A stretch of DNA of 64,000 nt from a virus. The notes beneath the pieces are model-generated. The model was given only the letters and a program-made list of their open reading frames with translations. It did no database searches and had not been told where the DNA came from. The stretch is taken from the IMG/VR virus record IMGVR_UViG_3300029911_000026, positions 1-64,000 of that record; one strand, written 5' to 3'. Shown here in pieces: positions 1 to 64,000 of this stretch. Both the position numbers and the translations under genes were made by a program. How positions within the stretch are numbered: the stretch's first letter is position 1; every line of letters starts with the position of its first letter.

Positions 1-350
1 GCTTCCGGGGGAGCGGGAGCCGCAGGAGTCGGGACTGCCGGAACTGCCGGAACTGCCGGGGTAGGCAGAACCGAGCCGGTGCCCTCCGCGGCGTTGACGG
101 ACGAAACCGCGTTGAGGATGGAGGCGGTAACGGCGCTGGCCGTAGCGGCATCCGCTTGCTCTGCCGGGTTGTCCGAAAGCAAGCCCTCGGCGATGCCGGT
201 CGCGGCGTGCAACGAATCCTGCGCGAGCTGCGTCTCACTGGCGCCCGATTGCGCCTCACCCTTGATTGCGAAGGCCTCTTCGATCGCCAGCGGTGCGGCT
301 TCGATCACCTTCTCCAGACCTGCCAAAAAGCTCTTGAGACTGAATGCCAT
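1..350 (-). CDS. Hypothetical protein, C-terminus cut by window edge
   Basis: The reading frame opens at an ATG at 350 with AGGAGA about 8 nt upstream and runs off the left end without a stop. The N-terminal part (MAFSLKSFLAGLEKVIEAAP) could form an amphipathic helix. The visible C-terminal part is low complexity, rich in Ala and Pro, with PAVPAVPAVP encoded by a short repeated GGAACTGCC-type sequence at about 35-60. I do not recognise a family. It is the last gene seen in the lysis/tail-end cluster. Confidence 0.6.
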   Translation of the reverse strand, partial: MAFSLKSFLAGLEKVIEAAPLAIEEAFAIKGEAQSGASETQLAQDSLHAATGIAEGLLSDNPAEQADAATASAVTASILNAVSSVNAAEGTGSVLPTPAVPAVPAVPTPAAPAPPE

Positions 351-400
351 TGTCCTGTTCTCCTGCGGGGGATGCCCGCCAATCTGTGGAGACTATACTT

Positions 401-415
401 TTCCGGATTCCGGAA
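401..415. repeat. Dispersed palindrome, copy 1 (intergenic)
   Basis: Exact TTCCGGATTCCGGAA between the stop of the gene ending at 433 and the start of the gene at 350. Confidence 0.95.
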
Positions 416-432
416 AGCAAGTGCAAAACAGG

Positions 433-1146
433 TCACAACGTGCAGGGCACCTTGAACCAGAGACATGCCGCCGTTCGCACCGACTCGTTACCGACCACCA
501 GGGCCTTCTTCCACCAGGGCTGCGGCGCCACAAACTTATCGGAATAGACCTTGACGTCCTTCGTGATGCCGGCGACGTTGCCGCTGATGAGCGCGAGGTT
601 ATGCTGGGCCTCGGCCGTCGCCGGGTCCTCGATCACCTTGTTGGCGGATGAGATGGTCGAGGCGAGCTGTTGGAGATCTTCGTTCGTATCGGAGAACAGT
701 TGGGCCTCTTGAGCGTCGAGCGTTCCGAGGTTGCGGTCCTCGTGATTGGCTGCGACCTCCACCTGTCCCATCGTGAGGCGAGCGGTATTCAGCGTCTTGG
801 CCACATCGGCCAGCGTACCGCATGGCCCGGGAACGCATGGATGGTTGACGATGGCGAAGGCTGCCTTTGCGGGTCCAGCGATGGAGCCCAGGTTCGCCGC
901 GGCGGAGCCAACCTGCTTCACTGAGCCTTTCACTGTGGGCATGAGGCCGTCGACGTCGGACTTGATGCCATCGACGTCGGCCTTCGATGCGTCGATGAGC
1001 TGGATGCTGTGGGCCGTGAGCTGGTCGGAGTTCTCGCGCTCCTGCAAGATGAGGAACACGATGCTGAATCCAATCACCATGAGCATGACCGAGGCCGTGA
1101 AGCATAGGACCGCTTTGCTGAACTCTTTCACGTCCTCAATTTTCAT
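433..1146 (-). CDS. Hypothetical protein with N-terminal membrane anchor
   Basis: 237 residues. A basic and acidic N-terminus is followed by one hydrophobic segment at about residues 13-34 (AVLCFTASVMLMVIGFSIVF), so the bulk of the protein is probably exposed on one face of the membrane. The rest is Ala-rich and likely helical, with regular Asp-Val-Asp-Gly and Ala-Asn-Leu stretches. It lies in the lysis-region cluster next to the endolysin and small membrane proteins. A spanin-like or envelope role is possible but is not shown by any motif. Confidence 0.6.
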   Translation of the reverse strand: MKIEDVKEFSKAVLCFTASVMLMVIGFSIVFLILQERENSDQLTAHSIQLIDASKADVDGIKSDVDGLMPTVKGSVKQVGSAAANLGSIAGPAKAAFAIVNHPCVPGPCGTLADVAKTLNTARLTMGQVEVAANHEDRNLGTLDAQEAQLFSDTNEDLQQLASTISSANKVIEDPATAEAQHNLALISGNVAGITKDVKVYSDKFVAPQPWWKKALVVGNESVRTAACLWFKVPCTL

Positions 1147-1152
1147 AGAGCC

Positions 1153-1404
1153 TCAAGCTGTCGTGGTGGGATTGTCCATCGTGATGTCGCCGGACCCGGT
1201 TGTAGCCGAGCGCATCCGGCTCGCGATCTGGTTGGTGAGCATGTTGATGCCGGCCCCAATGATGCCGGAGGATGCGGTCGTGAGCTCGGCCCAATGGAAG
1301 CGGCAGCCAACGCCAACCGAGGCGGCGCCGAAGATCACCATGAACACGCCGATGTATTGTGACCGGGTCGCCTGTTTCGTATCGGTCGTATCCGGAACTG
1401 TCAT
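1153..1404 (-). CDS. Small two-helix membrane protein, holin candidate
   Basis: 83 residues. Two hydrophobic stretches are visible: about residues 17-34 (YIGVFMVIFGAASVGVGC) and a weaker one at about 41-61. Size, topology and position two genes from the endolysin fit a class II holin, which would open the inner membrane for the lysin. There is no conserved holin motif, so this is inference from context. A SD-like sequence, GGGAAGGAATC, precedes the ATG. Confidence 0.5.
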   Translation of the reverse strand: MTVPDTTDTKQATRSQYIGVFMVIFGAASVGVGCRFHWAELTTASSGIIGAGINMLTNQIASRMRSATTGSGDITMDNPTTTA

Positions 1405-1742
1405 GATTCCTTCCCTCTGATAACCTTCGCACTGGCGATCAGGCCCATCAGTTGGAGCACGCCTAATACGCCGAGCGCGCCGGAGCCGATACCTTGAATT
1501 GTGCTTACTCGCTCATCCAATGCGTCGATGCGTGCGGCATTGTTCTCGATGGCCCTGTCGCGACGGTCGGCAGCCTCGCTGCTATAACCCTGACCTTGAC
1601 CTTGCAGAAATCCAGGCTGTGCGTTCGTCTGAGCGAATACGAATTGCCCACTACCCCCGCAGGAGTGCAGGATGAGCGCTCCGCTAAAGGCGGAGAATGC
1701 GTACAGTATCCGCAGCCCTCTCAACACTCGATCCATCCTCAT
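1401..1742 (-). CDS. Small protein with signal-like N-terminus and C-terminal hydrophobic segment
   Basis: 113 residues. The N-terminus has a basic start and hydrophobic stretch ending LHSC at about residues 25-28, which resembles a lipobox only loosely. A helical region (DRRDRAIENNAARIDALDERV) with coiled-coil character follows, then a hydrophobic segment near residues 84-105. It overlaps the next gene by 4 nt. It could be an outer spanin or an antiholin-like partner of the neighbouring membrane protein, but neither is proven. Confidence 0.5.
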   Translation of the reverse strand: MRMDRVLRGLRILYAFSAFSGALILHSCGGSGQFVFAQTNAQPGFLQGQGQGYSSEAADRRDRAIENNAARIDALDERVSTIQGIGSGALGVLGVLQLMGLIASAKVIRGKES

Positions 1743-1841
1743 CTTCGACTCACCCCACGGCTATGATGCCGATTTCCTACTAAGGCCATTTCTGGCTACG
1801 GGACAGGGGTCCGACCACTTCATTTTATGGGAGCACGCAAG

Positions 1842-2321
1842 CTAGCTGAATTGGTATTGCGCCCATACATTCGAGAGGCCGCCTGCAGCGAAGGCCTTGC
1901 GGTCGGCGGGAGTTGGCGAAACCGGAACGCCGGCGAGCTGGAAGTGCGGTTTATCCGTGATGCTCTTCCAGTCGCCACCCCAGACGAGCCCTTGCGCTTT
2001 GAGCGCGGCGACCATCGCGAGAAACTCTGGGTCAGATCCGTTCCAGTCCAGGGCGCCGGCATCGCCCGCGGTGAAGGGATAGCAGTCCACTGCCATGCCG
2101 AAGTTGTGATTCGAGTAGCCGCCGGGCGCATTGGTGACGATCGAGCCGGGTTCGCTGCGTCCCTGCTCATAGAGCGCTTCCTGCTCGGCATATGTGCGGA
2201 GCCCTTGAGCCACGCGGAAGCCGTTACCGGTCGAAGCAATCAGAGCATCGTTCGCCGCGCGAACCTTGGCCGCCAAGACGGGGTGAACCTGCGCTAGCTT
2301 CTCTTCACTTGGTGCGTCCAT
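1842..2321 (-). CDS. Endolysin, M15-type peptidase (VanY/CwlK-like)
   Basis: 159 residues. The motif SNHNFGMAVD at 70-79 matches the SxHxxGxAxD zinc-binding signature of M15 peptidases (H72 and D79), and KPHFQL near 124-129 supplies the third ligand H126. Family members cut peptide bonds in peptidoglycan (L-Ala-D-Glu or D-Ala-D-Ala). No signal peptide is visible, so a holin would be needed for release. A good SD (AAGGAG) lies upstream of the ATG at 2321. It sits next to small membrane proteins, the usual lysis arrangement. Confidence 0.88.
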   Translation of the reverse strand: MDAPSEEKLAQVHPVLAAKVRAANDALIASTGNGFRVAQGLRTYAEQEALYEQGRSEPGSIVTNAPGGYSNHNFGMAVDCYPFTAGDAGALDWNGSDPEFLAMVAALKAQGLVWGGDWKSITDKPHFQLAGVPVSPTPADRKAFAAGGLSNVWAQYQFS

Positions 2322-2379
2322 GGTGCTCTCCTTAGTTTGCCGTCAACTGATTGAAGTAGTCATAGAGCGCCCTTACTCG

Positions 2380-2562
2380 CTACCGGTTGGATGCCGTGTA
2401 GTAGGGATACGCCAGAGCTTTGTTGCACATCAGGTAGCTCTTCCCGTCTTCGGACACGCCGATGATGTCCTCGCGCAGGCCTTCGACAGGCTTCCATCTG
2501 CGTCCTTCGGCTGGTGCGCCGCTCCTGTGCCGTACTTCGTCGTCCATCGTTGCGCTTTGCAT
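2380..2562 (-). CDS. Small hypothetical protein
   Basis: 60 residues from the ATG at 2562, chosen because AAGGAG lies 6-7 nt upstream. An upstream in-frame start is possible but has no SD and would overlap the fibre gene. The sequence (GRRWKPVEGLREDIIGVSEDGKSYLMCNKALAYPYY) is globular-looking but not recognised. It sits between the large fibre gene and the endolysin, where a fibre accessory protein is often found. Confidence 0.6.
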   Translation of the reverse strand: MQSATMDDEVRHRSGAPAEGRRWKPVEGLREDIIGVSEDGKSYLMCNKALAYPYYTASNR

Positions 2563-2572
2563 GATGCTCTCC

Positions 2573-5500
2573 TTAGTTTGCAATGTAGCTCCCGCCACCC
2601 TGAATTGCGGCTCCGGTCAACTGCACATTATTAAGCGAGGCATTGATATTGTAGAGATTGAAGGTAGTCGCGCTATATCCCCCCACCACGGTTATGAAGG
2701 CGCTCACAGAGGTTCCGTTGTATGTCAGAAAACCTTTGATAGGAGAGGCCGGCCCGGAGCTTGTGGAAGTAGTCGGCAATCCACCAATTAAGGCGGTTGC
2801 ACCTGAAGCGGTGGTCGGATAAACAATTTGGAACGTGAAGGTGACCAACTTCCCGCATTTGACGTAGGCCCCAACCGCCGTGGAGAACGTTAGCGACGCG
2901 CCGGAAGAATCAATCGGCGTCCACGCAGCCTGTACATCGCAACCGCCATTGGCCGAGGGAAGTACGCCCGTCACCTGCGAAGTTAGGCTGACATTACCGA
3001 CGCTCCACGTTCCAGAAGCAACTTGAGCCACGCCCGTAGAGGCCGATGTATTCAGGCCCGTGCCGCCATATGTCGCGCCCACGGTGCCGGAGTTGATTTC
3101 GCTGCCAGCGATGCTCTTGCCTGTGATGGTCTGCGTCGCCGTAGTATCCACCAACGTAGAGGATGCCGTATTGGGGAAGGTGTAGGTATTGGCGGCAGGG
3201 AACGCCAGCGTTGGATTGAACGCGCCCGTGGTCGTCAGGTTCCCCGCGAGGGACAGTGTTCCCGTTCCGAAGGTCAAACTCGAACCGCTGCCATTTGTCG
3301 CCAGCAAGGTGCTGGTCGCGCTGGGCAGCGTGTAGGTGTAGGCTCCCGGCACAGTGAATTGCCATGAGAAAGCGCCGCTCGTGGTGAATGTGGAATTGTT
3401 CGCCAGCGTCAACGTCGCAGCCGTCGCGGGTGCGGTGATAGCCACCTTGTTGATGCTGGTCGCCGAAGCCGCTCCGAGTGTCGGCGTGACGAAGGTCATG
3501 CTCGTCCACGTTCCGGTCGGCGTGTAGGAACCGCCAAGCTCCAAGATTGTGTCCGCCGCATCACGCACCGTCTTTATGCGGTTCGTGCTGGTCAAGCCCG
3601 TGAAGGAGAGTAAGCCTGTCTGCCCGGAGATGGAGAGCGAAGCCGCGCTTCCAGTGGTGTTCTGATTTAGCGTCGGGAAGCTGGTCATGTTCGCCGCACT
3701 TAGGGCTGGAGAATTGGTCAACGTCGGCGCGAGAGCCGCTGCACCCGTACCGTGACTCGTGTATACCTGGTCGGTCGCGGCTGTATTGCCAGCAAGGAAG
3801 GCCGTCGCTCCCGCCGCCGTCTGGTATGGCACCGATCCCACCGCGCCGCCCGCAAGGTTGGTTGCCGTGGTCGCTGAAGCTGGGACGCAGGCGTGTGCAT
3901 TATCCGCCGTGCAGATGTAGCTCCCGTTGAGCTTCCCGAACGCCAGATTGCCAGCCGCGCCAGTCGCGCCAATCTCGTAGACCAACGTTCCGTCAGCCAG
4001 CTTCGCCCAGAACAGGTCGCCATAAACCCCATCGCTCACGCCCTGCTGTACGCCAATGCCCTTGTAGCTGGAGTTCAGTGGCGTCGCTGTACCCTCCCCG
4101 AAGGCATCCTCACAGAACCACAGATTCGGCGTTCCGAATCCCGCTACCCATTGACCAATGCAAGCTCCATATCCGGGCGCTCCGTCGAGTTGCAGCGTCG
4201 CGCGCCCGTTGATGCTCGTTCCCCCAAACGAGGCATTGTTCCACTGAATCATCGGAACCTTCGTCCCCGTCGTGTCGTACACGTTCAAGTCCTGCTCTGC
4301 GCTGTAGCCGCCAGAGGGAAACAGCGTTAGCGCAGGGATGTACACAATGCCATCGCTCCCGAACTTCACTACTTCAGCCTCGGTGATGCTTCCGTTCGGC
4401 GTGGTTGCAATATCGCAGTAGGTTCCTCCCGCGCTGTCCGTCATGTTCTGGTTGGCATAGCATCGGAAAGCGCCCAGCGGATTCGCAACCCATCCTGTCG
4501 CGCCATAGCCTCTCGCGTTGAACCCGCCCAGCTCATCTCCGCTCTGCGTCGCTGTCGGTGAGGCTCCCGTCCCTCGCGCCGTGCCTACAGTGAAGTAGCT
4601 GGACACCGAAGACCCGAATGATTCGTTGAATACTCTTGTCGGGCTTCCATTTGCATTGACGAACTGGGCAACCGTATTCGTCGGCGGCGTTGGTAGCGTT
4701 CCATAAGCCCCAGCACCACCAATCAGCTTGGTTATATTGGCCGTATCCAGCACAAACGCCCCGCTATGGTAGTAGCTCACGTACCCACTCGAAAAGGCAG
4801 GCTCGGCCACCGTTGCCACCGTGTCGTCTATAGGCGTACCACCCGCCGTTACGCCGCTATTTCTGACTACAAATCCAGTTCCTGAATTCTTGAAGAAAAT
4901 ATCCGAAGACCCAAGTCCCGCTGTCGAGCCATTGAGTAGAGTGAGACCGTCAAACGAAGAGTTTGAACTGCCACTGTCCACTAGAATCATCGGTGTTGTA
5001 TCTGGAGTAGACGAAGCTGCGCTAAAGTCTTTCTCAAAGTAGTCGTTGCTTGCGTTGACACCGTAAACCCCGCTGGCAATATGGATGAGCGGAACGTTGC
5101 AGCCATAAGTATTGAACGTAGAGTTTGTTATGGATATTGGGCCGTTATTGTCGCTCTGAATGTCGAGCGCGATGCCTTGTCCATTGCAGGCGGCGGGGGG
5201 ATAGGTCGTTGCGCTGCGCTGTGCATTTTGGATTCTATCCATCACGAATCCGCAGCAGACATTGTTTACTACAAAACCTTTGCCATTGAGGTTGTTACCT
5301 ACCAAGTTGTAGAACTTTGATTGGTCTAACAAGTTTTGGGCATGGAACAGCCCATTAGCTGTCGTTCCGCCGGAAAAGTTGTAAACTTGTAGACCGCCAA
5401 CAGATACATAGCTTCCTCCTCCCGCCGGAGAAGGGTCTGTCGTCACCGCCGCGTCGGATAGATTCGCGGAACTTCCAAGAACAATGTTGCAATCAACTCC

Positions 5501-6706
5501 GCCGCCCCCTGCCGAATTGCTCAGGTTTGTGATCGCGCTCCGATTGTTCACCTGAAACACAGATGTTCCAGTGAAGTTCGCTTGGATAGAACAAGCTTCA
5601 GGCAGCAGCGTCAGCACAAAGTAGCTTTCAGGCGAGGTGTTTGTGTACATCGTCTCACTCACCGTCACCGAGCCATTGATGCCAAAGTCAAACAGTTTGC
5701 GAGTGTCCGCGATGCCGCCTTTAGCCGCTACAACTGCTGCCACGCAAGCATTGTATTTGTAGGAAGCATCTGCGCCGGAAAACTGAGAACAGTCGAAACT
5801 CTTCAGTAGCGTGCATCCCGAACCCGTCGCTCCGTAAGAGCAAACGGGATTGCCGTTCAGAAGTAGCTGCCCTGTGCCGCTTGTTGTCACGCTGAAGTTC
5901 GTATTGATCGGCTGCGTAACAGTCTGCGAGCCTGTAGGTGCAAGCAGGACGGCTCCATCTGCCGCCACCGCTGCTGCCACAAACGCATCATTTGCCACCT
6001 TTGTTGTTGTGTCTCCGGGGGACTGCGTTGTGGCTGTCGTGCCGTTGGGTAGGGCGTTCGTACCTGCGAGAGCTGTCCCGTTGCTGGGATAGTAGGCAAG
6101 TTGATTGGCGTTCCCAAAAGCCGCCCCATTCGCAACCCAGGTGCAGTCCTCGCGGAGATACCGCGTCGTGCCGGCCGAGCTTCCCGGATCTGGAACGATG
6201 CCCGCCGAGTGAGCGCCTCCGGAAGCTCCGCAGGGCGTGAGATTAGCCGCCGGGACCTGGCTCGCGCTATTGAGGGGAGCAACCCCATTGGCCGCTGCGA
6301 CTGCCGATTGGAGCACAACCGCGGTGCAGAGGTAGGATGTTCCGTTGGATACCGGCGCGCAGCCGGATGCTCCTGGAGCCGGCAGCCCACCCACGCCCAA
6401 GTTGACCCATGTCGAATCCGTCCCGGGCGTGTGATTGATATTGTTCACCGCCGCGATGTAGGTCACCCCGCCATAGGTCACAAACTGGCCGAGCAGATAG
6501 TTCGTCGTCGAATTCCATGCGCCCTGGTAGGTGTTCTGGAGCGCGCCGATGGAACTGTCGATCGTGAGCATCCCCGTGTAGTACGACTGCGCCCAATTCA
6601 CGCTCCCAACCGGAGGCAGGGGGATGTGCAGGTTCGGCGTGTAGGTCGTCTGCGCCGAGGCGACGCCAGCGGCAAGCAAGAGGATGGCAGCGAGGCGTCG
6701 AATCAT
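2573..6706 (-). CDS. Large secreted-type tail fibre or tailspike-like protein
   Basis: 1377 residues from the ATG at 6706 (AGGAG 5 nt upstream). It begins with a clear Sec-type signal peptide (MIRRLAAILLLAAGVASA, then QT), which is unusual for a virion protein. The first 120 residues contain a WNSTTNYLLGQFVTYGGVTY segment typical of carbohydrate-binding modules on fibres. The central part (about 330-650) is rich in Asn, Gly, Ser and beta residues and looks like a right-handed beta-helix. The C-terminal third is Thr, Ala and Ser rich with repeated TLTNS and LTFG motifs. It is expected to bind the host surface. It starts 9 nt after another signal-peptide gene. Confidence 0.7.
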   Translation of the reverse strand: MIRRLAAILLLAAGVASAQTTYTPNLHIPLPPVGSVNWAQSYYTGMLTIDSSIGALQNTYQGAWNSTTNYLLGQFVTYGGVTYIAAVNNINHTPGTDSTWVNLGVGGLPAPGASGCAPVSNGTSYLCTAVVLQSAVAAANGVAPLNSASQVPAANLTPCGASGGAHSAGIVPDPGSSAGTTRYLREDCTWVANGAAFGNANQLAYYPSNGTALAGTNALPNGTTATTQSPGDTTTKVANDAFVAAAVAADGAVLLAPTGSQTVTQPINTNFSVTTSGTGQLLLNGNPVCSYGATGSGCTLLKSFDCSQFSGADASYKYNACVAAVVAAKGGIADTRKLFDFGINGSVTVSETMYTNTSPESYFVLTLLPEACSIQANFTGTSVFQVNNRSAITNLSNSAGGGGVDCNIVLGSSANLSDAAVTTDPSPAGGGSYVSVGGLQVYNFSGGTTANGLFHAQNLLDQSKFYNLVGNNLNGKGFVVNNVCCGFVMDRIQNAQRSATTYPPAACNGQGIALDIQSDNNGPISITNSTFNTYGCNVPLIHIASGVYGVNASNDYFEKDFSAASSTPDTTPMILVDSGSSNSSFDGLTLLNGSTAGLGSSDIFFKNSGTGFVVRNSGVTAGGTPIDDTVATVAEPAFSSGYVSYYHSGAFVLDTANITKLIGGAGAYGTLPTPPTNTVAQFVNANGSPTRVFNESFGSSVSSYFTVGTARGTGASPTATQSGDELGGFNARGYGATGWVANPLGAFRCYANQNMTDSAGGTYCDIATTPNGSITEAEVVKFGSDGIVYIPALTLFPSGGYSAEQDLNVYDTTGTKVPMIQWNNASFGGTSINGRATLQLDGAPGYGACIGQWVAGFGTPNLWFCEDAFGEGTATPLNSSYKGIGVQQGVSDGVYGDLFWAKLADGTLVYEIGATGAAGNLAFGKLNGSYICTADNAHACVPASATTATNLAGGAVGSVPYQTAAGATAFLAGNTAATDQVYTSHGTGAAALAPTLTNSPALSAANMTSFPTLNQNTTGSAASLSISGQTGLLSFTGLTSTNRIKTVRDAADTILELGGSYTPTGTWTSMTFVTPTLGAASATSINKVAITAPATAATLTLANNSTFTTSGAFSWQFTVPGAYTYTLPSATSTLLATNGSGSSLTFGTGTLSLAGNLTTTGAFNPTLAFPAANTYTFPNTASSTLVDTTATQTITGKSIAGSEINSGTVGATYGGTGLNTSASTGVAQVASGTWSVGNVSLTSQVTGVLPSANGGCDVQAAWTPIDSSGASLTFSTAVGAYVKCGKLVTFTFQIVYPTTASGATALIGGLPTTSTSSGPASPIKGFLTYNGTSVSAFITVVGGYSATTFNLYNINASLNNVQLTGAAIQGGGSYIAN

Positions 6707-6714
6707 CGTTACTC

Positions 6715-7236
6715 CTATTGGTCGACGCGGAGATTGTAGATGGCCGCGTTCCACCCTTGGGGGGTGTCCCAGTTGTTACAGAAATCCACCTGAACCGTGG
6801 ATCCGCTGACCGAATAAACGTAGGGGTCGATCATGCCGTTGCCGGAAATGGTATATCCCTGTGCGACGCTGATGCCCACGACCGCCCCAGCCGGAACCGA
6901 AGCCGACATCGTGACGGAATAGGTGACACAGCTCGAACCGGCGATGGGGGACTGAGCGGCAACGGTCAGTGTGCCGGTGATGGGAGTCACGTCGGCATAG
7001 ACCGAGCCGTTTCCGATGAGAGTGTGGTCGCTCGGCGCGGCAGAATTGACGGTGAGGGCCGTCGTATTCACCGCAGCGGGTGTGGTTTGCCCGATGGGCG
7101 TGCTGTCGATGAGCGACAGGAAGATATGGCGGTAGGTCTCCTTGACGTAATTGCTCTGTGCGCCAGCCAGCGCGCAGAACAGGAAGCCCAGAATTAGGGC
7201 GATCTGGCCGCGGCGAGAGTTCGAGGGACGGTTCAT
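6715..7236 (-). CDS. Exported beta-rich protein, fibre partner
   Basis: 173 residues from the ATG at 7236 (GGAG 7 nt upstream); an ATG two codons earlier lies too close to the SD. A signal peptide is visible (RRGQIALILGFLFCALAGA, then QS). The mature part is Thr, Ser and Val rich with two Cys and looks like a beta sandwich. It is followed closely by the large fibre-like gene that also has a signal peptide, so the two probably act together. Function unknown. Confidence 0.65.
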   Translation of the reverse strand: MNRPSNSRRGQIALILGFLFCALAGAQSNYVKETYRHIFLSLIDSTPIGQTTPAAVNTTALTVNSAAPSDHTLIGNGSVYADVTPITGTLTVAAQSPIAGSSCVTYSVTMSASVPAGAVVGISVAQGYTISGNGMIDPYVYSVSGSTVQVDFCNNWDTPQGWNAAIYNLRVDQ

Positions 7237-7249
7237 GATCATTCTCCGA

Positions 7250-7264
7250 TTCCGGAATCCGGAA
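7250..7264. repeat. Dispersed palindrome, copy 2 (intergenic)
   Basis: Exact TTCCGGAATCCGGAA filling most of the gap between the stop at 7267 and the next start at 7236. Confidence 0.95.
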
Positions 7265-7266
7265 AG

Positions 7267-7854
7267 TTATCCGACGTTGGGCCCGCCGGCGATGTGCGGT
7301 GCGCCCGTCGAGTCGACGTAAATCAGGTAAGTGGTGGTCTGGTTCGCGGCTGGGTCCGGCGTGGGCATCAGGCAGTTGGCGGGAGGGGTGAAGACTCGCC
7401 CGCCGGTTCCATCTTGCTTGAGCATGATCACCACGAAAGCGCCTTCGGCCAGGCTGAGGTTGGTGAAGCTCGCACTCGCGTTGTTCCCGGTGAGGGTCAG
7501 CTCGAAGCGGCGACCGAGAGAGAAGTCGAACACCAAGGCCGAGGCGTAGGTGACGGCGGTAACTGCTTCTGGAGCCTTGAGCGCCAGCGCTTGGATGCCC
7601 GTAGTCAGCAGCGCAATGAGTGTGGCGAGGTTCCCATCGTCAAAGACGTTGGCTCCGCCCAGCGCGACGGAAACCACGTTCGCCAGCGCCGCGGCCATGA
7701 TGGTTGCTTGACGCCAGGGCTTGTTCGCCTGTTGCGGGTAGGCCTCCCCTGTGGTGAAGCCGCCAGTCTGGTAGGCGGATCCGGCGTAGTCAGCCTGGTC
7801 GACGACGTTCGCACCACCGGCCGTTGCGAAGGGCAAAAATTCAATCGTCGCCAT
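7267..7854 (-). CDS. Tail fibre / baseplate distal protein
   Basis: 195 residues. The N-terminal segment (FATAGGANVVDQADYAGS and YPQQANKPWRQATIMAAALANVV) is the pattern seen at the start of phage tail-fibre and tail-collar proteins that dock to the baseplate, and the C-terminal half is beta rich with TYLIYVDSTGAPHIA. It follows the DUF2612-type gene, as fibres do in contractile-tailed phages. It has no signal peptide, unlike the two genes downstream. Confidence 0.65.
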   Translation of the reverse strand: MATIEFLPFATAGGANVVDQADYAGSAYQTGGFTTGEAYPQQANKPWRQATIMAAALANVVSVALGGANVFDDGNLATLIALLTTGIQALALKAPEAVTAVTYASALVFDFSLGRRFELTLTGNNASASFTNLSLAEGAFVVIMLKQDGTGGRVFTPPANCLMPTPDPAANQTTTYLIYVDSTGAPHIAGGPNVG

Positions 7855-7863
7855 TCAAATCTC

Positions 7864-8526
7864 CTAGGCAGGTTCAAGCCAGCAACCGGTGCCCCATCCT
7901 GCGATCAGAGAGTTCTGCACTCCCCATCCGAAAATCGGCTGTCCTGGTACGGACGGCGTGAAGTATCCGGCAATCCTAACACCGGCGGGTTTCAGGGTGA
8001 GCTGTCCGTTGACCAGCAGACCGCGCATCACGGCGGAGAGTGGTGGGCCGATGATGATGTAGCTCATCGACATATCCTGCCCGTCGCGAATGAGGATAGT
8101 GTACCCCGCTGGCCCAAACACAATCGAGAGGACCGCGTAGGCTCCGGGGATGCTTCCGTCCCAATGGTTCTTGGCGATCACCGCGCGGATGAGCGTGCGG
8201 AACAGTTCATCGGGGAGCAGGTAGAGTGTCGTGCCGCTGTCGTATGGCCCGAGCCAGATGCCTTGGCCCCATCCTTGGCCGGGCACGCCCCATGAGAAAA
8301 AAACGTTCGTGAGCGGAACCTGCAGTGCTCGGCTGGCGCCAACCCAGAGGGCGACCATGTCCTCTTGCTCACCAACCGCGAGATCCGGGTCGAAGAGGCT
8401 GGGCAGAGCGGCGTTCTGCGCTTGGATGTCGAGGAATGGCTGGGTGAGCGCGCCGACCCAGGCGAGCATCTTCGGCTTGCGGTGCTCCGACGTGATGAGC
8501 GATTGGTACTTCGTGAGGTCGGCCAT
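7864..8526 (-). CDS. DUF2612-type baseplate/tail protein
   Basis: 220 residues from the ATG at 8526, which overlaps the stop of the baseplate J gene (TGATG). The order (short N-terminal helix, acidic AVGEQEDMVALWVGASR, then WDGSIPGAYAVLSIVFGPAGYTILIRDG) matches the DUF2612 family found after baseplate J in myoviruses, where it probably links fibres to the baseplate. The C-terminus has repeated FGWG and GWGTG motifs. Confidence 0.75.
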   Translation of the reverse strand: MADLTKYQSLITSEHRKPKMLAWVGALTQPFLDIQAQNAALPSLFDPDLAVGEQEDMVALWVGASRALQVPLTNVFFSWGVPGQGWGQGIWLGPYDSGTTLYLLPDELFRTLIRAVIAKNHWDGSIPGAYAVLSIVFGPAGYTILIRDGQDMSMSYIIIGPPLSAVMRGLLVNGQLTLKPAGVRIAGYFTPSVPGQPIFGWGVQNSLIAGWGTGCWLEPA

Positions 8527-9713
8527 CAGAGTACCGTAACTGCCACGTTGCCGGTGGCGCAAGAGGCGGCGGCATTGAACGCGATGGTGACGTCGCCGTT
8601 GGTCGATGGGTTAGCGGCCAGTCCGATGTAGCAGTGCGTGATGACGAATGTCTGCTGGAGCGGGGTGTCGGCGAGGCCGGCGGCGGCGGCGCACCAGAAC
8701 TGATAGACGTTCTCTCCGATGGCCAGGGCATTGATGAAGGCGACCAGCGCGGCGACCAGCGCGGTCTCGGTGCTGGAGACGTATCCCGCGAGCGGCTGAA
8801 TCGTGATGGCCGCATAGATCGGTGTCTCGGCCAGCTCGTAGAACCGGATGGTGATGGGCAGACCTTCTGGGTCGTCGACCACAACCGCGGTGCTCCCATA
8901 GGTTCCGCATCCGCCGTCCTTCTGTTGTTCGATGGCCTGGGCGATGGCGGTCGAGTCGCCTCCGGAGACCACCACCGAGATGGTGTGGCCGGGAATACCG
9001 TTTCCGTCTGGCGTCCCTGTGTCGTTCTGATAGACCTTCGAGCGCTGCACGCCGAGGATATTGGCGATGGCCCCTTGGATGGCTTCGAGCTGGGTCCGCG
9101 AGCTGATGGCGGTGGAGATGGTCTGCTTCTGGCGGAGATCTCCGTCCTCTTCGACTGGTGCGCCGATGGTGGCGGCGGCGGGGTTGGTCGCGCTGTCCCA
9201 TCCGAGCACGGTCGTATAGGGCACGTTGATCGTGTTCTCCAGAGCGATGATGGCTCCGGGGGTTTGGCAGGTCGCGGTGACATCGATCGTTCCGGATTCC
9301 GGAATCGTGACCAGCGATGGGAGCGCCCAGAGGTTGTTCTGCTGGTCCTGCACCAGGCAGTTCAAGAGGACCGTGTAGGCGGTTCCTACCAGCGTCAGGA
9401 TGGCAGTGCTGTAGCTGAGGGGGTCGCGCTGGATTCCGTTGATCTTGACATTCGAGGAGAGCGCCGCTCCGACCGCTGTCGCAGGGCTGAAAGACAGGTA
9501 GCCGGCAATCCCGCTGGCGTTGGTGTCGAAGATGGCTTGCGACACCGCGGCGAGAAGCTGCTCATCCTGCGCGTCCGGGGTGATGTAAATGTCCTCCCCG
9601 AAGATATTTTGCGCGGTCGCATTGAGGCTCCCGATGATGTCTTCGAGCGACGGCGCCGACGCACCCGTGGGTGTGATCTGGTAGGCGAGCGTGGGGAGCG
9701 GGTAGCTGGGCAT
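8526..9713 (-). CDS. Baseplate J-like protein (Mu gp47 type)
   Basis: 395 residues. The N-terminus (LEDIIGSLNATAQNIFGEDIYI, then DEQLLAAVSQAIFDTN) and the central DGDLRQKQ(T)ISTAISSRTQLEAIQGAIANILGV block are characteristic of the baseplate J family, which builds the baseplate wedge. It overlaps the gp25-like gene upstream and the DUF2612 gene downstream by short stop/start overlaps. One palindromic repeat lies in frame near residue 138 and is read as TIPESGTI. Confidence 0.88.
   Translation of the reverse strand: MPSYPLPTLAYQITPTGASAPSLEDIIGSLNATAQNIFGEDIYITPDAQDEQLLAAVSQAIFDTNASGIAGYLSFSPATAVGAALSSNVKINGIQRDPLSYSTAILTLVGTAYTVLLNCLVQDQQNNLWALPSLVTIPESGTIDVTATCQTPGAIIALENTINVPYTTVLGWDSATNPAAATIGAPVEEDGDLRQKQTISTAISSRTQLEAIQGAIANILGVQRSKVYQNDTGTPDGNGIPGHTISVVVSGGDSTAIAQAIEQQKDGGCGTYGSTAVVVDDPEGLPITIRFYELAETPIYAAITIQPLAGYVSSTETALVAALVAFINALAIGENVYQFWCAAAAGLADTPLQQTFVITHCYIGLAANPSTNGDVTIAFNAAASCATGNVAVTVL
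9290..9304. repeat. Dispersed palindrome, copy 3 (inside baseplate J)
   Basis: Exact TTCCGGATTCCGGAA, read in frame as part of Ile-Pro-Glu-Ser-Gly. Confidence 0.95.
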
Positions 9714-10135
9714 TAGACGGGCACCGGGTCACCGAAGGGGCGAAGGCCGAACGGGGAGATTCCAAACCCGAAGAGCGACGTCGGCATGGTCAGGTTGAAC
9801 GTGACGGAGCCGTAGATTGACTGCGCTGTCCCGACCACGGTGAGCGCGCGCGTCTTCGGGTCCAGCGAGGACGAATAAGAATTGAGGCCAGAGACGCCTT
9901 CGACACCGAGAATGGCCGTTTGGATGACTTGGTCGTAAAGCCCCGCTGTGCCATTGCCGATTACCTCCGTCAACCAGGGAACGCCTTGCGAGAGGTCGAG
10001 AAACCACTCGCCCGCGAACAGGAGTAGCGTCGTCTGGATCGCCTGGCGCACGGCCTGAGCGGAGTTGACGAGGAAGTTCTGCCCGTTCTGCCCGAATGTG
10101 TAATCTCCATCAGCGTCAAGAGCACGGTAGCGCAT
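9713..10135 (-). CDS. gp25-like baseplate wedge protein (GPW/gp25 family)
   Basis: 140 residues. The pattern of a short beta N-terminus, NSAQAVRQAIQTTLLLFAGEWFLDLSQGVPW and a middle IQTAILGVEGVSGL segment fits GPW/gp25 proteins, which initiate sheath polymerisation at the baseplate. Position directly before baseplate J supports the call. The C-terminus is rich in Phe-Gly (LFGFGISPFGLRPFG). Confidence 0.85.
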   Translation of the reverse strand: MRYRALDADGDYTFGQNGQNFLVNSAQAVRQAIQTTLLLFAGEWFLDLSQGVPWLTEVIGNGTAGLYDQVIQTAILGVEGVSGLNSYSSSLDPKTRALTVVGTAQSIYGSVTFNLTMPTSLFGFGISPFGLRPFGDPVPV

Positions 10136-10160
10136 GGCTTCATCTTAGCGTGCGCGGCAA

Positions 10161-10751
10161 TTATGGCGGAACGACCGTGCCGGTGATGATGCCGGTCACC
10201 AGCAGGTTGCCAGTGATCGTGACCTTGCCAGGGGGCGGCGCCACAATTGCAATTGCGCCCATCGGCCCGATCCCGATAGAGGTCGTCCCGTCGTCCGACC
10301 GAAGCTGGACCTGGGTCATGCTCACTTCTGGCACGAGTAGCGCGCGCGGCTTCGATCTGGGGCCGACCATGACGAAGCCGTCGCTGAGGTCATGGTGCCG
10401 CAGTTCGACCGGATTCTGAATTCCGCTGCTCTGCCACCAGAGATCGATCGCGCGAGAGGAGAACACGCATAGCCCCTCATCGTCGGGCTGGATGGGAAAG
10501 GTTAGAGTGTAGCCGCCGCCGCCAGGAAAGACCACCGGCACAAAGATGAGCGGCGGATATTGCATCCAGATGAAGGTGCCATCTTGCTGCTGGACCCGCG
10601 CGCGGATGGTGGGCTGGCAGGTCGCGGTGAGGGTGAGCGGGTCGAAGGCTATGATCTTGACCGGCATCGAGGTCTGGAGCGCGAGCAACTGCGCGAGAAT
10701 CTGCGCTTTGATCGCGGTTTCGTGGTCCTCGTAGCGATAGAGCTGGCTCAC
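10161..10751 (-). CDS. Baseplate spike protein, Gp138 N-terminal-like
   Basis: 196 residues. An OB-like N-terminal half (MPVKIIAFDPLTLTATCQPTIRARVQQQDG, then YPPLIFVPVVFPGGGGYTLTFPIQPDDEGLCVF) matches the Gp138-type spike family, followed by a short beta-helical tail (VTITGNLLVTGIITGTV). It would form the membrane-piercing tip under the hub. It overlaps the following small gene by 4 nt. Confidence 0.78.
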   Translation of the reverse strand: MSQLYRYEDHETAIKAQILAQLLALQTSMPVKIIAFDPLTLTATCQPTIRARVQQQDGTFIWMQYPPLIFVPVVFPGGGGYTLTFPIQPDDEGLCVFSSRAIDLWWQSSGIQNPVELRHHDLSDGFVMVGPRSKPRALLVPEVSMTQVQLRSDDGTTSIGIGPMGAIAIVAPPPGKVTITGNLLVTGIITGTVVPP

Positions 10752-11053
10752 CTAATGCCCTCCCATTCCGGAAGGTCAACCGTCTGGTTTTTGAGAGCGT
10801 GCTCGCAGTCGGCCATGAATCGAATCCGCCCGTCCGTCACGAAGCTATGGCAGCGCGGCTGCGGCTTGAACGGTGGTGAGCTGTCGTGCGGGTAGACCAG
10901 AATCGAGGGACTGAGCGACGGGGAATCAAAGAGCCCGTTCCAGTACCAGCCCTGCGCTCCCCGCGTGGGAACGGAGTGGGCCTGTTCGCAGCCTGGGCAA
11001 TGGAACATGAGACGCCCATCCGATGAGCCAACCTCAAGGGCCACCTTAGCCAT
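10748..11053 (-). CDS. DUF6527-like small zinc protein
   Basis: 101 residues from the ATG at 11053, which overlaps the stop of the upstream gene by a few bases. CPGCEQAH near residues 20-27, WYWNGLFDSPSLSPSILV and CHSFVTDGRIRFMADCEHAL match the DUF6527 family of phage proteins, often encoded among tail genes. The Cys/His pairs suggest a metal site. The role is unknown. Confidence 0.7.
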   Translation of the reverse strand: MAKVALEVGSSDGRLMFHCPGCEQAHSVPTRGAQGWYWNGLFDSPSLSPSILVYPHDSSPPFKPQPRCHSFVTDGRIRFMADCEHALKNQTVDLPEWEGIR

Positions 11054-11357
11054 TTGGCACCCCGGGGAAGTCTCCACCGGCGTATCCGGCGAGCTTCAAA
11101 AAGACGTGCCAGCCGCAGCCTTCGGGGGATTCTCCAATCGCATAGTTCGTGCCCTTCGAGTGGAAGAAGCTGGCCGTCACCGTTCCGTCCGCATGGACGT
11201 GGTGGAGGCCTATGCCGCACCATGCGCCGCAGTTGCAGCGGATGATCGGCTTGAGCTTGTTCCCGTGGCTATCGACGGGCTGGGTCCATGCTGGGGCGTT
11301 GGCCACATGATCAGCCTCGTAGGTCGTCCACTTGTATTCGGGAATCTCAACCGCCAT
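11046..11357 (-). CDS. Small hypothetical protein with CxC motif
   Basis: 103 residues. CNCGAWCGIGLHHVHADG near the middle suggests a metal-binding turn, followed by an acidic/glycine C-terminus. It overlaps the hub gene upstream and the DUF6527-like gene downstream, so translation is probably coupled. No family recognised. Confidence 0.55.
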   Translation of the reverse strand: MAVEIPEYKWTTYEADHVANAPAWTQPVDSHGNKLKPIIRCNCGAWCGIGLHHVHADGTVTASFFHSKGTNYAIGESPEGCGWHVFLKLAGYAGGDFPGVPNG

Positions 11358-12360
11358 TGGACACCGCCGCGTCTGGAGGGGCGCTCGGGTCGATCGTCAG
11401 CGCCGTGATGTCAGAGTACCATTCGTTCTCGCGGGTATCGCCTGAGTGCTCCACCACCGCGACGCGGTAGACGCCCACGCCGGGGAGCCCCGGAAGGTTC
11501 ACCGTCGAGGTCGCGCGCGCGATGGTCGTAAACGAGTTCGTCCGGCTAGGCAGCGGGATCATGCCCGGACCCAGGAGCGCGGCTTGCTGTGCGGCCGTCG
11601 TCGAGGTCTGCACAATGGTCGCGGCCTGGATTGCGACCTGAGTTCCCACCTTGAGCTTGCCGTTCATTAGGCAGCGCGCTTCGATGCCGTCGATCGTTGC
11701 CTCGGGGATGCCGATTAGCCCGGTGGCCGGCGTGAGAATGACCGCCTCTCCCGGGAGGTAGCCAGTCGTCGAGACGAAGGTGAGCACCCCGTTCTGCACC
11801 GACCAGCGGGCGCCGGCGGCGTTGGCGGTGGCGGCGGCCTGGTCGAGATAGATGCGCGCCAGCCCGAACATCACCTTGCCGCGAGGGAAGGCTCCGCCGA
11901 AGCTCTGTAGGCTGACTGCGTTCTGATCGGTGCCGGTGCCCATGGCCTGAGAGGCTGCGGCGACCACCTGGCCGGGGGTGAGGCCCGGGCCCAGCGTTAC
12001 ATTCAAAAAGCCGTAGTTGTAGCCGAGGTCGTTGTCCGCCGCGGTGATCTCCAGGAAGCTGTCCACCGCGTTCTCTTTGCCATCGCGAAAATACTTGATG
12101 TCGCCGGAGAACACCATCTCGACGGTCGTGCCCTGGTAACCGACCTGCAGCGCGATCGTGGTGTACTGCGTCTTGATCTCGTTCGCGGTCTGGCGTGTGA
12201 GGTTGTAAACCCGCACAACCATCGTGTTCGGGGTGTCCACTTCGGTCTGGCGTATCTCGAAGCGGAACCGGAGCTGGCTGAGGTCGCGCCCGCGGAGCAG
12301 CGCCGCATCCGCAACGATGAGATTGGCGATGCGTCCGAACTGTGCGCCGGTCGCGTTCAT
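11347..12360 (-). CDS. Baseplate hub protein
   Basis: 337 residues. The N-terminal beta region (FRFEIRQTEVDTPNTMVVRVYNLTRQTANEI, then VQVGY-like VGYQGTTVEMVFSGDI) is the hallmark of hub proteins related to T4 gp27/gpD-like tail hubs, which attach the tube to the spike. It lies between the DUF6983-like gene and the spike gene, as expected. The C-terminus is Ala/Pro rich. Confidence 0.75.
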   Translation of the reverse strand: MNATGAQFGRIANLIVADAALLRGRDLSQLRFRFEIRQTEVDTPNTMVVRVYNLTRQTANEIKTQYTTIALQVGYQGTTVEMVFSGDIKYFRDGKENAVDSFLEITAADNDLGYNYGFLNVTLGPGLTPGQVVAAASQAMGTGTDQNAVSLQSFGGAFPRGKVMFGLARIYLDQAAATANAAGARWSVQNGVLTFVSTTGYLPGEAVILTPATGLIGIPEATIDGIEARCLMNGKLKVGTQVAIQAATIVQTSTTAAQQAALLGPGMIPLPSRTNSFTTIARATSTVNLPGLPGVGVYRVAVVEHSGDTRENEWYSDITALTIDPSAPPDAAVSNGG

Positions 12361-12674
12361 GATCCGTAGGGGATGAAGAAAAGCAGGGCGGTGGTGCCCA
12401 GATTGTCGAAGGTCGGCGCCGCAAGGGGGTCGCCGCCGGAGCTTTGAACAATCAGGGCCCCACCGATTCCAAGGTACTGGAACTGGCCAAGGATGTCGAC
12501 GCCGGTCACCAGCGCGAGGCCCTGCACGATGGGATTCCCCTGGCTATCCGAGATGTCGAGAAGCCAGGTCTGGAGTGGGACGTTCCACTGGACAAGAAAC
12601 TGGTAGACCACGCCCAGGAGCGTGACCGTGAGCGTCTGCGGCTGCGCGAGCAGCGGTATCTCATAGCCGTTCAT
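12357..12674 (-). CDS. DUF6983-like baseplate protein
   Basis: 105 residues. The layout NGYEIPLLAQPQTLTVTLLGVVYQFLVQWN followed by WLLDISDSQGNPIVQGLALVTGVDIL matches small baseplate proteins (DUF6983 type) located between Dit-like and hub genes. ATGA overlaps join it to both neighbours. Confidence 0.7.
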   Translation of the reverse strand: MNGYEIPLLAQPQTLTVTLLGVVYQFLVQWNVPLQTWLLDISDSQGNPIVQGLALVTGVDILGQFQYLGIGGALIVQSSGGDPLAAPTFDNLGTTALLFFIPYGS

Positions 12675-13354
12675 GGCTCACCTGGGAAGGGGAATTGAGC
12701 TGCCGCCTGAGCGGAGAGCGAGTTCTGAAAGGCTGCCGTGCTGGGGAGCGGCGTCGCGGTCACATTCTGCTGCCCTTGCTGGGCGACCTGCAGCCCGGTC
12801 TGCGGGTCCTGGACCTGAGCCGGATTCTGTGAGAGCTGGAAGGTCGTCGTTGTCACGATGATCAACTGCTGGCAGACCACCCGGATGATGAGCGCGTTCT
12901 CGGTATCCTTGTCGGTCGTCACCGAGAGCATCGAGATGAGCATGTTCGCGTAAACTCTCCGGCCGGTGTAGACCATGAAGGGCACATGTCCGGAGCGCAA
13001 ATCCAGAAGCTGGGCGTAGACGGCGTTCAGAAAATTCGGGTTGCTGAATGAGCCCGTCATCGTCTGAGGCGTTCCGTCCGGTAGGGTTACGGTGATGGTC
13101 GCCGTGCCGCTGTTCTGCGTGCTGCCTGGCCACCAGCCGTAGGTGAGGGTGACCTCGCTCGGCTCATCAACAGCGTTGTCCGAGATGGTCGCGACGCCAG
13201 TTGAGCCTTCAACCGGATGGCGGGTGATCGTCGTCCGGTCCTCATGGTGTTCCTCGACCACCACGTCAGCGACGATGGTCCCGATGCTGCGCGCGGGGAT
13301 GATCATGACCTTCTGGAGCGGCGGCGGAGCCGGGAGTTGGGGGAAGGCGCTCAT
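12671..13354 (-). CDS. Dit-like baseplate/tail protein
   Basis: 227 residues. The segment IVADVVVEEHHEDRTTITRHPVEGSTGVATISDNAVDEPSEVTLTYGW is the signature of the Dit-like N-terminal domain in contractile and flexible tails; it would form the ring between tail tube and hub. The C-terminus is a Gln/Ala-rich linker. Overlaps the tape-measure stop by 4 nt. Confidence 0.72.
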   Translation of the reverse strand: MSAFPQLPAPPPLQKVMIIPARSIGTIVADVVVEEHHEDRTTITRHPVEGSTGVATISDNAVDEPSEVTLTYGWWPGSTQNSGTATITVTLPDGTPQTMTGSFSNPNFLNAVYAQLLDLRSGHVPFMVYTGRRVYANMLISMLSVTTDKDTENALIIRVVCQQLIIVTTTTFQLSQNPAQVQDPQTGLQVAQQGQQNVTATPLPSTAAFQNSLSAQAAAQFPFPGEP

Positions 13355-15069
13355 TGTGCGAGGGCTCCTGTCGCGTTGCGGGTGAGGTCGGCGATCTGCT
13401 GGCGCTGCTCACGGACGACATGGCGCGCGGTGCCGTTGGCGTCGCTGGTGCCATGCACGTTCGTTTCGATGTGCTGGTGAATGGTGACCGACCGGGAGCC
13501 TCCAGCGCTGCCCAGATTATGACTCAAGCTGGCCATCGCTGCGCTGCGGAGCGCTTCGTCTCCGAACTTCGAGTGCTCGCCTTCCGACCGGACGATGTTC
13601 CGCATGAGCGCGGCGAGGACCGCTGGATCTCTGAGGTTCAGCCGGGCGTCTGCGCTAAGGTGCATGTCCCGCGCCGTGCTCGCGATATAGGCCTCGGTGT
13701 TGTTATGGTCCTTTGCGGGAGCCCATGCCGAGACGATCTTGCGGATGGTGTCGCGGTGATGGTTCCCATAGGCGATCAAGTTCGAAGCCATGGCTTCGAG
13801 TCCCTGCTCGTCGGAATCGAACGTGGCGAACCGGCCGCTCTTGCCGCGATCGATTTGCGGACGCCCTGCCCAATTACGCAGGTTGCCAGGGTTGTGAATG
13901 TCCATCCCCTTGAAGTAGGCAACCGTCGCCGCCGATGCGCTTTCCGTCGCATGGGCCATCCGGTGCCATAGCGCCTGTCCGCCCTGGCCGTGAGCTGGGT
14001 CGGTTCCGCCATATATCCATTTCCGGAATCCGGAAAGTGCATCGTCGGCTGGCTGTGACCACTTTTTCCAGGCTTCCAGGAGCCCGAGGATGCCGAGGAC
14101 TGCCAGCACCACCGGGACGATAAACTCTGCCAACGCCGCTGCACCGCCGCCCTCCGCCGCCGCTGCGACGCCTCCGACTTCCGCTCCACCTGCAGCTTCA
14201 CCGGCTACCGCGCCTTCCCCGCTGACTCCCATCGCGCGGCCGAGTGAACGAAGGCCAGCACCGGCCAGCTTCTTCATCAGCCATGCCCCTACCGTAGCGC
14301 CAGCGATGCCGAGGCCGGCGAGCGCATAGGTGCTTCCGCCGTGGGTCAGCTTGTCGAGGCGGTCGAAGCGGTCGACCAGGTAGCTGAGGCCCTTCACCAG
14401 CATATCGACGGCGGGCAGGAACCGCTCGGCCAGAAGGCTCTTGAGGATGTCGACGTCCGTATCGAACCGGAGCATCTCGCGCTCGAACTCTGCGGAGCGC
14501 TTCGCCACTGCATCCGGGTCCAGTCCGGCGTTGCGGAACATCCGCTGGCGCTCCGCCATTGCGTCCTGTAGGAGCTTCGGATTCTTGAGCAGCATGTTCA
14601 GCGTGTCCGGGTCGATTCCGAACTGCTGCCCGTATTGCGCGGCCATCGCTGGCGCCATGTGCTGGAGCTTCGGCAGAAGCTCAGTAAGCTCGGTGATGGT
14701 ATCGCGGCCAGGCTGCACGCCAAGCTGTTTCAGGAATCCGTTGAGCCCGGGGTTGAGCCGGATAGCGCGGGACATACCCTCGATGGCGGCGTTGGCCGCG
14801 GGCAGATCCACCCCGATCATCTTCGCGGCGTATTGGAAGCTCTGGAGGTTGCGGACGGTCGTGTTCATCCGCTGGGCCGAGTAGTACAGCGTATCGAACT
14901 TCTCGGCCATCTGGATGACGTTGCGGTCGACTAGGATGGCAACCGCAGCGACGCCTTCGCCGAGATCCTCCAGGACCCCTTGCGTTTTCTTGATGATGCG
15001 TTCGACCGCGCGGAACTGGTCCTCGTCCACCTTGAAGCCGAGCGCGACGAGGAACTCCTGGAGGACCAT
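13351..15069 (-). CDS. Tape measure protein with peptidoglycan-hydrolase-like C-terminal domain
   Basis: 572 residues, helix rich, with central Gly/Ala-rich hydrophobic segments (about 250-330). Residues about 385-500 (GNLRNWAGRPQIDRGKSGRFATFDSDEQGLEAM and IRKIVSAWAPAKDHNNTEAYI) resemble the structural P5/lysozyme-like domain found in phage virion proteins, suggesting local wall digestion during DNA entry. The start overlaps the stop of the frameshifted chaperone. At the length-to-tail ratio usual for tape measures this predicts a short tail of roughly 80-90 nm. A palindrome copy is in frame at LSGFRK. Confidence 0.78.
   Translation of the reverse strand: MVLQEFLVALGFKVDEDQFRAVERIIKKTQGVLEDLGEGVAAVAILVDRNVIQMAEKFDTLYYSAQRMNTTVRNLQSFQYAAKMIGVDLPAANAAIEGMSRAIRLNPGLNGFLKQLGVQPGRDTITELTELLPKLQHMAPAMAAQYGQQFGIDPDTLNMLLKNPKLLQDAMAERQRMFRNAGLDPDAVAKRSAEFEREMLRFDTDVDILKSLLAERFLPAVDMLVKGLSYLVDRFDRLDKLTHGGSTYALAGLGIAGATVGAWLMKKLAGAGLRSLGRAMGVSGEGAVAGEAAGGAEVGGVAAAAEGGGAAALAEFIVPVVLAVLGILGLLEAWKKWSQPADDALSGFRKWIYGGTDPAHGQGGQALWHRMAHATESASAATVAYFKGMDIHNPGNLRNWAGRPQIDRGKSGRFATFDSDEQGLEAMASNLIAYGNHHRDTIRKIVSAWAPAKDHNNTEAYIASTARDMHLSADARLNLRDPAVLAALMRNIVRSEGEHSKFGDEALRSAAMASLSHNLGSAGGSRSVTIHQHIETNVHGTSDANGTARHVVREQRQQIADLTRNATGALAQ
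14021..14035. repeat. Dispersed palindrome, copy 4 (inside tape measure)
   Basis: Exact TTCCGGAATCCGGAA, read in frame as Leu-Ser-Gly-Phe-Arg-Lys. Confidence 0.95.
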
Positions 15070-15703
15070 CAGCTTCCTTTCGGCGCGAGCCGGCGGTCAT
15101 TCTCCGCGCGCACGTCGAGCGCATCGTTCATCCGCGCCACATCTTCAAGTGTAAGCGTCCCGTCTAACAGGCTCTCGTATTTGCAGCAGCCTTCCAGCAC
15201 CACCCGCATCAGCGGGTCGGAGTGGTCGCGGAGATGGGCGAGGGTGATGCTGGAGCCGCCGCGCTGTATCCCTTCGGCAGCTCGGTAGGAAAAAAACCGC
15301 CCATGTTCGCACTCAGCGCCTCCCATGCCAGCCGGAGCATGACGGGCATCGAGAGGTCTGCGAACATCAGCACGCCATCCTTCCGGATGCGCGCCCAATT
15401 GCCGGCTTCCTGCTGGACGGAGCAAGCGTCGAGGCAGCGGTTGACGACGTACTCCGCATCGGCGTCTGGCATCGATGCGAATGTCTCAGCCACGCCGGGG
15501 AGCGACTTGATCACGGTTTCGATGCGAAGCTTGCGCTCGGCCGGTTGCAGCTCGTCGCCTTCGCGGAGTAGCTCAAAGACTGCGGGGAGCGCGGACGTGA
15601 AGGCGGGCGCCAGGCGTCGCGTGATGTGGAACTGGACCATGGCCGGGATGGGACCGACCTGGTACTTTCGATCTTCGATCGTCACTTCAACCGGCGTCAT
15701 CAT
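15069..15703 (-). CDS. Tail assembly chaperone, -1 frameshift product (GT-like)
   Basis: A run of seven T (15290-15296, read as GGT TTT TTT) is a canonical U UUU UUU slippery site. A -1 slip after codon 138 continues into the second frame (SYRAAEGIQRGGSSITLAHL) for 73 more codons and stops exactly where the tape measure starts (TGATG), giving about 211 residues. The T-part carries LAHLRDHSDPLMRVVLEGCCKYE, consistent with the domain that contacts the tail tube. This arrangement is well known from lambda G/GT. Confidence 0.8.
15209..15703 (-). CDS. Tail assembly chaperone, short form (G-like)
   Basis: 164 residues from the ATG at 15703 (AAGGAG about 9 nt upstream). Size, position just before the tape measure and the overlapping second frame identify the G-type tail chaperone, which coats the tape measure during tail assembly and is not in the virion. 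Conserved-looking parts are QVGPIPAMVQFHITRRLAPAF and the Cys/Arg-rich middle. The frame reaches a slippery run of seven T near codon 138. Confidence 0.78.
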   Translation of the reverse strand: MMTPVEVTIEDRKYQVGPIPAMVQFHITRRLAPAFTSALPAVFELLREGDELQPAERKLRIETVIKSLPGVAETFASMPDADAEYVVNRCLDACSVQQEAGNWARIRKDGVLMFADLSMPVMLRLAWEALSANMGGFFPTELPKGYSAAAPASPSPISATTPTR

Positions 15704-15738
15704 GTCGCTTTACTCCTTGCGCACGATTATGCCATAAG

Positions 15739-15829
15739 TGGCGGAAGGTGGAGGAATCGAACCCCCATGACTCATCACCATGCCCCGGTATTCGACGCCG
15801 GTTGGCGGACCATTCCGCCGGCACCTTCC
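15739..15829 (-). tRNA. tRNA-Ser(CGA)
   Basis: Acceptor GGAAGGT pairs with ACCTTCC and a CCA end is encoded. The anticodon loop GTCGAAT gives CGA. A long variable arm of about 18 nt with a CATG/CATG hairpin fits a class II serine tRNA. T-loop TTCGATT is present. C31-A39 is a mismatch in the anticodon stem. Confidence 0.85.
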
Positions 15830-15833
15830 ATCT

Positions 15834-15927
15834 TGGCGGAGAGAGCAGGATTCGAACCTGCGAGCAGCCCTTTCGGGCCGCTTCCCGTTTAGCAAACGGG
15901 TGGTTTCAGCCACTCACCCATCTCTCC
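15834..15927 (-). tRNA. tRNA-Ser(GCT)
   Basis: All four arms pair well: acceptor GGAGAGA/TCTCTCC, anticodon stem CCGTT/AACGG around a GCT anticodon, long variable arm with a GCGGCCC-type hairpin, T arm GCAGG/CCTGC, encoded CCA. Class II form expected for serine. Confidence 0.93.
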
Positions 15928-15932
15928 AAATT

Positions 15933-16009
15933 TGGTGCGCGAGGGGAGATTCGAACTCCCAATCTTCTGATCCTAAGTCAGACGCCTTTGCCATTTTGGC
16001 CACTCGCGC
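15933..16009 (-). tRNA. tRNA with Leu anticodon TAG, short variable arm
   Basis: Acceptor GCGCGAG/CTCGCGC, D arm GCC/GGC, anticodon stem TCTGA/TCAGA with loop CTTAGGA, T arm GGGAG/CTCCC and encoded CCA. The anticodon reads CUA leucine codons, but the variable region is only 5 nt (AGATT), whereas bacterial leucine tRNAs carry a long arm. Confidence 0.88.
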
Positions 16010-16010
16010 A

Positions 16011-16087
16011 TGGTGCGGAAGGTGGGACTCGAACCCACACCGGGACGGCTTTTGAGGCCGATGCATCTGCCATTGTGCTACTTCCGC
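16011..16087 (-). tRNA. tRNA with Leu anticodon CAA, short variable arm
   Basis: Acceptor GCGGAAG/CTTCCGC, anticodon loop CTCAAAA (CAA), T arm GTGGG/CCCAC, encoded CCA. Position 27-43 is a T-T mismatch. The variable region is about 6 nt, again class I although the anticodon is leucine (UUG). Confidence 0.85.
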
Positions 16088-16088
16088 G

Positions 16089-16117
16089 CAAAACAAAACC
16101 CTCCGCTGTGGGAGGGC
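16089..16117 (-). terminator. Rho-independent terminator upstream of the tRNA genes
   Basis: On the minus strand CCCTCC-CACAGC-GGAGGG is followed by TTTTGTTTT. It lies only 2 nt before the 5' end of the first tRNA, so it may be an attenuator or processing site rather than a full stop. Confidence 0.75.
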
Positions 16118-16223
16118 TTGGAAACGGTCTGGATTGCCTATGAGCTATTCCAGAACGCACCGAGCCGCACCCAGCAAGCTGAATGACGACAGGGACGAAC
16201 TGGATAAGCAACGCATGAAGGTA

Positions 16224-16252
16224 ATCCTAACGAAGCATGGTTCTGTTGTCAA
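16224..16252 (-). promoter_or_regulatory. Sigma70-like promoter before the tRNA cluster
   Basis: TTGACA, 17-nt spacer, TAGGAT on the minus strand. The predicted start near 16217 gives a leader of about 100 nt before the terminator-like hairpin and the tRNA genes. Confidence 0.75.
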
Positions 16253-16258
16253 ATTGGC

Positions 16259-16283
16259 GGCGGGAGCTGCGACTCCCCGCCTT
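16259..16283 (-). terminator. GC-rich hairpin after the small gene at 16288
   Basis: GGCGG(G)GAG pairs with CTCCCGCC around a short loop, directly after the stop codon. There is only a weak AATTT tract, so termination strength is uncertain. Confidence 0.45.
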
Positions 16284-16287
16284 GATG

Positions 16288-16410
16288 CTATGCCAGGCAG
16301 TACGAGTTGGTGCAGGAAATAGTGACCGTGTTGAAGTAGTCACACAGCGCTCCGATAGCCGCGCCGACCAGGACCATGCCGATCAATTCTTCTCCGATTC
16401 CGTTGCTCAT
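16288..16410 (-). CDS. Small hydrophobic protein
   Basis: 40 residues from the ATG at 16410 with GGAG 5 nt upstream. A hydrophobic helix (LIGMVLVGAAIGALCDYF) is followed by TVTISCTNSYCLA with two Cys. It fills the gap between tail-tube gene and tRNA cluster and stands alone between two hairpins. No family recognised. Confidence 0.6.
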   Translation of the reverse strand: MSNGIGEELIGMVLVGAAIGALCDYFNTVTISCTNSYCLA

Positions 16411-16475
16411 ATTGTCTCCTCTGTTAGTAGGCGGGATTGCCTATATAGTTCGATGCAGATTTCGCGCACGCAGAA

Positions 16476-16497
16476 ACGCCCTGATTTCTCAGGGCGT
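16476..16497 (-). terminator. Terminator after the tail tube gene
   Basis: Perfect 9-bp stem ACGCCCTGA/TCAGGGCGT with a GAAA-type loop, then TTTCT on the minus strand. The flanking bases also allow function on the plus strand. It separates the sheath/tube operon from what follows. Confidence 0.75.
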
Positions 16498-16520
16498 CTT
16501 TCGATGGTGTCCGTCTGCGA

Positions 16521-16535
16521 TTCCGGAATCCGGAA
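16521..16535. repeat. Dispersed palindrome, copy 5 (after tail tube stop)
   Basis: Exact TTCCGGAATCCGGAA beginning 3 nt after the stop codon of the tail tube gene, between stop and terminator. Confidence 0.95.
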
Positions 16536-16537
16536 TC

Positions 16538-17002
16538 TTAGAGCAAGCTGGTGGGAACCTGCGAGCCCATCAGGGTGAAGGCGCGGATGGCCATGAACTC
16601 CCACTCGATGATGTTCGCTTCCTTCGCCCAGAGATTGGGCGGTTCCTTCGTGAAGGCCGTTCCCGCAGCCGAATACTGATCACCGGATACGGCGTTGGTC
16701 AGCGTGACCAGGTTCTGGCCCCAGAGCAGCGATGATGCGCTCTGCGTCGTGAACATGCCGTGGAGCTGGGCGTTCGCCGGGGACGTCTTGAGCAGCCGGA
16801 CGATCATGCGGGCCGCGCGGCTCTGGATCAAGCTGTGCATACCCGAGCCATCGGCGCCAATGGTCATCTTCGTGCGTTCGTCGATGGGCTCGAAGGTGAT
16901 GCCCTCTTCCGCGGCTCCGCTGCCATAGCCGAGCTGGACGACTCCGCCGCCACCAGCGATGGTAACGAAGATGTCCGCGAATGAGTAGGTTCCGAACTCC
17001 AT
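16538..17002 (-). CDS. Tail tube protein (DUF3277 type)
   Basis: 154 residues, the usual size. The N-terminus (YSFADIFVTIAGGG) and the middle MTIGADGSGMHSLIQSRAARMIVRLLKTSPANAQL are typical of DUF3277/KPP10-type tube proteins, which stack as hexameric rings inside the sheath. It directly follows the sheath gene, which supports the call. Confidence 0.85.
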   Translation of the reverse strand: MEFGTYSFADIFVTIAGGGGVVQLGYGSGAAEEGITFEPIDERTKMTIGADGSGMHSLIQSRAARMIVRLLKTSPANAQLHGMFTTQSASSLLWGQNLVTLTNAVSGDQYSAAGTAFTKEPPNLWAKEANIIEWEFMAIRAFTLMGSQVPTSLL

Positions 17003-17011
17003 GACAGCTCC

Positions 17012-18508
17012 TTACGGGTTGACGGTGATGGCACAGTTGACGGTCTGGACGGCACCGAGCAGCTTTGCGGCGACTTGAATCGGAACCGAGATGCGGGAGG
17101 CGCGGGCGCTGGGCGACTGCGTTGCCACCGGCGGTGCATAGATGGCGAATCCCTTCGGCAGCGGAGATCCGGTGGCGATGGGACCGAACGGTGCGCCGGT
17201 CCAGACGGCCGAGCCGCTGCCGTCGAGGTAGCCGTTGTTCGCGAACTGCTGCATGACGCCTTCGAGCGCGGCGACCAGGGTGTGCATCCCGGCATCGCTC
17301 TGGCCAACCTTCGTCGTGGTCGTATAGAGCACGTTGAACAGGGCTGCGAGGACGGCGACGGCGAGGTTGTCAGCGCCGATCTGGGTATCGATGTAGACGC
17401 CCGTCTGGCAGGTCGTACCCGGGAAGAAGATGCTGGCGCCGCTCTCGACGTTGGTCGCGACATAGGCGTTCCAGTTCTTCGCGATGATGGTCTGGAGCTG
17501 CGAGTCGGTGATGTTGACCGGAATCACGTCCGGCATCTGCTTCCATGCGAGCGTGATGGCGCTGTTCGACTGCGTGTAATCGACCGTCAGGATGCGCGCC
17601 GCTGCGCTGATCATGTCGGTCAGCGATGTGGCCGAGTATGTGCCAGCGCCGCGCGGGATGTTGAGCTGCGAGCAGAGGTAAGCGAGGTCCGTCGTGCTCG
17701 ACGAGCTCAGGATGCCGCCCTCTTCCGAGGTCATGAAGTAGAAGTGCTTGATACTCGACGCGTTGACCGCTGCCAGGACTGCCGTATGGTCGCTGTCCGA
17801 GTTGATCGAAGGCATCATCAGCGCGTACCAGGTGGTCCCGTAATTGTTCATGAACAGGTTGGCCGCGGCGAGCGCCGTCTCTGCTGCCTGACCCGGGGAC
17901 TGGAAAGCACCGCTCGACCCAACCGTGCAGCCGAGCAGCGCGGAGATGTCCGTACCGCTGGAGGGAGCAGTCAGGAAGCTAATCGCGCTGGCCGCGCCGG
18001 TTGTGTTCGACGTGATCTGGAACTGGCTGTAGACCGCGTTCCAGACGATGGTCGCGGTTGTGAGTGCTACTTGGATGATCGCGGCGACACCGGGGAGTGT
18101 CGTCGCACCTGAGAAGTTCAATCCGCTCACATGCTGTATCCCGAGCGCGTCAACGGTGATCGAGAAGCCGCCGCTGGTGATGCCCGTAAAGTTCGAGAGC
18201 AACTGCTGTGCGGCGGAGAGGGTCGAGCCGATGAGCTGGCCGGCGGTCGCTGTCTGCGCCCAGCGCCCGAGATAGAGGCGTGCGGGCTGAGGGCTCTGCC
18301 CGAACCACTGCAATGCAGCGGCGTATTCGAGTCCACCGGTTCCGAAGTCAGCGCCGATGGCGGCAGCGGTGTAATAGGGGCGGATGCGGGTCGTCAGGGG
18401 GATGGCAGTGCCGGCCGTCAGGAGAAGCAGGTCGCTCGTGTTCTGAGGGGTAACCGCGCTCGCGGCGAGCGAGACACTGACCGCGATCAACTGTTGGACG
18501 CTAATCAT
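17012..18508 (-). CDS. Tail sheath protein (DUF3383 type)
   Basis: 498 residues from the ATG at 18508, chosen because it overlaps the stop of the upstream gene (TGATG) and gives the family length. The repeated blocks (GTAIPLTTRIRPYYTAAAIGADFGTGGLEYAAALQWFGQSPQPARLYLGRW and the C-terminal ATGSPLPKGFAIYAPPVATQS) fit DUF3383 sheath proteins of contractile tails. A longer upstream reading has no SD. This gene and the tube define the phage as a myovirus. Confidence 0.87.
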   Translation of the reverse strand: MISVQQLIAVSVSLAASAVTPQNTSDLLLLTAGTAIPLTTRIRPYYTAAAIGADFGTGGLEYAAALQWFGQSPQPARLYLGRWAQTATAGQLIGSTLSAAQQLLSNFTGITSGGFSITVDALGIQHVSGLNFSGATTLPGVAAIIQVALTTATIVWNAVYSQFQITSNTTGAASAISFLTAPSSGTDISALLGCTVGSSGAFQSPGQAAETALAAANLFMNNYGTTWYALMMPSINSDSDHTAVLAAVNASSIKHFYFMTSEEGGILSSSSTTDLAYLCSQLNIPRGAGTYSATSLTDMISAAARILTVDYTQSNSAITLAWKQMPDVIPVNITDSQLQTIIAKNWNAYVATNVESGASIFFPGTTCQTGVYIDTQIGADNLAVAVLAALFNVLYTTTTKVGQSDAGMHTLVAALEGVMQQFANNGYLDGSGSAVWTGAPFGPIATGSPLPKGFAIYAPPVATQSPSARASRISVPIQVAAKLLGAVQTVNCAITVNP

Positions 18509-19122
18509 CAACCCTCCGACACATTCACGACTTCGGTTAGCGGTGGGTCGGCTAGGTTGATGGTGACCTGTGCGCCAGCCAAATCGAGCACCGAATACTG
18601 CAATGCTACAGCACGGCGCAAGCGGATTCGGCAGTCGACGTGACCCACATAACGCTCCTTCACCTTCTCGCCGATGGTGACCGGGTCGTCGATCGAGATC
18701 CACCCCAACCCGTTCAGGAAGAGGTATTCGAGGTTCTGCTTTATCTGGCAGCCGTTCCAGAGGTTCGACATAGCCGCGTCCGAGCAGGGCCCGGTGCAGG
18801 AGCATCGAACCTCAAGCTCCTCATTGCGGTAGAGAAGGTCATAGGCCGTGGTGTCATCGGTCGCCGGAACGTGCCGCACCCATGCGCTCCAGTCGCGGCG
18901 ATGTTGCTTGATGCCGAACGAGATCCAGGTCACCGAGATGTCCGGCTTCGGCGGGGGATTCTCCTGCCATAGAGGACGTACCAGGGAGCCATCGAGCCCA
19001 CTCAGGCCAGCAACCCATGGTTGGATGACTAGTGCCAGCGCAAGGCCTGTCACTGGCCCGCTGGGCACGGGCAGTAGGTAGCCTCCGGTCGCGCTCGTAT
19101 TGGTGTCGGGCTGTTCCGGCAT
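18508..19122 (-). CDS. Neck / tail terminator-like protein
   Basis: 204 residues. DWSAWVRHVPATDDTTAYDLLYRNEELEVRCSCTGPCSD and LGWISIDDPVTIGEKVKERYVGHVDCRIRLRR match the phage neck terminator group that caps the tail and joins it to the head. Located just upstream of the sheath, as in related phages. Confidence 0.65.
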   Translation of the reverse strand: MPEQPDTNTSATGGYLLPVPSGPVTGLALALVIQPWVAGLSGLDGSLVRPLWQENPPPKPDISVTWISFGIKQHRRDWSAWVRHVPATDDTTAYDLLYRNEELEVRCSCTGPCSDAAMSNLWNGCQIKQNLEYLFLNGLGWISIDDPVTIGEKVKERYVGHVDCRIRLRRAVALQYSVLDLAGAQVTINLADPPLTEVVNVSEG

Positions 19123-19125
19123 GGC

Positions 19126-19515
19126 CTAAGTCCCCGTGGGCGCGTCCTGCGTATCCTGGCTCGTGCAGATCGCCTCTATCCATCCTGCACCATAGCTGGT
19201 AGCGTCCTCGACGGTGATCACCAGAAAGTCGTCGTTGTGCCAGGTCACGATGTCTTGCAGTAAGCCCGCGACCTGGCCCTGGAGACGGAACCGCGTGATG
19301 ACCGAGATGGTCTTGCGGCCGATCGCCCCCTCATCGTCGCGCGAACTGTCATTGTCGCCGTCCGGCTCGACGATGGCGCCGACGCGGAACGTCTCATCGG
19401 AGTTCCGACCAATCCCGGTGCTGTCGACGAACGAGGTCCGCCGCCGCACGCTGATCATATCCACCAGCATAGGGCTGGAGAGCACGATGACTCCGGGGTC
19501 GATAAGAGGCGGCAT
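19126..19515 (-). CDS. Head-tail connector protein, hypothetical
   Basis: 129 residues, beta rich (VDMISVRRRTSFVDSTGIG and KTISVITRFRLQGQ). Size and location between HK97 gp10-like and neck proteins suggest head closure or neck function. No motif proves it. Confidence 0.55.
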   Translation of the reverse strand: MPPLIDPGVIVLSSPMLVDMISVRRRTSFVDSTGIGRNSDETFRVGAIVEPDGDNDSSRDDEGAIGRKTISVITRFRLQGQVAGLLQDIVTWHNDDFLVITVEDATSYGAGWIEAICTSQDTQDAPTGT

Positions 19516-20027
19516 TAGTGAGGCTCCCGCGTGCGCACAACGCTGGTCACGGCGGCAAGCATCTGGCCGGTGGCGTCGAGAGGTTCGGTGCGCGTCATGC
19601 CTTGGCGCTGGCGCGCTCTGATGGTCGATGGTGCCAGTGCTTGGAAGGGACCGGCAACGATCTTGCTCTTGATGCCGGCCTCTGCTATCAACCCCACCCC
19701 GATCAAGCCCTTCTCGACTGCATCCTTGTCACCTTCGAGCGCCTTGCGGCCGGTCGATTCCATGCGCGCGGTGATGTCCGTCTCGACCTCGCGGATGCCG
19801 GGCTCCATAAACTCGCGCTGCGGGATGCCGTTCACCGGGCTGCCCTGGTTGTGGATGTAGGCCAGCTCCGCGTTGGTGATCGGGTCGCCCTTCTCTCGGG
19901 GTTTGCCGTCTGAGGGGAAGCCGACCAGAACCTCGCGATTCTCCAGCGCGTCGAGCGCGGCCATGAGCTGCGGGATGTTATTCACCGCGAGGACCAGGTT
20001 CACGGTGATGTTCGTCTTGCGCGCCAT
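19515..20027 (-). CDS. HK97 gp10-like tail completion protein
   Basis: 170 residues. NREVLVGFPSDGK, ELAYIHNQGSPVNGIPQREFMEPGIRE and the C-terminal PLDATGQMLAAVTSVV match the gp10-like/virion morphogenesis family, which completes the head-tail interface. Overlaps neighbours by single bases, consistent with coupled translation. Confidence 0.75.
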   Translation of the reverse strand: MARKTNITVNLVLAVNNIPQLMAALDALENREVLVGFPSDGKPREKGDPITNAELAYIHNQGSPVNGIPQREFMEPGIREVETDITARMESTGRKALEGDKDAVEKGLIGVGLIAEAGIKSKIVAGPFQALAPSTIRARQRQGMTRTEPLDATGQMLAAVTSVVRTREPH

Positions 20028-20572
20028 TAGGCACCGCCCTCATAGAAGCCTTCGACCGGTCCAGCCCATGCACCGATCGCGTAGCCATTGCCGCACAGTA
20101 TAGCCACGCACTCCATGAGGAAAAGCTGGTTCGCTGCAAGGCAGGGTCCGGAGATGCCCACCTGGATAGGTCCGGCGCCCATCATGCGCATCAGGTTCCA
20201 GAACCGCGTGCCGTAGATCGTCAGGTTGAAGTTGCCCGCGCCTTCTTCGCCAGCAAGGGCCGTGTCGTATCCCACGCTGAGGGACTTCCCCGCTTCCGAG
20301 GCCACCACGCCGCGGGAGATGCCAGGGATGCCGCCAGCGTCCGCCGCGCTCATGGCGAAGGCTTCCAGCGCAACGTTGTGCGCGATGAACAGCTCCATGC
20401 CGAGGTTGATGAGCGCCGGGTCCCACCGGCACGGATTGAGCAGGTAGGCCGCGATGGTCGCCCAGAACGTGATCTGCGAGACGGGGAAGAGGGTCGAGTT
20501 TCCGAATTCCGGAAAGTCGAGCACAAACTGCGCGGGGAGGATGGGCGTGTTAGGCGGTGCTGGTAGCGACAT
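20027..20572 (-). CDS. DUF4054-type head-tail connector
   Basis: 181 residues from the ATG at 20572 (GAGGGGC upstream); an upstream GTG lies inside a hairpin. QITFWATIAAYLLNPCRWD, GMELFIAHNVALEAFAMSAADAGGIPG and SVGYDTALAGEEGAGNFNLTIYG are characteristic of DUF4054 connectors. The near-copy of the dispersed palindrome lies near the N-terminus (LDFPEFGNS). Confidence 0.82.
   Translation of the reverse strand: MSLPAPPNTPILPAQFVLDFPEFGNSTLFPVSQITFWATIAAYLLNPCRWDPALINLGMELFIAHNVALEAFAMSAADAGGIPGISRGVVASEAGKSLSVGYDTALAGEEGAGNFNLTIYGTRFWNLMRMMGAGPIQVGISGPCLAANQLFLMECVAILCGNGYAIGAWAGPVEGFYEGGA
20500..20514. repeat. Dispersed palindrome, near copy (one mismatch)
   Basis: TTCCGAATTCCGGAA, in frame in the DUF4054 gene. 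One base differs from the consensus. Confidence 0.7.
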
Positions 20573-20585
20573 CTTGCCCCTCAAA

Positions 20586-20618
20586 TTGAGAAGGCCCACC
20601 GACCTAAGCCGGTAGGCC
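20586..20618 (-). terminator. Hairpin before the connector gene
   Basis: GGCCTACCG pairs with CGGTGGGCC over 9 bp, then TTCTCAATTT. It could reduce transcription from capsid genes into tail genes. Confidence 0.55.
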
Positions 20619-20640
20619 TCTCCGTGACAGATTCCAGAAC

Positions 20641-21084
20641 TTACCGATCGTCGCGTGGTGCCGACTGGTTGTATGCCTTCACGCCATTGGCGATCAAGTA
20701 GGGGTGTGTGGACAGACCGGTCTCCACTGGCTGCACACCGGCCTGGAACTGAATCTGGCGCCCGTGCGTGACGGTCAGCTTGACCGGGTGCGGGAAGAGC
20801 ATCAGCACCGTATCCTGCGCGGCGGCGGCGGCCTTGTCAGCCGTCTCCAGATTCGCGCTCGGATGCAGGGCGATTGGATCGATCACGCCGGGAGCATAGC
20901 CAGGCTTGACCTGTTGCCCAACCGGCAGCTCCGAGACGTCCTTCGCCTTGTCCTTCGTGAAGTCGGGCGAGCCTTCAATGCGGCCGTCGGCGTCAATCAC
21001 GTTCGCGGCCTTGGCGTCTGCAGCTACCTTCGCAGCGTTCGCGTTTTGCTCGTCGGTCAGCGATGGATCATTCTCGTATGGCAT
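20641..21084 (-). CDS. Capsid-adjacent hypothetical protein
   Basis: 147 residues from the ATG at 21084 (GAGG 6 nt upstream). The N-terminal half is charged and Ala-rich; the C-terminal half (VLMLFPHPVKLTVTHGRQIQFQAGVQPVETGLSTHPYLIANGVKAY) is a compact beta domain seen next to capsid genes in several phages. Possible head-decoration or neck role, unproven. Confidence 0.6.
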   Translation of the reverse strand: MPYENDPSLTDEQNANAAKVAADAKAANVIDADGRIEGSPDFTKDKAKDVSELPVGQQVKPGYAPGVIDPIALHPSANLETADKAAAAAQDTVLMLFPHPVKLTVTHGRQIQFQAGVQPVETGLSTHPYLIANGVKAYNQSAPRDDR

Positions 21085-21122
21085 CGGATACCTCAAAAGT
21101 GTTGGGCCGTAGCCCTTTTCGC

Positions 21123-21920
21123 TTACCCTTCCGTTATACCAGTGTCCGCAAGCGCGCGGCGCGCATCCTGGCGTCTCTTCTGTCCAATTCTCAACTTCTC
21201 AAGGTGCTCGGGGCTGAATACTCGACCCTTCAATGCCTTCGATATCTTCAACCTTTCTGCTGGGTCCTGCGTTCGCGCACGGTTCGCCGCTGCGATCTTG
21301 GCCTTAGTCTCCTCCGAGAGCACGTTCCCGGCCTTGATGTGGTGTCGGCCTTCCGCCGCGCGTCGCTGCGCGGAATCGCGCATCTTCGCCTTAGTCTCTT
21401 CGCTCAAGGGCTTGCCCTTATTGGCTGTGCCGTAGGTGTTGCCTTTGAGGCGCTCGGAATTGTCTGGTCGAGGTCGGCCAAGTAAAGCCGCCCTCTGTTT
21501 AGCTCGAACCTCCGGTGGAGTAATAGTGCCTCGTCTATTTCGGTTGCCCGTGGCCCATTTCGTGGCTCGCGCTGACATTGCAGCGCGAAGCTCTGGGGAT
21601 GGCTCCCGAACGCCATCTCCCCCACTGGTCGCGTTGACCAAGGGACCGTTAGGTTCGCGGCCGAGCTTGGCGATAGTCGCGATCTCCAGAGCGGCAGCCT
21701 CAGCCTTAGTCAGACCCTCGGCCAGCTTGCGCTTTGGAACCGAGATTCCAGCTCGCTTCATCGCCCGGATTATGTTGTTCTTGTGGGTCCGCGGATTCTT
21801 GGAGTTGCAACATGCCTCGTGCTGGAGCCAGCGGTCGCCCTTGCCGAAGCCGATGTAGAACGGTGTTCCGTCCTCGCGCTCTAACTGGTAGACGTAGTAA
21901 ATTGCCTCTGACGTAGAAAT
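21123..21920 (-). CDS. GIY-YIG homing endonuclease with NUMOD3 repeats
   Basis: The open frame encodes YYVYQLEREDGTPFYIGFGKGDRW, the GIY-YIG core, and then NUMOD3-type DNA-binding motifs (KGKPLSEETKAKM, LSEETKAKIAAANRAR, FSPEHLEKL). No ATG, GTG or TTG precedes the catalytic core; the frame opens after a TGA at about 21945. ATT codons at 21920 (with AAAGGGG 8 nt upstream) or 21902 are the only near-cognate starts before the core. Alternatively a frameshift joins it to an ATG at 21950 (MGEYPKGAHPF). It lies directly after the major capsid gene, a frequent target for free-standing homing endonucleases. Confidence 0.72.
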   Translation of the reverse strand: MSTSEAIYYVYQLEREDGTPFYIGFGKGDRWLQHEACCNSKNPRTHKNNIIRAMKRAGISVPKRKLAEGLTKAEAAALEIATIAKLGREPNGPLVNATSGGDGVREPSPELRAAMSARATKWATGNRNRRGTITPPEVRAKQRAALLGRPRPDNSERLKGNTYGTANKGKPLSEETKAKMRDSAQRRAAEGRHHIKAGNVLSEETKAKIAAANRARTQDPAERLKISKALKGRVFSPEHLEKLRIGQKRRQDARRALADTGITEG

Positions 21921-21952
21921 GGGTGAGCCCCTTTCGGATACTCACCCATTCT
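21914..21952 (-). terminator. Strong hairpin after the major capsid gene
   Basis: AATGGGTGAG and CTCACCCATT form a perfect 10-bp stem around a 13-nt loop that holds AAAGGGG, followed by TTCT. It may end capsid transcripts and also bury the endonuclease start region. Confidence 0.65.
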
Positions 21953-21977
21953 ATCAGATGCTACACTCCATTGAAAA

Positions 21978-23042
21978 TCAGAGCCCGTCAAAGTACCCCA
22001 CAGTATTTCCATAGGGGAATTCGACGCCACCCATGCGGTGGTAGTAGTAGGTCTTGTGCCACAGGCCGTCGTACTGAATCGGCGTGCGGTTCTGGAGGGT
22101 GAGCGGGAAGCGCACGAATTTGTATTCCTTCGTGTAGACGACCATGCGGTCGACCGTTCCCTGGACGCCGATGGTGCCGCCGGCGCCGGTTCCGAAGCCC
22201 CACTTGCAGGCCTCGATGGTGAGCTTGCCTCCACCGTTCGCGGTGAGCAGGTTGTTCTGCTCGATGTAGGTCTTGATCGAGACCAGGCCAGCCTGGGTCG
22301 CCACCTTGGCAGTCGAGATGAATCCGAACTGCGTGGGGGGGAGCAGGATGCGGTTCGGCTTCACAGCCCAGCCGCTTGCAGACCACACCGAGGTCAGCGC
22401 GAGGTTGAAGTCCGCGAGGATCTCGTCGGGCGTCTTGTAGAGCCACTGCGAATAGCCCTGCGCGCCAATCGGGAGGTTCGTGACGTTGGTCACGGCGCTA
22501 GAGTTGTACAGGCCGCCGATGTTCAGCGTGATGTCGCCGATGTAGACCTGCTCATCGATGTCCATCTGGCGCTTGAGTTCCATGCCGTCGACCTTCGATG
22601 CGTCGATGGGACGGCCGAGCTTGGCGGCGGAGGCGAGCTCCAGGATGTCGTACTTGACCTCCATGCCCCAGACGTTCAGCGGGTTCGGCGTCTTCTTGAT
22701 GTCGAGCCCAACGCCAGCGATCTGCGTGGAGTCCTTACCCATCCATGCCTTGCCGGTGCCGACGGCGTTGCCGGTGCCGAGGCCACCCTGCGACGCGACG
22801 GTCGAGTTCGTGAAGCTGGAGAACTCATCCGCGATCGTGATGTCCTCACGGAGGTCCATGTCGCGCATCCATGTGATGTCGACGAGCGGCATGTTCAGCG
22901 TCTGGTCGATACGCTCCAGCTCGCCATGCAGGAACGCGCCCGTCGAGTCAACGGTCTTGCCGTCATGGGTGCGGCAGCTCCCCAGCCGCTGGCCCGGCTG
23001 ATATGCGGGTTCATCATTGCGAAGATGGTCGAAGCTGAGCAT
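21978..23042 (-). CDS. Major capsid protein (DUF2184 type)
   Basis: 354 residues. ITWMRDMDLREDITIADEFSSFTNSTVASQGG, AWMGKDSTQIAGVGLDIKKTPNPLNVWGMEVKYDILEL and LQMDIDEQVYIGD-like QMDIDEQVYIGD match the DUF2184 capsid family with HK97 fold. SD GGGAGGAACGGAA precedes the ATG. It follows protease/scaffold and cement genes in standard order. Confidence 0.87.
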   Translation of the reverse strand: MLSFDHLRNDEPAYQPGQRLGSCRTHDGKTVDSTGAFLHGELERIDQTLNMPLVDITWMRDMDLREDITIADEFSSFTNSTVASQGGLGTGNAVGTGKAWMGKDSTQIAGVGLDIKKTPNPLNVWGMEVKYDILELASAAKLGRPIDASKVDGMELKRQMDIDEQVYIGDITLNIGGLYNSSAVTNVTNLPIGAQGYSQWLYKTPDEILADFNLALTSVWSASGWAVKPNRILLPPTQFGFISTAKVATQAGLVSIKTYIEQNNLLTANGGGKLTIEACKWGFGTGAGGTIGVQGTVDRMVVYTKEYKFVRFPLTLQNRTPIQYDGLWHKTYYYHRMGGVEFPYGNTVGYFDGL

Positions 23043-23132
23043 TTCCGTTCCTCCCGCCCTTGTGTGGCGACCTTCTAAACTTTGCCGGGTACTTCTACCG
23101 CCCGGTCGGCCTTGCCATGCGCCTTGCGCGGT

Positions 23133-23696
23133 TTAGACCTCGAAGATGAGCTCACCGATGCCGAGCGTGTCCGCCGGGCCGTTGAACGTGGTCCGAGCCG
23201 ATGAGAGGGTGATGGTATTTCCGCCCGAGCTTGCCGACTCAAAGCCGCCCTGGATATGGCTGCCGGAAGCGGCGGCAATCCAGACGTTGACGGCCTGGCC
23301 CTTGGTCACAGCTCCAACGATCGGGACCATGATGTAGCCGAAGCGGAGGATGTCGACGATGGGACCGGGGACGTTGGCTGCGCCAAACGAAGCGCTCATG
23401 CCGCCCGTGGTCTGCTGCGTCGGATAGACGCGGACGACGACGCCGTAGATGGAGGTCAGGGCCGAGTCGCTCGACTGGAGCACCCGCACGCCATTGACCG
23501 AAGTGTCCACTACCACCGCGAGGCCAGGCTGCAAGGGGACCGCCGTATTCGGCGAGATGTAGCAGGGCTCGACTATGGCGCGCGGGAAGCGAGCAATGTC
23601 GCCAGCGAAGCCAGCGCCCATGCGGTAGGTGAACGCGCCGTCGTGCGTCATGCGGCGGCCGAGCCGGCGGGGAAACTGAGGGTTCACGCTGATCAT
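23133..23696 (-). CDS. Capsid cement (decoration) protein, Gp24-like
   Basis: 187 residues from the ATG at 23696 (AAGGAG, 9-nt spacing). FAGDIARFPRAIVEPCYISPNTAVPLQPGLAVVVDTSVNGVRVLQ, GVVVRVYPTQ and a C-terminal NTITLSSARTTFNGP are the pattern of structural cement proteins placed between protease/scaffold and capsid. It stabilises the expanded shell. Confidence 0.75.
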   Translation of the reverse strand: MISVNPQFPRRLGRRMTHDGAFTYRMGAGFAGDIARFPRAIVEPCYISPNTAVPLQPGLAVVVDTSVNGVRVLQSSDSALTSIYGVVVRVYPTQQTTGGMSASFGAANVPGPIVDILRFGYIMVPIVGAVTKGQAVNVWIAAASGSHIQGGFESASSGGNTITLSSARTTFNGPADTLGIGELIFEV

Positions 23697-23760
23697 GACT
23701 AACTGCTCCTTCCGGTCGGGCTGTTGCCCGGGTGCTGCGGAACTGCGTAACTGCGAGCGC

Positions 23761-24564
23761 TTACTTGTTATCCGGGAACAACGCCCGGTTGCGCTTGTTG
23801 AGGTCTGCAAGGGTCAACGTCGGCTTGGCATCGTGAGTGCGCGTCGCGCTGATGCGTTCGGGCTCCGAGTTGCTGCGGCCCTTGGCGGCGACAGCGCCGC
23901 GGAAGATGGTGCGAACGTCGTCGCAGGTCATCTTTGTAAGGCCGTCCTGGGTGAGCACCTTGCCGCCGCGGAGTGCGGCAACCGTGCCAGCACCGTCCAT
24001 GGTCGAGGCGAAGACGCCCAGCGCGCGGCGCCGGAGAGCGCAGATGGTGTCGAGGGTCTTGCGACGCGGCGTGGCGCTGTCGAAGGTGGGGTAGTGGAGG
24101 CCCGGGGCGATGATCTCGCAGCCGGAGATGGTGGCCTGGACTGACTCCTCCAGATAGGCGCTGTCCTTGGACTTCCGGGCCTTGTCGCCGGTGCCCTCGG
24201 GAGCTTCCTCCTCCATCGCGTCCTCGGTTTTCTTCTCCTCTTCCTTGGACTCTTCGTCGTGCGTGGTCGCTTCCTCGCAAGCCTTGATGCGGCCTTCGAG
24301 GCCTTCCATCGCGGAATCGTGAGCCTTGAACTTGGCGTCGTGCGCCTCGAAGCGTGCGGAGATCTTCTCCGGCGTCCATTCCTCTTCGCCGTCGGCGTCC
24401 TTGGACTTCTTCTTGTCCTTGGCCTCTTCCTTCGCCTTCTTCTCGGCCTCTTCGACCTCTTCGTCCTTGGCCTTGTCGAGTTCCTTCATGGCCGCGTCGA
24501 TCTCCTTGGCGTCCTTGGAGTCGAGAGCCTTGCGTAGGTTGCGCTTCGCGGCGTCGAAAGTCAT
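23761..24564 (-). CDS. Scaffold protein from an internal start
   Basis: An in-frame ATG at 24564 (residue 401, MTFDAAKRNLRKAL) follows AGGAGG at 8-nt spacing, a better SD than most genes here. Translation would release the 267-residue coiled-coil scaffold without the protease, as lambda Nu3 does inside C. The boundary coincides with the end of the protease domain. Confidence 0.65.
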   Translation of the reverse strand: MTFDAAKRNLRKALDSKDAKEIDAAMKELDKAKDEEVEEAEKKAKEEAKDKKKSKDADGEEEWTPEKISARFEAHDAKFKAHDSAMEGLEGRIKACEEATTHDEESKEEEKKTEDAMEEEAPEGTGDKARKSKDSAYLEESVQATISGCEIIAPGLHYPTFDSATPRRKTLDTICALRRRALGVFASTMDGAGTVAALRGGKVLTQDGLTKMTCDDVRTIFRGAVAAKGRSNSEPERISATRTHDAKPTLTLADLNKRNRALFPDNK

Positions 24565-25764
24565 TGGTCCTGCCTCCTGGCATCGGCACGTCTTTGTGGA
24601 CGGCAGAGCTGAATCCCTTACTGCGCATCGGGCGCCGCAGCGACCCGAATCTACAAGGGCAACGTGGTTCACCACGATGTCCTCTTGATGGCCTATGCCG
24701 GGAGCGTCTTCGACATACTCGCAGTCGTATCCCAGCGACAACTCGACCTTATCATCCACTGCAAGCCCTGTTTCCCGGTCGTAAAGCAGCCCGATGATCG
24801 CCTGGTCGCAGATGAGCAGGTCGGCCACCAGGAGCATCTCGTCCGGCGGGGACCCGCGGCGGGCCTGGATCATGATGCCAGCGGCGAGCTCTTTCCAGTT
24901 GGCGGGATTGACCTCGCCATCGGGGTAGAGTTCCGGGTCCGGGTGCTCGTTGATGAGCGGCTTGCCGTTGGCGCTATCGATGACGACGGACTTGAATACG
25001 TCCTCTGGACGGCGGTCGATATGTACCAACCCGTCCGGGCCGGGCTTGAGCGGAGTCTCATCCGGCCCGTAGATCTGGATACCGGTGCGGGCGATGGGCG
25101 TGTTTTGGCAGTAGAGGAAGCCTTCGGGGGTGAGGAAGCGGTTCGGGCCGATCTTCTCGGTTGTGTAGAACCGCATATCGGTGGTCTTGCCGTCGAGAGA
25201 GCCAGGAAACATCTCACGAAGAACTTCCCGCACTACATAAGAAGGGAGCCCCGTAGCTTGGCTAAGCTCAGAAGGCGTCTTGCGACCTTCCTTCATGGCT
25301 GCTTGAACGAGCTCCTTAGAAGTCTTCGTGTCCTGCGTCTTTCCGAGCGCTTCGCGAGCCTTGGCTTGCTTCTCCTGCGGAGAGAGCTTCTCCCAGGACT
25401 CAAGGCTCAGGCCAAGCTTCTCCCGGATCTCGCTCGCCATGATGTCGTGGGTTGAGTCGTGCGTACCCTCGTGCGGCCCTTTCTCTTTGCTCTGCCCGCA
25501 ATGTACGCAACGATCAGGCTGGGCCGGATGGCCGAGATACGAGCCGGTCGGCTCGAACTTGTGAGGCAAATGCGGCTGCGGGAAGGCGTCTTCTGTCCTG
25601 CTCAACAGGCGGTTGGCTTCTTCAAGGGCCTGGCCGCGCGTCAGGCGCTCTTCTTTCTCAAAATAGGCCACAAGCTCCGCGCGTTTCACGTTCTCCGGGA
25701 TTCGCTTGGTAAGAATGGCCTGTGCCGGGGTGTATGAATCGACCGTGAAGGCAAGCGACTTCAT
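23761..25764 (-). CDS. Prohead protease (DUF2213 type) fused to scaffold
   Basis: 667 residues. Residues about 200-375 carry DUF2213 features: PLINEHPDPELYP, VELSLGYDCEYVEDAPG and VVNHVALVDSGRCG. An insert near residues 85-105 has CVHCGQSKEKGPHEGTHDSTHD, a likely zinc or linker element, and residues about 110-195 resemble small helix-turn-helix segments. From about 400 on the protein is a highly charged Lys/Glu coiled coil typical of scaffold, ending with a capsid-binding-like helical tail. It would assemble the procapsid and then degrade the scaffold. Confidence 0.8.
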   Translation of the reverse strand: MKSLAFTVDSYTPAQAILTKRIPENVKRAELVAYFEKEERLTRGQALEEANRLLSRTEDAFPQPHLPHKFEPTGSYLGHPAQPDRCVHCGQSKEKGPHEGTHDSTHDIMASEIREKLGLSLESWEKLSPQEKQAKAREALGKTQDTKTSKELVQAAMKEGRKTPSELSQATGLPSYVVREVLREMFPGSLDGKTTDMRFYTTEKIGPNRFLTPEGFLYCQNTPIARTGIQIYGPDETPLKPGPDGLVHIDRRPEDVFKSVVIDSANGKPLINEHPDPELYPDGEVNPANWKELAAGIMIQARRGSPPDEMLLVADLLICDQAIIGLLYDRETGLAVDDKVELSLGYDCEYVEDAPGIGHQEDIVVNHVALVDSGRCGARCAVRDSALPSTKTCRCQEAGPMTFDAAKRNLRKALDSKDAKEIDAAMKELDKAKDEEVEEAEKKAKEEAKDKKKSKDADGEEEWTPEKISARFEAHDAKFKAHDSAMEGLEGRIKACEEATTHDEESKEEEKKTEDAMEEEAPEGTGDKARKSKDSAYLEESVQATISGCEIIAPGLHYPTFDSATPRRKTLDTICALRRRALGVFASTMDGAGTVAALRGGKVLTQDGLTKMTCDDVRTIFRGAVAAKGRSNSEPERISATRTHDAKPTLTLADLNKRNRALFPDNK

Positions 25765-25775
25765 GGACTCCCCTT

Positions 25776-26363
25776 TTAGAGCAAGCCCTTGTTGGCGGAT
25801 ACGACGAGGCGGACGGATGCGCTGGTCCCGGTGAAGGTGCCAGAGGTCACGAATCGAACGCCCGTAAGCCCACTCAGGTTCACTATGAACAGGCCAGTGG
25901 TGGTCACGGTCTGGGTCGTGGCGAGGGTGCCGGCCGCGGTGATCGCTGCGCTATTCAGCGCGAACCAATGCACGTTGTCATTCGTGCCCTGGATACCGAG
26001 GGTGACGGTCGTCAGGGAGGTTCCGTAGACGGTGAAGGTTCCGTAGCTGGCGCCGCCGAGGACCATGGTCGAGCTGGTCTGGCTGGTCGCGGTGAAGCTC
26101 TGAACCGGATAGGCTATGTTCGGGGAGATGGTAGGCGTGGCTCCGGAGACGACCTGAGCGTGGGAGGGCCGCGCGGCCAGGAAGCACATGCAGAGGCAGA
26201 ACGCCAAGGCGATGCGGGGCGTTCGCTTGGGCGATTCGCCGCTGGAGGCATAGGCCAGGAGCGCGCAGACGACCAGCGCCGGGATGAGCAGGGCAGGGAT
26301 GAAAATGCCGAGCACGACGGCGGCAACAGTGAGGACGATGGAGAGGGTGCGAAGCTTGCGCAT
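25776..26363 (-). CDS. Membrane-anchored or exported beta protein in the capsid region
   Basis: 195 residues from the ATG at 26363 (AGGAG upstream). Two hydrophobic segments are present: about 6-42 (LSIVLTVAAVVLGIFIPALLIPALVVCALLAYA) and about 55-70 (LAFCLCMCFLAARPSHA, then QV, signal-peptidase-like). The C-terminal 110 residues form a Thr/Ser-rich beta domain (STMVLGGASYGTFTVYGTSLTTVTLGIQGTNDNVHW). Such a protein between MuF and capsid genes is unusual. Function unknown. Confidence 0.55.
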   Translation of the reverse strand: MRKLRTLSIVLTVAAVVLGIFIPALLIPALVVCALLAYASSGESPKRTPRIALAFCLCMCFLAARPSHAQVVSGATPTISPNIAYPVQSFTATSQTSSTMVLGGASYGTFTVYGTSLTTVTLGIQGTNDNVHWFALNSAAITAAGTLATTQTVTTTGLFIVNLSGLTGVRFVTSGTFTGTSASVRLVVSANKGLL

Positions 26364-26398
26364 TGGCGGTGACTCCTGAAAGCAGGTTACCGTATGCG

Positions 26399-26647
26399 TC
26401 AAGCCGCCTTTCCGGATTCCGGAATCGTGAGGACCAGCGGGCCGGTTTCCCGGAGGCAGATGCACTCACCTTCATGCCCTTGCTGGAGAAGACACCGCTG
26501 CCACCGAGCCCATGGTCCAACCGATGACTTGCAGCGGCCTTCGTTGACCGGTCGAGCGTGGATCCGCCCGTAGGTGTGTGGGATGGCGGCCATCGCCGCG
26601 GTAGCGCGGTCGGTGAACTCGCGGCGGGTTATGGAGACTCCGCTCAT
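26399..26647 (-). CDS. Small Cys/His protein ending in the repeat-encoded tag
   Basis: 82 residues. CKSSVGPWARWQRCLLQQGHEGECICL resembles the CxLPxGHxGxH pattern of two genes at 27.3-27.9 kb, suggesting a metal site. The last residues IPESGKAA are encoded by the palindrome. Overlaps its upstream neighbour by 4 nt. Confidence 0.6.
   Translation of the reverse strand: MSGVSITRREFTDRATAAMAAIPHTYGRIHARPVNEGRCKSSVGPWARWQRCLLQQGHEGECICLRETGPLVLTIPESGKAA
26410..26424. repeat. Dispersed palindrome, copy 6 (C-terminal codons)
   Basis: Exact TTCCGGATTCCGGAA, read as Ile-Pro-Glu-Ser-Gly-Lys just before a stop codon. Confidence 0.95.
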
Positions 26648-26943
26648 GCGTAGCTGAGGAACTGGAGCAGGAAGGTCGCAACGTAGGTGATCAGGTTGCT
26701 CGACCCGTCGAGCTTGGGCGGAGCCGTCATGAAGGTCAGCCGGAGGATGGAGCCCGCAATCGTAGCCGTGACGCCTGTAACAACCGCGCTGGCCGCTCCG
26801 AGGACGACAAGGCTCTGGATACCCTGCGGTTGCTGGCCGGTGAAGTTCAACCCGAGCGGGAGCGTCGAGAGGTCCACCGCGAAGGTGGTCGAAGTGCCAT
26901 CTACCGTGAAGTCGAGCGTCGTCGAGCGGACGGGCGTGATCAT
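26644..26943 (-). CDS. Small beta-rich hypothetical protein
   Basis: 99 residues from the ATG at 26943. The sequence (TTLDFTVDGTSTTFAVDLSTLPLGLNFTGQ and IQSLVVLGAASAVVTGVTATIAGSILRLTF) looks like a compact beta sandwich, possibly a capsid decoration element. SD is weak (AAGGGA at -13); translation may depend on the Tat-like mini-gene just upstream, which stops 4 nt before. Confidence 0.55.
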   Translation of the reverse strand: MITPVRSTTLDFTVDGTSTTFAVDLSTLPLGLNFTGQQPQGIQSLVVLGAASAVVTGVTATIAGSILRLTFMTAPPKLDGSSNLITYVATFLLQFLSYA

Positions 26944-26947
26944 GGGT

Positions 26948-27070
26948 CTATGGTATCCCTTCCCCGAAATCAGCTTCGGTGAAGCCAAGGCTTTCGGCGT
27001 AGCGCGGCTTCGGGATGGCCGGTGTTACTGCGGCGAGAGCGGCGGTGCGAAGGAAGCTGCGGCGGTTCAT
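26948..27070 (-). CDS. 40-residue protein with twin-arginine signal motif
   Basis: The ATG at 27070 has GGAG at 7-nt spacing and overlaps the stop of the upstream gene (ATGA). The product MNRRSFLRTAALAAVTPAIP continues to 40 residues; NRRSFLRT matches the Tat consensus and is followed by a weakly hydrophobic Ala-rich stretch and a Pro-rich end. Almost nothing remains after a predicted signal peptide. It may be a remnant, a fusion partner or a short exported peptide. Confidence 0.55.
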   Translation of the reverse strand: MNRRSFLRTAALAAVTPAIPKPRYAESLGFTEADFGEGIP

Positions 27071-27276
27071 GCTCTATCTCCGTATCGCAAAGTGTCCCAT
27101 CGAGCGATGCTGTCCAATGCCGATTCTACTCGGGCGTTCGGGCCAAGCGCTTGCTCGATGCGCGACTTGTGGTGAATCTCCATCGGGAAGCGATCGTAGC
27201 CACCGCGGGCGAGGTCGCGGCAGATCGAGCCTGGTGCGGCCTGGCAGGTCGGACAGCGGGTGTCGAGCGGCTTCAT
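27067..27276 (-). CDS. Small zinc-finger protein
   Basis: 69 residues from the ATG at 27276. RCPTCQAAPGSICRDLARGGYDRFPMEIHHKSRI has the CPxC...PGxxC...H pattern of a small phage zinc finger. Start and stop overlap neighbouring ORFs by 4 nt each. The function is unknown; DNA or RNA binding is possible. Confidence 0.6.
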   Translation of the reverse strand: MKPLDTRCPTCQAAPGSICRDLARGGYDRFPMEIHHKSRIEQALGPNARVESALDSIARWDTLRYGDRA

Positions 27277-27323
27277 GCCCGGACCCAATAGGTCAGGTAC
27301 TTATCGTTCACGTTCACGTTCAC
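27273..27323 (-). CDS. Possible 16-codon leader peptide
   Basis: A GTG at 27323 with GAGG nearby opens MNVNVNDKYLTYWVRA, ending in a TGA that overlaps the ATG of the zinc-finger gene (ATGA). The first codons come from a triplicated GTGAAC. Too short to be sure; could couple translation of the next gene. Confidence 0.3.
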   Translation of the reverse strand: MNVNVNDKYLTYWVRA

Positions 27324-27344
27324 GTCCTCAAATCGTAAAGGAAA

Positions 27345-27512
27345 TTATTCTAAAGGCCACTGCCACCAACATCCAACGGTATCTCTGTGGACTCCTGCGT
27401 GGCCTTTTGGCAGGATGCAATCGGAAATTGGTCCAGTCCAAGGCTGCATATTATTACCGCAAGACTCTGAAAATAAGGGAGGCTTCGGCGACTGCTCAAT
27501 TGGGTTGTCCAT
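27345..27512 (-). CDS. Small protein with CxLPxGHxGxH motif
   Basis: 55 residues from the ATG at 27512. CGNNMQPWTGPISDCILPKGHAGVH carries the same motif as the upstream membrane protein (CYLPIGHEGDH), so these are partial paralogues. Cys and His probably bind a metal. Role unknown. Confidence 0.6.
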   Translation of the reverse strand: MDNPIEQSPKPPLFSESCGNNMQPWTGPISDCILPKGHAGVHRDTVGCWWQWPLE

Positions 27513-27900
27513 CTGGCCTCGCCATTCTGCGCGTCTGCGCGTCGATCGTTGCCTCGTCCAATTCTCTCCCGCGTGACCACATGCCAGCAACCGAGCAGTG
27601 GTCGCCTTCGTGACCGATGGGCAGGTAGCAGAGAAAGCGCGGGTCGCGGCCAGCATCGCGGTTCGCCAGCCAGGCCATGCCGAAGTTTACCGCATCGCAG
27701 GGGTTGTTCCGATGAACCGCGTGCGCGAAGGTTTTGGCCAACAGGATCAGGATGTTCCAGAGGCAGCCCGCCGCGCAGAATAGCGCGATCACGATGCCAG
27801 CCAAGCGGAAGGGCCGGCTGAAATGCTGCACGAAGGTTCCGCAAACAAAGATCACGATGCAGTTCCCGATGATGGTGCCGATGCGCACGACTGGATTCAT
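27496..27900 (-). CDS. Two-helix membrane protein with cytosolic Cys/His motif
   Basis: 134 residues. Two hydrophobic segments (about 6-25 and 33-58) are followed by a soluble tail holding CYLPIGHEGDHCSVAGMW. Overlaps both neighbours. Located between the regulator-like gene and small capsid-region genes. Function unknown. Confidence 0.6.
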   Translation of the reverse strand: MNPVVRIGTIIGNCIVIFVCGTFVQHFSRPFRLAGIVIALFCAAGCLWNILILLAKTFAHAVHRNNPCDAVNFGMAWLANRDAGRDPRFLCYLPIGHEGDHCSVAGMWSRGRELDEATIDAQTRRMARPDGQPN

Positions 27901-28928
27901 TTGGATCCCTTCTTCTCCGGCTCCAGCCAGAGGTAAAGCATAGACCCGACCTTGCGCTCCAAAAGCACGCGACCAGCTTCCTTGGCCCGGCGCCGGATGT
28001 GGACCAGCGTGTTCCCCGCATGGCGCTCGTCGCGGTTCTCCACTTCCTCAGCGTGGCCAGGGGCGAGCGCGAGCAGCTTGGCCCAGAGCGCTCCGGAGCG
28101 GCCCATGGGAGGGCGGAGGCGGGGCTTCTCCGGTGGGAGATCTTCGATCTTGATCGTGCGCGATGTCAGCTTGTCCAAGTGGCCTCCCATGACGTTTGCC
28201 TCGACTGTCAGGGTAACCTCTTCTGGGGCTGTGCTTTCCGTGGAAATATCGGGCGCTTTCTGGACAATTCCCCAATGGATGAGCCGACCCTCCATCTGGA
28301 CAATTTGGATGGCTCCGGCACCGCGCAAAAGCGAGCAGATGGCCGAACAGGTCTCAATGCCGAGGCCGGTTCTTTCGGCAAGCTCCCGAGAGGTTCTTGC
28401 GCCGTTTTTGATGGCGTCGAGGACGATCACCTTCTGCGGCCGGTCATCCAAGGCGACCCTGTGAGCTGGACCGATGCCAAAGGTGCGTGGTGCCGCATTG
28501 CGCTTCGGAGCCTTCTCGTTGACCCAGAGCGTCCCGTCCTTCATCTTCGTGCCGTTGCAGATGTAGCCGTGGAACCGGGTGCATCTCCCACTCTTGTTCT
28601 CCCAGCTCAATTGCTGGTCGCACCCGGCCACAATGCAAGTCTTTCCGCTGTAGCGCGAGATGGGTGTCGCATAGGGCCGTCGTCCCGGTTCAACTTTCCG
28701 GATTCCGGAAAGCATCGAGCGAGGGGAGGGGGTTGGCCTCTCGACCGGCAGCGACTTTCTATCGCGCTTCTGGCAGGGGTTGCACTGATCCTCATGGTTG
28801 TACTGCGAGAGGATCGTGGGGCAGGTCGCGCAGCGGCGAACGGGCGCGCCGATTGGCACCACTGACAAGTCCTCTTCCTCGTGCGGAGCCACCGAGGATT
28901 CCGTGCGCATCGGGAAATGGTGAGCCAT
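27897..28928 (-). CDS. Zinc-ribbon and winged-helix-like DNA-binding protein, regulator candidate
   Basis: 343 residues. The N-terminal third has CATCPTILSQYNHEDQCNPCQ and CIVAGCDQQLSWENKSGRCTRFHGYIC, two probable zinc sites. Residues about 160-220 (QKVIVLDAIKNGARTSRELAERTGLGIETCSAICSLLRGAGAIQIVQMEGRLIHWGIV) look like a winged helix. The C-terminus has HIRRRAKEAGRVLLERKVGSMLYLWLEP, a second helix-turn-helix-like part. It is the first gene after a phage-type promoter, with the ATG 7 nt from the -10 box. A transcription-control role is inferred from domains and position. Confidence 0.6.
   Translation of the reverse strand: MAHHFPMRTESSVAPHEEEDLSVVPIGAPVRRCATCPTILSQYNHEDQCNPCQKRDRKSLPVERPTPSPRSMLSGIRKVEPGRRPYATPISRYSGKTCIVAGCDQQLSWENKSGRCTRFHGYICNGTKMKDGTLWVNEKAPKRNAAPRTFGIGPAHRVALDDRPQKVIVLDAIKNGARTSRELAERTGLGIETCSAICSLLRGAGAIQIVQMEGRLIHWGIVQKAPDISTESTAPEEVTLTVEANVMGGHLDKLTSRTIKIEDLPPEKPRLRPPMGRSGALWAKLLALAPGHAEEVENRDERHAGNTLVHIRRRAKEAGRVLLERKVGSMLYLWLEPEKKGSK
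28696..28710. repeat. Dispersed palindrome, copy 7 (inside regulator candidate)
   Basis: Exact TTCCGGATTCCGGAA, read in frame as Leu-Ser-Gly-Ile-Arg-Lys. Confidence 0.95.
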
Positions 28929-28935
28929 AGGCGTA

Positions 28936-28964
28936 ACACTAACACAATAACAATAGACATGCAA
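28936..28964 (-). promoter_or_regulatory. Phage-type promoter, leaderless output
   Basis: TTGCAT, 17-nt spacer, TAGTGT with TGT before the -10. The ATG of the downstream gene follows the -10 by 7 nt. Confidence 0.6.
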
Positions 28965-29008
28965 CCTGCTGCGAACCGCCCGCCTCTAAGCCCGCTGAGG
29001 TACTTCCA

Positions 29009-29191
29009 ATGCCGCCCTACGTCAACATCGTCCTGCTCGCCTTCGCCGTGCTCTGCTTCTTCATCGCTGCCTTCTTCTGGAGTTCGGCGCCCGCGGGTCC
29101 GGCACCGACAACCTGGCAGTCGCGCATCTCGTTCGGATGGCTCGGGATGTTCTTCCTCGCGCTGGCATTGCTGTTCGGCCAGCGGCTATAG
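29009..29191 (+). CDS. Small two-helix membrane protein on the opposite strand
   Basis: 60 residues on the plus strand, the only convincing gene in that direction. GAGG lies 8 nt before the ATG. Two hydrophobic helices (VNIVLLAFAVLCFFIAAFFW and FGWLGMFFLALALLFG) are separated by a short polar loop. It occupies a gap without a minus-strand gene and ends tail to tail with the MuF gene, overlapping by 6 nt. Holin-like or envelope-acting; no plus-strand promoter is obvious. Confidence 0.55.
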   Translation: MPPYVNIVLLAFAVLCFFIAAFFWSSAPAGPAPTTWQSRISFGWLGMFFLALALLFGQRL

Positions 29192-30022
29192 GTCCGGAAT
29201 CTGTGGCTCTGGCCAACATCTGCAGTTGAAAATCTGGCCGGCATGTGCCCTCTGTCCGCCTGACCCTGAGATGGGCGGGTCGTCCCAACGAATGAACCTG
29301 CCTTCCAGGGCGCGGTGGGAGCCGATGAAGCGCGCGCGCTCGGCGGGCGGCATACTCAGGGCCGGTCTTACGTCCGAGTCTTTGCGGGTGCGCCAAACGT
29401 AACCCTCGGAGCCGATATGCTGCGCGCGCGCCTGGACCAGCAGGGATGACGTGCGCGCTACTTCCGTCCGAGCAATGAGCTTGGCGCGGCCGATGGTGAC
29501 GTTGCCGCTCTCTCGGATCTCGTCTGCGATCTCTGCTGCCCGGCGGCCGGTGAGCTGGGCCTCGCGGGTGAGATGGTGGACGCGCTGGGCGGCTTCGAGC
29601 GGGAGGCTCTTGATCAAGAGGACTTGCTCGTCCATCAGGTTGCGGCGGAGTAGGCCGGTGGGGGCTTCTTCTACCTCGCGGTGGAGTGCGCGACCTATCT
29701 CCGCACCGAATTGACGCCATGCTCGGAGGTCCTGCTGGGAAACCTGCGCTTGCATCCGTTCGGCGATTGACTTTGCCCACGGCGCAAGGGCCTCGGCGTA
29801 AGCGAGCAGGGAAGCCCGTAGGCTAGCGGGGTCAACGATGACGCCCGCCTCCTCAAAGCCGCGTACGAGCTGGCCAACCTGCCGTCCTACTCCGACCAAC
29901 TTCATGCCGAACTCGCGCTCTGCGATTGCCTTCATGCGGAAGCGCTCGCGGGTCTGCTTTCGGATGTCGGCGATCTCTTTGAGCGTTGGGCGCGCGGGCG
30001 GGGGTGTGGGCTTTGGGGCCAT
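29186..30022 (-). CDS. MuF-like head morphogenesis protein
   Basis: 278 residues. IGRAKLIARTEVARTSS, GYVWRTRKDSDVRPAL, LEGRFIRWDDPP and HAGQIFNCRCWPEP form the conserved C-terminal MuF domain. These proteins bind the portal and are packaged in the head. The N-terminal half is helical. It follows the portal and a small zinc protein. Confidence 0.85.
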   Translation of the reverse strand: MAPKPTPPPARPTLKEIADIRKQTRERFRMKAIAEREFGMKLVGVGRQVGQLVRGFEEAGVIVDPASLRASLLAYAEALAPWAKSIAERMQAQVSQQDLRAWRQFGAEIGRALHREVEEAPTGLLRRNLMDEQVLLIKSLPLEAAQRVHHLTREAQLTGRRAAEIADEIRESGNVTIGRAKLIARTEVARTSSLLVQARAQHIGSEGYVWRTRKDSDVRPALSMPPAERARFIGSHRALEGRFIRWDDPPISGSGGQRAHAGQIFNCRCWPEPQIPDL

Positions 30023-30393
30023 CAGGCTGTCTCGAAGCGGTTGGGCTTGAATTCATAGCCGGGCCAGGGAGCCTTGTGCGGGTCGATGATGGGCCGGCGG
30101 TGACGGATGGGAGAGATGGGAGCGGCGGGGCGGGGGTCCGGCTCGACCTCATCCTTATGCTCGCGGAGAAGCTGAATCAGGTAGGAGAGTGAGACGGTCT
30201 GCGGTCGCTCGTCCATCGGTAAGGGCTGGTCGAGGCACTTAGGGCAGTCGCGGCGCCCGCTCCCGATCTTGCGAGTGAAGTTGTCTCCGCACCGCTCGCA
30301 GACTTTCAGCTCCAGCCGGTTCGGGTCTATGCGGCGGGTCGTCCCTGACAACTCGAAGATGGCGACGGAGGCTGCGCAGGGTCGGCGTGGCAT
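30022..30393 (-). CDS. Zinc-ribbon hypothetical protein
   Basis: 123 residues. CERCGDNFTRKIGSGRRDCPKCLDQ is a four-Cys zinc ribbon. The C-terminus is Pro/Arg rich. Inserted between portal and MuF genes with single-base overlaps on both sides. Confidence 0.6.
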   Translation of the reverse strand: MPRRPCAASVAIFELSGTTRRIDPNRLELKVCERCGDNFTRKIGSGRRDCPKCLDQPLPMDERPQTVSLSYLIQLLREHKDEVEPDPRPAAPISPIRHRRPIIDPHKAPWPGYEFKPNRFETA

Positions 30394-31910
30394 CAGGGCT
30401 TCGCTCCAGGCTTCGGGGCGGGCTCCTCAACTCCTGGCTCCTCGCCGGCATTGACTTCGGCAACTTCGACCTTCGTCGCGGTGGGAACCTGCGCCTCTGC
30501 CTCGGCGTCCTCAATCACCTGGTCAGGAATCATGGTCCAGCGGCCGGTGCGCGTTCCGCTGTTACGCATCTCGCGCATGGCGACAACCGGGGTCACCACG
30601 CCCTTCTCGACCGCGTCGGTGAAGGTGCGGGTGTCGCGCTCGGCAATCTCGCTCTTCTCATTCTCGGTCAACTGCCAGAGCGACCGGAACTGGATACCGA
30701 AGCCGTCCGGAACTTTGATGCCCTCGCTCTGTGCGAGCATCCGGTACGTCATGGTCATGCCGATCTTGAGCTGGCGGTTCTGCTTCTGGAGGATGCCGTC
30801 ATAGTACGTCCGGAGGTCGGACTCGCCGCTGGAGTTCAAGCCGGCCGGTGACTGGCCGAGCAGCCGGACCAGGGGAACCTGCAGCGCTCCGCTGATCTGC
30901 ATGGCGAACTGCATCAGGACGTCGGCGAGGCCGGTATAGGCGGTCGTGCCGCCTTCTTTGTATTCGTCCTCGGCGTCGAGTAAGGTGATGCCCTCAGAGC
31001 TTGCGAACTGGCGCATCAGCTCGATTTGCTTGATGAGCCCTTCCATCGCCTTGCCGCCGGCGGCGGCGATCTCGCGGAGGCCCTTGATGGCGTAGGTGCG
31101 GATGTAGGCCTTGTATACCAACTGCCCAGCGCCGGTCGTCGCTGAGTCGAAGATGACCAGGCGGTCGAAGAGGCGCTCGAGAACTGAGATGCCCCACATG
31201 TTCTCGGCGACGCGCTGCCAGTAGGGGAGCCTGACGCCTTCCAGCCGGATGACCCGGGTGTAGTGAATCTTCTTCGTGCGGAGCCCGGGAGCGTTGGCGT
31301 CGACCGTGTAGAACTTCGGGAGGCCCATGAAGGGACCTTCCTCGGTGACCAGATCCTCCAGCGATGGTCGCACCATCCAGCGGTCGAGAACGATCTGCCC
31401 GCAGTATTGGCCCTTCCCTACGGTGTTGATCTTGAGCGGTGTCGAGTAATCCTGACCCTTGACCAGGTGTACGGCGATGCACCCGCCATAGAGTCTTGAC
31501 CATGCGACGTTGTCGGCTGTGGCTCCCCAGACATCGAGGCTGGTCGCGGCCTCTTCGATCTTGGTGCGGTCCTCGGCCTTGAGCTCGCCCAGGATGTCGA
31601 CGCCCGCGCGGGTCATGTCCTCCGCTACGACATCGATCGCCAGGCCGCCTATCCAGCTCCCGCGGTGTATCCATTCGAGCAGCGTGCGGATGCGGGTGAT
31701 CGGGTTGAAGCCATACGTACTCGAACTGAGCAGGTTGTCAGCGCCGACTCCGAGCTTCGCGGCGAAATTGTTGAAGCTGTCGAAGGTCTTGCCTGTAGCG
31801 GCGGAGCGGCCCTTGCGTTTCCTCGTCTGGGTCTGGAGAGCGTCGAGGGTTGCGGCCTCATCGGCCAGCGCTTGATCCCTCGTCTTAGTTGCGCTGCGCT
31901 TCGGCGGCAT
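30393..31910 (-). CDS. Portal protein (DUF1073 type)
   Basis: 505 residues from the ATG at 31910 (GGAGAG upstream); an earlier in-frame start lacks a SD. IDVVAEDMTRAGVDI, ARLYGGCIAVHLVKGQDY-like SRLYGGCIAVHL, PYWQRVAENMWGISVLERLFDRL and QVPLVRLLGQSPAGLNSSGESDLRTYYDGI match DUF1073 portals. The dodecameric portal is the DNA gate and packaging motor dock. C-terminal tail is Glu/Pro/Lys rich. Confidence 0.85.
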   Translation of the reverse strand: MPPKRSATKTRDQALADEAATLDALQTQTRKRKGRSAATGKTFDSFNNFAAKLGVGADNLLSSSTYGFNPITRIRTLLEWIHRGSWIGGLAIDVVAEDMTRAGVDILGELKAEDRTKIEEAATSLDVWGATADNVAWSRLYGGCIAVHLVKGQDYSTPLKINTVGKGQYCGQIVLDRWMVRPSLEDLVTEEGPFMGLPKFYTVDANAPGLRTKKIHYTRVIRLEGVRLPYWQRVAENMWGISVLERLFDRLVIFDSATTGAGQLVYKAYIRTYAIKGLREIAAAGGKAMEGLIKQIELMRQFASSEGITLLDAEDEYKEGGTTAYTGLADVLMQFAMQISGALQVPLVRLLGQSPAGLNSSGESDLRTYYDGILQKQNRQLKIGMTMTYRMLAQSEGIKVPDGFGIQFRSLWQLTENEKSEIAERDTRTFTDAVEKGVVTPVVAMREMRNSGTRTGRWTMIPDQVIEDAEAEAQVPTATKVEVAEVNAGEEPGVEEPAPKPGAKP

Positions 31911-31946
31911 CGAGACTCTCCGGATGAGCGATGGTAGCACGAAGTC

Positions 31947-33320
31947 TCATGCTCCCAATCTTTCCCACATGCCCAGCAGCCCGCGGCGCTGGATAAAGCC
32001 GTCGAGCGCGTAGCGTTCAGCATCGGGGCAATGGTTGTGTTTGTCAACTGCCATCGGCAAGATTTGGCCGGTGGCCTTGTCGATCTTGTAGCTGTAGAGC
32101 TTGAACTCGTCGGCGGTGTGCCGGCAGCGGGTGTGGATGTGGATCTTCCGGAAGGCGCGGAGATGGGCGATGCCGTCCTCGACGCACCCCTCCCACTTCT
32201 CAGCGGCTTCGATGTTGAATCCCTGGCGACGCATGTAGGAGATGAGTTCCGGACGGGCGCTGTCCGCTTTGATGGGCCACTTGCGCGCGGTGGGCACGGT
32301 CTGATCCCACATTGCAGCCGTGTCGTTGATCTCCAGGCCAACCTGCCAGCCCTCCCGGTCAATCCAGAGTTCCTCTTCCCCAATGCTGCCGGTGATGTAG
32401 GAGCGGAGGATGACCTGCGGGTCGATGGCGAAGCCCCAATCGACGCCATGGTGGAACACGGCATCAGCCGGGGTGTCGAAGTCATGCACGATGTACTTGT
32501 CTTTGAAGATGCAAGCGTCGGCGTGCATCCGGAGATGGCCGTCCCAGATATGGGCTGCGGCCTCTGGGTCCGTGAGGAAGGCGTGATCTTTCTCGAAGCG
32601 CATCTCATCGGTGAACCAGAGGTTCTCTCGCCAGTTCAGCTCGATCACCGCGGCGCCGGCCGGTATGCCCGTGCCGTCAGGATGGAAGCGCTGATAGGTC
32701 GCATCGCTGGCCAGGTTCGGGTTGTAGCTGATCCAGATCTCCGAGCCCTTCTTGCGGATGGTCGGGATGATGACTTCCCAGGTGCGGTCGGTGACGCTCT
32801 CTGCTTCTTCGACCCAGAGGATGTCAAAGCTCTCGAAGGATTTCAGCTTGGTCCGGCTGGCGCCGGTGCTCATGTCGCCCAGCCCAACGAAGCGGAACAT
32901 CGTGCCGTTTGGTGCGGTGATGCTCTTCGCGGTGACGTGGTACCAGTCGCTTAGGCCGAGAAGCTCGATCTGGTCTTTCAGCAGCCGGTGTACCGAGTCC
33001 TCCATCGTGTTCATGAACTCGCGACCACAGAGGATGCGGAGGCGCTTCTGCTGGCCGAGGATGAGCAGGGCCCGGGCTATGGACCAGGACTTTACCCCAC
33101 CGCGGCCTCCGTACAGGATCTTGTACCGGTGTGGCTCGAACAGAGGCGCGAGCTTCTCATGGAACTGAATCCGGTTGGCCCGGACTGGCGGGAGCATGGA
33201 GCCGCCATACTTGACGAAGCAGTCGATCTCCGCGATGTGCCCGCCATAGTGGGAGAAGGGGTCATCTGCGGCCTGGTAGACCTGGACTAAGGGTGGGCGG
33301 TCGAAGTGCGGCGGGATCAT
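31947..33320 (-). CDS. Terminase large subunit
   Basis: 457 residues. Walker A GGRGGVKS (71-78), Walker B FDILWVEEAE (165-174) and the nuclease domain residues in HHGVDWGFAIDP, IKADSARPELI and KHNHCPDAERYAL identify the packaging ATPase/nuclease of the PBSX-like type. Overlaps the small subunit stop by ATGA. Confidence 0.9.
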   Translation of the reverse strand: MIPPHFDRPPLVQVYQAADDPFSHYGGHIAEIDCFVKYGGSMLPPVRANRIQFHEKLAPLFEPHRYKILYGGRGGVKSWSIARALLILGQQKRLRILCGREFMNTMEDSVHRLLKDQIELLGLSDWYHVTAKSITAPNGTMFRFVGLGDMSTGASRTKLKSFESFDILWVEEAESVTDRTWEVIIPTIRKKGSEIWISYNPNLASDATYQRFHPDGTGIPAGAAVIELNWRENLWFTDEMRFEKDHAFLTDPEAAAHIWDGHLRMHADACIFKDKYIVHDFDTPADAVFHHGVDWGFAIDPQVILRSYITGSIGEEELWIDREGWQVGLEINDTAAMWDQTVPTARKWPIKADSARPELISYMRRQGFNIEAAEKWEGCVEDGIAHLRAFRKIHIHTRCRHTADEFKLYSYKIDKATGQILPMAVDKHNHCPDAERYALDGFIQRRGLLGMWERLGA

Positions 33321-33931
33321 GCGATTACCACCGTCCCCTCCGGGTGATCGATCTTGAACTGCGGCAGCGCGTCCTCTGGGATGTAGCCGCTCACCCCGTT
33401 CGGCATCCGTACCAGGACCATCGTTGGCGGCTTGGCCGGCAGGAACTCAATCGTGAACATCGGCGTGTCGTACCGCTCGTGGGACTCGATCTCCTCCGGC
33501 TTGACCGTCCGGGCCCGGGCTTCCATGTCGGAGCCGACCTTGCCCAGCGCCATCAACTGCTGGACGCTCATCTTGTCGAGGTCGGCGTCTGTGAGCTTGC
33601 GCAGGGCGTTGACAGCCCGGTTCTGGAAGGCGATGCCGAGGGATGCCTGACGGCGGCGCATCTCGGCCGTGCCGTTGAGGACTTCTTCGTTGATTACGCG
33701 GTTCTGATGGCGGTCCCATGCGGAGCAGCGGCGGACCCAGCCATGCTTGCTGGACCACTGTTCGAGCAGGGTATCGCTCTTCCCCTGTCCGTCCCTCAGC
33801 TTTGCCGCAGCCTTGGGTATAGAACGCTCGGCGCCGAGATCCCGGTAGGCGAGAAAGGCCTCGAAGGCTTGGGCGCTTTCATTTTCCTGCATGTCCCATG
33901 GTTTTAGGGCATCTGGGGCGAGACTCGGCAT
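33317..33931 (-). CDS. Terminase small subunit
   Basis: 204 residues. AFEAFLAYRDLGAERSIPKAAAKL, LLEQWSSKHGWVRRCSAWDRHQNRVINEEV is the helix-turn-helix region of phage small terminases, followed by an oligomerisation helix. It recognises packaging sites next to the large subunit. The ATG at 33931 has no clear SD; TTGCAC and CATACT with the ATG 7 nt after CATACT suggest a weak leaderless promoter. Confidence 0.8.
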   Translation of the reverse strand: MPSLAPDALKPWDMQENESAQAFEAFLAYRDLGAERSIPKAAAKLRDGQGKSDTLLEQWSSKHGWVRRCSAWDRHQNRVINEEVLNGTAEMRRRQASLGIAFQNRAVNALRKLTDADLDKMSVQQLMALGKVGSDMEARARTVKPEEIESHERYDTPMFTIEFLPAKPPTMVLVRMPNGVSGYIPEDALPQFKIDHPEGTVVIA

Positions 33932-34095
33932 GGGATAGAGTATGGGCCTGGAGGGGGGTTGGGTGCAAGCTCAATCGGCCAGCCCCGGGGAGCCGCTGAA
34001 GGTGTGGCTTCCCCTTCGTGCAATTCAGGGTAGCGGGTGCAAAGGCACATAGGGTCTGTGCACGGGCCGCTGTGCTGAGGGTGTGGGCACGTCAC
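33904..34095 (-). CDS. Small Cys-rich protein, GTG start
   Basis: 63 residues. The GTG at 34095 overlaps the stop of the preceding mini-gene (GTGA), so translation is probably coupled. CPHPQHSGPCTDPMCLC suggests a metal site; the C-terminus is Pro rich. It overlaps the small terminase start by 28 nt. Confidence 0.45.
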   Translation of the reverse strand: MTCPHPQHSGPCTDPMCLCTRYPELHEGEATPSAAPRGWPIELAPNPPPGPYSIPCRVSPQMP

Positions 34096-34181
34096 GCACT
34101 TGCGGCGGTCTGCGGGGGAACGTAGGAAGGCTCAGGAATCGGGTCTGCATCTTCGTACTCGTCCATGTTATCTGCTGGCAT
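34092..34181 (-). CDS. 29-residue acidic mini-protein
   Basis: The ATG at 34181 follows a strong GGAGGAG at 5-nt spacing. The product begins MPADNMDEYEDADPIPEPS and is acidic and Pro rich. SD overlaps the stop of the upstream gene. Function unknown; may mainly couple translation. Confidence 0.5.
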   Translation of the reverse strand: MPADNMDEYEDADPIPEPSYVPPQTAASA

Positions 34182-34183
34182 GT

Positions 34184-34726
34184 CTACTCCTCCATTGCGG
34201 CGCGTATGGCCGCTTCAATGTCTGGAAAGTTGCAAAAGAATGGGTACTTCTTTGCGGCAGAAGTCCAGGCTCCGCGCGCAATCTCAATCGCCTTCTCCAT
34301 CCCCTTGCGCTCGGCTGCTTTGGCTGATTCTTCAGCCTTCTCCAGTCTTTTGATGAACTCAACGCCCTTCCCTGACTGCTTAAGGAATTCTCCCAGTGTT
34401 GCCCAATTCTGCTTGGCGTTGCTGGCAACCTCTTCACCTAGAAAACCGTCCGCCCACCAGTTGACCCATCCCTTGTGTGAGGCCATGAACTCAAGCGTTG
34501 CCGCGACCTCAGCAGCAGCAATCTTGGCTGATTCACGCAAGGCCGCGTTCTTCTCTTCGTATTTCTCTGCGCGGGCCTTCCATTCAAGAGCCTCTTCCAG
34601 ACACCTGTCGCGGTCGAGTTCCAATGCAGCGTGACGATCCTTCCATGCGTCACGGTCGGCAATCATCTCATCCAATGCGGCGCTCAACAGGACTTTGGAT
34701 GGGAGTGGCTTCAGTGTGTCGTTCAT
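34184..34726 (-). CDS. Coiled-coil hypothetical protein
   Basis: 180 residues, dominated by heptad-like helices (RDAWKDRHAALELDRDRCLEEALEWKARAEKYEEKNAALRESAKI). No catalytic motif. Part of a tight run of small accessory genes before the terminase genes. Confidence 0.6.
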   Translation of the reverse strand: MNDTLKPLPSKVLLSAALDEMIADRDAWKDRHAALELDRDRCLEEALEWKARAEKYEEKNAALRESAKIAAAEVAATLEFMASHKGWVNWWADGFLGEEVASNAKQNWATLGEFLKQSGKGVEFIKRLEKAEESAKAAERKGMEKAIEIARGAWTSAAKKYPFFCNFPDIEAAIRAAMEE

Positions 34727-35070
34727 CGCTCTGCCTCCAGAAATGCCTTCGCCTCAGCGTGAGCGCAATTCGCGGGGTCGCCACACTCACCGTCGCAGTC
34801 GCTTTGTATCACACATCCGCCTAGCAACTCTTCGGCCTTCTCCAGCCGCGTGATGAGGTTAAGCACGGCTGCGGGGTTGGCGGCGGCGATGTAGGCTGCG
34901 TCTTCCTCCGTTCCCCAATCTGAATTGAAGAGAACGTGGATTGCGTTCGGGCCAGCCTTTTCGAGCGGCAGCTTGGTGTAGACAAAGGCATCATCCTTTT
35001 CCTCGTCGTAACCAGAAAACCACTCATCTTGATTGGCCTTCAATGCGAGTTCCTTTAGCTTACTGTCCAT
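34723..35070 (-). CDS. Ead/Ea22-like accessory protein
   Basis: 115 residues from the ATG at 35070 (GGAAGGAGACAC). ALKANQDEWF near the start and VLNLITRLEKAEELLG near the middle are typical of Ead/Ea22-like proteins, common accessory genes of lambdoid phages. C-terminus has CDGECGDPANCAHAEAKA with several Cys. Confidence 0.55.
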   Translation of the reverse strand: MDSKLKELALKANQDEWFSGYDEEKDDAFVYTKLPLEKAGPNAIHVLFNSDWGTEEDAAYIAAANPAAVLNLITRLEKAEELLGGCVIQSDCDGECGDPANCAHAEAKAFLEAER

Positions 35071-35302
35071 GTGTCTCCTTCCGGGGAGTGGCTGGAGGAT
35101 CGGGCAACGGCTGCCAGTGGGTAATCTCCTGCATAATTTCGTCCGTGCCGGGTGAACCGAAGAAGTACCAGTGTCCGGGGCAATGGCGACAGATGCAATT
35201 TCGCCAATAAGCCGTAAACTCGTTCTGACGTTCCGGCTCCCATACGAGCACCGCACCGCTGCACTCCGGTATACGATCCTTTACGTCAATCCAAACTGCC
35301 AT
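35060..35302 (-). CDS. DUF551-like protein
   Basis: 80 residues from the ATG at 35302. MAVWIDVKDRIPECSGAVLVW, YWRNCICRHC and ITHWQPLPDPP are the DUF551 pattern. These short proteins occur in accessory regions; function unknown. A related gene sits immediately upstream. Confidence 0.65.
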   Translation of the reverse strand: MAVWIDVKDRIPECSGAVLVWEPERQNEFTAYWRNCICRHCPGHWYFFGSPGTDEIMQEITHWQPLPDPPATPRKETHGQ

Positions 35303-35522
35303 CTCTGCTCTCCTTCCTAAACTTCGGCGGGGCTGGTTTGTCTTCGCGTGGCATCCAATATCGAACGCTTGGCCCGTCTCCGCTAAATGGAAAATCTTCG
35401 ATATCCGGGTTGTAGACGGCTTCATGCACAACGTATTCCTTGTGCCTGTTACGATAGCAAGCGACCCATACCATCTGTCCCGACTTCGGCTTGCGCCGCT
35501 TCACGCTGATCCACTCTGCCAT
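35286..35522 (-). CDS. DUF551-like protein, second copy
   Basis: 78 residues. MAEWISVKRRKPKSGQMVWVACY and VRYWMPREDKPAPPKF mirror the neighbour at 35060-35302, so this is a diverged tandem pair. Overlaps it by 17 nt. Confidence 0.6.
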   Translation of the reverse strand: MAEWISVKRRKPKSGQMVWVACYRNRHKEYVVHEAVYNPDIEDFPFSGDGPSVRYWMPREDKPAPPKFRKESRDGSLD

Positions 35523-35554
35523 GCTCTTCTCCTTCGGCCTGGGCCGTGTTGGGG

Positions 35555-35722
35555 CTACTTCAATCCAGCCTTCTTCCTACATGTTTCGCAGGTGACTTTG
35601 GTGTCGTTCCAGACGAAGTTGCTTTCCATACCTCCCTTGACATAGGGAAGCACACCTACGCGCCCGACTCCACAATAGGTATGCGTGTAGAACGGCCCGC
35701 TGAGTTTATGTAGCTTCTTCAC
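35555..35722 (-). CDS. Small zinc-ribbon-like protein, GTG start
   Basis: 55 residues from a GTG at 35722 with AAGGGAAG upstream. HTYCGVGRVGV and KVTCETCRKKAGLK give a Cys pair pattern common in small phage zinc ribbons. It fills the gap between the DUF551 pair and the next Cys-rich gene. Confidence 0.6.
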   Translation of the reverse strand: MKKLHKLSGPFYTHTYCGVGRVGVLPYVKGGMESNFVWNDTKVTCETCRKKAGLK

Positions 35723-35742
35723 GGCTTCCCTTCCTTCCTTCC

Positions 35743-35904
35743 TTACTTCGTTCCGGTCACAGAGCAGCTACCTTGGGGCAGAGCCGCGCATCCGGTTGGC
35801 GTTGCTTTGGTGGGGCAGCAAGAGCAGCAGACGGAAATCCAGTCGCAGAACTCGGTGCGCTCTTCTAGCTCTTCGGCGAGACGTTGGTCCAATTCGGTGT
35901 TCAT
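35743..35904 (-). CDS. Small Cys-rich protein
   Basis: 53 residues from the ATG at 35904 (AAAGG upstream). A helical acidic N-terminus is followed by CDWISVCCSCCP and two more Cys. Seven Cys in 53 residues suggests metal binding. Not recognised. Confidence 0.55.
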   Translation of the reverse strand: MNTELDQRLAEELEERTEFCDWISVCCSCCPTKATPTGCAALPQGSCSVTGTK

Positions 35905-35937
35905 GGTGTGCCTTTCTGGTTGGTGGTGCGTGGGTGT

Positions 35938-36129
35938 CTATATATTGCGCGGTTGAATGTTGCTGCGGTCGATGGGCTTCAGGACGCTTTTCTGTTTCAC
36001 AACGGCGGCTTCATGCGCTCTCTGGCGTTCGGCTTTGCGCTGAATCTCGGCTTGGACGCGAGCGGCTTTGCATGAGCAACAGTCGCACCATTCGTCATAG
36101 CCGATATAGCGGTCGCAGATGTCGTACAT
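35938..36129 (-). CDS. Small Cys-rich basic protein
   Basis: 63 residues from the ATG at 36129 (AAGGAG, good spacing). MYDICDRYIGYDEWCDCCSCKAARVQ has a CxCCxC cluster, followed by a Lys/Arg/Glu helix. GGACGTGCA, a short repeat shared with neighbouring genes, lies about 30 nt upstream. Confidence 0.55.
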   Translation of the reverse strand: MYDICDRYIGYDEWCDCCSCKAARVQAEIQRKAERQRAHEAAVVKQKSVLKPIDRSNIQPRNI

Positions 36130-36166
36130 CACTTCTCCTTTCCAGTAACCGGAACCTTGCACGTCC

Positions 36167-36310
36167 TCACCTTGGCTTGCGTTCGCCAAACTTCTTTTGC
36201 CACTGACGGTCAAGATGCCAGCGCAATAGTAATACGGCGGGGATTGTTCCCCAGCAGATAACGGCCATCACCGTGTCTTGCCAGTTCCATGCGTTAGGAT
36301 CGTATGCCAT
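36167..36310 (-). CDS. Small single-helix membrane protein
   Basis: 47 residues from the ATG at 36310. One hydrophobic segment (DTVMAVICWGTIPAVLLLRW) is followed by a basic tail. The repeated GGACGTGCA lies about 20 nt upstream of its start. Function unknown. Confidence 0.55.
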   Translation of the reverse strand: MAYDPNAWNWQDTVMAVICWGTIPAVLLLRWHLDRQWQKKFGERKPR

Positions 36311-36342
36311 CACTTACCTACTTTCTTCACGCTGCACGTCCG

Positions 36343-37203
36343 CTACGCCTCTACGAACTTCGCGTTGCCCTTGCCGTCCACGTTGATCCTGTACGCCACA
36401 TCCGGCTTGATACCATCTTCGCCAACGTAGCCGACTAGGATACGGTCACGCTTGCCGTCTGAGTACGCAGACGCAAAGCATCCATCCTTCCCCGCTTGCA
36501 CAATGCAGCCACGGCCTGCCGCCATAGCGATAGTCTTGTCCCCTGAGGATGCCGCCGTGCTGGAGTTCCCTGAGGATGCCGCCGTGCTGGAGTACCCTGA
36601 GGATGCCGCCGTGCTGGAGTTCCCTGAGGATGCCGCCGTGCTGGAGTCCCCTGAGGATGCCGCCTTGCTGTAGTCCCCTGAGGATGCCGCCGTGCTGGAG
36701 TCCCCTGAGGATGCCGCCGTGCTGTAGTTCCCTGAGGATGCCGCCGTGCTGGAGTACCCTGAGGATGCCGCCGTGCTGGAGTCCCCTGAGGATGCCGCCG
36801 TGCTGGAGTCCCCTGAGGAGATATTGGTAGGCTCCCCCTTCTTGGCGTTCGCCTTGACCTCAGTAAGCATATCCTTGAAATGCTGCTGATGATTGAGCAC
36901 CATCGTTACCGCTTCAGCCATACCGCCGCTGTAGACGACTACGCCACGCGGGAACTTCACCTTTTGCTCGTCGATCTTGACGATGGCCTCCGACTCAACC
37001 TCCACTACCTGCCAGATTGCATCGTGAGACTGATTGAGTAACGACCAATCGCCGTCACCCCACAGAAGCCCATGCAGACCTCCTCCACAGCGCGGGGTAG
37101 CATCCCAATCAGGGCACTCCACCGGGCCGGAAGTAGGCCACTGAAAACCACTGTGCGACGTTCCATCTGCTCTGCACGTCCGAATCACTAAGACCTTTGC
37201 CAT
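36343..37203 (-). CDS. Protein with nonapeptide tandem repeat
   Basis: 286 residues from the ATG at 37203 (AAGGAG, 6-nt spacing). The N-terminal part (CRADGTSHSGFQWP and CPDWDATPRCGGGLHGLLWGDGDWSLL) is followed by ten copies of a nine-residue unit such as SSGDSSTAA, then a beta-like C-terminal domain. The repeat could form a solenoid. Similar repeat-bearing proteins occur in phages with unknown roles. Confidence 0.65.
   Translation of the reverse strand: MAKVLVIRTCRADGTSHSGFQWPTSGPVECPDWDATPRCGGGLHGLLWGDGDWSLLNQSHDAIWQVVEVESEAIVKIDEQKVKFPRGVVVYSGGMAEAVTMVLNHQQHFKDMLTEVKANAKKGEPTNISSGDSSTAASSGDSSTAASSGYSSTAASSGNYSTAASSGDSSTAASSGDYSKAASSGDSSTAASSGNSSTAASSGYSSTAASSGNSSTAASSGDKTIAMAAGRGCIVQAGKDGCFASAYSDGKRDRILVGYVGEDGIKPDVAYRINVDGKGNAKFVEA
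36541..36829 (-). repeat. 27-bp tandem repeat, about ten copies, in frame
   Basis: Units of 27 bp (core ATGCCGCCGTGCTGGAGT on the plus strand) repeat with few changes inside the gene at 36343. Near-identity of units implies recent expansion and possible length variation. Confidence 0.95.
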
Positions 37204-37213
37204 GACAATCTCC

Positions 37214-37570
37214 TTAGAATGTTCCCCAAAACTGTTTATCGGTTGGAAGGTACTCGCGCCACGCCTCATCAAAAAGGCAGTTGGTGGGAGCGTCTACGAA
37301 TAGCGGGGCGATCTCCGCATCCTTGAAACCTGCAATACCGCAGCCCAGGCGCGTGACCTGAAAACTGAGGTCTTCGTGGTTCCGGGCGAAGTCCTTGAAT
37401 TGCTGCACGGCCTCAAAGGTATCGCCAAAGGTTCCCATTGTAGGCACGGCGTAGGAGTCACCTTGCAAGCCTTCGCCCACGCCCCAGACAGCACCCTTTG
37501 AGTGGTGAGCGTAACGGGCCGCGCCGCCTGCATGATGGCCGTCTTTGTTTGAGCCGAAAACGAAAATCAT
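37214..37570 (-). CDS. Macro-domain-like phage protein
   Basis: 118 residues from the ATG at 37570. MIFVFGSNKDGHHAGGAARYA, GAVWGVGEGLQGDSYAVPTMG and VTRLGCGIAGFKDAEIAPLF have the layout of macro-like folds that bind ADP-ribose or nucleotides. Starts by overlapping the upstream gene. Exact ligand unknown. Confidence 0.6.
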   Translation of the reverse strand: MIFVFGSNKDGHHAGGAARYAHHSKGAVWGVGEGLQGDSYAVPTMGTFGDTFEAVQQFKDFARNHEDLSFQVTRLGCGIAGFKDAEIAPLFVDAPTNCLFDEAWREYLPTDKQFWGTF

Positions 37571-38061
37571 CTGCTTTCTCCTTTGTGAACCTTGCACGTC
37601 CTCACCTTGTAGTGCTTGTGCATGTGGCAGTGCTTCACGGGTGCATCGGTTGAAATTGTTGCCGTCCCGCCGCTCTGCATCTTGTACGAAACATCGGGCC
37701 AAGTGAACTCGCTCTGCGCTTCGGGGAACAGGATGCACAGCGCGATTCCGGCCTCAGTCGTCACGAGGACGCGGCGCTTATCGAGGCAGGTAAAGCGACT
37801 CTTCTGGTACGTGTAGAGGCCCGGTGGGTCATACTTCGGATTGGCCTCAATCCACGTACACGCGCCCATGTCGCACACCTGATAGCCGGGGTTGCCGTAG
37901 AACTCGGTCACGGCAGGGACGACCATCGGCGGGACTACTACGCCCTGCGTCTGCAAGGGAGGAGAGTGTTGCATGGATACCTCACCGCATGGTGTGGCGA
38001 GAGTGCATGGAATTGCTACCTGCGGGTGCATCAGGGCGAGTATCAGAGCGAGATGAATCAT
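37567..38061 (-). CDS. Hypothetical protein, possibly exported
   Basis: 164 residues. The N-terminus (MIHLALILALMHPQVAIPC) could be a short signal peptide. Eight or more Cys and a C-terminal HCHMHKHYKVRTCKVHK cluster suggest metal binding. GGACGTGCA is part of its last codons. No family recognised. Confidence 0.5.
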   Translation of the reverse strand: MIHLALILALMHPQVAIPCTLATPCGEVSMQHSPPLQTQGVVVPPMVVPAVTEFYGNPGYQVCDMGACTWIEANPKYDPPGLYTYQKSRFTCLDKRRVLVTTEAGIALCILFPEAQSEFTWPDVSYKMQSGGTATISTDAPVKHCHMHKHYKVRTCKVHKGESR

Positions 38062-38252
38062 GCGGATTTCCTCCCGATGAGTTCAGTTCTGGCCGGCATG
38101 ACCAGAACGGTTTTGGTCTCTCCCGGCGGTGGCGGGTTGACGGGAACGCGGCGCCCGAAGAGTGTGAGCCAGATCATTCCGCAGAGCCAGGCGAGGCGTT
38201 GCAAGAGGTAGGTTGCGAGCCAGACGATTCCGAGGATGGCGAGGTAGGTCAT
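38058..38252 (-). CDS. Small membrane protein
   Basis: 64 residues from the ATG at 38252 (GAGGG upstream). Hydrophobic segment MTYLAILGIVWLATYLL and CGMIWLTLFG, then a Pro-rich polar tail. A palindrome copy lies 12 nt upstream of the start. Confidence 0.6.
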   Translation of the reverse strand: MTYLAILGIVWLATYLLQRLAWLCGMIWLTLFGRRVPVNPPPPGETKTVLVMPARTELIGRKSA

Positions 38253-38464
38253 GCAGCCCTCGATTCCGGATTCCGGAAAAGCTGGAGCATGGCGCGATCG
38301 TAATCGGCTTTCAGATCGGAGCGGGTGAGCCCTTCCGCTTTCATGCGCTGGAGGATGAGCTGGACGGTTTCCGCGGAGCTGTCCCGGGCCGGTTGCGGGA
38401 GCCGCGTGTTCTTTACGCGCTCCTCGGCTTCGGTGAGGCATTGGTGGAGGGTCGCGTAGGTCAT
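38249..38464 (-). CDS. Small helical protein ending with repeat-encoded residues
   Basis: 71 residues from the ATG at 38464. Helical and charged (LTEAEERVKNTRLPQPARDSS and LQRMKAEGLTRSDLKADYDRAM). Ends FRNPESRAA, where RNPES comes from the palindrome. ATGA overlaps join it to both neighbours. Confidence 0.6.
   Translation of the reverse strand: MTYATLHQCLTEAEERVKNTRLPQPARDSSAETVQLILQRMKAEGLTRSDLKADYDRAMLQLFRNPESRAA
38264..38278. repeat. Dispersed palindrome, copy 8 (C-terminal codons)
   Basis: Exact TTCCGGATTCCGGAA, read as Arg-Asn-Pro-Glu-Ser near the stop codon, and just upstream of the next gene's SD. Confidence 0.95.
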
Positions 38465-38604
38465 TGGCCAGCCTCCATTTCGTCCGCCTCGGAATAGCTT
38501 GCCACGTCGGAGCGAACATCTGCCGGAAGAGATGCGAAGGAACCTGCGGCGACCTGCTCGGCGATTATGGGATCGAGCCAGCCGGTTTGTGTCGGTGTTT
38601 CCAT
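38461..38604 (-). CDS. Small acidic protein, first gene of operon, leaderless
   Basis: 47 residues from the ATG at 38604 (METPTQTGWLDPIIAEQVAA). There is no SD; the ATG follows the -10 box TAGTAT by 6 nt, so transcription probably begins at the start codon. Overlaps the next gene by ATGA. Function unknown. Confidence 0.6.
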   Translation of the reverse strand: METPTQTGWLDPIIAEQVAAGSFASLPADVRSDVASYSEADEMEAGQ

Positions 38605-38610
38605 ATACAA

Positions 38611-38639
38611 ATACTATCAAAGTATTAGCGTGATGTACA
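38611..38639 (-). promoter_or_regulatory. Phage-type promoter, leaderless output
   Basis: TGTACA, 17-nt spacer, TAGTAT with TGA before the -10. It drives the small-gene run and perhaps the structural genes beyond. Confidence 0.7.
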
Positions 38640-38644
38640 GGGAA

Positions 38645-39211
38645 TTATAGCGCTCCATCGACGGCGCGCAGGACATCCTTGACCAGCAGGTCGAGGTCCA
38701 GGCCATCCTTACAGCAGCATTGGAGGACGTGGCGGACGGCTCTGGCTTTTCCGGATTCCGGAATCTGCGGGCTGCAAGGTTCCACCATGCTTTCGTCGAC
38801 GAGCAGCGCCTGGAGCTTGTCGAATTTCACTTCGGCTATCTGATCAGGACCTACCGTCCGGACCTGCCCGATCATGCCGATGAACCTCTGCGACTCTGGC
38901 CTTGGCGACGAGACAATCCGCACCCATGCACCTTCGACCAGCGCCTTCTTCGGGTTGGCTGCGCGATAGGCTTTGACCTCGTCGCAGTCGTGCGCGAGCT
39001 GGTTGATCTCCGAGCAGATGGTGACCCGATTGCAGATGGAGCATTGCCAGCCAGCGAGAAGGACGCCTCGGATTTCATCGGGAAGGTTGATCTTGGCGAG
39101 CTCGGATTGGTTCGACTGCGCCCAGAGGACGCGCAGATAGAGGCGTGGACGAAGTCCACCGGACTTGTCCCATACGTAGTCTGTAGTGAACTCCACTTTG
39201 GAGTCGATCAT
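38645..39211 (-). CDS. Hypothetical protein with Cys pairs
   Basis: 188 residues. CSICNRVTICSEINQLAHDC suggests a zinc site, followed by a compact beta part (GAWVRIVSSPRPESQRFIGMIGQVRTVG). QIPESGKARAV near residue 152 comes from the palindrome. AGGAGG precedes the ATG. No family recognised. Confidence 0.55.
   Translation of the reverse strand: MIDSKVEFTTDYVWDKSGGLRPRLYLRVLWAQSNQSELAKINLPDEIRGVLLAGWQCSICNRVTICSEINQLAHDCDEVKAYRAANPKKALVEGAWVRIVSSPRPESQRFIGMIGQVRTVGPDQIAEVKFDKLQALLVDESMVEPCSPQIPESGKARAVRHVLQCCCKDGLDLDLLVKDVLRAVDGAL
38749..38763. repeat. Dispersed palindrome, copy 9 (inside gene)
   Basis: Exact TTCCGGATTCCGGAA, in frame as Ile-Pro-Glu-Ser-Gly-Lys. Confidence 0.95.
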
Positions 39212-40353
39212 GCCGCAACCTCCTGTCGAACCGGCATCTCCTGGTGGACCTTGCCGTCGAGGAGATGGCCGGCGCGAAGCTTGCCGATGCGCGCGAACTG
39301 TTCCGTTGGCTCATCCGAGCAGAGTTCCATGAGACTTTCCGAGCCAGGGTAATTGCCTTGCTCGTGCGGCCACCAGTCTCCCCATTGCTTGAAGAAAAAT
39401 GGGACCTTCGCAGCCTTGCAGTCGTCGCGGATGACGCGCGCCCAAGTTGGGTCCATCGGGGTAGGAACATCCTTAGTTTTGCTGGATTCACCGCCAACGA
39501 TCACCCAATCCAACTTACCCAGGAGTGGGACTTCTCCATCGGGAGCTGTGCTGAGGGAGCCGTTCTCATCGTCGAAGGCTTCGCCGGTGAGCGCGTTGAT
39601 GCAGAATCCGCTCTGGGTGGGAAAGTCCGGGTCGGAGCGGTCGATTTCGCCGTCGTTGTATTCCAGCCGTTCGAGGTCAAGTGGTCCGAGCAGCGGTTCC
39701 GCGCTGATCATGCGGTAAGCAGCGGGAGTCTGGAGCAGGTAGAGGATGCGCTCTGCGGCCGTCTCCTTGTTCTCGGTGGATACGCCCCACACAACGTTCG
39801 GCAGTGGGAAGTGGAATGTCGTCCGAACCTTCCATCCGTCCGGGCCGAGCGTGCCGGCGATTGGGCGGTCGTCGAAGAAGTTCAGGTATGCCCGAGGGTG
39901 TGCGGACAACCAATCCTTGGTGATGTCGATCGCGGCGAGATGGATGCCGATAGGGTGACTGGCAAGGTAGCGGTGCATGTCCTTCGCACGCTTTGTCAGC
40001 ACGATGAATGTATGGTGAGGGCATAGCGCCATGACCGCGCAGATGCGGTCGCGTGCCACGTCGCCAAGGTTCTCATGGAACAGGTCGCTCATCGCGTTGA
40101 CGAAGTAGGTTCTGGGCTCGCTGACGGTTAGCGGTTCCAGCAGCGTCTTTTCGTCGATGTTGACTTTGCCAGTCCATACGACGTGCGAGCCCTGGAGGAT
40201 GGTGATGCCCTGATATTTCTTCTGCCCCATCGCCGCCAATCGGTGGCTCATCCCGCGGGCATAGCAGATGCGACAGCCAGGGCTCACGTTCGAGCATCCG
40301 GCTATTACGTTCCACGTGTCTTGCGCCCATTGGATCTTCGTGTTTCGACTCAT
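39208..40353 (-). CDS. DUF5131 protein (phage Gp37/Gp68 family)
   Basis: 381 residues from the ATG at 40353. TKIQWAQDTWNVIAGCSNVSPGCRICYA with the GCxxVSPGCxxCYA Cys motif defines this family, which resembles radical SAM/photoproduct-lyase-like enzymes. AEPLLGPLDL, LDWVIVGGES and VPFFFKQWGDW are also conserved. The reaction is unknown. Widespread in phages. Confidence 0.8.
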   Translation of the reverse strand: MSRNTKIQWAQDTWNVIAGCSNVSPGCRICYARGMSHRLAAMGQKKYQGITILQGSHVVWTGKVNIDEKTLLEPLTVSEPRTYFVNAMSDLFHENLGDVARDRICAVMALCPHHTFIVLTKRAKDMHRYLASHPIGIHLAAIDITKDWLSAHPRAYLNFFDDRPIAGTLGPDGWKVRTTFHFPLPNVVWGVSTENKETAAERILYLLQTPAAYRMISAEPLLGPLDLERLEYNDGEIDRSDPDFPTQSGFCINALTGEAFDDENGSLSTAPDGEVPLLGKLDWVIVGGESSKTKDVPTPMDPTWARVIRDDCKAAKVPFFFKQWGDWWPHEQGNYPGSESLMELCSDEPTEQFARIGKLRAGHLLDGKVHQEMPVRQEVAA

Positions 40354-40565
40354 TCGAGTGCCAACTTTCCGGATTCCGGAATCTTTCTCCGGTTCGTTCC
40401 GCGCGCCTTGAGCGCCTTGCGGTGATGGGAGCAGAGTGCCAGGGACGTTCCCCGGAAGTCTACGATCTTGGCCTTGCCGATGCCGCATGGCTCATGCCGG
40501 TGGGCCGGTGGTCGCTTGCGCCGCATGGTGGAAAGGCGATGCGTGATGAGCCATTTGCAGACCAC
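40350..40565 (-). CDS. Small Cys/His protein with repeat-encoded tail
   Basis: 71 residues from the GTG at 40565, chosen because GGAGG lies 6 nt upstream. Basic (MRRKRPPAHRHEPCGIGKAK) with ALCSHHRKALKARG, possibly an HNH- or zinc-like remnant. Ends KIPESGKLALE, encoded by the palindrome. ATGA overlap with the DUF5131 gene. Confidence 0.55.
   Translation of the reverse strand: MVCKWLITHRLSTMRRKRPPAHRHEPCGIGKAKIVDFRGTSLALCSHHRKALKARGTNRRKIPESGKLALE
40367..40381. repeat. Dispersed palindrome, copy 10 (C-terminal codons)
   Basis: Exact TTCCGGATTCCGGAA, read as Ile-Pro-Glu-Ser-Gly-Lys five codons before the stop. Confidence 0.95.
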
Positions 40566-40579
40566 GCATCGCCTCCGGA

Positions 40580-41083
40580 TTAGCTCTGGTGCGGTTCGCC
40601 ATTCGCCGGTTCGCGGATGACCCGCGCAACAGTGATGTCGCTATCCATCTCATGAACATCGACGACGGAATCGACATCGACGTTGAACACCCTCGCGAGT
40701 GCCGCCTTCTTGTCGTTCGGCGAGAGGTCGTCGTCGTGTTCGATCTCGCGACGTTTCGCTTCCATGTCGCGGTTGACCTTGGAGATGGCCGTCACCAGCG
40801 CACCCGAGACGTTCCGTGCACACACGTTGACCGGCGTCAAGTTTTGAATCCGATCCCCGTCCATCAGGGGGTAGCGGAACTTCACCGACCATAGCCGCAC
40901 ATTGCCGAGCGGGATAGCCAGGCCGAGTGCGACCTTGCCGGCCTCCTGCATCTTTTCTGCGGCACCCTCCATTGCGTGAGCGCCAGCGTGGAGCTTGGCG
41001 ACCTGAGCGTCGAACTCCGAGGTATCGAAGTGAACCCCAACCTTGATAACGTCTACCCTTTCCTTCTTGCCCTTCTTCTTCAT
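40580..41083 (-). CDS. Hypothetical protein
   Basis: 167 residues from the ATG at 41083 (AAGGAGG upstream). Lys-rich start, then VGVHFDTSEFDAQVAKLHAGAHAMEGAAEKMQEAGKVALG, a helical middle and an acidic end. No motif recognised. Could be a DNA-metabolism accessory protein by location. Confidence 0.55.
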   Translation of the reverse strand: MKKKGKKERVDVIKVGVHFDTSEFDAQVAKLHAGAHAMEGAAEKMQEAGKVALGLAIPLGNVRLWSVKFRYPLMDGDRIQNLTPVNVCARNVSGALVTAISKVNRDMEAKRREIEHDDDLSPNDKKAALARVFNVDVDSVVDVHEMDSDITVARVIREPANGEPHQS

Positions 41084-41140
41084 CTGTCCTGCCTCCTTCG
41101 CCCTGCGTAGCAGGGGAACTTTGCCCACCGCGCAATGCGG

Positions 41141-41722
41141 TCAGGTAATCTTTGCGTTGAACGCCCGTTGCCTAGCGTCACTGAGCTCTTGAAACTCCGC
41201 CTGGGAGCCGCCCCTCATGTCTGGGTGCCGGGTCCGTGCGAGCCTCTTGAACTGTGCCTCAATCTGAGGGATGGTGGCCGTAGCTTCGTCGAGGTCGAGA
41301 ACCTCACCCCACGGGCGTTGCGTGCCAGTGCCGAGCGCCTTGAATCCAGAGAAGGCGCGCTCCATCATGTCCGAGGCTCCCCAACGCTCGATGCCGCGAA
41401 GGCTATCGATGGTCTTACCGATGGCGGTCAGGTTCTCCCGGATGGTGTCGAAGCGGTCACAGGCGAATACAACCTGCTTACCGTTGCGGGTGAAATAGAC
41501 GGCGACGCCAGCGTCCAGAGGGTCGCGGTCCATGCGCATCTTACCGTCTGCGCGGAGCGGAGCGTTGCTGGAGATGACGATGGCTGTGCCATCCATGCGC
41601 TGGACTTCGGCCTCCACCAGCCGGTGAGCCTTGTCGGTTCCGATCTTGAAGCGGGAGGCGCTCGGGTACTTAGTGCGCTCCCAGCCAGACGGCCATTGCA
41701 GCGGAAAGGCGGCGACATTCAT
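41141..41722 (-). CDS. J-domain-like protein
   Basis: 193 residues from the ATG at 41722. The last 50 residues (IPQIEAQFKRLARTRHPDMRGGSQAEFQELSDARQRAF) look like a DnaJ domain with HPD intact. The N-terminal part (YPSASRFKIGTDKAHRLVEAEVQRMDG and VYFTRNGKQVVFACDRFDTIRENLTAI) is a phage-specific region. It may recruit host DnaK. Confidence 0.7.
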   Translation of the reverse strand: MNVAAFPLQWPSGWERTKYPSASRFKIGTDKAHRLVEAEVQRMDGTAIVISSNAPLRADGKMRMDRDPLDAGVAVYFTRNGKQVVFACDRFDTIRENLTAIGKTIDSLRGIERWGASDMMERAFSGFKALGTGTQRPWGEVLDLDEATATIPQIEAQFKRLARTRHPDMRGGSQAEFQELSDARQRAFNAKIT

Positions 41723-41988
41723 CGGCTGACCTCTGAGAACTCCACCGGGAGCCGGAGGCGTGAGCCGCGGATGGTCACGTCGGCGTACCATTCGTTCGGT
41801 GCGGGGTGCGTACCTGGTTCAATGGTCTTTTCCAGAGCGCAGCGGGTGTGCGGGACGACGGATGAGTTGCGGGTGTCGATGACGACGGTCTGGGAGCCGG
41901 TGTCCCAATCGTTCGCGCGCGTAGGGGTGATGACCACCTTCAAATCAGGCAGCTTGGTCGAGCGCACGGTTCTGAGCTTAGTCGTCAT
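41719..41988 (-). CDS. Small hypothetical protein
   Basis: 89 residues from the ATG at 41988. The ATG comes 4 nt after a palindrome copy and has no SD, so the start is less sure than others. Beta-rich (VVITPTRANDWDTGSQTVVIDTRNSS and WYADVTIRGSRLRLPVEFS). Overlaps the J-domain gene by ATGA. Confidence 0.5.
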   Translation of the reverse strand: MTTKLRTVRSTKLPDLKVVITPTRANDWDTGSQTVVIDTRNSSVVPHTRCALEKTIEPGTHPAPNEWYADVTIRGSRLRLPVEFSEVSR

Positions 41989-42125
41989 AGGATTCCGGAT
42001 TCCGGAAAGAATGGCCGGGCACGATACGCCCGTAACGTCCCGGCCTCGGGTAAGGTGGCAGCTTGGACGAGGAGCCCGCTGTCTCCCGGAGACGCCCATG
42101 AGCGCGTCCTCGCTGGGTGCTCCAC
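41985..42125 (-). CDS. Possible small ORF ending in repeat-encoded residues
   Basis: A GTG at 42125 opens 46 codons ending FFPESGIL, whose stop overlaps the next ATG (ATGA). It has no good SD. The overlap and the C-terminal PESG seen elsewhere are the only support. Confidence 0.25.
   Translation of the reverse strand: MEHPARTRSWASPGDSGLLVQAATLPEAGTLRAYRARPFFPESGIL
41993..42007. repeat. Dispersed palindrome, copy 11 (before a start codon)
   Basis: Exact TTCCGGATTCCGGAA ending 4 nt before the ATG at 41988 on the minus strand. Confidence 0.95.
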
Positions 42126-42130
42126 CAAAG

Positions 42131-42628
42131 TTAGTCGATCTTCTCGCCCGCTCCCATGTTGAACTCGGGCTGGATCTCCTGCATCCGCAGGTAGAACGTC
42201 TCGGTATTGTTCTTCGTGGCCCAGCAGACCAAGGGGATGAGCAGCTTGTCGTCCGGCTTGATCGTGGTCGAGAAGGTGAGGTAGCGGGTCGTGGGCGAGC
42301 CGTCTGCCGGGGTGGGACGGAATACCTGGAGGTTCTGGAGATGGCACTGACCGAGGGCGATGACCGCCACCTTGCTGTCACTCTTCTCGAAGACGTCGAG
42401 CCATTGATCAAAGCTGAGGTCGATCGTGGCTTCGGTAATGCCGTTCGCCAGGACTCCGAGCGTATCGGCTGCGGCGAGGATGGTCGGAGGGGCAACTTCC
42501 AGCACTTCATCTGTCAGGGGAACCTCGAAGTCGAGGCGCACGCGCTTTTCCTTCTGGCTATTGCAGAGCGGGACCCACTTGGCCAGGGTTACCGCGATGG
42601 CGTTGTCGGTTGTGTCGATGAACTTCAT
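42131..42628 (-). CDS. Hypothetical protein under its own promoter
   Basis: 165 residues from the ATG at 42628 (AAGGAG, 9-nt spacing). Beta-rich with LDFEVPLTDEVLEVAPPTILAAADTLGVLANGI and VFRPTPADGSPTTRYLTFSTTIKPDDKLLIPLV. First gene after a TTGACG-type promoter. No family recognised. Confidence 0.55.
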   Translation of the reverse strand: MKFIDTTDNAIAVTLAKWVPLCNSQKEKRVRLDFEVPLTDEVLEVAPPTILAAADTLGVLANGITEATIDLSFDQWLDVFEKSDSKVAVIALGQCHLQNLQVFRPTPADGSPTTRYLTFSTTIKPDDKLLIPLVCWATKNNTETFYLRMQEIQPEFNMGAGEKID

Positions 42629-42658
42629 GGGGTGAGTCTCCTTATGTTCGTACCAAGA

Positions 42659-42687
42659 CCATAGCAGCATATTGTTAGTACGTCAAT
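42659..42687 (-). promoter_or_regulatory. Phage promoter with operator-like motif
   Basis: TTGACG, 17-nt spacer, TATGGT. The spacer contains GTACTAACAAT (42672-42682), shared with the promoter at 49.65 kb. Confidence 0.6.
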
Positions 42688-42846
42688 GTGGACATTTGGG
42701 CGTGGTTGTGGATTTCCAGTGGAAGGGGAGGCAAGAGGCGCAAGTCCTCTGTAATCGAACGGATTCGCCCGGAAAACATGCCGTAGGATGCCCGTGGTGC
42801 GGCTAACGCAAGTGGACCTGTGGGGTAGGTATCTTCCAGACGAGAA

Positions 42847-42874
42847 CGCCGCCGGAGACAGTCTCCGACGGCGG
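42847..42874 (-). terminator. GC-rich hairpin downstream of the tRNA-like gene
   Basis: GCCGCC/GGCGGC plus GGAGA/TCTCC form a long stem with a short loop. The T tract is poor (GTTCTCGTC). The surrounding 42690-42974 region holds no convincing gene. Confidence 0.5.
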
Positions 42875-42974
42875 CCTGAATCTCGTCAGGCTCATGCCAG
42901 GGTGTGTGCTGGCGCTCTATGAAGTCTGCGGCACTTCGCCTTTGGCTTTCGCCTACTGCCGCAGTCAGGCATCT

Positions 42975-43068
42975 TGGAGCGGGGTTCCGGGTTCGAACCG
43001 GCGGCCTCCGGGCTGGAGCCAACCTTGCGGCTGACCTGACCGACGCTCTACCACTGAGCTACCCCCGC
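42975..43068 (-). tRNA. tRNA-like gene, anticodon uncertain
   Basis: GCGGGGG acceptor, GCTCAGTGGTAGAGC D arm, GG(T)TCGAAC T loop and encoded CCA are clear. The anticodon arm TCGGT-CAGGTCA-GCCGC places GGT (Thr) in the loop, but position 33 is A instead of T and 27-43 is unpaired. The 7th acceptor pair and one T-stem pair are also mismatched, and the variable region is about 24 nt. It may be degraded or non-canonical. Confidence 0.6.
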
Positions 43069-43114
43069 GGTAGCGTGGCGGCAACGTTCTGGGCCCAGCC
43101 ACCACGACTCGTCA

Positions 43115-43143
43115 ACAGTAGCAGGGTCGGGCTGCTCAGTCAA
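43115..43143 (-). promoter_or_regulatory. Promoter of the tRNA-like gene
   Basis: TTGACT, 17-nt spacer, TACTGT on the minus strand, with the tRNA-like 5' end about 40 nt downstream. It overlaps the 3' end of the ParB-like gene. Confidence 0.5.
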
Positions 43144-44047
43144 TGGCATCCTTGGCGAGTAGTTCCAGCGCCTTCAAGGGGTTTGGGGCCTTGCCGGAAT
43201 CGACCAGCCTGGAGAGCGCTGCGGTAAGCAGCTTGGCGGTTGCGGCTGGGATGCGGTCGGCGCCGAACACGGCTGCGAGCGGGAAGTATTCGCGGTCGCG
43301 GCGGGCGGGCAGATACTCCTGCAGGTCGTCCAGATGCCGGCTGAACACGTCGAGCAGGACCATCAGGGAGGTAGCAGCGTTGCTGACGCCCTTGGATCCT
43401 CCAGCCGCGGCCATCAGGTCGAGCCATGAGTCGTATTCGGCGTGGCGCAGCAGCCAGGTCCGGTCGCCGCTTACCTGCTTCAAGAGACCTTCGATGATCG
43501 TCTGCGCGCGTTCGAGCTCGTCCGGCAGGAAATACATCGTCAGGGTCTTGGCCTCGAGCGCTGCCTCGGAGAAGGCGATCGGGGACACCTTCTCCAGCAG
43601 TTCGAGCGTGCGGTCGTCGAGGCCGCAGTAGACTTTCAGATCCACGGTTCCAACCTGCTCGTAGAGCTTGCGGAGCGTTGCCGGGTCGTCCTGGCCGGTG
43701 ATGGCGTTGTGGGAGAGCTGAATAGCTATCTTCTGCTCCTCGGTGAGCGGGTCGTGCGTGACCATGACCCAGATCTCGTCGAGGCCGGCGGCAATCGCGG
43801 CTTTCGTGCGATGGTTCCCGGAGAGGACTTCGTAGACCCATTCGCCAGCTTCCTTGACGCCGAAGGCGAAGGGAACGGAGCTGAGGCATCCGTCGCGGCG
43901 CACGTTGGCGACCAGGAGCTGGAACTGCTCGTGCGTCATGTAGCGCGCGTTCAGCTCGCGGAGGCGGAGCTTACGCGGGTCGATTTGGACCAGCTTCGTG
44001 CTTACTGTTCCGCTCGCTTGCCCTTTGTCGAGAATCGCTTCTTCCAT
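43136..44047 (-). CDS. ParB-like nuclease-domain protein
   Basis: 303 residues from the ATG at 44047 (AGGAGGGG upstream). LVQIDPRKLRLRELNARYMTHEQFQLLVANVRRDGC and YEVLSGNHRTKAAIAAGLDEIWVMV are the ParB N-terminal fold. The C-terminal half is helical. In phages such proteins may act as nucleases, methyltransferase partners or regulators. Confidence 0.75.
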   Translation of the reverse strand: MEEAILDKGQASGTVSTKLVQIDPRKLRLRELNARYMTHEQFQLLVANVRRDGCLSSVPFAFGVKEAGEWVYEVLSGNHRTKAAIAAGLDEIWVMVTHDPLTEEQKIAIQLSHNAITGQDDPATLRKLYEQVGTVDLKVYCGLDDRTLELLEKVSPIAFSEAALEAKTLTMYFLPDELERAQTIIEGLLKQVSGDRTWLLRHAEYDSWLDLMAAAGGSKGVSNAATSLMVLLDVFSRHLDDLQEYLPARRDREYFPLAAVFGADRIPAATAKLLTAALSRLVDSGKAPNPLKALELLAKDAID

Positions 44048-44250
44048 TCCGCAAGCCCCTCCTGGAGCGTCCATCGTCCATAGTCGGCGAGATAGTTCAG
44101 CATGAATCCGCCGGCCGCGTAGCCATTCATCGGGTCGTCGGCATCGATGTTCTGACGGCTGGTGAGCCGGAACAGGCCGCGGTACTTCATCGACACCGGG
44201 CGCTTCGAGAAGGCGGTCGTCGCAACTGCGCTGACGCGGCGCTTGAGCAT
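44002..44250 (-). CDS. C-terminal fragment of a longer protein, frame open upstream
   Basis: 82 residues from the only ATG (MLKRRVSAVATTAF). The same frame is open upstream to about 44456 and reads convincingly (IQVDNGVSYVYLLSDFPVAPASYDKLAKLVLYAALSREGQ, in shorter words a globular domain) but has no start codon. Probably the 3' part of a gene whose 5' part lies in another frame at 44372-44512. Confidence 0.45.
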   Translation of the reverse strand: MLKRRVSAVATTAFSKRPVSMKYRGLFRLTSRQNIDADDPMNGYAAGGFMLNYLADYGRWTLQEGLAEWKKRFSTKGKRAEQ

Positions 44251-44371
44251 CTCTTCGGCAATTCCCTGCCCTTCGCGGGAGAGCGCGGCGTAGAGTACCA
44301 GCTTCGCGAGCTTGTCATAGCTGGCCGGTGCAACCGGGAAGTCGGAGAGTAGGTAGACGTAGGAGACGCCG

Positions 44372-44512
44372 TTATCGACTTGGATTGTGGAGGAGGTCGC
44401 GTTCGATCGTGAAGTTGCCGGAGCAAGCCACGCGGATGTCGTCGGTCTGCCACTTCTCTACGACTTCATGGATGATAGAGAGGACGGAGCTGGGGAGGGA
44501 GCCGCGGAACAT
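44372..44512 (-). pseudogene. N-terminal fragment, likely broken gene
   Basis: 46 residues (MFRGSLPSSVLSIIHEVVEK and then WQTDDIRVACSGNFTIERDL) resemble from memory the start of a larger phage protein with a CSGNFTIER motif. The frame stops after 46 codons, and a +1 shift would enter the open frame that runs to 44002. Natural decay, a mosaic joint or a sequence error are possible. Confidence 0.4.
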
Positions 44513-44709
44513 GGGGGGAGTTTACCACCATAAGCTGTCCAGAGTAGCGGCATATATCTCACCGCCCCTGTGAACGTGAAGAACGGTAGCGCCATGATGA
44601 CTTCGCCTGTAGTAGCTCCAGTGGGAACGAAAATCCATAGCTCCCAAGGCTCGTGATTGGGGCCGGACTTCCTGATTCTCATTCTCATTCCGGATTCCGG
44701 AAAGTTCAT
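44458..44709 (-). CDS. Small hypothetical protein starting in a repeat
   Basis: 83 residues from the ATG at 44709, which has GAGG at 5-nt spacing and overlaps the DUF488 stop (ATGA). Starts MNFPESGM, encoded by the palindrome. Another frame here (MDFRSHWSYYRRSHHGATVL, stop at 44522) also reads plausibly, so the choice is uncertain. Confidence 0.4.
   Translation of the reverse strand: MNFPESGMRMRIRKSGPNHEPWELWIFVPTGATTGEVIMALPFFTFTGAVRYMPLLWTAYGGKLPPCSAAPSPAPSSLSSMKS
44688..44702. repeat. Dispersed palindrome, copy 12 (N-terminal codons)
   Basis: Exact TTCCGGATTCCGGAA, read as Phe-Pro-Glu-Ser-Gly from codon 3 of the gene at 44709. Confidence 0.95.
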
Positions 44710-45080
44710 AGCAACCTCTGTTGTCTGGGCTCGGCTTTGGCCGCTGGGAGCAGCTCGCGCACCGGGACGCCAAGCTGCTTCTCGAACCATGCCGCCGCCA
44801 GGTGCCGGTGGCAGAACTCGCCTGGACCTTCCCAGCAGAGCAGGATGGCCTTCTCTCCGAGTTCCTTGGCGATCTTCTTGGCGTCGAGGCCGGCGAGCTG
44901 CTTCGTGTAGATTTCAGTGAACTCGGCCTCGGTCATCTCGCCAGCGCGGATGCGCTTGACTGCCCACATGGGCGGAGCGAGAGCGCGGCACTTCCGGATA
45001 GGGTCGTAGCCCCTGGTGCCGTTGGAGATGGCGACCGCATCGGGGTGACGGCCAGACGTTTTGAAGTTCGATGTAAACAT
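44706..45080 (-). CDS. DUF488 protein, leaderless
   Basis: 124 residues. AILLCWEGPGEFCHRHLAAAWFEKQLGVPVREL matches DUF488 (CWE...CHRxxAA). These small proteins have unknown enzymatic roles. The ATG at 45080 follows the -10 box TAGTAT by 6 nt without a SD, predicting a leaderless mRNA. Confidence 0.78.
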   Translation of the reverse strand: MFTSNFKTSGRHPDAVAISNGTRGYDPIRKCRALAPPMWAVKRIRAGEMTEAEFTEIYTKQLAGLDAKKIAKELGEKAILLCWEGPGEFCHRHLAAAWFEKQLGVPVRELLPAAKAEPRQQRLL

Positions 45081-45086
45081 ATCTCT

Positions 45087-45116
45087 ATACTATCAGACTG
45101 TTAGCGCTTTCGTCAA
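45087..45116 (-). promoter_or_regulatory. Phage-type promoter, leaderless output
   Basis: TTGACG, 18-nt spacer, TAGTAT with TGA before the -10. The -35 overlaps the stop of the upstream gene. Confidence 0.65.
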
Positions 45117-45436
45117 GCTTCAAACGTCTCGAATCCGGCCAGTTCCATACCCGCGCAATCCCAATAGCCTTCGTCTGCGGCGCAACCGAAGCAGACCCAA
45201 CCGGCGGGACCGACCCAGATAGACTCTCCCTTGGTAACCGGGCGCGAGCAGGTTGGGCAGTCGCCGAAGGCTTCGACCGGAGGCGGTGGAGGGGGAGGCG
45301 GGAGGTTCGCTGGGTTCTGCGTGCATTTGGCCAGGTGCTTCTCTATGCCAGCGATTGTCTTCCATTTCGGCTGGGGCCAATCTGGGTCGCCGCAAACGTA
45401 GGGGCATCGGTAGAAGCCGCGGCGATCAGGTTCCAT
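45113..45436 (-). CDS. Double zinc-finger protein with polyproline linker
   Basis: 107 residues. CPYVCGDPDWPQPKWKTIAGIEKHLAKC looks like a C2H(C) finger; eight consecutive Pro form a linker; CPTCSRPVTKGESIWVGPAGWVCFGC is a four-Cys ribbon. Likely DNA, RNA or protein binding. Overlaps the HNH gene by 11 nt. Confidence 0.6.
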   Translation of the reverse strand: MEPDRRGFYRCPYVCGDPDWPQPKWKTIAGIEKHLAKCTQNPANLPPPPPPPPVEAFGDCPTCSRPVTKGESIWVGPAGWVCFGCAADEGYWDCAGMELAGFETFEA

Positions 45437-45971
45437 GTCGGGCCTTCGAGTGACGCTTCCACATCATCTTGGCACCCTCGCCGCCGGTGGCCAGACGGGT
45501 GAGGATGTCGCTCACGTCGCGCGGGTCGAGGCCCATCGGTCGTCCCATGCTTTGGCCGGTGGTGAGGAAGTCGATCAGGGCGCGGAAGCCTTCGGCGGAG
45601 CATTTTCCCTTGCGGTTATTGCAGTCGGCGCAAGCTGGGCATAGGTTCTCCAGGCCGAGCGAGCCGAGCCAGGGAGCCGCCGCCGGGATCTTGTGGTCGA
45701 GCCGGATGGTCTTGACGTTCAGGAACGTGTTGCAGTAGGAGCACTGCACGACGTTGTCCCAGGAGCCCTTGAATACTTCGGGGCCGAGCAGCCATTGGCG
45801 GAACTCGTAGAGGGTGAAGGGAAGCTCGCGGCCGGGGGAGATGACGACATTGTTCTCGTTCCGCTTCGGGCCGAAGCGCTGGGCCATCGAGTTGTAGCGG
45901 TCGCGGGAGACTTGCTCGAACAGCTCCTGTAGTCCGACCTTGGGGATGCGCGTGGCGGGGCGTCTACCCAT
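45426..45971 (-). CDS. HNH endonuclease
   Basis: 181 residues from the ATG at 45971. CSYCNTFLNVKTIRLDHKIPAAAPWLGSLGLENLCPACADCNNRKGK has the paired CxxC zinc motifs and the DH...N...N core of HNH nucleases. N-terminal half is helical. Such genes can be homing nucleases or packaging aids; far from the terminase here. Confidence 0.75.
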   Translation of the reverse strand: MGRRPATRIPKVGLQELFEQVSRDRYNSMAQRFGPKRNENNVVISPGRELPFTLYEFRQWLLGPEVFKGSWDNVVQCSYCNTFLNVKTIRLDHKIPAAAPWLGSLGLENLCPACADCNNRKGKCSAEGFRALIDFLTTGQSMGRPMGLDPRDVSDILTRLATGGEGAKMMWKRHSKARHGT

Positions 45972-46722
45972 GGAGTGCATCCTTCGATTCGAGTGCATCC
46001 TTCGATTCGTTGGCGAGTTTCTGGATAAGATTTACAGAGCGCAGCCTTTCCAGCTCTTCGGCCACGCGCTTTGCCGTATTGATTGCGCCGTCCAGATTGA
46101 GCCAACGAGTGCTCCGCACGACATGAACAGCCTCGCCAAGTTCCTTGCCGTCGCAATACTGGTTTATTTTGATACCACTGGCGAGTTCGAAAGCGGCGAC
46201 CTCCTCACTGAGTTCCTTCAATTTCTTGGCGGCTCTAGAGTTCTCGTGTCCAGTTTGCTCGCCTTCGGCCCTCGCCCTGTCCAACGCAGCTTTGTCGCTT
46301 ACTAAAACGTTGCGAAGAATCGACGCGACCAGTTCCGGCGTGAAGGGTTGGGGAGCGAGCTTGGGCGCTTCCTTGACGATCGCCATACGACCGCCCTTCG
46401 CAGCCATCAATCCCCAGGTTTCGGGTAGTTCTCCCGGCTGGACAATCTTCTCGTCGCTGACGGCGAGATACCAGCCGTTGCAATACTTCATAAGCGCATC
46501 AGCCTTTGCTGGCTTCCGCAGCTCATTGAGCCAATCAGAACGGCTTATCTTGACCTCGAAACCGAGCAGGTTGTAGCCGCGAGATGGCCATACACCCATG
46601 ACTAGAGCATCGGCCCAACGGTAGTGGCGAGCGCCCGTACCATCGGCGACCTGCTCAAGCAATGCAAAGGCTGGAAGCGGATACTTCGCTCTAAGCAAAT
46701 CAATTACATCATCCGCTTTCAT
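45964..46722 (-). CDS. MmcB/PD-(D/E)xK-like nuclease protein
   Basis: 252 residues. WADALVMGVWPSRGYNLLGFEVKISRSDWLNELRKPAKADALMKYCNGWYLAVSDEKI has D...ExK spacing of restriction-like nucleases related to MmcB. The C-terminal half is coiled coil. The last codons come from an 18-bp tandem duplication (SKDALESKDAL). Confidence 0.65.
   Translation of the reverse strand: MKADDVIDLLRAKYPLPAFALLEQVADGTGARHYRWADALVMGVWPSRGYNLLGFEVKISRSDWLNELRKPAKADALMKYCNGWYLAVSDEKIVQPGELPETWGLMAAKGGRMAIVKEAPKLAPQPFTPELVASILRNVLVSDKAALDRARAEGEQTGHENSRAAKKLKELSEEVAAFELASGIKINQYCDGKELGEAVHVVRSTRWLNLDGAINTAKRVAEELERLRSVNLIQKLANESKDALESKDALHG
45973..46008. repeat. 18-bp perfect tandem duplication
   Basis: GAGTGCATCCTTCGATTC occurs twice in direct succession at the end of the MmcB-like gene and just before the HNH start. 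Confidence 0.95.
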
Positions 46723-46946
46723 ACCAGCTTCAATCCTTCCGGCTCCTCGATCAGGTTGGTGCGGCGGCGGCGCATGTAGACCGCGCGGTCGGCAGCGCCA
46801 GCGGCGATCTGGGAAATCGAGTCCAGGACCCTCGGCAGCTCATCCATCGGGACACCAGCGCAGGTCGCGGCCAAAGTGACCGAGATACCGCCGTTGACGT
46901 CATCCCAAACCTTCTGCTCCTCCGGCTTGTCGATCGTGATCTTCAT
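46719..46946 (-). CDS. Small hypothetical protein
   Basis: 75 residues (MKITIDKPEEQKVWDDVNGG). Mixed alpha/beta and acidic, ends RRRRTNLIEEPEGLKLV. SD AAGGAGAAGTCACAAG is good. Overlaps the upstream gene by 47 nt. A palindrome lies just upstream. Not recognised. Confidence 0.55.
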   Translation of the reverse strand: MKITIDKPEEQKVWDDVNGGISVTLAATCAGVPMDELPRVLDSISQIAAGAADRAVYMRRRRTNLIEEPEGLKLV

Positions 46947-47520
46947 CTTGTGACTTCTCCTTTTTCCGGATTCCGGAATCGATGTGGACTTGCTTGAGCG
47001 GTAGTTCCTGAAAGGCGCGGCAGATCTCGGCCTCTTCGACCGTTAGGGGCCGAGTCGCTTTCAGGTAGACCTTCCGCGACCTGTATCCGGCTCCACAATG
47101 GCTGCACTTGCGGTTCCGCAGCTCCTCGCGCTTCATGCGGCGCTTGTCGGACTGGCACTCCGGGGAGCAGGTATCGGCTGGAGGGTTGCGCCGGATGCGC
47201 GCTGGGGGGATATCACCCAGGCAGAGGCCGTTTGCGACGCGCTCTGCGGTGGACATGACGCAGCGTTGGATTACGTCGCCGCCAGCCTTGATGCGTGCAA
47301 TCTCGTTCTTCTGCCACCAGTCGCGGGTGAGAAGAAGTGGGGGAAGGACTGAGCCGGTCTCCGCCCAGCCGTCACAAGCCGCCTCGCCGAAGGCGCGTTC
47401 ATGTTCTCCGTAATGTCGTTTGCACGTTCCCAGCGGTCTGACAAGGCACGCGGCGCATAATGGGCATCGTTCGGCCTTCTCGTTGTCGTACGCGCCATGA
47501 ATCGAGCAGTAAACGATCAT
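46900..47520 (-). CDS. Cys-rich hypothetical protein
   Basis: 206 residues from the ATG at 47520. CSIHGAYDNEKAERCPLCAAC and CSPECQSDKRRMKREELRNRKCSHCGAGYRSRK supply at least two zinc sites. The C-terminus (HIDSGIRKKEKS) reads through a palindrome copy and then overlaps the next gene. Possibly DNA binding. Confidence 0.55.
   Translation of the reverse strand: MIVYCSIHGAYDNEKAERCPLCAACLVRPLGTCKRHYGEHERAFGEAACDGWAETGSVLPPLLLTRDWWQKNEIARIKAGGDVIQRCVMSTAERVANGLCLGDIPPARIRRNPPADTCSPECQSDKRRMKREELRNRKCSHCGAGYRSRKVYLKATRPLTVEEAEICRAFQELPLKQVHIDSGIRKKEKSQDEDHDRQAGGAEGLG
46964..46978. repeat. Dispersed palindrome, copy 13 (C-terminal codons and next gene's upstream)
   Basis: Exact TTCCGGATTCCGGAA, in frame as Asp-Ser-Gly-Ile-Arg-Lys and 18 nt before the ATG at 46946. 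Confidence 0.95.
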
Positions 47521-48143
47521 GAGCGCTCCTTCGTCCAACGATCTTCGAGCCCGCCGACGTGCTGATCGACGTAGCGGTTCATATAGTCAGCGACGCGCTC
47601 GTGCCAGATCCGAGGGTCGTCGGTGTGCTGGTCGGCATGGTCCTGCTCGCTCATGTATCCGGCCAGCTCGCCCGTAGCTTGGACCATCGGCAGGTAGAGC
47701 CAGGCCGGGGTGAGCGCGAAAGCCAGCTTGTCGGCAAAGCAGAGCTTCGATGGCTTCTCCCCGTAGCGCTTCGCGAGGTAGCGGGAGTGGCAGAGGCAGA
47801 AGTCTCGCCAGGTCGTATCATCCTTGCGGTCGAACAGATGGTGCATGATCTGTGCGCCGAGCCAGGGGTGGAGTTCGCCGCGTTCATCGTCCATTGCTTC
47901 CTTGCCCCAATATCCCCAATCGTGGACGATGAAGGCGATCCAGAGGCGAGGGTCGAAAGGAAAGCCATAGAGCTTGCACCATCCCGCCGCCACAAACCAC
48001 GGGTGCAGGAAGAAACAATGCGCGCCCAGCAGGACCGAGCGGGTGCCGAGGGGAATATTCTCCCAGACCGTACGTCGATACCAGCCCACAAGCGCTCCTA
48101 TGCCCATAGCGAGCAGGGTGTCCCAATGCTTCCAGTGAATCAT
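47517..48143 (-). CDS. HD-like metal-dependent protein
   Basis: 208 residues from the ATG at 48143 (AGGAGCATCCGC). LHPWFVAAGWCKLYGFPFDPRLWIAFIVHDWGYWGKEAMDDERGELHPWLGAQIMHHLFD shows an HD-type arrangement of His/Asp (VHDWGYWG and HH). May be a phosphohydrolase. Overlaps its neighbours by ATGA. Confidence 0.55.
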   Translation of the reverse strand: MIHWKHWDTLLAMGIGALVGWYRRTVWENIPLGTRSVLLGAHCFFLHPWFVAAGWCKLYGFPFDPRLWIAFIVHDWGYWGKEAMDDERGELHPWLGAQIMHHLFDRKDDTTWRDFCLCHSRYLAKRYGEKPSKLCFADKLAFALTPAWLYLPMVQATGELAGYMSEQDHADQHTDDPRIWHERVADYMNRYVDQHVGGLEDRWTKERS

Positions 48144-48352
48144 GCGGATGCTCCTGTGGGTAGCTGGTGGCAGAAACAGCGGCAGTTTTGAATCGGACAT
48201 CCTTCGCCTAAAAGGGTTGCATCGCAGCACAGTTGGATGGTGTGGCGTTCGCGGTCGGCCTTTGCTTTGGCGAACGTTTCGAGAACGCTTTTGGGCCATT
48301 CTGAACGCGGAATGTGAACTATATCAATCTCGACCGAATGGGTATCGCTCAT
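48140..48352 (-). CDS. Small Cys-rich protein
   Basis: 70 residues from the ATG at 48352 (GAGGAAGCAACG). LCCDATLLGEGCPIQNCRCFCHQ is a Cys cluster at the C-terminus. Function unknown. Confidence 0.55.
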   Translation of the reverse strand: MSDTHSVEIDIVHIPRSEWPKSVLETFAKAKADRERHTIQLCCDATLLGEGCPIQNCRCFCHQLPTGASA

Positions 48353-48651
48353 CGTTGCTTCCTCGGAACTGACTTTGGCCGGTGCTCGTAAACCTGATGG
48401 CAGATCGGATGCTTCGGCACCACGTTCTCCGGTTTGTCCCCGAAATTGCGCTTGCCGCGGATGTGGGCCATCTCCCAAGCCAGCGGGTTGCAAGGCTGGC
48501 CGCATCCAAGCGGCTTGCCGTGCCGGTCTGTCTTGCCGCCTCCACAGATGCCCTTGTGGTAATCGAAGCAAGCATCCCGGAGGGCTGTCAGGTCATCGCC
48601 TTTCAGCCGACCGGGCCTGGGCTTGCTTCGTGGCCGGATGCGCGTTCTCAC
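48349..48651 (-). CDS. HNH-type small nuclease
   Basis: 100 residues. CFDYHKGICGGGKTDRHGKPLGCGQPCNPLAWEMAHIRGKRNFGDKPENVVPKHPICHQVYEH shows the HI...N...H pattern and Cys ligands of an HNH fold. Basic N-terminus. Overlaps the DUF3102-like gene by 4 nt. Confidence 0.65.
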   Translation of the reverse strand: MRTRIRPRSKPRPGRLKGDDLTALRDACFDYHKGICGGGKTDRHGKPLGCGQPCNPLAWEMAHIRGKRNFGDKPENVVPKHPICHQVYEHRPKSVPRKQR

Positions 48652-49607
48652 TCCTGTTCGGCCTCTTCCTCCAGTTCGTCGTCCTCGGCGTCAAGATGGC
48701 CTTCGTCCTCGTCGAGGATGGACTCGTCCTGATCGTCGGCAATCGGGGTGAGGCGCTCGTTGGCATCCTCTTCCAGCGCGGCGTGAACGCCCTTGGCCTC
48801 TTCCTCGCGCTTGGCCTCTTCGTATGCGGCCTCGTTCGCCGAGAGGTACTCGGCACACATGGACTGGAGGAACTTGTCCTGGAACGAGGTCTGGCGGTCG
48901 TCGTCGCGGGTGACGTACTTGGCGACTTCCGCGCAGCGATTGAGCTGGGCAACCGTCTCAGCCTCCAGGTCGTAGACCACGCGCAGTCGAATCGACTCGG
49001 CTCCGGCGATGGTGCGACCGGCAGCAGCTTCCGACTTCGCAACCGACTTCGGGTCGTGCTTGAGCACAATCTCCGTCTGGAAGCGAGCGATCGGGAGTTC
49101 CTTTGCGGCTCCGACCAGTTGTGGGGTGAGCTTGATGCCCTTGCCCTTGAGCTTGGCGAGGCCCGAGGCGTTGGCCGCGGTCATCTGGCCAAGATCCTCA
49201 GTCGTCACCGCCGGGTCGTCGCCGGTGGTGAGTTCCTTGACGATGCGCATCGCCTCGTAGACCTGAGTCTTGCTCTTCTCCGGGTAGCGTGCGGCGAGGT
49301 AGTCGGTGAAGCTGTTGAATCCGAGCGCCACATGGTAGCCCTTATCCTTCGCCTCTCCGAAATACTCGCCCAGCTTTACGAAGCTGGAGCCGATGGTCGC
49401 GATGGTTTTCACGATCTTGCTGTCGAGCGCTTCGGCCTTCTTCTTGAAGCCTTCCGACAGTTGGTCGGTTGGCGAGTGGCTGAGGTTTGCCGGCTTGTCG
49501 CCGGGTTTGATGATAGTCATCTTGCTCCTCCGCGCCGCGTGCTTATCGACGCGCTTCTTGGGCTGTTTGGGTTGGGCTTCTGCCTTCGTTACTGCGTTGC
49601 TTCGCAT
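48648..49607 (-). CDS. DUF3102-like protein, first gene after promoter
   Basis: 319 residues (SD AGGAGACACCACC). IGSSFVKLGEYFGEAKDKGYHVALGFNSFTDYLAARYPEKSKTQVYEAMRIVKEL is typical of DUF3102/ParB-associated helical domains. C-terminus is very acidic (DEDEGHLDAEDDELEEEAEQE). Possibly DNA-mimicking or regulatory. Confidence 0.6.
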   Translation of the reverse strand: MRSNAVTKAEAQPKQPKKRVDKHAARRSKMTIIKPGDKPANLSHSPTDQLSEGFKKKAEALDSKIVKTIATIGSSFVKLGEYFGEAKDKGYHVALGFNSFTDYLAARYPEKSKTQVYEAMRIVKELTTGDDPAVTTEDLGQMTAANASGLAKLKGKGIKLTPQLVGAAKELPIARFQTEIVLKHDPKSVAKSEAAAGRTIAGAESIRLRVVYDLEAETVAQLNRCAEVAKYVTRDDDRQTSFQDKFLQSMCAEYLSANEAAYEEAKREEEAKGVHAALEEDANERLTPIADDQDESILDEDEGHLDAEDDELEEEAEQE

Positions 49608-49651
49608 GGTGGTGTCTCCTGTGTTGGGCGTGGTGCTAACAATCTACTTTC

Positions 49652-49681
49652 ATTCTAATTGTTAGTACCGCCCGTTGTACA
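49652..49681 (-). promoter_or_regulatory. Phage promoter flanked by inverted repeat
   Basis: TGTACA, 18-nt spacer, TAGAAT. GTACTAACAAT (49658-49668, minus) and its inverted partner at 49633-49643 surround the -10, a likely operator. Confidence 0.6.
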
Positions 49682-49687
49682 CAAGAA

Positions 49688-50479
49688 TCAACCGGGCGCG
49701 AGCAATTTTTCGCGCACTCCCGCAAGTTCCACCTTCGGGCTGGAAAGTCCGTGCCGCAGGTCGGTGTCGAGGCGACGCCCTTCGTTCGCGGGGAGATTGA
49801 GCCGAACCTGCTCGACCTTCTCCCATGCGGTGAATTCGGCCGCAAATTGCTTCTTCACGAAGTGGTGCTTGTCGATCTCCGCGAAGGTGCCCCAGCCGCC
49901 CATGCGCTTCACCACGTCGAGGATGCGTTGGGACATGTCCGGAATCGGGGTGATGGGCTTGCAGCCGCACTCCCGCGCCATCGTGACCGGCTTTTGACCG
50001 TGGATTGTCTCGACGACCTTCTCGCCCATGATCATGCCCTGGCCTTGGCACTCGGCGCAGTCCGGAGCCGGTGGACCGACGCGCCGGGTGAGCACCCATG
50101 AGCCATCGCGCCAGCGTGCGTGAACCTCAGCGACGGCGACGACCAGATCCCATGCCGCAATCGCCTCCAGCTTGGTCGCTTCCTCGCCGTGGAAGATGCC
50201 AGCCCGTTCCAGGATGTCCGGCGTGGTCAGCCGCGGGGGGAATCCGTTCGTGCCGCGCATCTCCAACCTGCAGCGCTCCAGAGCGCGGGCGATCTGCTCG
50301 ATGCTGAGGGGTTGGCGAGCAATGTCTGCCGTCATGACCGCAAGGCCGGCGGAGATGTCACAGCCCATCGCATCCGCGGTGCGCATGAGCAAGTCAGTAA
50401 TCGTCTTGAGATGCTGCGCGGTCGATTTCCGCGATGATTGCGTCTCGGGCTGCTGCGTTTCGGCTAACTGGTTTGACAT
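49688..50479 (-). CDS. Possible helicase-loader-like replication partner
   Basis: 263 residues. Helical N-terminus (TITDLLMRTADAMGCDISAGLAVMTADIARQPLSIEQIARALERC), a Cys pair motif CAECQGQGM with later CGC, and a C-terminus with NEGRRLDTDLRHG. No Walker motif. Position directly after the initiator gene, with a 86-nt overlap, suggests a replication partner. Low certainty. Confidence 0.4.
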   Translation of the reverse strand: MSNQLAETQQPETQSSRKSTAQHLKTITDLLMRTADAMGCDISAGLAVMTADIARQPLSIEQIARALERCRLEMRGTNGFPPRLTTPDILERAGIFHGEEATKLEAIAAWDLVVAVAEVHARWRDGSWVLTRRVGPPAPDCAECQGQGMIMGEKVVETIHGQKPVTMARECGCKPITPIPDMSQRILDVVKRMGGWGTFAEIDKHHFVKKQFAAEFTAWEKVEQVRLNLPANEGRRLDTDLRHGLSSPKVELAGVREKLLAPG

Positions 50480-51275
50480 CCTGGGCCTCCCTTCTCGGTC
50501 TGCTGAACTCGCTCAGGGCGCCGCTCACGTAGCGCTTGAGCCCGGGGATGAAGTTCTCTGGCGGGTCCCCTGGGACGATATTATCCGACTGGAACCGGAA
50601 GCGCACGCATTTTAGCCACTGCTCCGCGGTCCACTTCGGAGCCGAGCCCAAGAGCTTCTTGAGCCGACCGAACGCCAGACCGTTCCATGGGCAATCCACG
50701 CCGGGGTTGGCCAGCTCGTATAGCCGGTCGATTTCCGCGACGACCTGGGTGTGGATACTTTTCTCCGCTCCCGTCTCGAAGAGGCGGGGAGAATCTTTCT
50801 CTTTCTTGGTAGTATTCTCTTTCTTCCTTATTGTTTGGGCGTCATTGTCATACCCTATTGCTTCGGTAGGCATACCCCCTGGGACTAGAGAGTCATACCC
50901 TGCCACTGGAATATCGAGGCCATCTTCCTTGTTTTCCGCGCCTTCCACACTTTCGGCAACCGGTGGATAAGGGGTGTCGAATACTTCGTACACGTTCTCC
51001 TGCCCTTCGGATTTCCCGGAGATGCGTCGCAATAGTCTTACCTCCACCAACTTGTCCAGTTCGCGTGAAACCTGCCGACGCGAGCAGTTGATGAGTGCGG
51101 CGATCTTGCCGATGCCAATGAAGGTCGTCCGGTCGTTCACGCGGCGGTCGATGTAGAGACGCAGGACGACATATACCGCTAGGCCATAGGTTCCGAGGGT
51201 ATGAAGTAACTGCTCCACGATCACCGCATCGACCATTGCGAATCTGCGGCCTCGATTTTGAATCCCGATATTCAT
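50394..51275 (-). CDS. Replication initiator with N-terminal winged helix
   Basis: 293 residues. GRRFAMVDAVIVEQLLHTLGTYGLAVYVVLRLYIDRRVNDRTTFIGIGKIAALINCSRRQVSRELDKLVEVRLL is a winged-helix DNA-binding domain used by phage O-like initiators; the C-terminal half has WLKCVRFRFQSDNIVPGDPPENFIPGLKRYV. An origin may lie in or near this gene, but no iterons were found by eye. Confidence 0.7.
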   Translation of the reverse strand: MNIGIQNRGRRFAMVDAVIVEQLLHTLGTYGLAVYVVLRLYIDRRVNDRTTFIGIGKIAALINCSRRQVSRELDKLVEVRLLRRISGKSEGQENVYEVFDTPYPPVAESVEGAENKEDGLDIPVAGYDSLVPGGMPTEAIGYDNDAQTIRKKENTTKKEKDSPRLFETGAEKSIHTQVVAEIDRLYELANPGVDCPWNGLAFGRLKKLLGSAPKWTAEQWLKCVRFRFQSDNIVPGDPPENFIPGLKRYVSGALSEFSRPRREAQDVKPVSRNAAARDAIIAEIDRAASQDDY

Positions 51276-51336
51276 GGTGCCTCAATGTAGCCGCGCCGGG
51301 GCTGAGGATGCCCGGCGCGGATTGTGCAAACGTGGA

Positions 51337-51879
51337 TTACTTGATGACCAGGTAGCGCTTGCCGGGATGGTCCTCGATGGCAACCTCTGGGGGGATGGCT
51401 TCTCCAGCCGCAAGACGGCGCTGGATCTCCGACTTGTTCAATTCGTGCGTCGTGCGCACGATGCTGGGGTCGGTGATGGCGATCGTGTTCAGATCCGCGT
51501 CCGCCGCCAGCCCGACGGTGACGGTGTTCGCTCCGGTGACGCCATAGGCGCTGGTCTTGGCGGTCTTGATCTTGCCGCCGTGGACCTCGTCGATGAGCAT
51601 GAGCATCCGGGAGCGCAGGTTGTCAGCGTCGCGCTGGAACATCTTCTTGCGGTCGGCCATGCGCTTGCTCTCTTCGTCGGCCATCTCAGCCTCGGCCTTG
51701 ATGCGGCGCCAGACGGCGGCAGCGGCGTCGAGCTTATCGGGACTGGAGCGGAGACAGGCGTCGAGACGGGCTTCCAGCTCAGGCGTGAGTTCGCCTTCCG
51801 TCTCCTGGAGGATGAGCATGATGTCCTGATGTTCCTGGACGATAGCGAAGATCGTCGGGCGGTTCGGTTTGTCCGTCAT
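51337..51879 (-). CDS. Gp157-like protein
   Basis: 180 residues from the ATG at 51879. ELTPELEARLDACLRSSPDKLDAAAAVWRRIKAEAEMADEESKRMADRKKMFQRDADNLRSRMLMLI is the coiled-coil core of the siphovirus Gp157 family, often linked to recombination or replication modules next to Sak-type ATPases. Confidence 0.78.
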   Translation of the reverse strand: MTDKPNRPTIFAIVQEHQDIMLILQETEGELTPELEARLDACLRSSPDKLDAAAAVWRRIKAEAEMADEESKRMADRKKMFQRDADNLRSRMLMLIDEVHGGKIKTAKTSAYGVTGANTVTVGLAADADLNTIAITDPSIVRTTHELNKSEIQRRLAAGEAIPPEVAIEDHPGKRYLVIK

Positions 51880-51985
51880 AAGGCTCCCTTTTGGTTGCGG
51901 GTTGGGGTTTGGGCGCACAGGCCGAGCAGAGCTCGACCTCCATGCCGTTGATCATGGTCCACTGGCCCTTGCAGCAGGGTTTCAT
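51779..51985 (-). CDS. Small zinc-ribbon protein
   Basis: 68 residues from the ATG at 51985, which overlaps the upstream stop (ATGA). MKPCCKGQWTMINGMEVELC and SAC give a CC...CxxC metal site. Its 3' end overlaps the Gp157-like gene by about 100 nt, which is long and lowers certainty. Confidence 0.45.
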   Translation of the reverse strand: MKPCCKGQWTMINGMEVELCSACAPKPQPATKREPYDGQTEPPDDLRYRPGTSGHHAHPPGDGRRTHA

Positions 51986-52098
51986 GAAGGCTTTCTCTTG
52001 CCGCACCAGAAACATTCATTGGCCGGTCTGGTCGGGCCGTCGTCGTAAACATGGCCTCCATGGCGTATCGAGCACCACAATTCTCTTAGCCAGGTCAT
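51982..52098 (-). CDS. 38-residue zinc-like protein
   Basis: From the ATG at 52098, overlapping the ATPase stop (ATGA). LWCSIRHGGHVYDDGPTRPANECFWCGKRKPS has a C...CxxC pattern often seen in small phage proteins. Translationally coupled on both sides. Confidence 0.55.
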   Translation of the reverse strand: MTWLRELWCSIRHGGHVYDDGPTRPANECFWCGKRKPS

Positions 52099-53546
52099 TC
52101 TGCGGCCTCCAGCTCTTCGGTAAGCGTCTGCGAGCCTGGGAGGATGTTCTCCGGGTCGATCGTGAGCGGCACTTCGGAGATGATCTTTCCCTTCATGTAG
52201 TGCTTCGTACCGACGCAGGTCACGTCCTCGATGCTCACGTAGTTATCCTTGGCCGGCTTGAGTACCATGTTGCACGTCTGGCCCTTCGCCTCTGATAGGG
52301 CCGGGAACAGCGACTTGTGCCAGCATGTAGCGGTGTTGGTTCCAAAGGCAACGCCGTTCATTGTGACCTTGAAGAACTCGCGGCCGCCAGCGGCTTCGTG
52401 GCGGGTCGCATCGAGCACAACGCATTGCACGTCGCCGTTATCGAAGAAGAACTCCCCAGCTTCGCCCTGGTTCTCATCCTCAGCCGCGGCGAATCCAGCA
52501 CCAGCATCGGCCAGCAGTTCAAGCTCGCGGTTGATGGATGGCCAGTCGCTACGATGCTTCTGGATGAGCAAGGCGCGGGCTCCAGCGTCCATGCGCAGAG
52601 CGTCCATCGACTGCCGAGCGATCTTCTCATCGTTCGAGACGCGCGTGCGGTCGAGCCAGCTTGTCAGCTCGAATAGGCGTGAGCGCGGGACCAAGCGGGA
52701 GGACTCGTAGCCCAAGCCCTTGACGTGTTCGGCGAACACTTCGCGGGTAATGCTGTTGGCCTTCATCATGCCGGCCAGGTTTAGGATGTCCGCTTCGGTG
52801 AGAAGTTCGACGGGGGGAACGATGCCGGAACTTAGCCACTTCCAGATCTTCCGCGCCGTCTCCGGGTCCAGCAGATCAACCGGTGGCCCTCCGGCGAACA
52901 GCTCAGTCCGGTCCTTACTCACAAAGGCGCGGTGCTCGCTGTCCAGGTCGAACACCAGCGAAAACTCGTAGTCGACGCCCTCGCGCTGGATAGGGGCAAG
53001 GCCGACCTTGCGGGGAACCTTCTTACCGTCCCGCTCCTCCAGCACGTATTCCATCTTCGAGCGCATCGTGCAGATCGTGTGGACGTCGAGCGCTTTGATG
53101 AACTCGATGAACTCGGTGTGCTCTGGCGAGAGCTTCGACCAATTGGCGAAGCCGTTACCTCCAGCCGCGTCGAGAGCGTCCTTGCGCGAGCGTATGCCCC
53201 CTGCGCCTTCCCATTGGTGGGAGATGGAGTCCACTACCAGCACGTCATAGCCCTGGGTCACAGCAATCTGCATGGCGCGCTTGTAGCGGTCGCTCGTATA
53301 GGGCGAGGTCAGATGGATGTGATCGAAGGGGTAGATGTCGGCGTAGAGCTCCATGGTGCGGTTCTCGGTATCGACTCCGAGGACCTTCCAATCTCCGGGC
53401 TTGCCGCGGTCAACGGCCATCTGCTGTGCGATTGCGACGGCCAGCGCGAGAGCGCCTTTGGTCTTGCCTGAGCCGCTTGCACCATCTACGGCCATCTTGA
53501 GCTTTACGCGGGACTTGACCGCGCGGCGGGGGGTGAACTCGTCCAT
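52095..53546 (-). CDS. Sak4-like RecA-fold ATPase
   Basis: 483 residues from the ATG at 53546 (GGAG 6 nt upstream). Walker A GASGSGKT (22-29), VLGVDTENRTMELYAD and YDVLVVDSISHQWEGAGG (Walker B region) match AAA_24/Sak4 annealing-type ATPases. The C-terminal half (about 320-483) may bind DNA. Probably a recombination ATPase acting with Gp157-like protein. Confidence 0.75.
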   Translation of the reverse strand: MDEFTPRRAVKSRVKLKMAVDGASGSGKTKGALALAVAIAQQMAVDRGKPGDWKVLGVDTENRTMELYADIYPFDHIHLTSPYTSDRYKRAMQIAVTQGYDVLVVDSISHQWEGAGGIRSRKDALDAAGGNGFANWSKLSPEHTEFIEFIKALDVHTICTMRSKMEYVLEERDGKKVPRKVGLAPIQREGVDYEFSLVFDLDSEHRAFVSKDRTELFAGGPPVDLLDPETARKIWKWLSSGIVPPVELLTEADILNLAGMMKANSITREVFAEHVKGLGYESSRLVPRSRLFELTSWLDRTRVSNDEKIARQSMDALRMDAGARALLIQKHRSDWPSINRELELLADAGAGFAAAEDENQGEAGEFFFDNGDVQCVVLDATRHEAAGGREFFKVTMNGVAFGTNTATCWHKSLFPALSEAKGQTCNMVLKPAKDNYVSIEDVTCVGTKHYMKGKIISEVPLTIDPENILPGSQTLTEELEAAE

Positions 53547-53557
53547 CTTCGTCTCCA

Positions 53558-53572
53558 TTCCGGAATCCGGAA
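53558..53572. repeat. Dispersed palindrome, copy 14 (before a start codon)
   Basis: Exact TTCCGGAATCCGGAA in the leader of the ATPase gene, 11 nt before its ATG and directly before the SD. Confidence 0.95.
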
Positions 53573-53582
53573 AACACGGGGC

Positions 53583-53608
53583 CGAAAAGGGCACCCTCTC
53601 GGGTGCCC
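53583..53608 (-). terminator. Terminator of the RHH gene
   Basis: GGGCACCC-GAGA-GGGTGCCC followed by TTTTC on the minus strand, a perfect 8-bp stem. Confidence 0.85.
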
Positions 53609-53634
53609 TCGCGGTGCTCATCTGCCAGAGCTGG

Positions 53635-53847
53635 CTAGGCGGCTTTCGCCTTCTCTTGCGATCGGATGTGACTGAGCACGACATCCATGATGAAGCTAGA
53701 CATCGAGCGTCGGTCTGCGGTAGCCGCTGCCACTATAGCCTCCCGCTCCTGTGGTGTGGAGGGATAAACCATAATGGGACCGGTTTTCAACTTTCCACCG
53801 CGAGGCAGTTTCTCCGTCTCGGTAGCTTCCTGTGTCGCAGTGCTCAT
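53635..53847 (-). CDS. Ribbon-helix-helix regulator, leaderless and monocistronic
   Basis: 70 residues. GPIMVYPSTPQEREAIVAAATADRRSMSSFIMDVVLSHIRSQEK has the strand-helix-helix pattern of Arc/MetJ-type repressors (P-x-E-x-x-x-I ... SxSxFI). The ATG at 53847 follows the -10 by 7 nt without a SD. Own promoter and own terminator isolate it from both neighbours, typical of a regulator. RHH proteins bind palindromic DNA. Confidence 0.72.
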   Translation of the reverse strand: MSTATQEATETEKLPRGGKLKTGPIMVYPSTPQEREAIVAAATADRRSMSSFIMDVVLSHIRSQEKAKAA

Positions 53848-53854
53848 AAGCACT

Positions 53855-53883
53855 ACATTAGCGGGTTCACTGCGTTGTGTCAA
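53855..53883 (-). promoter_or_regulatory. Promoter of the RHH gene
   Basis: TTGACA, 17-nt spacer, TAATGT. Confidence 0.7.
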
Positions 53884-53935
53884 CACCGGGGCTGTGGACG
53901 GTTTGGGACTTGACGTGGAAAACTCGGTCACAGCG

Positions 53936-54676
53936 TTAGGCTGCGGCCGATATGGCTTCTGGGGAGACATTGCTCTCCTCCTCTTCTGACCCTTCGGTCG
54001 GGAACTCGTGAACCTCGGCCTTGGCGAGATTCTCTTCGGCCTTCTGCTGGTTCTTGAGCAGGTCGTCAACGGCCTTGACCGAAGTCAGCCACTTGCCCTT
54101 CTCGGAGTCTGACCGCATCGGCATCATCACACCGAGCGCGCCGTTGGGATGGGTCTTGACCAGGTAGGCTCCATCCTTTGCACCTGGCCAGATGGCGACG
54201 AAGTTGCTGCGATCTGCGCCGCTGCCGCTGGGCCGACCGAGCGCGTCAACGATGCGCTGGAGCAACGTGATGTCGAAGGTGATGATCGGGTCGCCCGTGA
54301 CCTTCGGCATGACCGCCTCGAAGTTGGGGAAGTTGCCCTTCTCCGGCCGGCGGAACGTGACCGTCTTTCCGTCGAAGTGATTGGCGACGATGATCTTGTC
54401 GTCGATCGCTTGGATGCTGACGTACTTGCCGGGGTTGGAGTCGTAGATGGGAACCGTTTTGAGCGCCTTGCGGTACTCCTGCAGCGCCTCCGCGGTTATC
54501 CATCCGCTCGTCTCTCCGGTGTCCGGGATGACGTGGGTGATGACGAGCGCGTTTCCGTTGGTTGCGGCCAGGTGACCCTTGTCCGCGTCGAAGTAGACGT
54601 GATTGATGGTGTACCGGCTCTGTTCTTTCGAGCAGACCTTCTCGATCAGGCCGCTCCCGAGATTCGTAAAGTGCAT
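53936..54676 (-). CDS. Sliding-clamp-like protein (DnaN-like)
   Basis: 246 residues. LAATNGNALVITHVIPDTGETSGWITAEALQEYRKAL, FPNFEAVMP and a terminal LGVMMPMRS echo conserved features of beta clamps (PxF...VxP and MPMR), though only about two thirds of the usual 360 residues. A C-terminal acidic tail follows. It would tether a polymerase or nuclease to DNA. Confidence 0.6.
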   Translation of the reverse strand: MHFTNLGSGLIEKVCSKEQSRYTINHVYFDADKGHLAATNGNALVITHVIPDTGETSGWITAEALQEYRKALKTVPIYDSNPGKYVSIQAIDDKIIVANHFDGKTVTFRRPEKGNFPNFEAVMPKVTGDPIITFDITLLQRIVDALGRPSGSGADRSNFVAIWPGAKDGAYLVKTHPNGALGVMMPMRSDSEKGKWLTSVKAVDDLLKNQQKAEENLAKAEVHEFPTEGSEEEESNVSPEAISAAA

Positions 54677-54740
54677 GGCGTGTCTCCTGTGTTGCTTTGG
54701 GCGTTGGGTTGTGGCAGCATAAAGGCTGCTCGTTTGTCCA

Positions 54741-54769
54741 CCGCTGGGCTTCTGCGAGAGGCCCAGCGG
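54741..54769 (-). terminator. Nine-bp hairpin between two genes
   Basis: CCGCTGGGC pairs with GCCCAGCGG directly after the stop of the gene at 54775. No T tract, so it may stabilise RNA rather than terminate. Confidence 0.45.
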
Positions 54770-54774
54770 ACTCC

Positions 54775-55326
54775 TCAGAACGGGTAGTCGGTAGTCTCCC
54801 CTCCAATCTCCTGATCGTGTTCCGCTTGCTCTGTGGATGGGTCCGGCGGTTCAAGCTGTAGGCTCGCGGGAGCCCCAAGCTCGTTCGTGGCGTCCATGAC
54901 GATTGAGGCGCCCGCTCCAAGTAGGCTGGGGCAATCCCATTCGATGACGTCCTCCTCGCGTTCGGGTTGTGCCTCTACGAACTTGGCTGGCTGGGCTGGG
55001 ATGACGCGCTTCCCGACAACCTTCGGCATACAGACCGTCGCGCGGATGGCGACAAACTTCAACTCGACGCCATCGCCAAAATCCTTCACCAGTCGGAAGT
55101 AGCTTTCATCGACTTGCTTCTCGCAAGCTCCGAGCCGGAGCCGAGCCAGCGCCATGAACGCCAGCGAGTCGATGGAATGGTTGACGCCAGACTGGTCTGG
55201 CAACGAGCCTCCATAAACGCTGATGCTGATGGCGTCCGGCATCGGCAGATCGGTTGTGGCCATGAGGTCGGCCAACTGGTGTAGCTTGGCGCATATCGCT
55301 GCGCGCCGCTCAGGGGTAGGGTTCAT
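54775..55326 (-). CDS. Hypothetical protein
   Basis: 183 residues from the ATG at 55326 (GAGGAG). Mixed fold with ISISVYGGSLPDQSGVNHSIDSLAFMALARLRLGA and a long Glu/Pro-rich tail. No motif recognised. Lies in the DNA-metabolism operon. Confidence 0.55.
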   Translation of the reverse strand: MNPTPERRAAICAKLHQLADLMATTDLPMPDAISISVYGGSLPDQSGVNHSIDSLAFMALARLRLGACEKQVDESYFRLVKDFGDGVELKFVAIRATVCMPKVVGKRVIPAQPAKFVEAQPEREEDVIEWDCPSLLGAGASIVMDATNELGAPASLQLEPPDPSTEQAEHDQEIGGETTDYPF

Positions 55327-55354
55327 CGTGAATCTCCTCATCGTGGATTTGGTT

Positions 55355-55369
55355 TTCCGGAATCCGGAA
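55355..55369. repeat. Dispersed palindrome, copy 15 (intergenic)
   Basis: Exact TTCCGGAATCCGGAA between the stop at 55374 and the start at 55326. Confidence 0.95.
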
Positions 55370-55373
55370 AGGG

Positions 55374-55487
55374 TTAGAGGTTGAACGAAGCTGCGGTTAG
55401 AACGACGGTCACAGCGTAATAGGCGATCAGCAAGGTGATGCCGGTCAGCATGGCGTAGTCATTGATCTTCTCGTTTAGGGTCTGCAT
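55374..55487 (-). CDS. 37-residue membrane protein
   Basis: From the ATG at 55487 with AGAGGAG at good spacing. One hydrophobic helix (AMLTGITLLIAYYAVTVVLTAA). Function unknown; placed between DNA metabolism genes. Confidence 0.6.
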   Translation of the reverse strand: MQTLNEKINDYAMLTGITLLIAYYAVTVVLTAASFNL

Positions 55488-55505
55488 GGCGTTTCTCCTC
55501 TTCTA

Positions 55506-55775
55506 TCAGAATGATGGTGCGAAAACGTCGAACTCGGTTGCGGGCCGCGCGGCATCTTGCTCTGCGGCCAGTTGGCGGAAGTGAAGCTCGCGCTCGTGGC
55601 AGATGGGCTTGCCGGTGCGCCTGTAGAGGTTGCCCCAGCGGAACGCCAGGTGGTGAGGGCCATACTTATCGGCCCGGGCCTTCTTCGTGCTGACGAAAAC
55701 TCCATCGTCAACCTCGACGGTGCGGCCACCGGCGGAGCGGGGATATCCTCTCGGACGCTGCCAGATGCCTTTCAT
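55506..55775 (-). CDS. Small hypothetical protein
   Basis: 89 residues, basic. YPRSAGGRTVEVDDGVFVSTKKARADKYGPHHLAFRWGNLYRRTGKPICHERELH reads as a compact domain. Overlaps the Ku stop by ATGA, so the two are coupled. Confidence 0.5.
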   Translation of the reverse strand: MKGIWQRPRGYPRSAGGRTVEVDDGVFVSTKKARADKYGPHHLAFRWGNLYRRTGKPICHERELHFRQLAAEQDAARPATEFDVFAPSF

Positions 55776-56620
55776 GCAACCTTCTTTCTGGACACGGCCT
55801 CGACGGATGCGGTGAGCGCGGCGAGCATGTCCTGTTTCTCTGGGGCCGCGCGGCGGATGGGAATGACTGGAGCCTTGCCGTCGATCTTGGCGGCGACCAG
55901 GGCTTTGACGTTCACGACGTAGCCATCGGAGAAGTCCTCCGGGTTGAACGTGCCGGCCATGCCCTGCACCAACTGAGTGCCGAGCTTGACCTCTGCGGTC
56001 GAGAGGGTGAGCTGGTCAATCGGGAACGGAGCCGACTTGAGTTCCGACTGGTAGAACAGCGAGTGCAGCGCGATGCCCTGCTCAAAGGGACGGATGAGGA
56101 TGATCTGCTCACTGGACCCGAACGCTGCGCGCCCGATACCGACCTTGCCGGTCTTGCGAAGGATGTCGCGGATGAGCATGTAGGGCTTGGAACCGCCGTC
56201 GCCTGGGGCAACGTAGTGGCTAGTCTCGAAGTAGATAGGGTCAACGTCCGAGGCGTCGACGAAGCGGTCGATCTCGATGATGGTCGAGCTTTCCGGCTTC
56301 TGGGCTTCCAACTCTTCGGCGGAGATGACAACAAACTGGCCCTTGCGGTACTCGTAGCCCTTCACAATCTCGTCGCTGGCCACGTCCTCATTGCATTGTG
56401 GGCAGGTCATGGACTGCTGTTTCAGGGTGCCGAGGCACTTCGCATGAAGCTGGCGGAAGCGGATGCGGTCGGCGCGCGCGCCGGTGTGGAGCTTGATAGG
56501 GAAGGTGAGAAGCCCGATCTGGAGCGTCAGATTCGTTCCAGATGAGCGCTTAGGCTCGCTGATAGGCGAGACGTTGGACGGGGCGGGGAGTGCGGTAGGC
56601 TTAGCGGCTGATCTTGCCAT
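55772..56620 (-). CDS. Ku-like DNA end-binding protein
   Basis: 282 residues from the ATG at 56620 (AGGAG). TLQIGLLTFPIKLHTGARADRIRFRQLHAKCLGTLKQQSMTCPQCNEDVASDEIVKGYEY, ISAEELEAQKPESSTIIEIDRFVDASDVDPIYFETSHYVAP and ALHSLFYQSELKS are hallmarks of bacterial Ku; the CPQC pair is present. Ku homodimers thread onto double-strand ends and recruit a ligase. A C-terminal basic tail is seen. The partner ligase is 5 kb upstream. Confidence 0.85.
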   Translation of the reverse strand: MARSAAKPTALPAPSNVSPISEPKRSSGTNLTLQIGLLTFPIKLHTGARADRIRFRQLHAKCLGTLKQQSMTCPQCNEDVASDEIVKGYEYRKGQFVVISAEELEAQKPESSTIIEIDRFVDASDVDPIYFETSHYVAPGDGGSKPYMLIRDILRKTGKVGIGRAAFGSSEQIILIRPFEQGIALHSLFYQSELKSAPFPIDQLTLSTAEVKLGTQLVQGMAGTFNPEDFSDGYVVNVKALVAAKIDGKAPVIPIRRAAPEKQDMLAALTASVEAVSRKKVA

Positions 56621-56774
56621 AAGGCTCCTGTAACTGCTCGAATGGTTCGGTGTAGCGCTGGTCGCGTTCCGCAATTCGGAAAGCAACCGCGCCCACGGTG
56701 GTTTGGAACCGGAAGGCCAGATATTCGAGCATGAGCTCGGTATGGTCGGTCGCGGTGATGGGCATAATGTCCAT
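56601..56774 (-). CDS. 57-residue protein, leaderless, first gene of Ku operon
   Basis: From the ATG at 56774 (MDIMPITATDHTELMLEYLA). No SD; the ATG follows TAGTAT by 6 nt. Its 3' end overlaps the Ku start by 20 nt, so Ku translation is coupled. Function unknown. Confidence 0.6.
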   Translation of the reverse strand: MDIMPITATDHTELMLEYLAFRFQTTVGAVAFRIAERDQRYTEPFEQLQEPYGKISR

Positions 56775-56780
56775 GAACTA

Positions 56781-56809
56781 ATACTAACATTGTACTAGTG
56801 TACTGTCCA
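56781..56809 (-). promoter_or_regulatory. Phage-type promoter of the Ku operon
   Basis: TGGACA, 17-nt spacer, TAGTAT, with TGT before the -10 and ACTAACATTGT over the spacer. Confidence 0.7.
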
Positions 56810-56830
56810 CAAAATTCAGCATGGCGAGCA

Positions 56831-56856
56831 AAGAAAATGGGCCGGTTTCCCGGCCC
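56831..56856 (-). terminator. Terminator after DUF932 gene
   Basis: GGGCCGG/CCGGCCC with a GAAA-type loop followed by ATTTTCTTTG. Confidence 0.85.
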
Positions 56857-56924
56857 AAAAGTTCCTTCAATCGCTACAAACTGAGGTAGACGGACTTCCG
56901 GCGCCGGGCGAGCCGCTAATCGTT

Positions 56925-56939
56925 TTCCGGATTCCGGAA
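56925..56939. repeat. Dispersed palindrome, copy 16 (after DUF932 stop)
   Basis: Exact TTCCGGATTCCGGAA starting 3 nt after the stop codon of the DUF932 gene. Confidence 0.95.
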
Positions 56940-56941
56940 AG

Positions 56942-57994
56942 TTAGACGGTCGCCAGCTCCAGTCCGGCGATCTCCGCCGCCGCGATGATGGCGCGCTGCT
57001 TCAAGCGCTCTCCCTCACCGAACCATGCGGCTGTCATGCGGCTTTCCTGGGTCCGCCCGCGCTGGTGGTCAGCGTAGTACGTCACTCCATTGACAGCTCC
57101 CCAGAGGGTGCCCTTGGCCGATGAAAGCTCGGAGCCCGGTGAGTTGATGGTGGCCTGTTGGATGGTGCGCGCGACGTAGGTCAGATCGGCCTTCTTTGGG
57201 TCGATGACCTTTGCCTCGTCTCCGCCCATGAGACGGTTCATGAAGTCCATCCAGCCGGACTCGTCGATTGTGACCTTGGCCAACTGCTCGGCCAGATCGT
57301 TCGTGGCGATGACCTGCTGGCCGGCCATGCCCATGATGCTCTTGGCCTCGTCGCGACGTGCCGGTGTCCACTCTCCGCCGTGGGAGAACTTGAACCCGTG
57401 CTGGAGTGACGTCTTACTGCGGTTGCCCCAGAGCGCCGCGCTGAGGGTGTTCCAGCAGACGACCCGGACCTGAGTGGCCCGGCCCATCGTACTCAGCTTG
57501 CCGTCGTGAGACGTGGTGAGCAAGAGGTAGCCGCGGAGCTCGTCAGTTCCCTGGAGCGTCTTGGTCGTCCCGCCATTCAACCGGGCAAGAGCCCAGACGA
57601 TGGCACCGCCATTGAGTCCGCCGACCGTCTCCATGGTGGCGTGACCAGCCTCGCAGTACTCATTGAAGAAGTTGACGACTTCCTCGTTCTGCACCGGATG
57701 GTAGAACGGTGAGGCGATCTGGAACACCTTGCCGGTGTCGCTGCGGGTGATGGCCGAGAAGTTCTTGCCGGCCGCGGGGTCGAACGCACTGTGGGGATTC
57801 TCCATCGCGGAGATCTCGTCCTGCGTGTAGGGAGCGGTTGCAATCGCCACAGGGCGCTTCTCAACCGTCCAGTCCAGTCCGGCCAGCTTCAACATCTCCG
57901 GACCCTTCGTACCGGGAGCAACTTCCACTCCCAGACCATGCCAGGGCCGCTCACCCTGATAAGCGATCATGTTCTCTTCGATCATGTGTGCCAT
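56942..57994 (-). CDS. DUF932 protein
   Basis: 350 residues. PWHGLGVEV, YQIASPFYHPVQNEEVVNFFNEYCEAGHATMETVGGLNGGAIVWALARL, VVCWNTLSAALW and NGVTYYADHQRGRTQESRM match DUF932, common in phage and plasmid accessory regions; function unknown. First gene after the promoter at 58072. Confidence 0.82.
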   Translation of the reverse strand: MAHMIEENMIAYQGERPWHGLGVEVAPGTKGPEMLKLAGLDWTVEKRPVAIATAPYTQDEISAMENPHSAFDPAAGKNFSAITRSDTGKVFQIASPFYHPVQNEEVVNFFNEYCEAGHATMETVGGLNGGAIVWALARLNGGTTKTLQGTDELRGYLLLTTSHDGKLSTMGRATQVRVVCWNTLSAALWGNRSKTSLQHGFKFSHGGEWTPARRDEAKSIMGMAGQQVIATNDLAEQLAKVTIDESGWMDFMNRLMGGDEAKVIDPKKADLTYVARTIQQATINSPGSELSSAKGTLWGAVNGVTYYADHQRGRTQESRMTAAWFGEGERLKQRAIIAAAEIAGLELATV

Positions 57995-58637
57995 TTGCTC
58001 GTCTCTCCTGTGGCGCTGCGAGCGCCGTTGGCCCAGGGACCGCTGGGGCGGTGTGAGTTTCTATAGAGTCAATACTAACATTGTGACTGCGTGGCGTACA
58101 GGAGTTTTCGAGCTTTATTTGCTCGACCGTGACGCCGTTAGCGAGCCTGGCTTGGCAGCTATGCCGAACCTTCTTCGCCTCGCGGTCGCACCATTCGTTG
58201 ACGAAAGAGCGCGGCTGGTCGATGCCTGTATGGGCGCGGATGTGCTTCAACCAGACCTTGAGGCCGGCGGCGTTGGCGGCATCCATGGCCAGCTTCGCGA
58301 ATTCTCGGCTGGTGCGACTCCCATGGTTCTCGCAGATGGGATGGTCGGTAGTTTTAGCCGGTCTAGCGCCGAGGGTCATTAGGACGCCGAGCGCGCGTAG
58401 GCTGTCGGACTGTGCGACGATGGCGCCGCCTGGTTGCGTCTCGAAGCCATTGATCGCGGCGAGTATGGCGCAACAGAGGCCCACCGTCTCCGCTTCGTGA
58501 TTGTTCGGGCATGGCCATTCGCCAGAGGCGCAGATGCGCTTGGAGCCATCACCGCGGACCCAATAGGCAAAGCCTCCAGCTTGCTTGCCGCGCCTGTCCC
58601 ATGAGGCGTCTGCGAAAACAGTCAGGAGCCGGTTCAT
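57951..58637 (-). CDS. RNase H-like protein 1
   Basis: 228 residues from the ATG at 58637. Catalytic-type residues appear in LTVFADASWD, NHEAETVGL, VAQSDSLRAL and SFVNEWCDREAKK, spaced as in RNase HI. The last about 45 residues run through the promoter at 58072 and overlap DUF932 by 44 nt, so they may be non-essential. It would remove RNA primers or R-loops. Confidence 0.7.
   Translation of the reverse strand: MNRLLTVFADASWDRRGKQAGGFAYWVRGDGSKRICASGEWPCPNNHEAETVGLCCAILAAINGFETQPGGAIVAQSDSLRALGVLMTLGARPAKTTDHPICENHGSRTSREFAKLAMDAANAAGLKVWLKHIRAHTGIDQPRSFVNEWCDREAKKVRHSCQARLANGVTVEQIKLENSCTPRSHNVSIDSIETHTAPAVPGPTALAAPQERRANGTHDRREHDRLSG
58072..58100 (-). promoter_or_regulatory. Phage-type promoter of the DUF932 gene
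   Basis: TGTACG, 17-nt spacer, TAGTAT with TGT before the -10, inside the 3' end of the RNase H gene. Leader of about 70 nt with SD AGGAG. Confidence 0.7.
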
Positions 58638-58858
58638 CTGATCTTGCCCTCCGTCCGCAGCTTGTTCTCCATCTTCATCATCATGTCCGGGAGCGCGGCG
58701 ACGCACTTCGCCTCGGTCGCCAGGATGCGAAGACACTCGTCTGTGACGCGCAGCCGGTCGGCGAGCTGGAACGTAAGGCGCGTCTGCTTATCTGGCTTCG
58801 TCGAGGCCCGTCGCCGGAGAAGCGCTTTGAGCTCGGAGATTCTGGCGTCGGTGATCAA
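58634..58858 (-). CDS. Small helical protein, TTG start
   Basis: 74 residues. The TTG at 58858 overlaps the upstream stop (TTGA), with AGGGG upstream. Basic and helical (ITDARISELKALLRRRASTKPDKQTRLTFQLADRLRV). Function unknown. Confidence 0.5.
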   Translation of the reverse strand: MITDARISELKALLRRRASTKPDKQTRLTFQLADRLRVTDECLRILATEAKCVAALPDMMMKMENKLRTEGKIR

Positions 58859-59235
58859 TGGACTGGACCCCTGTCTGCCATGTCGAGTAGCGCCGAGAGG
58901 TTGTAAGCGACTCGGTCCTTTTCGTCGCCAGGATGGATGGTCGCCCCGCGGGAGATGCGGCGCATGAGATCTCCGGAGCTGCGGCCCGTCTCGTAGGCCC
59001 ATGCGAGGAATTCCTCTATGTTCGGCTCGTAGGCAACGATGATGTCTACTGCGCTGATAGGGACGCCGGGGTTGTGCGGGAGGAACGGGCTGGAGGCGAC
59101 CAGTAGAGGCGCGAGCATGGCACCGCGAACGGCCTGTGGGTCGCTGGCGGCGATGCGCTCCATGTTCTGCTGCGACATGATGATGACGATGGTCAGGCCG
59201 CCGTCGAGCTTCGGGAGGGGGATGACTATGGGCAT
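58855..59235 (-). CDS. Hypothetical protein
   Basis: 126 residues from the ATG at 59235. GGLTIVIIMSQQNMERIAASDPQAVRGAMLAPLLV then an IEEFLAWAYETGRSSGDLMRRIS helix. Overlaps its upstream neighbour by 10 nt. Not recognised. Confidence 0.55.
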   Translation of the reverse strand: MPIVIPLPKLDGGLTIVIIMSQQNMERIAASDPQAVRGAMLAPLLVASSPFLPHNPGVPISAVDIIVAYEPNIEEFLAWAYETGRSSGDLMRRISRGATIHPGDEKDRVAYNLSALLDMADRGPVH

Positions 59236-59567
59236 GTGAGGCGCTCCGATTCCTTGGGCGCGGCCGTCTCGCCCAATATGAAGGCTACATCGACGACTTG
59301 ACCGTCGGTGATGGAGTCGAAATTCTTCTGCACCCATTCATGCGCGATGGGGATTGTGCGTGGGCCCTTGCCGAGCACTCCCCATCCGTAAGTGTCGGAC
59401 GTAGCGGCCTGGTCGCCCAGAAGCATCAGCACGATGGTCGAGTCGGACCCATCGAACCCAACGCGACGAAGGTAGTAAGCCTGGTTCGGGTTGCTTGGCG
59501 TCATGCGGATGGCCATGGCTCCAATGAAAGTGCCGTGGTCACGAATCTCTACGATCTTGATTTCCAT
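59226..59567 (-). CDS. Hypothetical protein
   Basis: 113 residues, alpha/beta (MEIKIVEIRDHGTFIGAMAIRM and YYLRRVGFDGSDSTIVLMLLGDQAATSDTYGWG). GGAGG lies 9 nt upstream of the ATG. Conserved-looking phage protein of unknown function. Confidence 0.6.
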   Translation of the reverse strand: MEIKIVEIRDHGTFIGAMAIRMTPSNPNQAYYLRRVGFDGSDSTIVLMLLGDQAATSDTYGWGVLGKGPRTIPIAHEWVQKNFDSITDGQVVDVAFILGETAAPKESERLTCP

Positions 59568-59713
59568 TAGTACTTACCTCCGAGCAGAAAGAGTACCGCC
59601 AAGCCGATGAACAGCACGGCCAGCGTTTTGAAGATGAATGGGTTGACCTCGGGACCGCTGCGCGGCTGGCGCTCCCAATCCGATTTGCGAAAGTCTGCCT
59701 TTTGAAACTTCAT
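59567..59713 (-). CDS. Small single-helix membrane protein
   Basis: 48 residues from the ATG at 59713 (GGGGAGGG). Basic N-terminus then IFKTLAVLFIGLAVLFLLGG at the C-terminus. Tail-anchored topology. Unknown role. Confidence 0.6.
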   Translation of the reverse strand: MKFQKADFRKSDWERQPRSGPEVNPFIFKTLAVLFIGLAVLFLLGGKY

Positions 59714-60315
59714 CCGAGCCCTCCCCGATCGTCGCATTCTTCGCGGTTCTTGCAAGTGCATCTCTCGTCTGGCGTCGAGTAGAAGCCTGACTTGTCGCAC
59801 CACCAGCAATGGTCGCAGAGGTTCCAGTCGTCGTTACCGGGGAAACAATCGCGACAAATGGAGCACCATACGGAATCGCTTTCGATGCCGTTGCTCTGGA
59901 GCCAGTCGAGCATGTCCTGTCCCGGCTTGAGGTCGATAGCCTTGGGTAGTTTGGTGAGGCGCCGCGTCCGGTTGCGCTTCCGTACCGCGATGGTCCTCGG
60001 CTTGTCGTCGAATGGCTCGCTGTCCCGCGCATCAACCCATTGCGGCTCTTTCTCGACGATCTTAGGATTACCGATGCCGCTTACGTGATAGATGCCCCGG
60101 ACTTCGATGGTGCTGCGCCCGCCAGCTCCGCTCATGTGGAGCAGATAGCCGAACTTGCGCGAGTAGTCAACGTCCCAGAGTTGCTTGCAAACGTAGACCC
60201 TGCCTTCGTAGCCCTTCTCCTCTTGAAGCACGGTGAGGTTGTTGACTCTGACGATGCCACGGCCATCCTTGAAGAACTCCGCTACGACGCTTCGGGTGAG
60301 AATTTGCTCTTTCAT
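59710..60315 (-). CDS. Zinc-rich hypothetical protein
   Basis: 201 residues from the ATG at 60315 (GAGAGG). The C-terminal 60 residues (CSICRDCFPGNDDWNLCDHCWWCDKSGFYSTPDERCTCKNREEC) hold about ten Cys, likely two zinc sites. N-terminal part is a beta domain. Overlaps neighbours by 4 nt. Confidence 0.55.
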   Translation of the reverse strand: MKEQILTRSVVAEFFKDGRGIVRVNNLTVLQEEKGYEGRVYVCKQLWDVDYSRKFGYLLHMSGAGGRSTIEVRGIYHVSGIGNPKIVEKEPQWVDARDSEPFDDKPRTIAVRKRNRTRRLTKLPKAIDLKPGQDMLDWLQSNGIESDSVWCSICRDCFPGNDDWNLCDHCWWCDKSGFYSTPDERCTCKNREECDDRGGLG

Positions 60316-61139
60316 GACGGCCTCTCCAGTACGACCAGCACGGCGTTGACCGCCGTTCCGGACTCGATGAATGAACCGGCCGGCAAGTCCATGATGTTGC
60401 CGTGCCCGCTGTTGACCAGTTCGCGGATCTGAACGTATTCCGTCTCGCGGCGGAACTTGACGCTCGAGGCCGCGACGCTGACCAGTATGCCTCCGGGCCG
60501 GAGCAGCATGTAGGCGCGAAGGATATGCTGCGCGTCCTGCCGGTTCTCGAAAGGGGGGTTGGCGAGTATCCGGTCGAACTCGGTATCGCCCTTCTCGTAG
60601 ACCCATGTGTCGCCCATGAAATCGGACTGGCAGATAACGGCTCCGGGGAGCGCCTTGAGGGCCTGTGAGGCGCGTTGCTCGTCAATCTCGATGCCCAGGA
60701 TGGAGAAGGTGTCGAAGGCTGGCTCCAGCTCTTCGAGATGCTTGAGTAGCGCACCGTCTCCGCAGCTCGGCTCCAGAATCCGGTTGCCGGGGGTGAGCTG
60801 GGCGAAGTCGAGCATCCGCTCTACGACCGCCTTGGGGGTGCGGAAGAAGCCGTTCTTGCGTGGCGGAGCGATCTCGCCGGTGCGGATGCACTCGTCCAGC
60901 TTGGCGCGGACTTCCTCGACCGACTGCGGGAAGAGATGGCCTCCGGTGTGGCGGCTCCATTTGCCGCCTAGGTCTACCAGGACGGAGTTCACTCGGAGAT
61001 AGAGCTTGCGCTCCAGTTGCCCATCGCGGATGCGTACGATGGTATCAACGGCTGTGCCCTCGAAGTGGCGCTCCTCGATGTAACATCCGCTGAGGACTGC
61101 CAAAGCGTCGTCTGCGATGGTGAGCGTTACGGTTTTCAT
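60312..61139 (-). CDS. N6-adenine DNA methyltransferase-like protein
   Basis: 275 residues from the ATG at 61139. Motif I LEPSCGDGA (122-130), IEIDEQRASQAL and the catalytic NPPF (194-197) define a gamma/beta-type class N6-adenine methyltransferase. The N-terminal 90 residues are a phage-specific region. It may protect phage DNA from host restriction. No partner nuclease is adjacent. Confidence 0.8.
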   Translation of the reverse strand: MKTVTLTIADDALAVLSGCYIEERHFEGTAVDTIVRIRDGQLERKLYLRVNSVLVDLGGKWSRHTGGHLFPQSVEEVRAKLDECIRTGEIAPPRKNGFFRTPKAVVERMLDFAQLTPGNRILEPSCGDGALLKHLEELEPAFDTFSILGIEIDEQRASQALKALPGAVICQSDFMGDTWVYEKGDTEFDRILANPPFENRQDAQHILRAYMLLRPGGILVSVAASSVKFRRETEYVQIRELVNSGHGNIMDLPAGSFIESGTAVNAVLVVLERPS

Positions 61140-61855
61140 GCTGCCAACCTCCGTACTTCCTGCTTCTGTTTGAGTTGCGCCCAGGTGCAATCCGAGGCGT
61201 CTACGTCCGTGCGCGGCCCGAGGTCCTCCGGCTGGTAGAGACGCCCGCCGGCGCCCACATAAAGATATTTGATCTCTCGGTACGTTCCGGATTCCGGAAT
61301 CTCGGCCGTCTTGGTGAGGGTCACGGTGCCCACCGGATACCACTGGCCGAGCCGGTCGCAGTCGCAGACCTGGCAGGTCTGGGTGCGCTCGTCGAAGCTG
61401 GACATCTTCCACACGGCCTTGTGCGCTGGAACCGAGATGCCGTCCTCTCGCAGATGGGAGCCGATCTGGGGATGGTCGTCGCTCGCCCAGACCGAATAGG
61501 CGTCGAAGCGGAGAACCTCCACCGCGAAGCTCGCATGGCCGTCCTGCTTCTTCTTGTCGCAGACCCGAACGGTGGCGCTCTCCCAGAACTTGATCTTGAC
61601 GTTCGTTCCCTTCCGGCCCGGCATGTAGGGAGCGTCGAGGCGCTTGAATACGACGCCCTCACCGTTGGCCTCGCGCTCACCGAGCAGCATGGCGAACTTT
61701 GCATCCGCTCCCTGATAGAGCGGAGCGATCTTGACGATGCCCTGCAGACGGCTCCACAACCGGCCGTAACGCTCGATGTAGGGGATGGAGCGCAGATCTT
61801 CGCCGTCCAGCTCCAGCAGGTCGAACGCGACGTACTCGCCCAACTGAGGAGCCAC
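61136..61855 (-). CDS. ATP-dependent DNA ligase, C-terminal part (second frame)
   Basis: Frame opens at a GTG at 61855 and gives 239 residues. GEYVAFDLLELDGEDLR, NGEGVVFKRLDAPYMPG and NVKIKFWESATVRV are ligase motifs III, IV and V, and the end holds an OB-like region. It continues directly from the first frame after LDGE with a -1 shift. A palindrome copy is in frame (EIPESGTYREI). Either a frameshift product, an independently translated half or a decayed gene. Confidence 0.65.
   Translation of the reverse strand: MAPQLGEYVAFDLLELDGEDLRSIPYIERYGRLWSRLQGIVKIAPLYQGADAKFAMLLGEREANGEGVVFKRLDAPYMPGRKGTNVKIKFWESATVRVCDKKKQDGHASFAVEVLRFDAYSVWASDDHPQIGSHLREDGISVPAHKAVWKMSSFDERTQTCQVCDCDRLGQWYPVGTVTLTKTAEIPESGTYREIKYLYVGAGGRLYQPEDLGPRTDVDASDCTWAQLKQKQEVRRLAA
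61285..61299. repeat. Dispersed palindrome, copy 17 (inside ligase)
   Basis: Exact TTCCGGATTCCGGAA, in frame as Ile-Pro-Glu-Ser-Gly. Confidence 0.95.
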
Positions 61856-62445
61856 TCGCCGTCCAGCATGACGCTTATGCCGGCCTCGCGGAGCTTGGCG
61901 AGGACGTTCGATGGAATCTCCATCGGCTCGCCCTTGCGGTTGTAGGCAATGGCCCGGTGCGTCTCTACCGCGGTGAACGCAACCTCGATGGCCATGCGGT
62001 GACCGTCGTATTTCTTCTGGCCTCCGAAGGCATCGTTTTCAACGTACCTGGTAGCCTGACCGTCTGCCGGTTCGAGCAGTTCCGGCTCAAAGCGCCGCGC
62101 GGCTGGTTTCGGGAGGGTGATGGGCTCGGTGACGATCACGTTTGCCCGGTGTGCAACCGGGCTTGCGATGGCGGGAGTGTACTCGGTGGGGACATAGGTC
62201 CCCATGCAGCACTCGCAGCGCTTCCCGGTCTTTTCCGCAACCAGGCGTTCGTAGATGCGGAGAGCTTCGCCGTAGGGCAGAGGCGTCTTGGTCTTGGTGC
62301 CGAGGGTGAGAGCCTTTCCAATCGCCCCATATTGGAAGTTGACCAGCCAGAGGTCCGGAACTGGAATGTAGGGTGCCAGCTCCACGTTGTACTGCTTTGA
62401 GTGTCTGTCGTTCTGGAGGACCAGCGTGATGCTCTTTGGTTCCAT
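61321..62445 (-). CDS. ATP-dependent DNA ligase, N-terminal part with WGR-like domain
   Basis: Starts at the ATG at 62445 (AGGAG). Residues about 1-80 (SKQYNVELAPYIPVPDLWLVNFQYGAIGKALTLGTKT...ALRIYERLVAEKTGK) resemble a WGR domain. The ligase adenylation motif KYDGHRM starts at Lys145, and VMLDGE is motif III-like. After about residue 197 this frame leaves the ligase sequence; residues beyond (SWASTSRSTCWS on) look like out-of-frame translation to 61321. The continuation is in the -1 frame. Confidence 0.7.
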   Translation of the reverse strand: MEPKSITLVLQNDRHSKQYNVELAPYIPVPDLWLVNFQYGAIGKALTLGTKTKTPLPYGEALRIYERLVAEKTGKRCECCMGTYVPTEYTPAIASPVAHRANVIVTEPITLPKPAARRFEPELLEPADGQATRYVENDAFGGQKKYDGHRMAIEVAFTAVETHRAIAYNRKGEPMEIPSNVLAKLREAGISVMLDGEWLLSWASTSRSTCWSWTAKICAPSPTSSVTAGCGAVCRASSRSLRSIRERMQSSPCCSVSARPTVRASYSSASTLPTCRAGRERTSRSSSGRAPPFGSATRRSRTAMRASRWRFSASTPIRSGRATTIPRSAPICERTASRFQRTRPCGRCPASTSAPRPARSATATGSASGIRWAP

Positions 62446-62493
62446 GTCGTTTCTCCTGAGATTCGGCGGGTGCCGAGATTCGGTTCTATTTCA

Positions 62494-62522
62494 ATACTAA
62501 TAGAGTGCTAGCTGAATGTACA
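62494..62522 (-). promoter_or_regulatory. Phage-type promoter of the ligase gene
   Basis: TGTACA, 17-nt spacer, TAGTAT; leader of about 40 nt with SD AGGAG. Confidence 0.7.
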
Positions 62523-62531
62523 CCGAAATCG

Positions 62532-64000: not shown

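Follow-up and report, generated by a model that had tools for sequence, protein, structure and literature searches.

Candidate leaderless genes, and a promoter class they share with SD-led genes, in a contractile-tailed phage

Judged by their sequence, the phage genes starting at 45080, 56774, 38604 and probably 53847 are predicted to stand first on transcripts whose 5' end lies no more than 1 nt from the ATG, a reading to which we assign a probability of about 0.75. The order in which these candidates are to be trusted is 45080, 56774, 38604, then 53847, and then a fifth, 28928. The window, by which we mean the whole stretch of DNA analysed, covers 64,000 of the 64,767 bases of an IMG/VR virus record and has a G+C content of 60.9%. 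Its genes were taken from a home-made caller, which called 95 genes and missed the ORF at 61321-62445; nearly all of the called genes in the window lie on the minus strand, mostly with small gaps. A contractile-tail module was identified, with portal, large terminase, major head protein, tail sheath and baseplate wedge. The portal found a match in 1,541 phage records; the best listed, at 51% identity, were from Edwardsiella and Burkholderia phages, followed among the matches listed by Bordetella and Acinetobacter phages. In bacterial genomes, 34 loci of portal relatives were found, mostly in Burkholderiales, Xanthomonadales and Alphaproteobacteria and also in Nitrospirota and Firmicutes; the nearest counterparts of the Ku and ParB-like genes are in phages of actinobacteria. 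These affinities, spread over several phyla, do not single out a host group.

The original prediction named five ATGs, each 6-7 nt behind a -10 box and lacking an SD, and this layout was borne out at every one of them. All five are present on the minus strand; three of them (38604, 45080 and 56774) have a gap of 6 nt and two (53847 and 28928) one of 7 nt, and fewer than four SD-matching bases precede each ATG. Leaderless (TA-led) genes are marked by the lack of an SD and by a TANNNT box 6-7 nt away from the start codon; both marks are seen at five of five starts, and a pyrimidine stands directly before the A of the ATG at all five. At sigma70 promoters, the usual start point at 6 nt from the -10 box is the A of the ATG; at 7 nt it is the base before the ATG, or the A with a one-base shift. 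The per-codon scores of the five ORFs run from 0.074 to 0.412, and the other two same-strand frames score negative. Promoters that lead to SD-led genes occur as well, as had been claimed; at 31910, 42628, 49607, 62445 and 57994 there are 20-77 nt between the -10 box and the first SD-led start. The reading as leaderless genes, made for all five starts at the outset, is well supported by the sequence for 45080, 56774 and 38604, is probable for 53847 and is weak for 28928. The evidence that the ATG is the true start is good for 45080, makes it likely for 56774 and 38604, and is contested for 53847 and 28928. The features concerned are these:

44706..45080, minus strand, DUF488-like gene of 124 aa, strong leaderless candidate
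45087..45116, minus strand, promoter of 45080, TTGACG-18-TAGTAT with extended -10 TGA, score 10.0
56601..56774, minus strand, ORF of 57 aa that runs into the beginning of the Ku gene, strong leaderless candidate
56781..56809, minus strand, promoter of 56774, TGGACA-17-TAGTAT with extended -10 TGT, score 10.5
55772-56620, Ku gene, SD present
38461..38604, minus strand, 47-aa ORF with a 4-nt overlap with the next gene, strong leaderless candidate by its promoter, short gene
38611..38639, minus strand, promoter of 38604, TGTACA-17-TAGTAT with extended -10 TGA, score 9.5
53635..53847, minus strand, gene for a 70-aa protein, probable leaderless candidate
53855..53883, minus strand, promoter of 53847, TTGACA-17-TAATGT, score 9
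27897..28928, minus strand, 343-aa gene, weak leaderless candidate
28936..28964, minus strand, weak promoter of 28928, TTGCAT-17-TAGTGT with extended -10 TGT, score 7.5

The three strong candidates have in common an in-frame stop either in the -10 box or immediately behind it, which makes an ATG or GTG start further upstream impossible. The stop is a TAG 12 nt upstream of 45080 and of 38604 and 6 nt upstream of 56774; at 38604 a TTG, without an SD, stands two codons up. Starts further downstream, the alternative raised with the original prediction, lack a good SD in the neighbourhood of these three ATGs, and the next in-frame start of 45080 is codon 38. For 45080 (codon score 0.344), a homologue in the phage contig L013 is 43% identical and can be aligned from residue 3 onward; the position corresponding to the start is occupied in L013 by a GTG. 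Against Pfam the product gave weak DUF488 matches (DUF488-N3a at 25.6 bits, below the curated cut-off of 27).

The layout is found more often than chance would provide. We used an ad hoc promoter score that counts matches to TTGACA and TATAAT at a spacing of 16-18 and is raised where the -10 box is extended. A scan of both strands returned ten sigma70-like sites scoring at least 9, all on the minus strand, and at four of the ten the ATG of an ORF of at least 40 codons lies at +6 or +7. In 60 dinucleotide shuffles, in which no ORF was demanded, the mean was 0.12 and the maximum 1. With no -35 box required, TGNTANNNT-N6-ATG was observed four times against 0.35 expected, and four was reached in none of 100 shuffles. 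The fourth of these matches, 44512, has no clear -35 box and is not counted among the candidates. Neither is 16229 (TTGACA-17-TAGGAT, ATG at +7); its ORF has only 23 codons and a tRNA cluster (15834-16087) lies downstream, and for these reasons the site is taken as the promoter of the tRNAs.

Two alternatives bear on the strong candidates. The first treats the short ORFs at 38604 and 56774 as leaders without a useful protein product: the promoter would serve the SD-led gene that follows, and the ATG at +1 would be incidental or a coupling device. The products are of 47 and 57 aa, a search for homologues of either found none, and the ORFs overlap the next gene, which is SD-led, by 4 and 20 nt, respectively. 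The codon bias of both is nevertheless gene-like (0.184 for 38604 and 0.412 for 56774, with the other frames negative), the excess of the exact N6 spacing speaks against leader ORFs, and 45080, with 124 aa and a homologue, cannot be one; we regard this alternative as unlikely. The second places the transcript start further upstream, at non-sigma70 or read-through promoters, with the ATGs used independently of an SD on leadered mRNA. With nearly all called genes in the same orientation and most gaps small, read-through is likely, and 22 of the 95 called genes lack an SD of at least 4 bases. The strong promoter matches at a fixed spacing argue against it, as does the hairpin at 53847 described below, and we hold it to be distinctly unlikely. 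Transcripts that begin at the ATG are the preferred reading of the three strong candidates.

At 53847 the choice lies between this start and an in-frame ATG at 53970, 41 codons upstream, with AGGAGG 6 nt before it. Translation from 53970 through a frame that is open for 41 codons would make the box before 53847 an internal or chance match. The 41-codon stretch scores -0.273 per codon, lower than all of 350 in-gene windows of 41 codons taken from longer genes (minimum -0.236), and it contains the TTGACA-17-TAATGT promoter, which leads us to consider the longer form rather unlikely and 53847 the probable start. The start codon itself is spanned by a dyad:

53839..53854, minus strand, AGTGCT-TATG-AGCACT

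In predicted folding, RNA from upstream of 53847 would form a hairpin of 8 bp (-11.5 kcal/mol, z -3.3) with the AUG in its loop, a structure that a transcript beginning at this AUG could not form. The dyad fits leaderless use; equally, it could be an operator. The product has a weak Pfam match to TacA1 (E 0.0009, 19.6 bits, below the cut-off of 21).

The case of 28928 stands at even odds between a leaderless start and a leadered mRNA, or a start at codons 21-24, with the box arising by chance. The promoter scores only 7.5, and the N7 form of TGNTANNNT that includes this site was found once against 0.49 expected, which is not above chance. The GTG/TTG codons 21-24 have AGGA 7-10 nt upstream (codons 21, 23 and 24), and the matched family region of the product starts only at residue 30. 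On the side of the leaderless start, the box has an extended -10 and the TTAG core seen in other promoters, and ATG is usually preferred over GTG or TTG as a start. A match to 28928 is absent from the syntenic place in the contigs L032 and L067, where the flanking homologues lie closer together; 28928 appears, by this comparison, to be an inserted gene.

The three promoters with N6 spacing (38604, 45080 and 56774) have CTA-N2-A-N3-TGNTAGTAT in common. With up to two mismatches, this pattern gave seven matches against 0.68 expected; it was built from three of its own sites, and the seven are those three, one reverse reading and three further sites, at 42661, 58072 and 62494. The site at 42661 overlaps the leadered promoter of 42628, and the other two are themselves leadered promoters:

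62494..62522, minus strand, TGTACA-17-TAGTAT, 48 nt before the SD-led ATG 62445
58072..58100, minus strand, TGTACG-17-TAGTAT, 77 nt before the SD-led ATG 57994

One promoter class is thus seen, at the level of predicted promoters, to serve leaderless candidates and SD-led genes alike. The class element is near-palindromic: with a weight matrix trained on five sites, whose own high scores are by construction, the opposite strand at 38608 scores 22.2 against maxima of 14.0-17.8 in ten shuffles. The 38604 promoter also contains the dyad AATACT-N5-AGTATT; an exact dyad with 6-base arms arises in 10% of random 55-mers, and a single one means little. A dimeric regulator of the class is a lead and not a result. 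The fuller idea, a regulon of the phage's own (TGTACA/TTGACG-N17/18-TAGTAT, with CTA-N9 before the -10 box and a near-palindromic element) under a dimeric phage regulator, is speculative, and we think it improbable. Were it true, one signal would switch on leaderless and SD-led genes that differ in how their translation responds to changes in initiation factors or 30S subunits during infection.

Relatives were sought through the dispersed palindrome TTTCCGGAWTCCGGAA, for which a scan of viral contigs returned 50 stretches; some of the contigs are roughly 63-75% identical in parts. In eight palindrome-sharing loci, the leaderless layout was present at 2 of 5 sites scoring at least 9 and at 3 of 15 scoring at least 8.5. 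Two of these three matches belong to L074, at a radical-SAM gene (437) and a GTG gene of 111 aa (4156); the third, L067:4106+, points away from the structural genes and could be a chance match. Among the controls at a score of at least 9, the layout was found at 0 of 6 sites in the portal relatives, 0 of 19 in the contig G005, 0 of 25 in G002, 0 of 7 in the phage Dylan and 0 of 2 in Magia, and at 1 of 5 in the Bordetella phage IFTN9, where it is an annotated Cro/CI-type gene. At a score of at least 8.5, the portal relatives gave 1 of 12 and G005 2 of 35, partly on the same DNA. As a positive control, Dylan had no SD-free site, and one when freedom from an SD was not demanded, as compared with the three predicted for its cluster; the layout test is therefore insensitive and misses true candidates. 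Forty-six loci of the radical-SAM gene were listed in viral contigs, that of L074 included. Thirty-nine homologues were scored, the seven others being L171-L175 (54-56% identity) and the fragments L178 and L179. A start preceded by an SD was present in 27, the leaderless layout in one (L074's own, the same as L134) and neither in 11. The same genes were found only in contigs about 99.9% identical to the window (IMG/VR 3300029915_000178 and _000214), which, being near-identical, provide no independent test of promoter conservation. Among relatives of Ku, 28928, an AAA gene and a DUF932 gene, no shared leaderless gene was found; this search returned no relatives for Ku, those of 28928 were from the same phage only, and those of the AAA and DUF932 genes were distant.

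We envisage the following course of expression. A host-type sigma70 RNA polymerase would recognize the -35 boxes, which resemble TTGACA or TGTACA, and, at the three strong promoters, also the extended -10 TGNTAGTAT. Transcription would start 6-7 nt past the -10 box, at the A of the ATG, and ribosomes would initiate on the 5'-terminal AUG. Expression would then be independent of SD recognition, as is general for leaderless initiation. Read-through mRNA from upstream promoters would be poorly translated at these ATGs because they have no SD, which would tie each gene to its own promoter; genes further along the same mRNAs, such as Ku, have SDs. Leaderless genes are a known phenomenon, and the most interesting remainder is the promoter class that feeds leaderless candidates and SD-led genes. 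The class offers a comparison of the two kinds of gene within one set of promoters. For this phage group, gene starts would be corrected, and small genes added that annotation guided by SDs would overlook or put in the wrong place; in the radical-SAM family, one phage appears leaderless, against SD-led starts in most relatives. The general picture of phage gene expression is unchanged.

Earlier work on leaderless transcripts reportedly exists for Thermus phages. The opening claim of rarity for leaderless mRNAs in well-studied phages is right only in part and overstated. The cI and cro mRNAs of PY54 start at the AUG by RACE, and lambda cI is also leaderless (PMC4488713); three leaderless SigA promoters (PL1, PR2 and PL2) are predicted for the Cluster O mycobacteriophages, Corndog and Dylan among them (PMC4351075); and phage transcripts are described as "often leaderless" in the AR9 paper (PMC5312081). 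In bacteria, a TANNNT signal about 12 bp upstream marks leaderless genes, whose average share among the genomes having them is given as 13.3% in Acidobacteria (3/3 genomes), 19.2% in Actinobacteria (86/89), 39.4% in Deinococcus-Thermus (5/5), 15.8% in delta-Proteobacteria (8/33) and 6.8% in beta-Proteobacteria (9/71) (PMC3160421). By these figures, five starts among 95 called genes would be an ordinary level for several of those groups.

The Cluster O mycobacteriophages resemble this phage in having a dispersed palindrome together with Ku, AAA ATPase and ParB-like genes (PMC4351075). Membership of Cluster O is not indicated: a search of 50,697 phage records with 20 kb of the window found no near match, and tail sheath and baseplate genes are present. 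Cluster O phages have long flexible tails and a Mycobacterium host, whereas this phage has a contractile tail and structural proteins whose closest relatives are in proteobacterial phages and prophages; their palindrome is TGTTCGG-N3-CCGAACA and that of this phage is TTTCCGGAWTCCGGAAA. With lambda cI and with cI and cro of PY54, the likeness is the coincidence of transcript start and start codon, predicted here from sequence and determined in PY54 by RACE (PMC4488713). Unlike those CI and Cro repressors, the products here include only one, that of 53847, with a weak match to a possible DNA-binding family (TacA1), and no repressor family above the Pfam cut-off was found in the other four (28928, 38604, 45080 and 56774). 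The TA-led genes of bacteria, which have an identical box and spacing (6-7 bp from box to start in Deinococcus), are cellular genes, while those described here are genes of a phage (PMC3160421, PMC12340547).

A further candidate for a leaderless-type repressor is the annotated Cro/CI-type gene of Bordetella phage IFTN9, a control genome in our scan for the leaderless layout. Its start lacks an SD, and a -10 box, TAAATT, lies 6 nt before it (34437-34449).

Within the window, the ORF at 61321-62445 has both an SD and a promoter of the near-palindromic class shared by leaderless and SD-led genes. It overlaps, in a different frame, the ORF at 61136-61855 (region 61136-62445). The latter ORF contains the end portion of a DNA ligase domain, and the overlap possibly reflects a frameshift or a sequence error. 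Other features of the window are as follows.

15834-16087, three tRNA genes, with a strong sigma70-like site upstream at 16229
42975-43068, one tRNA-Thr gene, with a strong sigma70-like site upstream at 43120
36484-36861, a 27-nt unit repeated in tandem, within the gene at 36343-37005
51337-51879, Mu Gam-like end protection gene (PHROGs; Sipho_Gp157 in Pfam)
55772-56620, Ku gene

The near-identical contig 3300029915_000214 aligns over the 27-nt array as two overlapping pieces, and the copy number of the unit may therefore differ between the two sequences. The Ku gene and the Mu Gam-like gene occur together in this one phage.

The palindrome TTTCCGGAWTCCGGAAA is scattered over the window at 20 sites, with up to three mismatches allowed (among them 400, 7249, 14020, 28695, 41992, 53557, 55354 and 56924), and is also carried by related contigs. 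Three of the 20 sites immediately precede start codons, at 7242, 41988 and 53558. The Cluster O mycobacteriophages (PMC4351075) offer a parallel: they have a 17-bp palindrome of their own, where the window phage has dispersed TTTCCGGAWTCCGGAAA, and the likeness extends to the combination of Ku, AAA ATPase and ParB-like genes with a dispersed palindrome.

Follow-up and report, generated by a model that had tools for sequence, protein, structure and literature searches.

The Ku and ligase region

The window, by which the whole analyzed stretch of 64,000 nt is meant, belongs to a 64.7-kb metagenomic record of a soil-type phage with a myovirus gene set. The ends of this record overlap by 164 columns and thereby close the map, which says nothing of the virion ends. 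A Ku gene and an ATP-dependent DNA ligase gene were found on the minus strand of its early-type region (Table 1). The gap from the Ku start to the end of the ligase ORF is 4.5 kb, close to the 5 kb given in the initial annotation. The ligase stop overlaps the start of the methyltransferase-like gene (ATGA), which points to coupling. The AAA_24 protein of the same region is presumably a Sak4-like recombinase, judging by the name of its relatives.

The two genes had also been described as each led by the same promoter type. A putative promoter motif is indeed shared: three copies of TTAGTATT occur in the 64 kb, preceding the ligase, the DUF932 gene and Ku (0.18 expected; 0 of 100 shuffles reach three). 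Two of the three copies share AATGTTAGTATT in identical form, and record position 64145, beyond the window, has a further match of 11 nt (AATACTAACAT).

Table 1. Features in and around the Ku and ligase region of the window
Feature	Position	Strand	Basis or remark
Gp157-type protein	51337..51918	minus	Pfam Sipho_Gp157; PHROGs label 'Mu Gam-like end protection'; Pfam Mu_Gam no match
AAA_24 protein	52095..53684	minus	profile
Ku, 282 aa	55772..56620	minus	Pfam, PHROGs, PDB sequence match, predicted fold
AATGTTAGTATT, promoter-like motif, ~160 nt upstream of Ku	56780..56791	minus	
DUF932 protein, directly upstream of Ku	56942..57994	minus	profile
Second RNase H-like gene	57951..58736	minus	profile
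AATGTTAGTATT upstream of DUF932	58071..58082	minus	
Methyltransferase-like gene	60312..61139	minus	ATGA overlap with ligase stop; profile matches begin inside this reading
WGR-ligase, second part (ORF 61136-61855)	61136..61837	minus	AFDLL, GEGVVFK, VKIKFW, GPRTD
Frame break	61838..61851	minus	14 nt separating conserved DGEW from EYVAFDLL
WGR-ligase, first part (ORF 61321-62445)	61852..62445	minus	putative WGR-type N-terminus, motif I KYDG, NRKG, LDGEW
TTAGTATT, variant copy, ~48 nt upstream of ligase start	62493..62500	minus	
RNase H-like gene	62532..63098	minus	profile; end 86 nt upstream of ligase start

The Ku protein

The Ku ORF matches Pfam Ku PF02735 (8.5e-37) and phrog_4873, 'Ku-like DNA end binding' (1.5e-39), and its top PDB sequence match is the Ku of B. 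subtilis (9vnq, 5.9e-42). Profile, sequence and structure prediction agree on a Ku beta-barrel domain and a Ku fold. The profile, the fold and the conserved C-terminal region mark the product as a true bacterial-type Ku. The earlier view of this gene as a convincing Ku was thus borne out, also by the structure prediction that had been proposed as its check.

The beta-barrel domain is followed by the minimal C-terminal region (QDMLAALTASVEA), in which KQDMLAALTASVEA aligns with VIDLVSALQASIDR; the extended basic tail is almost absent. For the Ku of B. subtilis and P. aeruginosa, this minimal region was reported in PMC9638933 to be sufficient for LigD binding. Because the window Ku has kept it, its true partner could be a LigD of the host.

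The first DNA-binding pair is also kept, with R and K at the sites aligned to R32 and K62 in native B. subtilis-type numbering (R49/K79 in PMC12784961, the offset being derived from the GLVNIP position). The second, minor-groove DNA-binding motif is mostly lost in the alignment to this numbering: H2/W5/K6 are replaced by S/T/N, R109 by T, Y111 by H, R144 by G and K89 by T, while K19 is retained and R171 is a Lys. The second-motif sites are variable in many other phage Ku as well.

A ligase gene split over two frames

The KYDG active site named in the initial annotation was confirmed in the first ligase ORF. We take KYDG to be ligase motif I, and AFDLL, GEGVVFK, VKIKFW and GPRTD to be motifs IIIa, IV, V and VI. 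The nucleotidyltransferase motifs I, III, IIIa, IV, V and VI are all found, distributed over two frames. Both ORFs are covered by an alignment to the intact ligase of phage Tunturi_5, with 36% identity over 62445..61852 and 43% over 61837..61136. The two ORFs are therefore one gene in two frames, coding for the halves of a single WGR-type ATP-dependent DNA ligase, and the gene had rightly been described as continuing into the second ORF. The second part lies in the -1 (equally +2) frame relative to the first, and there is no single open frame. That this leaves the ligase of the record broken as it stands had been overlooked.

The frame break may be a real mutation or an assembly error. Programmed -1 frameshifting was considered, but no slippery heptamer was seen by eye at the break, and termination-reinitiation was rejected as the first ORF has no early stop. 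A search with a spaced DNA pattern across the break did not turn up the region a second time.

Pfam WGR gave no match in the N-terminal part of the window ligase; aligned plasmid relatives match it (5.5e-8 and 2.7e-5), and the ligase of the viral record G026 falls slightly below the cut-off. An intact member of the family has a predicted DNA ligase fold, with LigD-LIG, LigIV and LigE among its structure matches. No NAD ligase domain was found in this phage record.

Comparison with known systems

To our knowledge, nearly all known phage Ku comes from actinobacteriophages, in which the host LigD is its presumed partner. The Ku proteins of the mycobacteriophages Omega (cluster J) and Corndog (cluster O) are, like the window Ku, phage-encoded and of the bacterial type, and their minimal C-terminal region is likewise conserved. 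Corndog types further resemble the window phage in a ParB-like gene close to Ku and a dyad repeat spread over the genome. However, the window Ku is only ~30% or less identical to these proteins and falls outside their tree branch, and its phage differs from theirs in its myovirus gene set and its WGR-ligase gene. No PF01068 ATP ligase was found in the four Ku mycobacteriophage records tested.

The bacterial Ku-LigD systems of B. subtilis and M. tuberculosis share the Ku fold and the minimal C-terminus with the window Ku. In contrast to LigD, the window ligase has no polymerase domain and carries a putative WGR-type domain at its N-terminus instead. Two prophage papers list LigD-like ligases with no Ku reported in their available parts (PMC12429752, PMC5567305).

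Plasmid ligases of Variovorax, Acidisarcina, Mycolicibacterium and Acidiphilium, together with Tunturi_5 gp61, belong to the family of the window ligase over their full length (WGR-type N-terminus, ligase motifs and C-terminal part), but are intact whereas the window ligase is frame-broken. Neither the flanks shown for the five opened plasmid loci nor the whole of Tunturi_5, the source of the closest ligase, contains a Ku.

Ku and ligase pairs in other viral records

The closest parallel is G026 (IMGVR_UViG_3300046792_000297), a 104-kb myovirus record that carries an intact member of the same WGR-ligase family ~0.3 kb upstream of its Ku gene; these two genes and a 98-aa ORF share one direction and fit within 2.5 kb. 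Its portal, major head, sheath and terminase genes belong to the same families as those of the window phage, although the two Ku proteins are 31% and the ligase halves 30-39% identical. In a 300-kb phage (G052) the distance between Ku and ligase is 2.3 kb, and in two further records (G007 and G017) Ku and a stand-alone ligase are encoded by overlapping ORFs. These and other records indicate by their gene content that the pairing recurs among viruses; this recurrence is the new finding, its novelty being judged within the open-access literature. A PF01068 ligase was found in 7 of the 26 viral Ku records, and no ATP ligase in the other 19, many of which are fragments. Conversely, 26 of the 28 viral records with a related ligase yielded no Ku. 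The LigD polymerase domain PF21686 was absent from all eight Ku and ligase records tested.

Single-protein scans of viral contigs found no relatives of Ku, of the ligase 3' half or of AAA_24, and a two-row ligase alignment found none either; the genome-contig scan for the ligase gave weak matches that were not informative. The sole non-mycobacterial phage match, MT838252 ('Bacteriophage sp.'), was dismissed as a phage Ku because a gene for formamidopyrimidine-DNA glycosylase adjoins it. The Ku of Streptomyces phage BillNye, named in PMC11936186, does not appear among the 81 tblastn records, judging by the tally of organisms, so these counts miss divergent Ku.

A possible two-component end-joining kit

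The reading that we prefer, with a probability of about 0.42, is that Ku and ligase make up, or made up before the frame break, a two-component end-joining kit of this phage. A Ku homodimer would load on double-strand DNA ends, either the termini of the injected linear genome or breaks cut by host nucleases, and would hold two ends together. The stand-alone ligase would then seal them, its WGR domain probably recognizing strand ends, and the LigD polymerase would not be used. If the frame break is real, the phage might fall back on a host LigD through the conserved C-terminal region of Ku. Cooperation of the two proteins, end sensing by WGR and a purpose in circularization or break repair are inferred.

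What is observed in favor of the kit are the gene identities, the folds, the ligase motifs, the lack of the LigD polymerase domain in the eight records tested and the recurrent pairing, which is what a phage-encoded end-joining pair would lead one to expect. The promoter-like motif shared by both genes also appears to support it, as does the DUF932 protein, which adjoins Ku here and is 43% identical to a DUF932-like protein adjoining the WGR-ligase of another locus (L077). The initial annotation had already proposed phage-encoded end joining, and held that a non-functional ligase and a Ku lacking DNA-bridge residues would speak against it. The two genes have proved real and their pairing is seen again in further viral records, but the ligase is frame-broken in this record and most second-motif DNA contacts of Ku are lost, the first pair being kept. 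Also against the kit are the many related ligases of viruses (including Tunturi_5) and plasmids with no Ku found, and the viral Ku records with no ATP ligase.

Ku absence from most related-ligase records and from Tunturi_5 keeps one rival alive, even if we regard it as rather unlikely. As in the model for Omega and Corndog, the phage would supply Ku only, which recruits the host LigD through its minimal C-terminal region and circularizes the injected genome, while the WGR-ligase would be a separate nick sealer, acting with RNase H in replication or repair. The RNase H-like gene that lies immediately upstream of the ligase hints at such nick sealing in replication; this adjacency was not seen by eye as a general feature in seven viral loci. 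The retained C-terminal region and the mycobacteriophage records lacking a ligase would fit as well, and the known Ku phages have 4-nt 3' ends, for which NHEJ is proposed in PMC4351075 and PMC3706429. However, tight linkage of Ku and ligase recurs among unrelated viral records, and the C-terminal motif does not single out a host LigD, because Ku proteins adjoining their own ligase (L035, L045 and L054) carry the same one.

It is improbable that the role of Ku is confined to capping DNA ends against RecBCD/AddAB-type nucleases, with the ligase unrelated. This role is known from Mu Gam, a Ku homologue that blocks RecBCD loading (preprint PMC12407980; PMC1378119), and the first DNA-binding pair would serve it. 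Yet the window Ku keeps a C-terminal region beyond the end-binding core, Ku is linked to ligases elsewhere, and a Gp157-type protein, Gam-like per PHROGs (Pfam disagrees), is already present in the genome. Owing to this disagreement, the Gp157-type protein was rejected as a second end binder of the Mu Gam type. PF07352 (Pfam Mu_Gam) matched none of 32 records, but no control either, which makes this weak evidence.

Equally hard to favor is decay, with the ligase a real pseudogene and the pair non-functional in this lineage: the break offers neither a stop for termination and restart nor a slippery site by eye, and a comparison with an independently assembled copy of this phage, over 12.9 kb outside a tandem repeat, gave 0 indels, which implies that random assembly indels are uncommon here, but the ligase 3' half is strongly conserved with its coding composition maintained, the second assembly does not span the ligase, and one break of 1-2 nt in 64.7 kb could be an assembly error.

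Implications

Beyond the possible end-joining kit of the window phage, we tentatively suggest, as a possibility that is still doubtful, that a self-sufficient form of viral end joining occurs among environmental phages. It would pair Ku with a stand-alone ligase that has an end-sensing domain of its own (of the WGR, BRCT or zinc-finger type). The combination would have arisen several times independently and would work without LigD or host help, and the window phage would be a member with a broken ligase. If true, such phages could circularize or repair their genomes even where the host has no end joining, and could withstand defences based on nucleases. They would represent the smallest natural two-protein end-joining kits, and those with a WGR-ligase allow a direct test of whether the WGR domain replaces the Ku-binding parts of LigD.

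The Ku protein

The gene assigned to Ku in the initial annotation is convincing on profile evidence (see table). The structure predicted for viral Ku on the basis of 19 sequences (mean pLDDT 81, pTM 0.60) retrieves the Ku of B. subtilis (E 3e-22) and of M. tuberculosis (1.9e-19) as its first matches, with modest TM-scores (0.57-0.73). Residues were compared in a 27-sequence alignment, using native B. velezensis numbering mapped in this analysis from a B. subtilis structure paper (PMC12784961). The window Ku retains K62, R32 and K19 and lacks H2, W5, K6, K89, R109, Y111 and R144, with R171 replaced by Lys. With K62/R32 retained and R109, Y111, R144 and others lost, the first DNA-binding pair is intact and most of the second motif is gone. 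The minimal C-terminal region, which reportedly suffices for LigD binding in bacteria, is retained in the window Ku and present in some form in all 26 other aligned proteins, also in those adjoining their own ligase. In a tree with weak support and long branches, the window Ku falls within a set of 11 rows, all of them viral (support 89/85). Its neighbour there is jumbo-phage Ku (90/79), and mycobacteriophage Ku lies apart.

Features of the window and of related viral records
Feature	Record	Coordinates	Strand	Evidence or arrangement
Ku, 282 aa	window	55772-56620	minus	Pfam Ku 8.5e-37; B. subtilis Ku 5.9e-42
Ligase frame break, 14 nt	window	DGEW to 61852, EYVAFDLL from 61837	minus	Tunturi_5 ligase alignment
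Gp157-type protein	window	51337-51918		PHROGs group Mu Gam (2.6e-13); Pfam Sipho_Gp157 (3.1e-15)
ParB-like gene	window	43136-44074
ParB-like gene	L104 (Catdawg)	749-2257		two genes from Ku
DUF5131 protein	window	39208-40488		9.9e-78
Tandem repeat, ~27 bp	window	36538-36819		copy number differs in second assembly L003
WGR-ligase, 98-aa ORF, Ku	G026 (104-kb myovirus)			in this order, all co-directional
Ku, 313- or 317-aa ligase	G007, G017			overlapping ORFs
Ku, BRCT-ligase	G028 (putatively viral)			ligase about 0.4 kb further
Ku, ligase	G018 (putatively viral)			2.9 kb apart
Ku, ligase	G009/G010			about 10 kb apart
Ku, 297-aa ligase	G052 (300 kb, weak TerL hit)		same strand	2.3 kb apart
ATP ligase with BRCT domain	L056 (viral contig)	11257-12531		adjoins Ku
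Ku, ATP ligase and NAD-dependent ligase	G017 (locus L045)	12859-14034

The split ligase

The ligase had been proposed to continue from the ORF at 61321-62445 into 61136-61855. This holds: the ligase of phage Tunturi_5, its closest intact relative, aligns with both parts in two frames (36% to the first, 43% to the second). A full set of motifs is found, split over the two frames, and the gene reads as broken. Its second half has a third-position G+C of 0.82, typical for genes of this genome. Sloppy assembly in general is disfavoured by contig L003, an independent assembly of the same phage (99.8%) whose coverage, limited to 30438-43428, excludes the ligase: 19 substitutions and no indels separate it from the window over 12.9 kb outside the tandem repeat.

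Relatives occur in 18 of 72,556 plasmid records, annotated as 'WGR domain-containing protein' or ligase, and at 28 viral loci, the last seven of which (L095-L101) align from query residue 112 or beyond, outside the WGR part. Pfam WGR scores above cut-off in two plasmid relatives and has no match in the window ligase part. The predicted structure of the intact G026 ligase (mean pLDDT 80, pTM 0.57) matches archaeal, LigD, LigIV and LigE DNA ligases.

Genomic context

The virus record spans 64,767 bases, of which the window covers 1-64000. When the two ends of the record are aligned to each other, they agree along 164 columns, of which 155 are identical, with a single 9-nt gap in a short repeat. 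This closes the map at about 64.6 kb, probably the complete genome. The phage is a myovirus, as shown by its genes for terminase, portal, head and sheath.

A DUF932 gene directly precedes Ku, and at locus L077 a protein 43% identical to its product is encoded directly ahead of a WGR-ligase. Two RNase H-like genes flank the stretch; one ends 86 nt ahead of the ligase, an arrangement that speaks for a function of the ligase in replication. The ligase stop codon overlaps a methyltransferase start (ATGA). As for the promoter type said to be shared, a common promoter-like octamer does lie ahead of Ku, DUF932 and the ligase.

The palindrome TTCCGGANTCCGGAA occurs in 18 exact copies across the whole window (first at 401, last at 63214), some directly after stop codons and others in frame within genes; at up to 2 mismatches there are 20 copies against 0.4 expected. 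Corndog-type Ku phages carry a different dyad (34 copies), the Ku phage locus L049 has TTAGTACNNGTACTAA 11 times in 20.8 kb, and no dispersed dyad was found in G026. ParB-like proteins might bind such dyads.

Recurrence of Ku and ligase in viruses

Ku was found in 81 of 50,697 phage records, namely 80 mycobacteriophages and one doubtful scaffold. The latter, the L012 record (MT838252), filed as bacteriophage, is probably bacterial DNA, as a formamidopyrimidine-DNA glycosylase gene adjoins Ku. The IMG/VR scan with the Ku alignment gave 26 loci out of about 2.9 million contigs, including near-duplicates (L037/L038 are one match; L039, L040, L041 and L057 another) and two partial matches (L058, L059). 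TerL (phrog_2) is present in 7/26 of these records; two others have baseplate J and a GH25 lysin near Ku. A PF01068 ligase is likewise present in seven of the 26, with G009 and G010 looking like a single virus. A related ligase occurs in 28 viral records, most of which show no Ku. The presence of Ku in two of them is far above chance, because the Ku scan met only 26 in about 2.9 million contigs, although both scans are incomplete and biased to long contigs.

Relation to known phage Ku

For known phage Ku, the presumed partner is the host LigD, which it would recruit. An ATP ligase is absent from all four Ku mycobacteriophages tested; the window phage, in contrast, has a WGR-ligase gene. None of the eight viral records with Ku and ligase contains the LigD polymerase domain. 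For known Ku phages, Ku-aided circularisation is described in the passages of PMC4351075 and PMC3706429 that cite Pitcher 2006.

Ku and ligase in one region, as first noted, are thus both genuine genes, and their pairing is seen again in other viral records; in the window genome, where the ligase reads as broken, the pair is a candidate for a working system. Judged from gene content, with four known Ku phages devoid of ATP ligase and no LigD polymerase domain in the eight records, Ku plus ligase would be a variation on known phage Ku, new in bringing an ATP ligase without the LigD polymerase domain.
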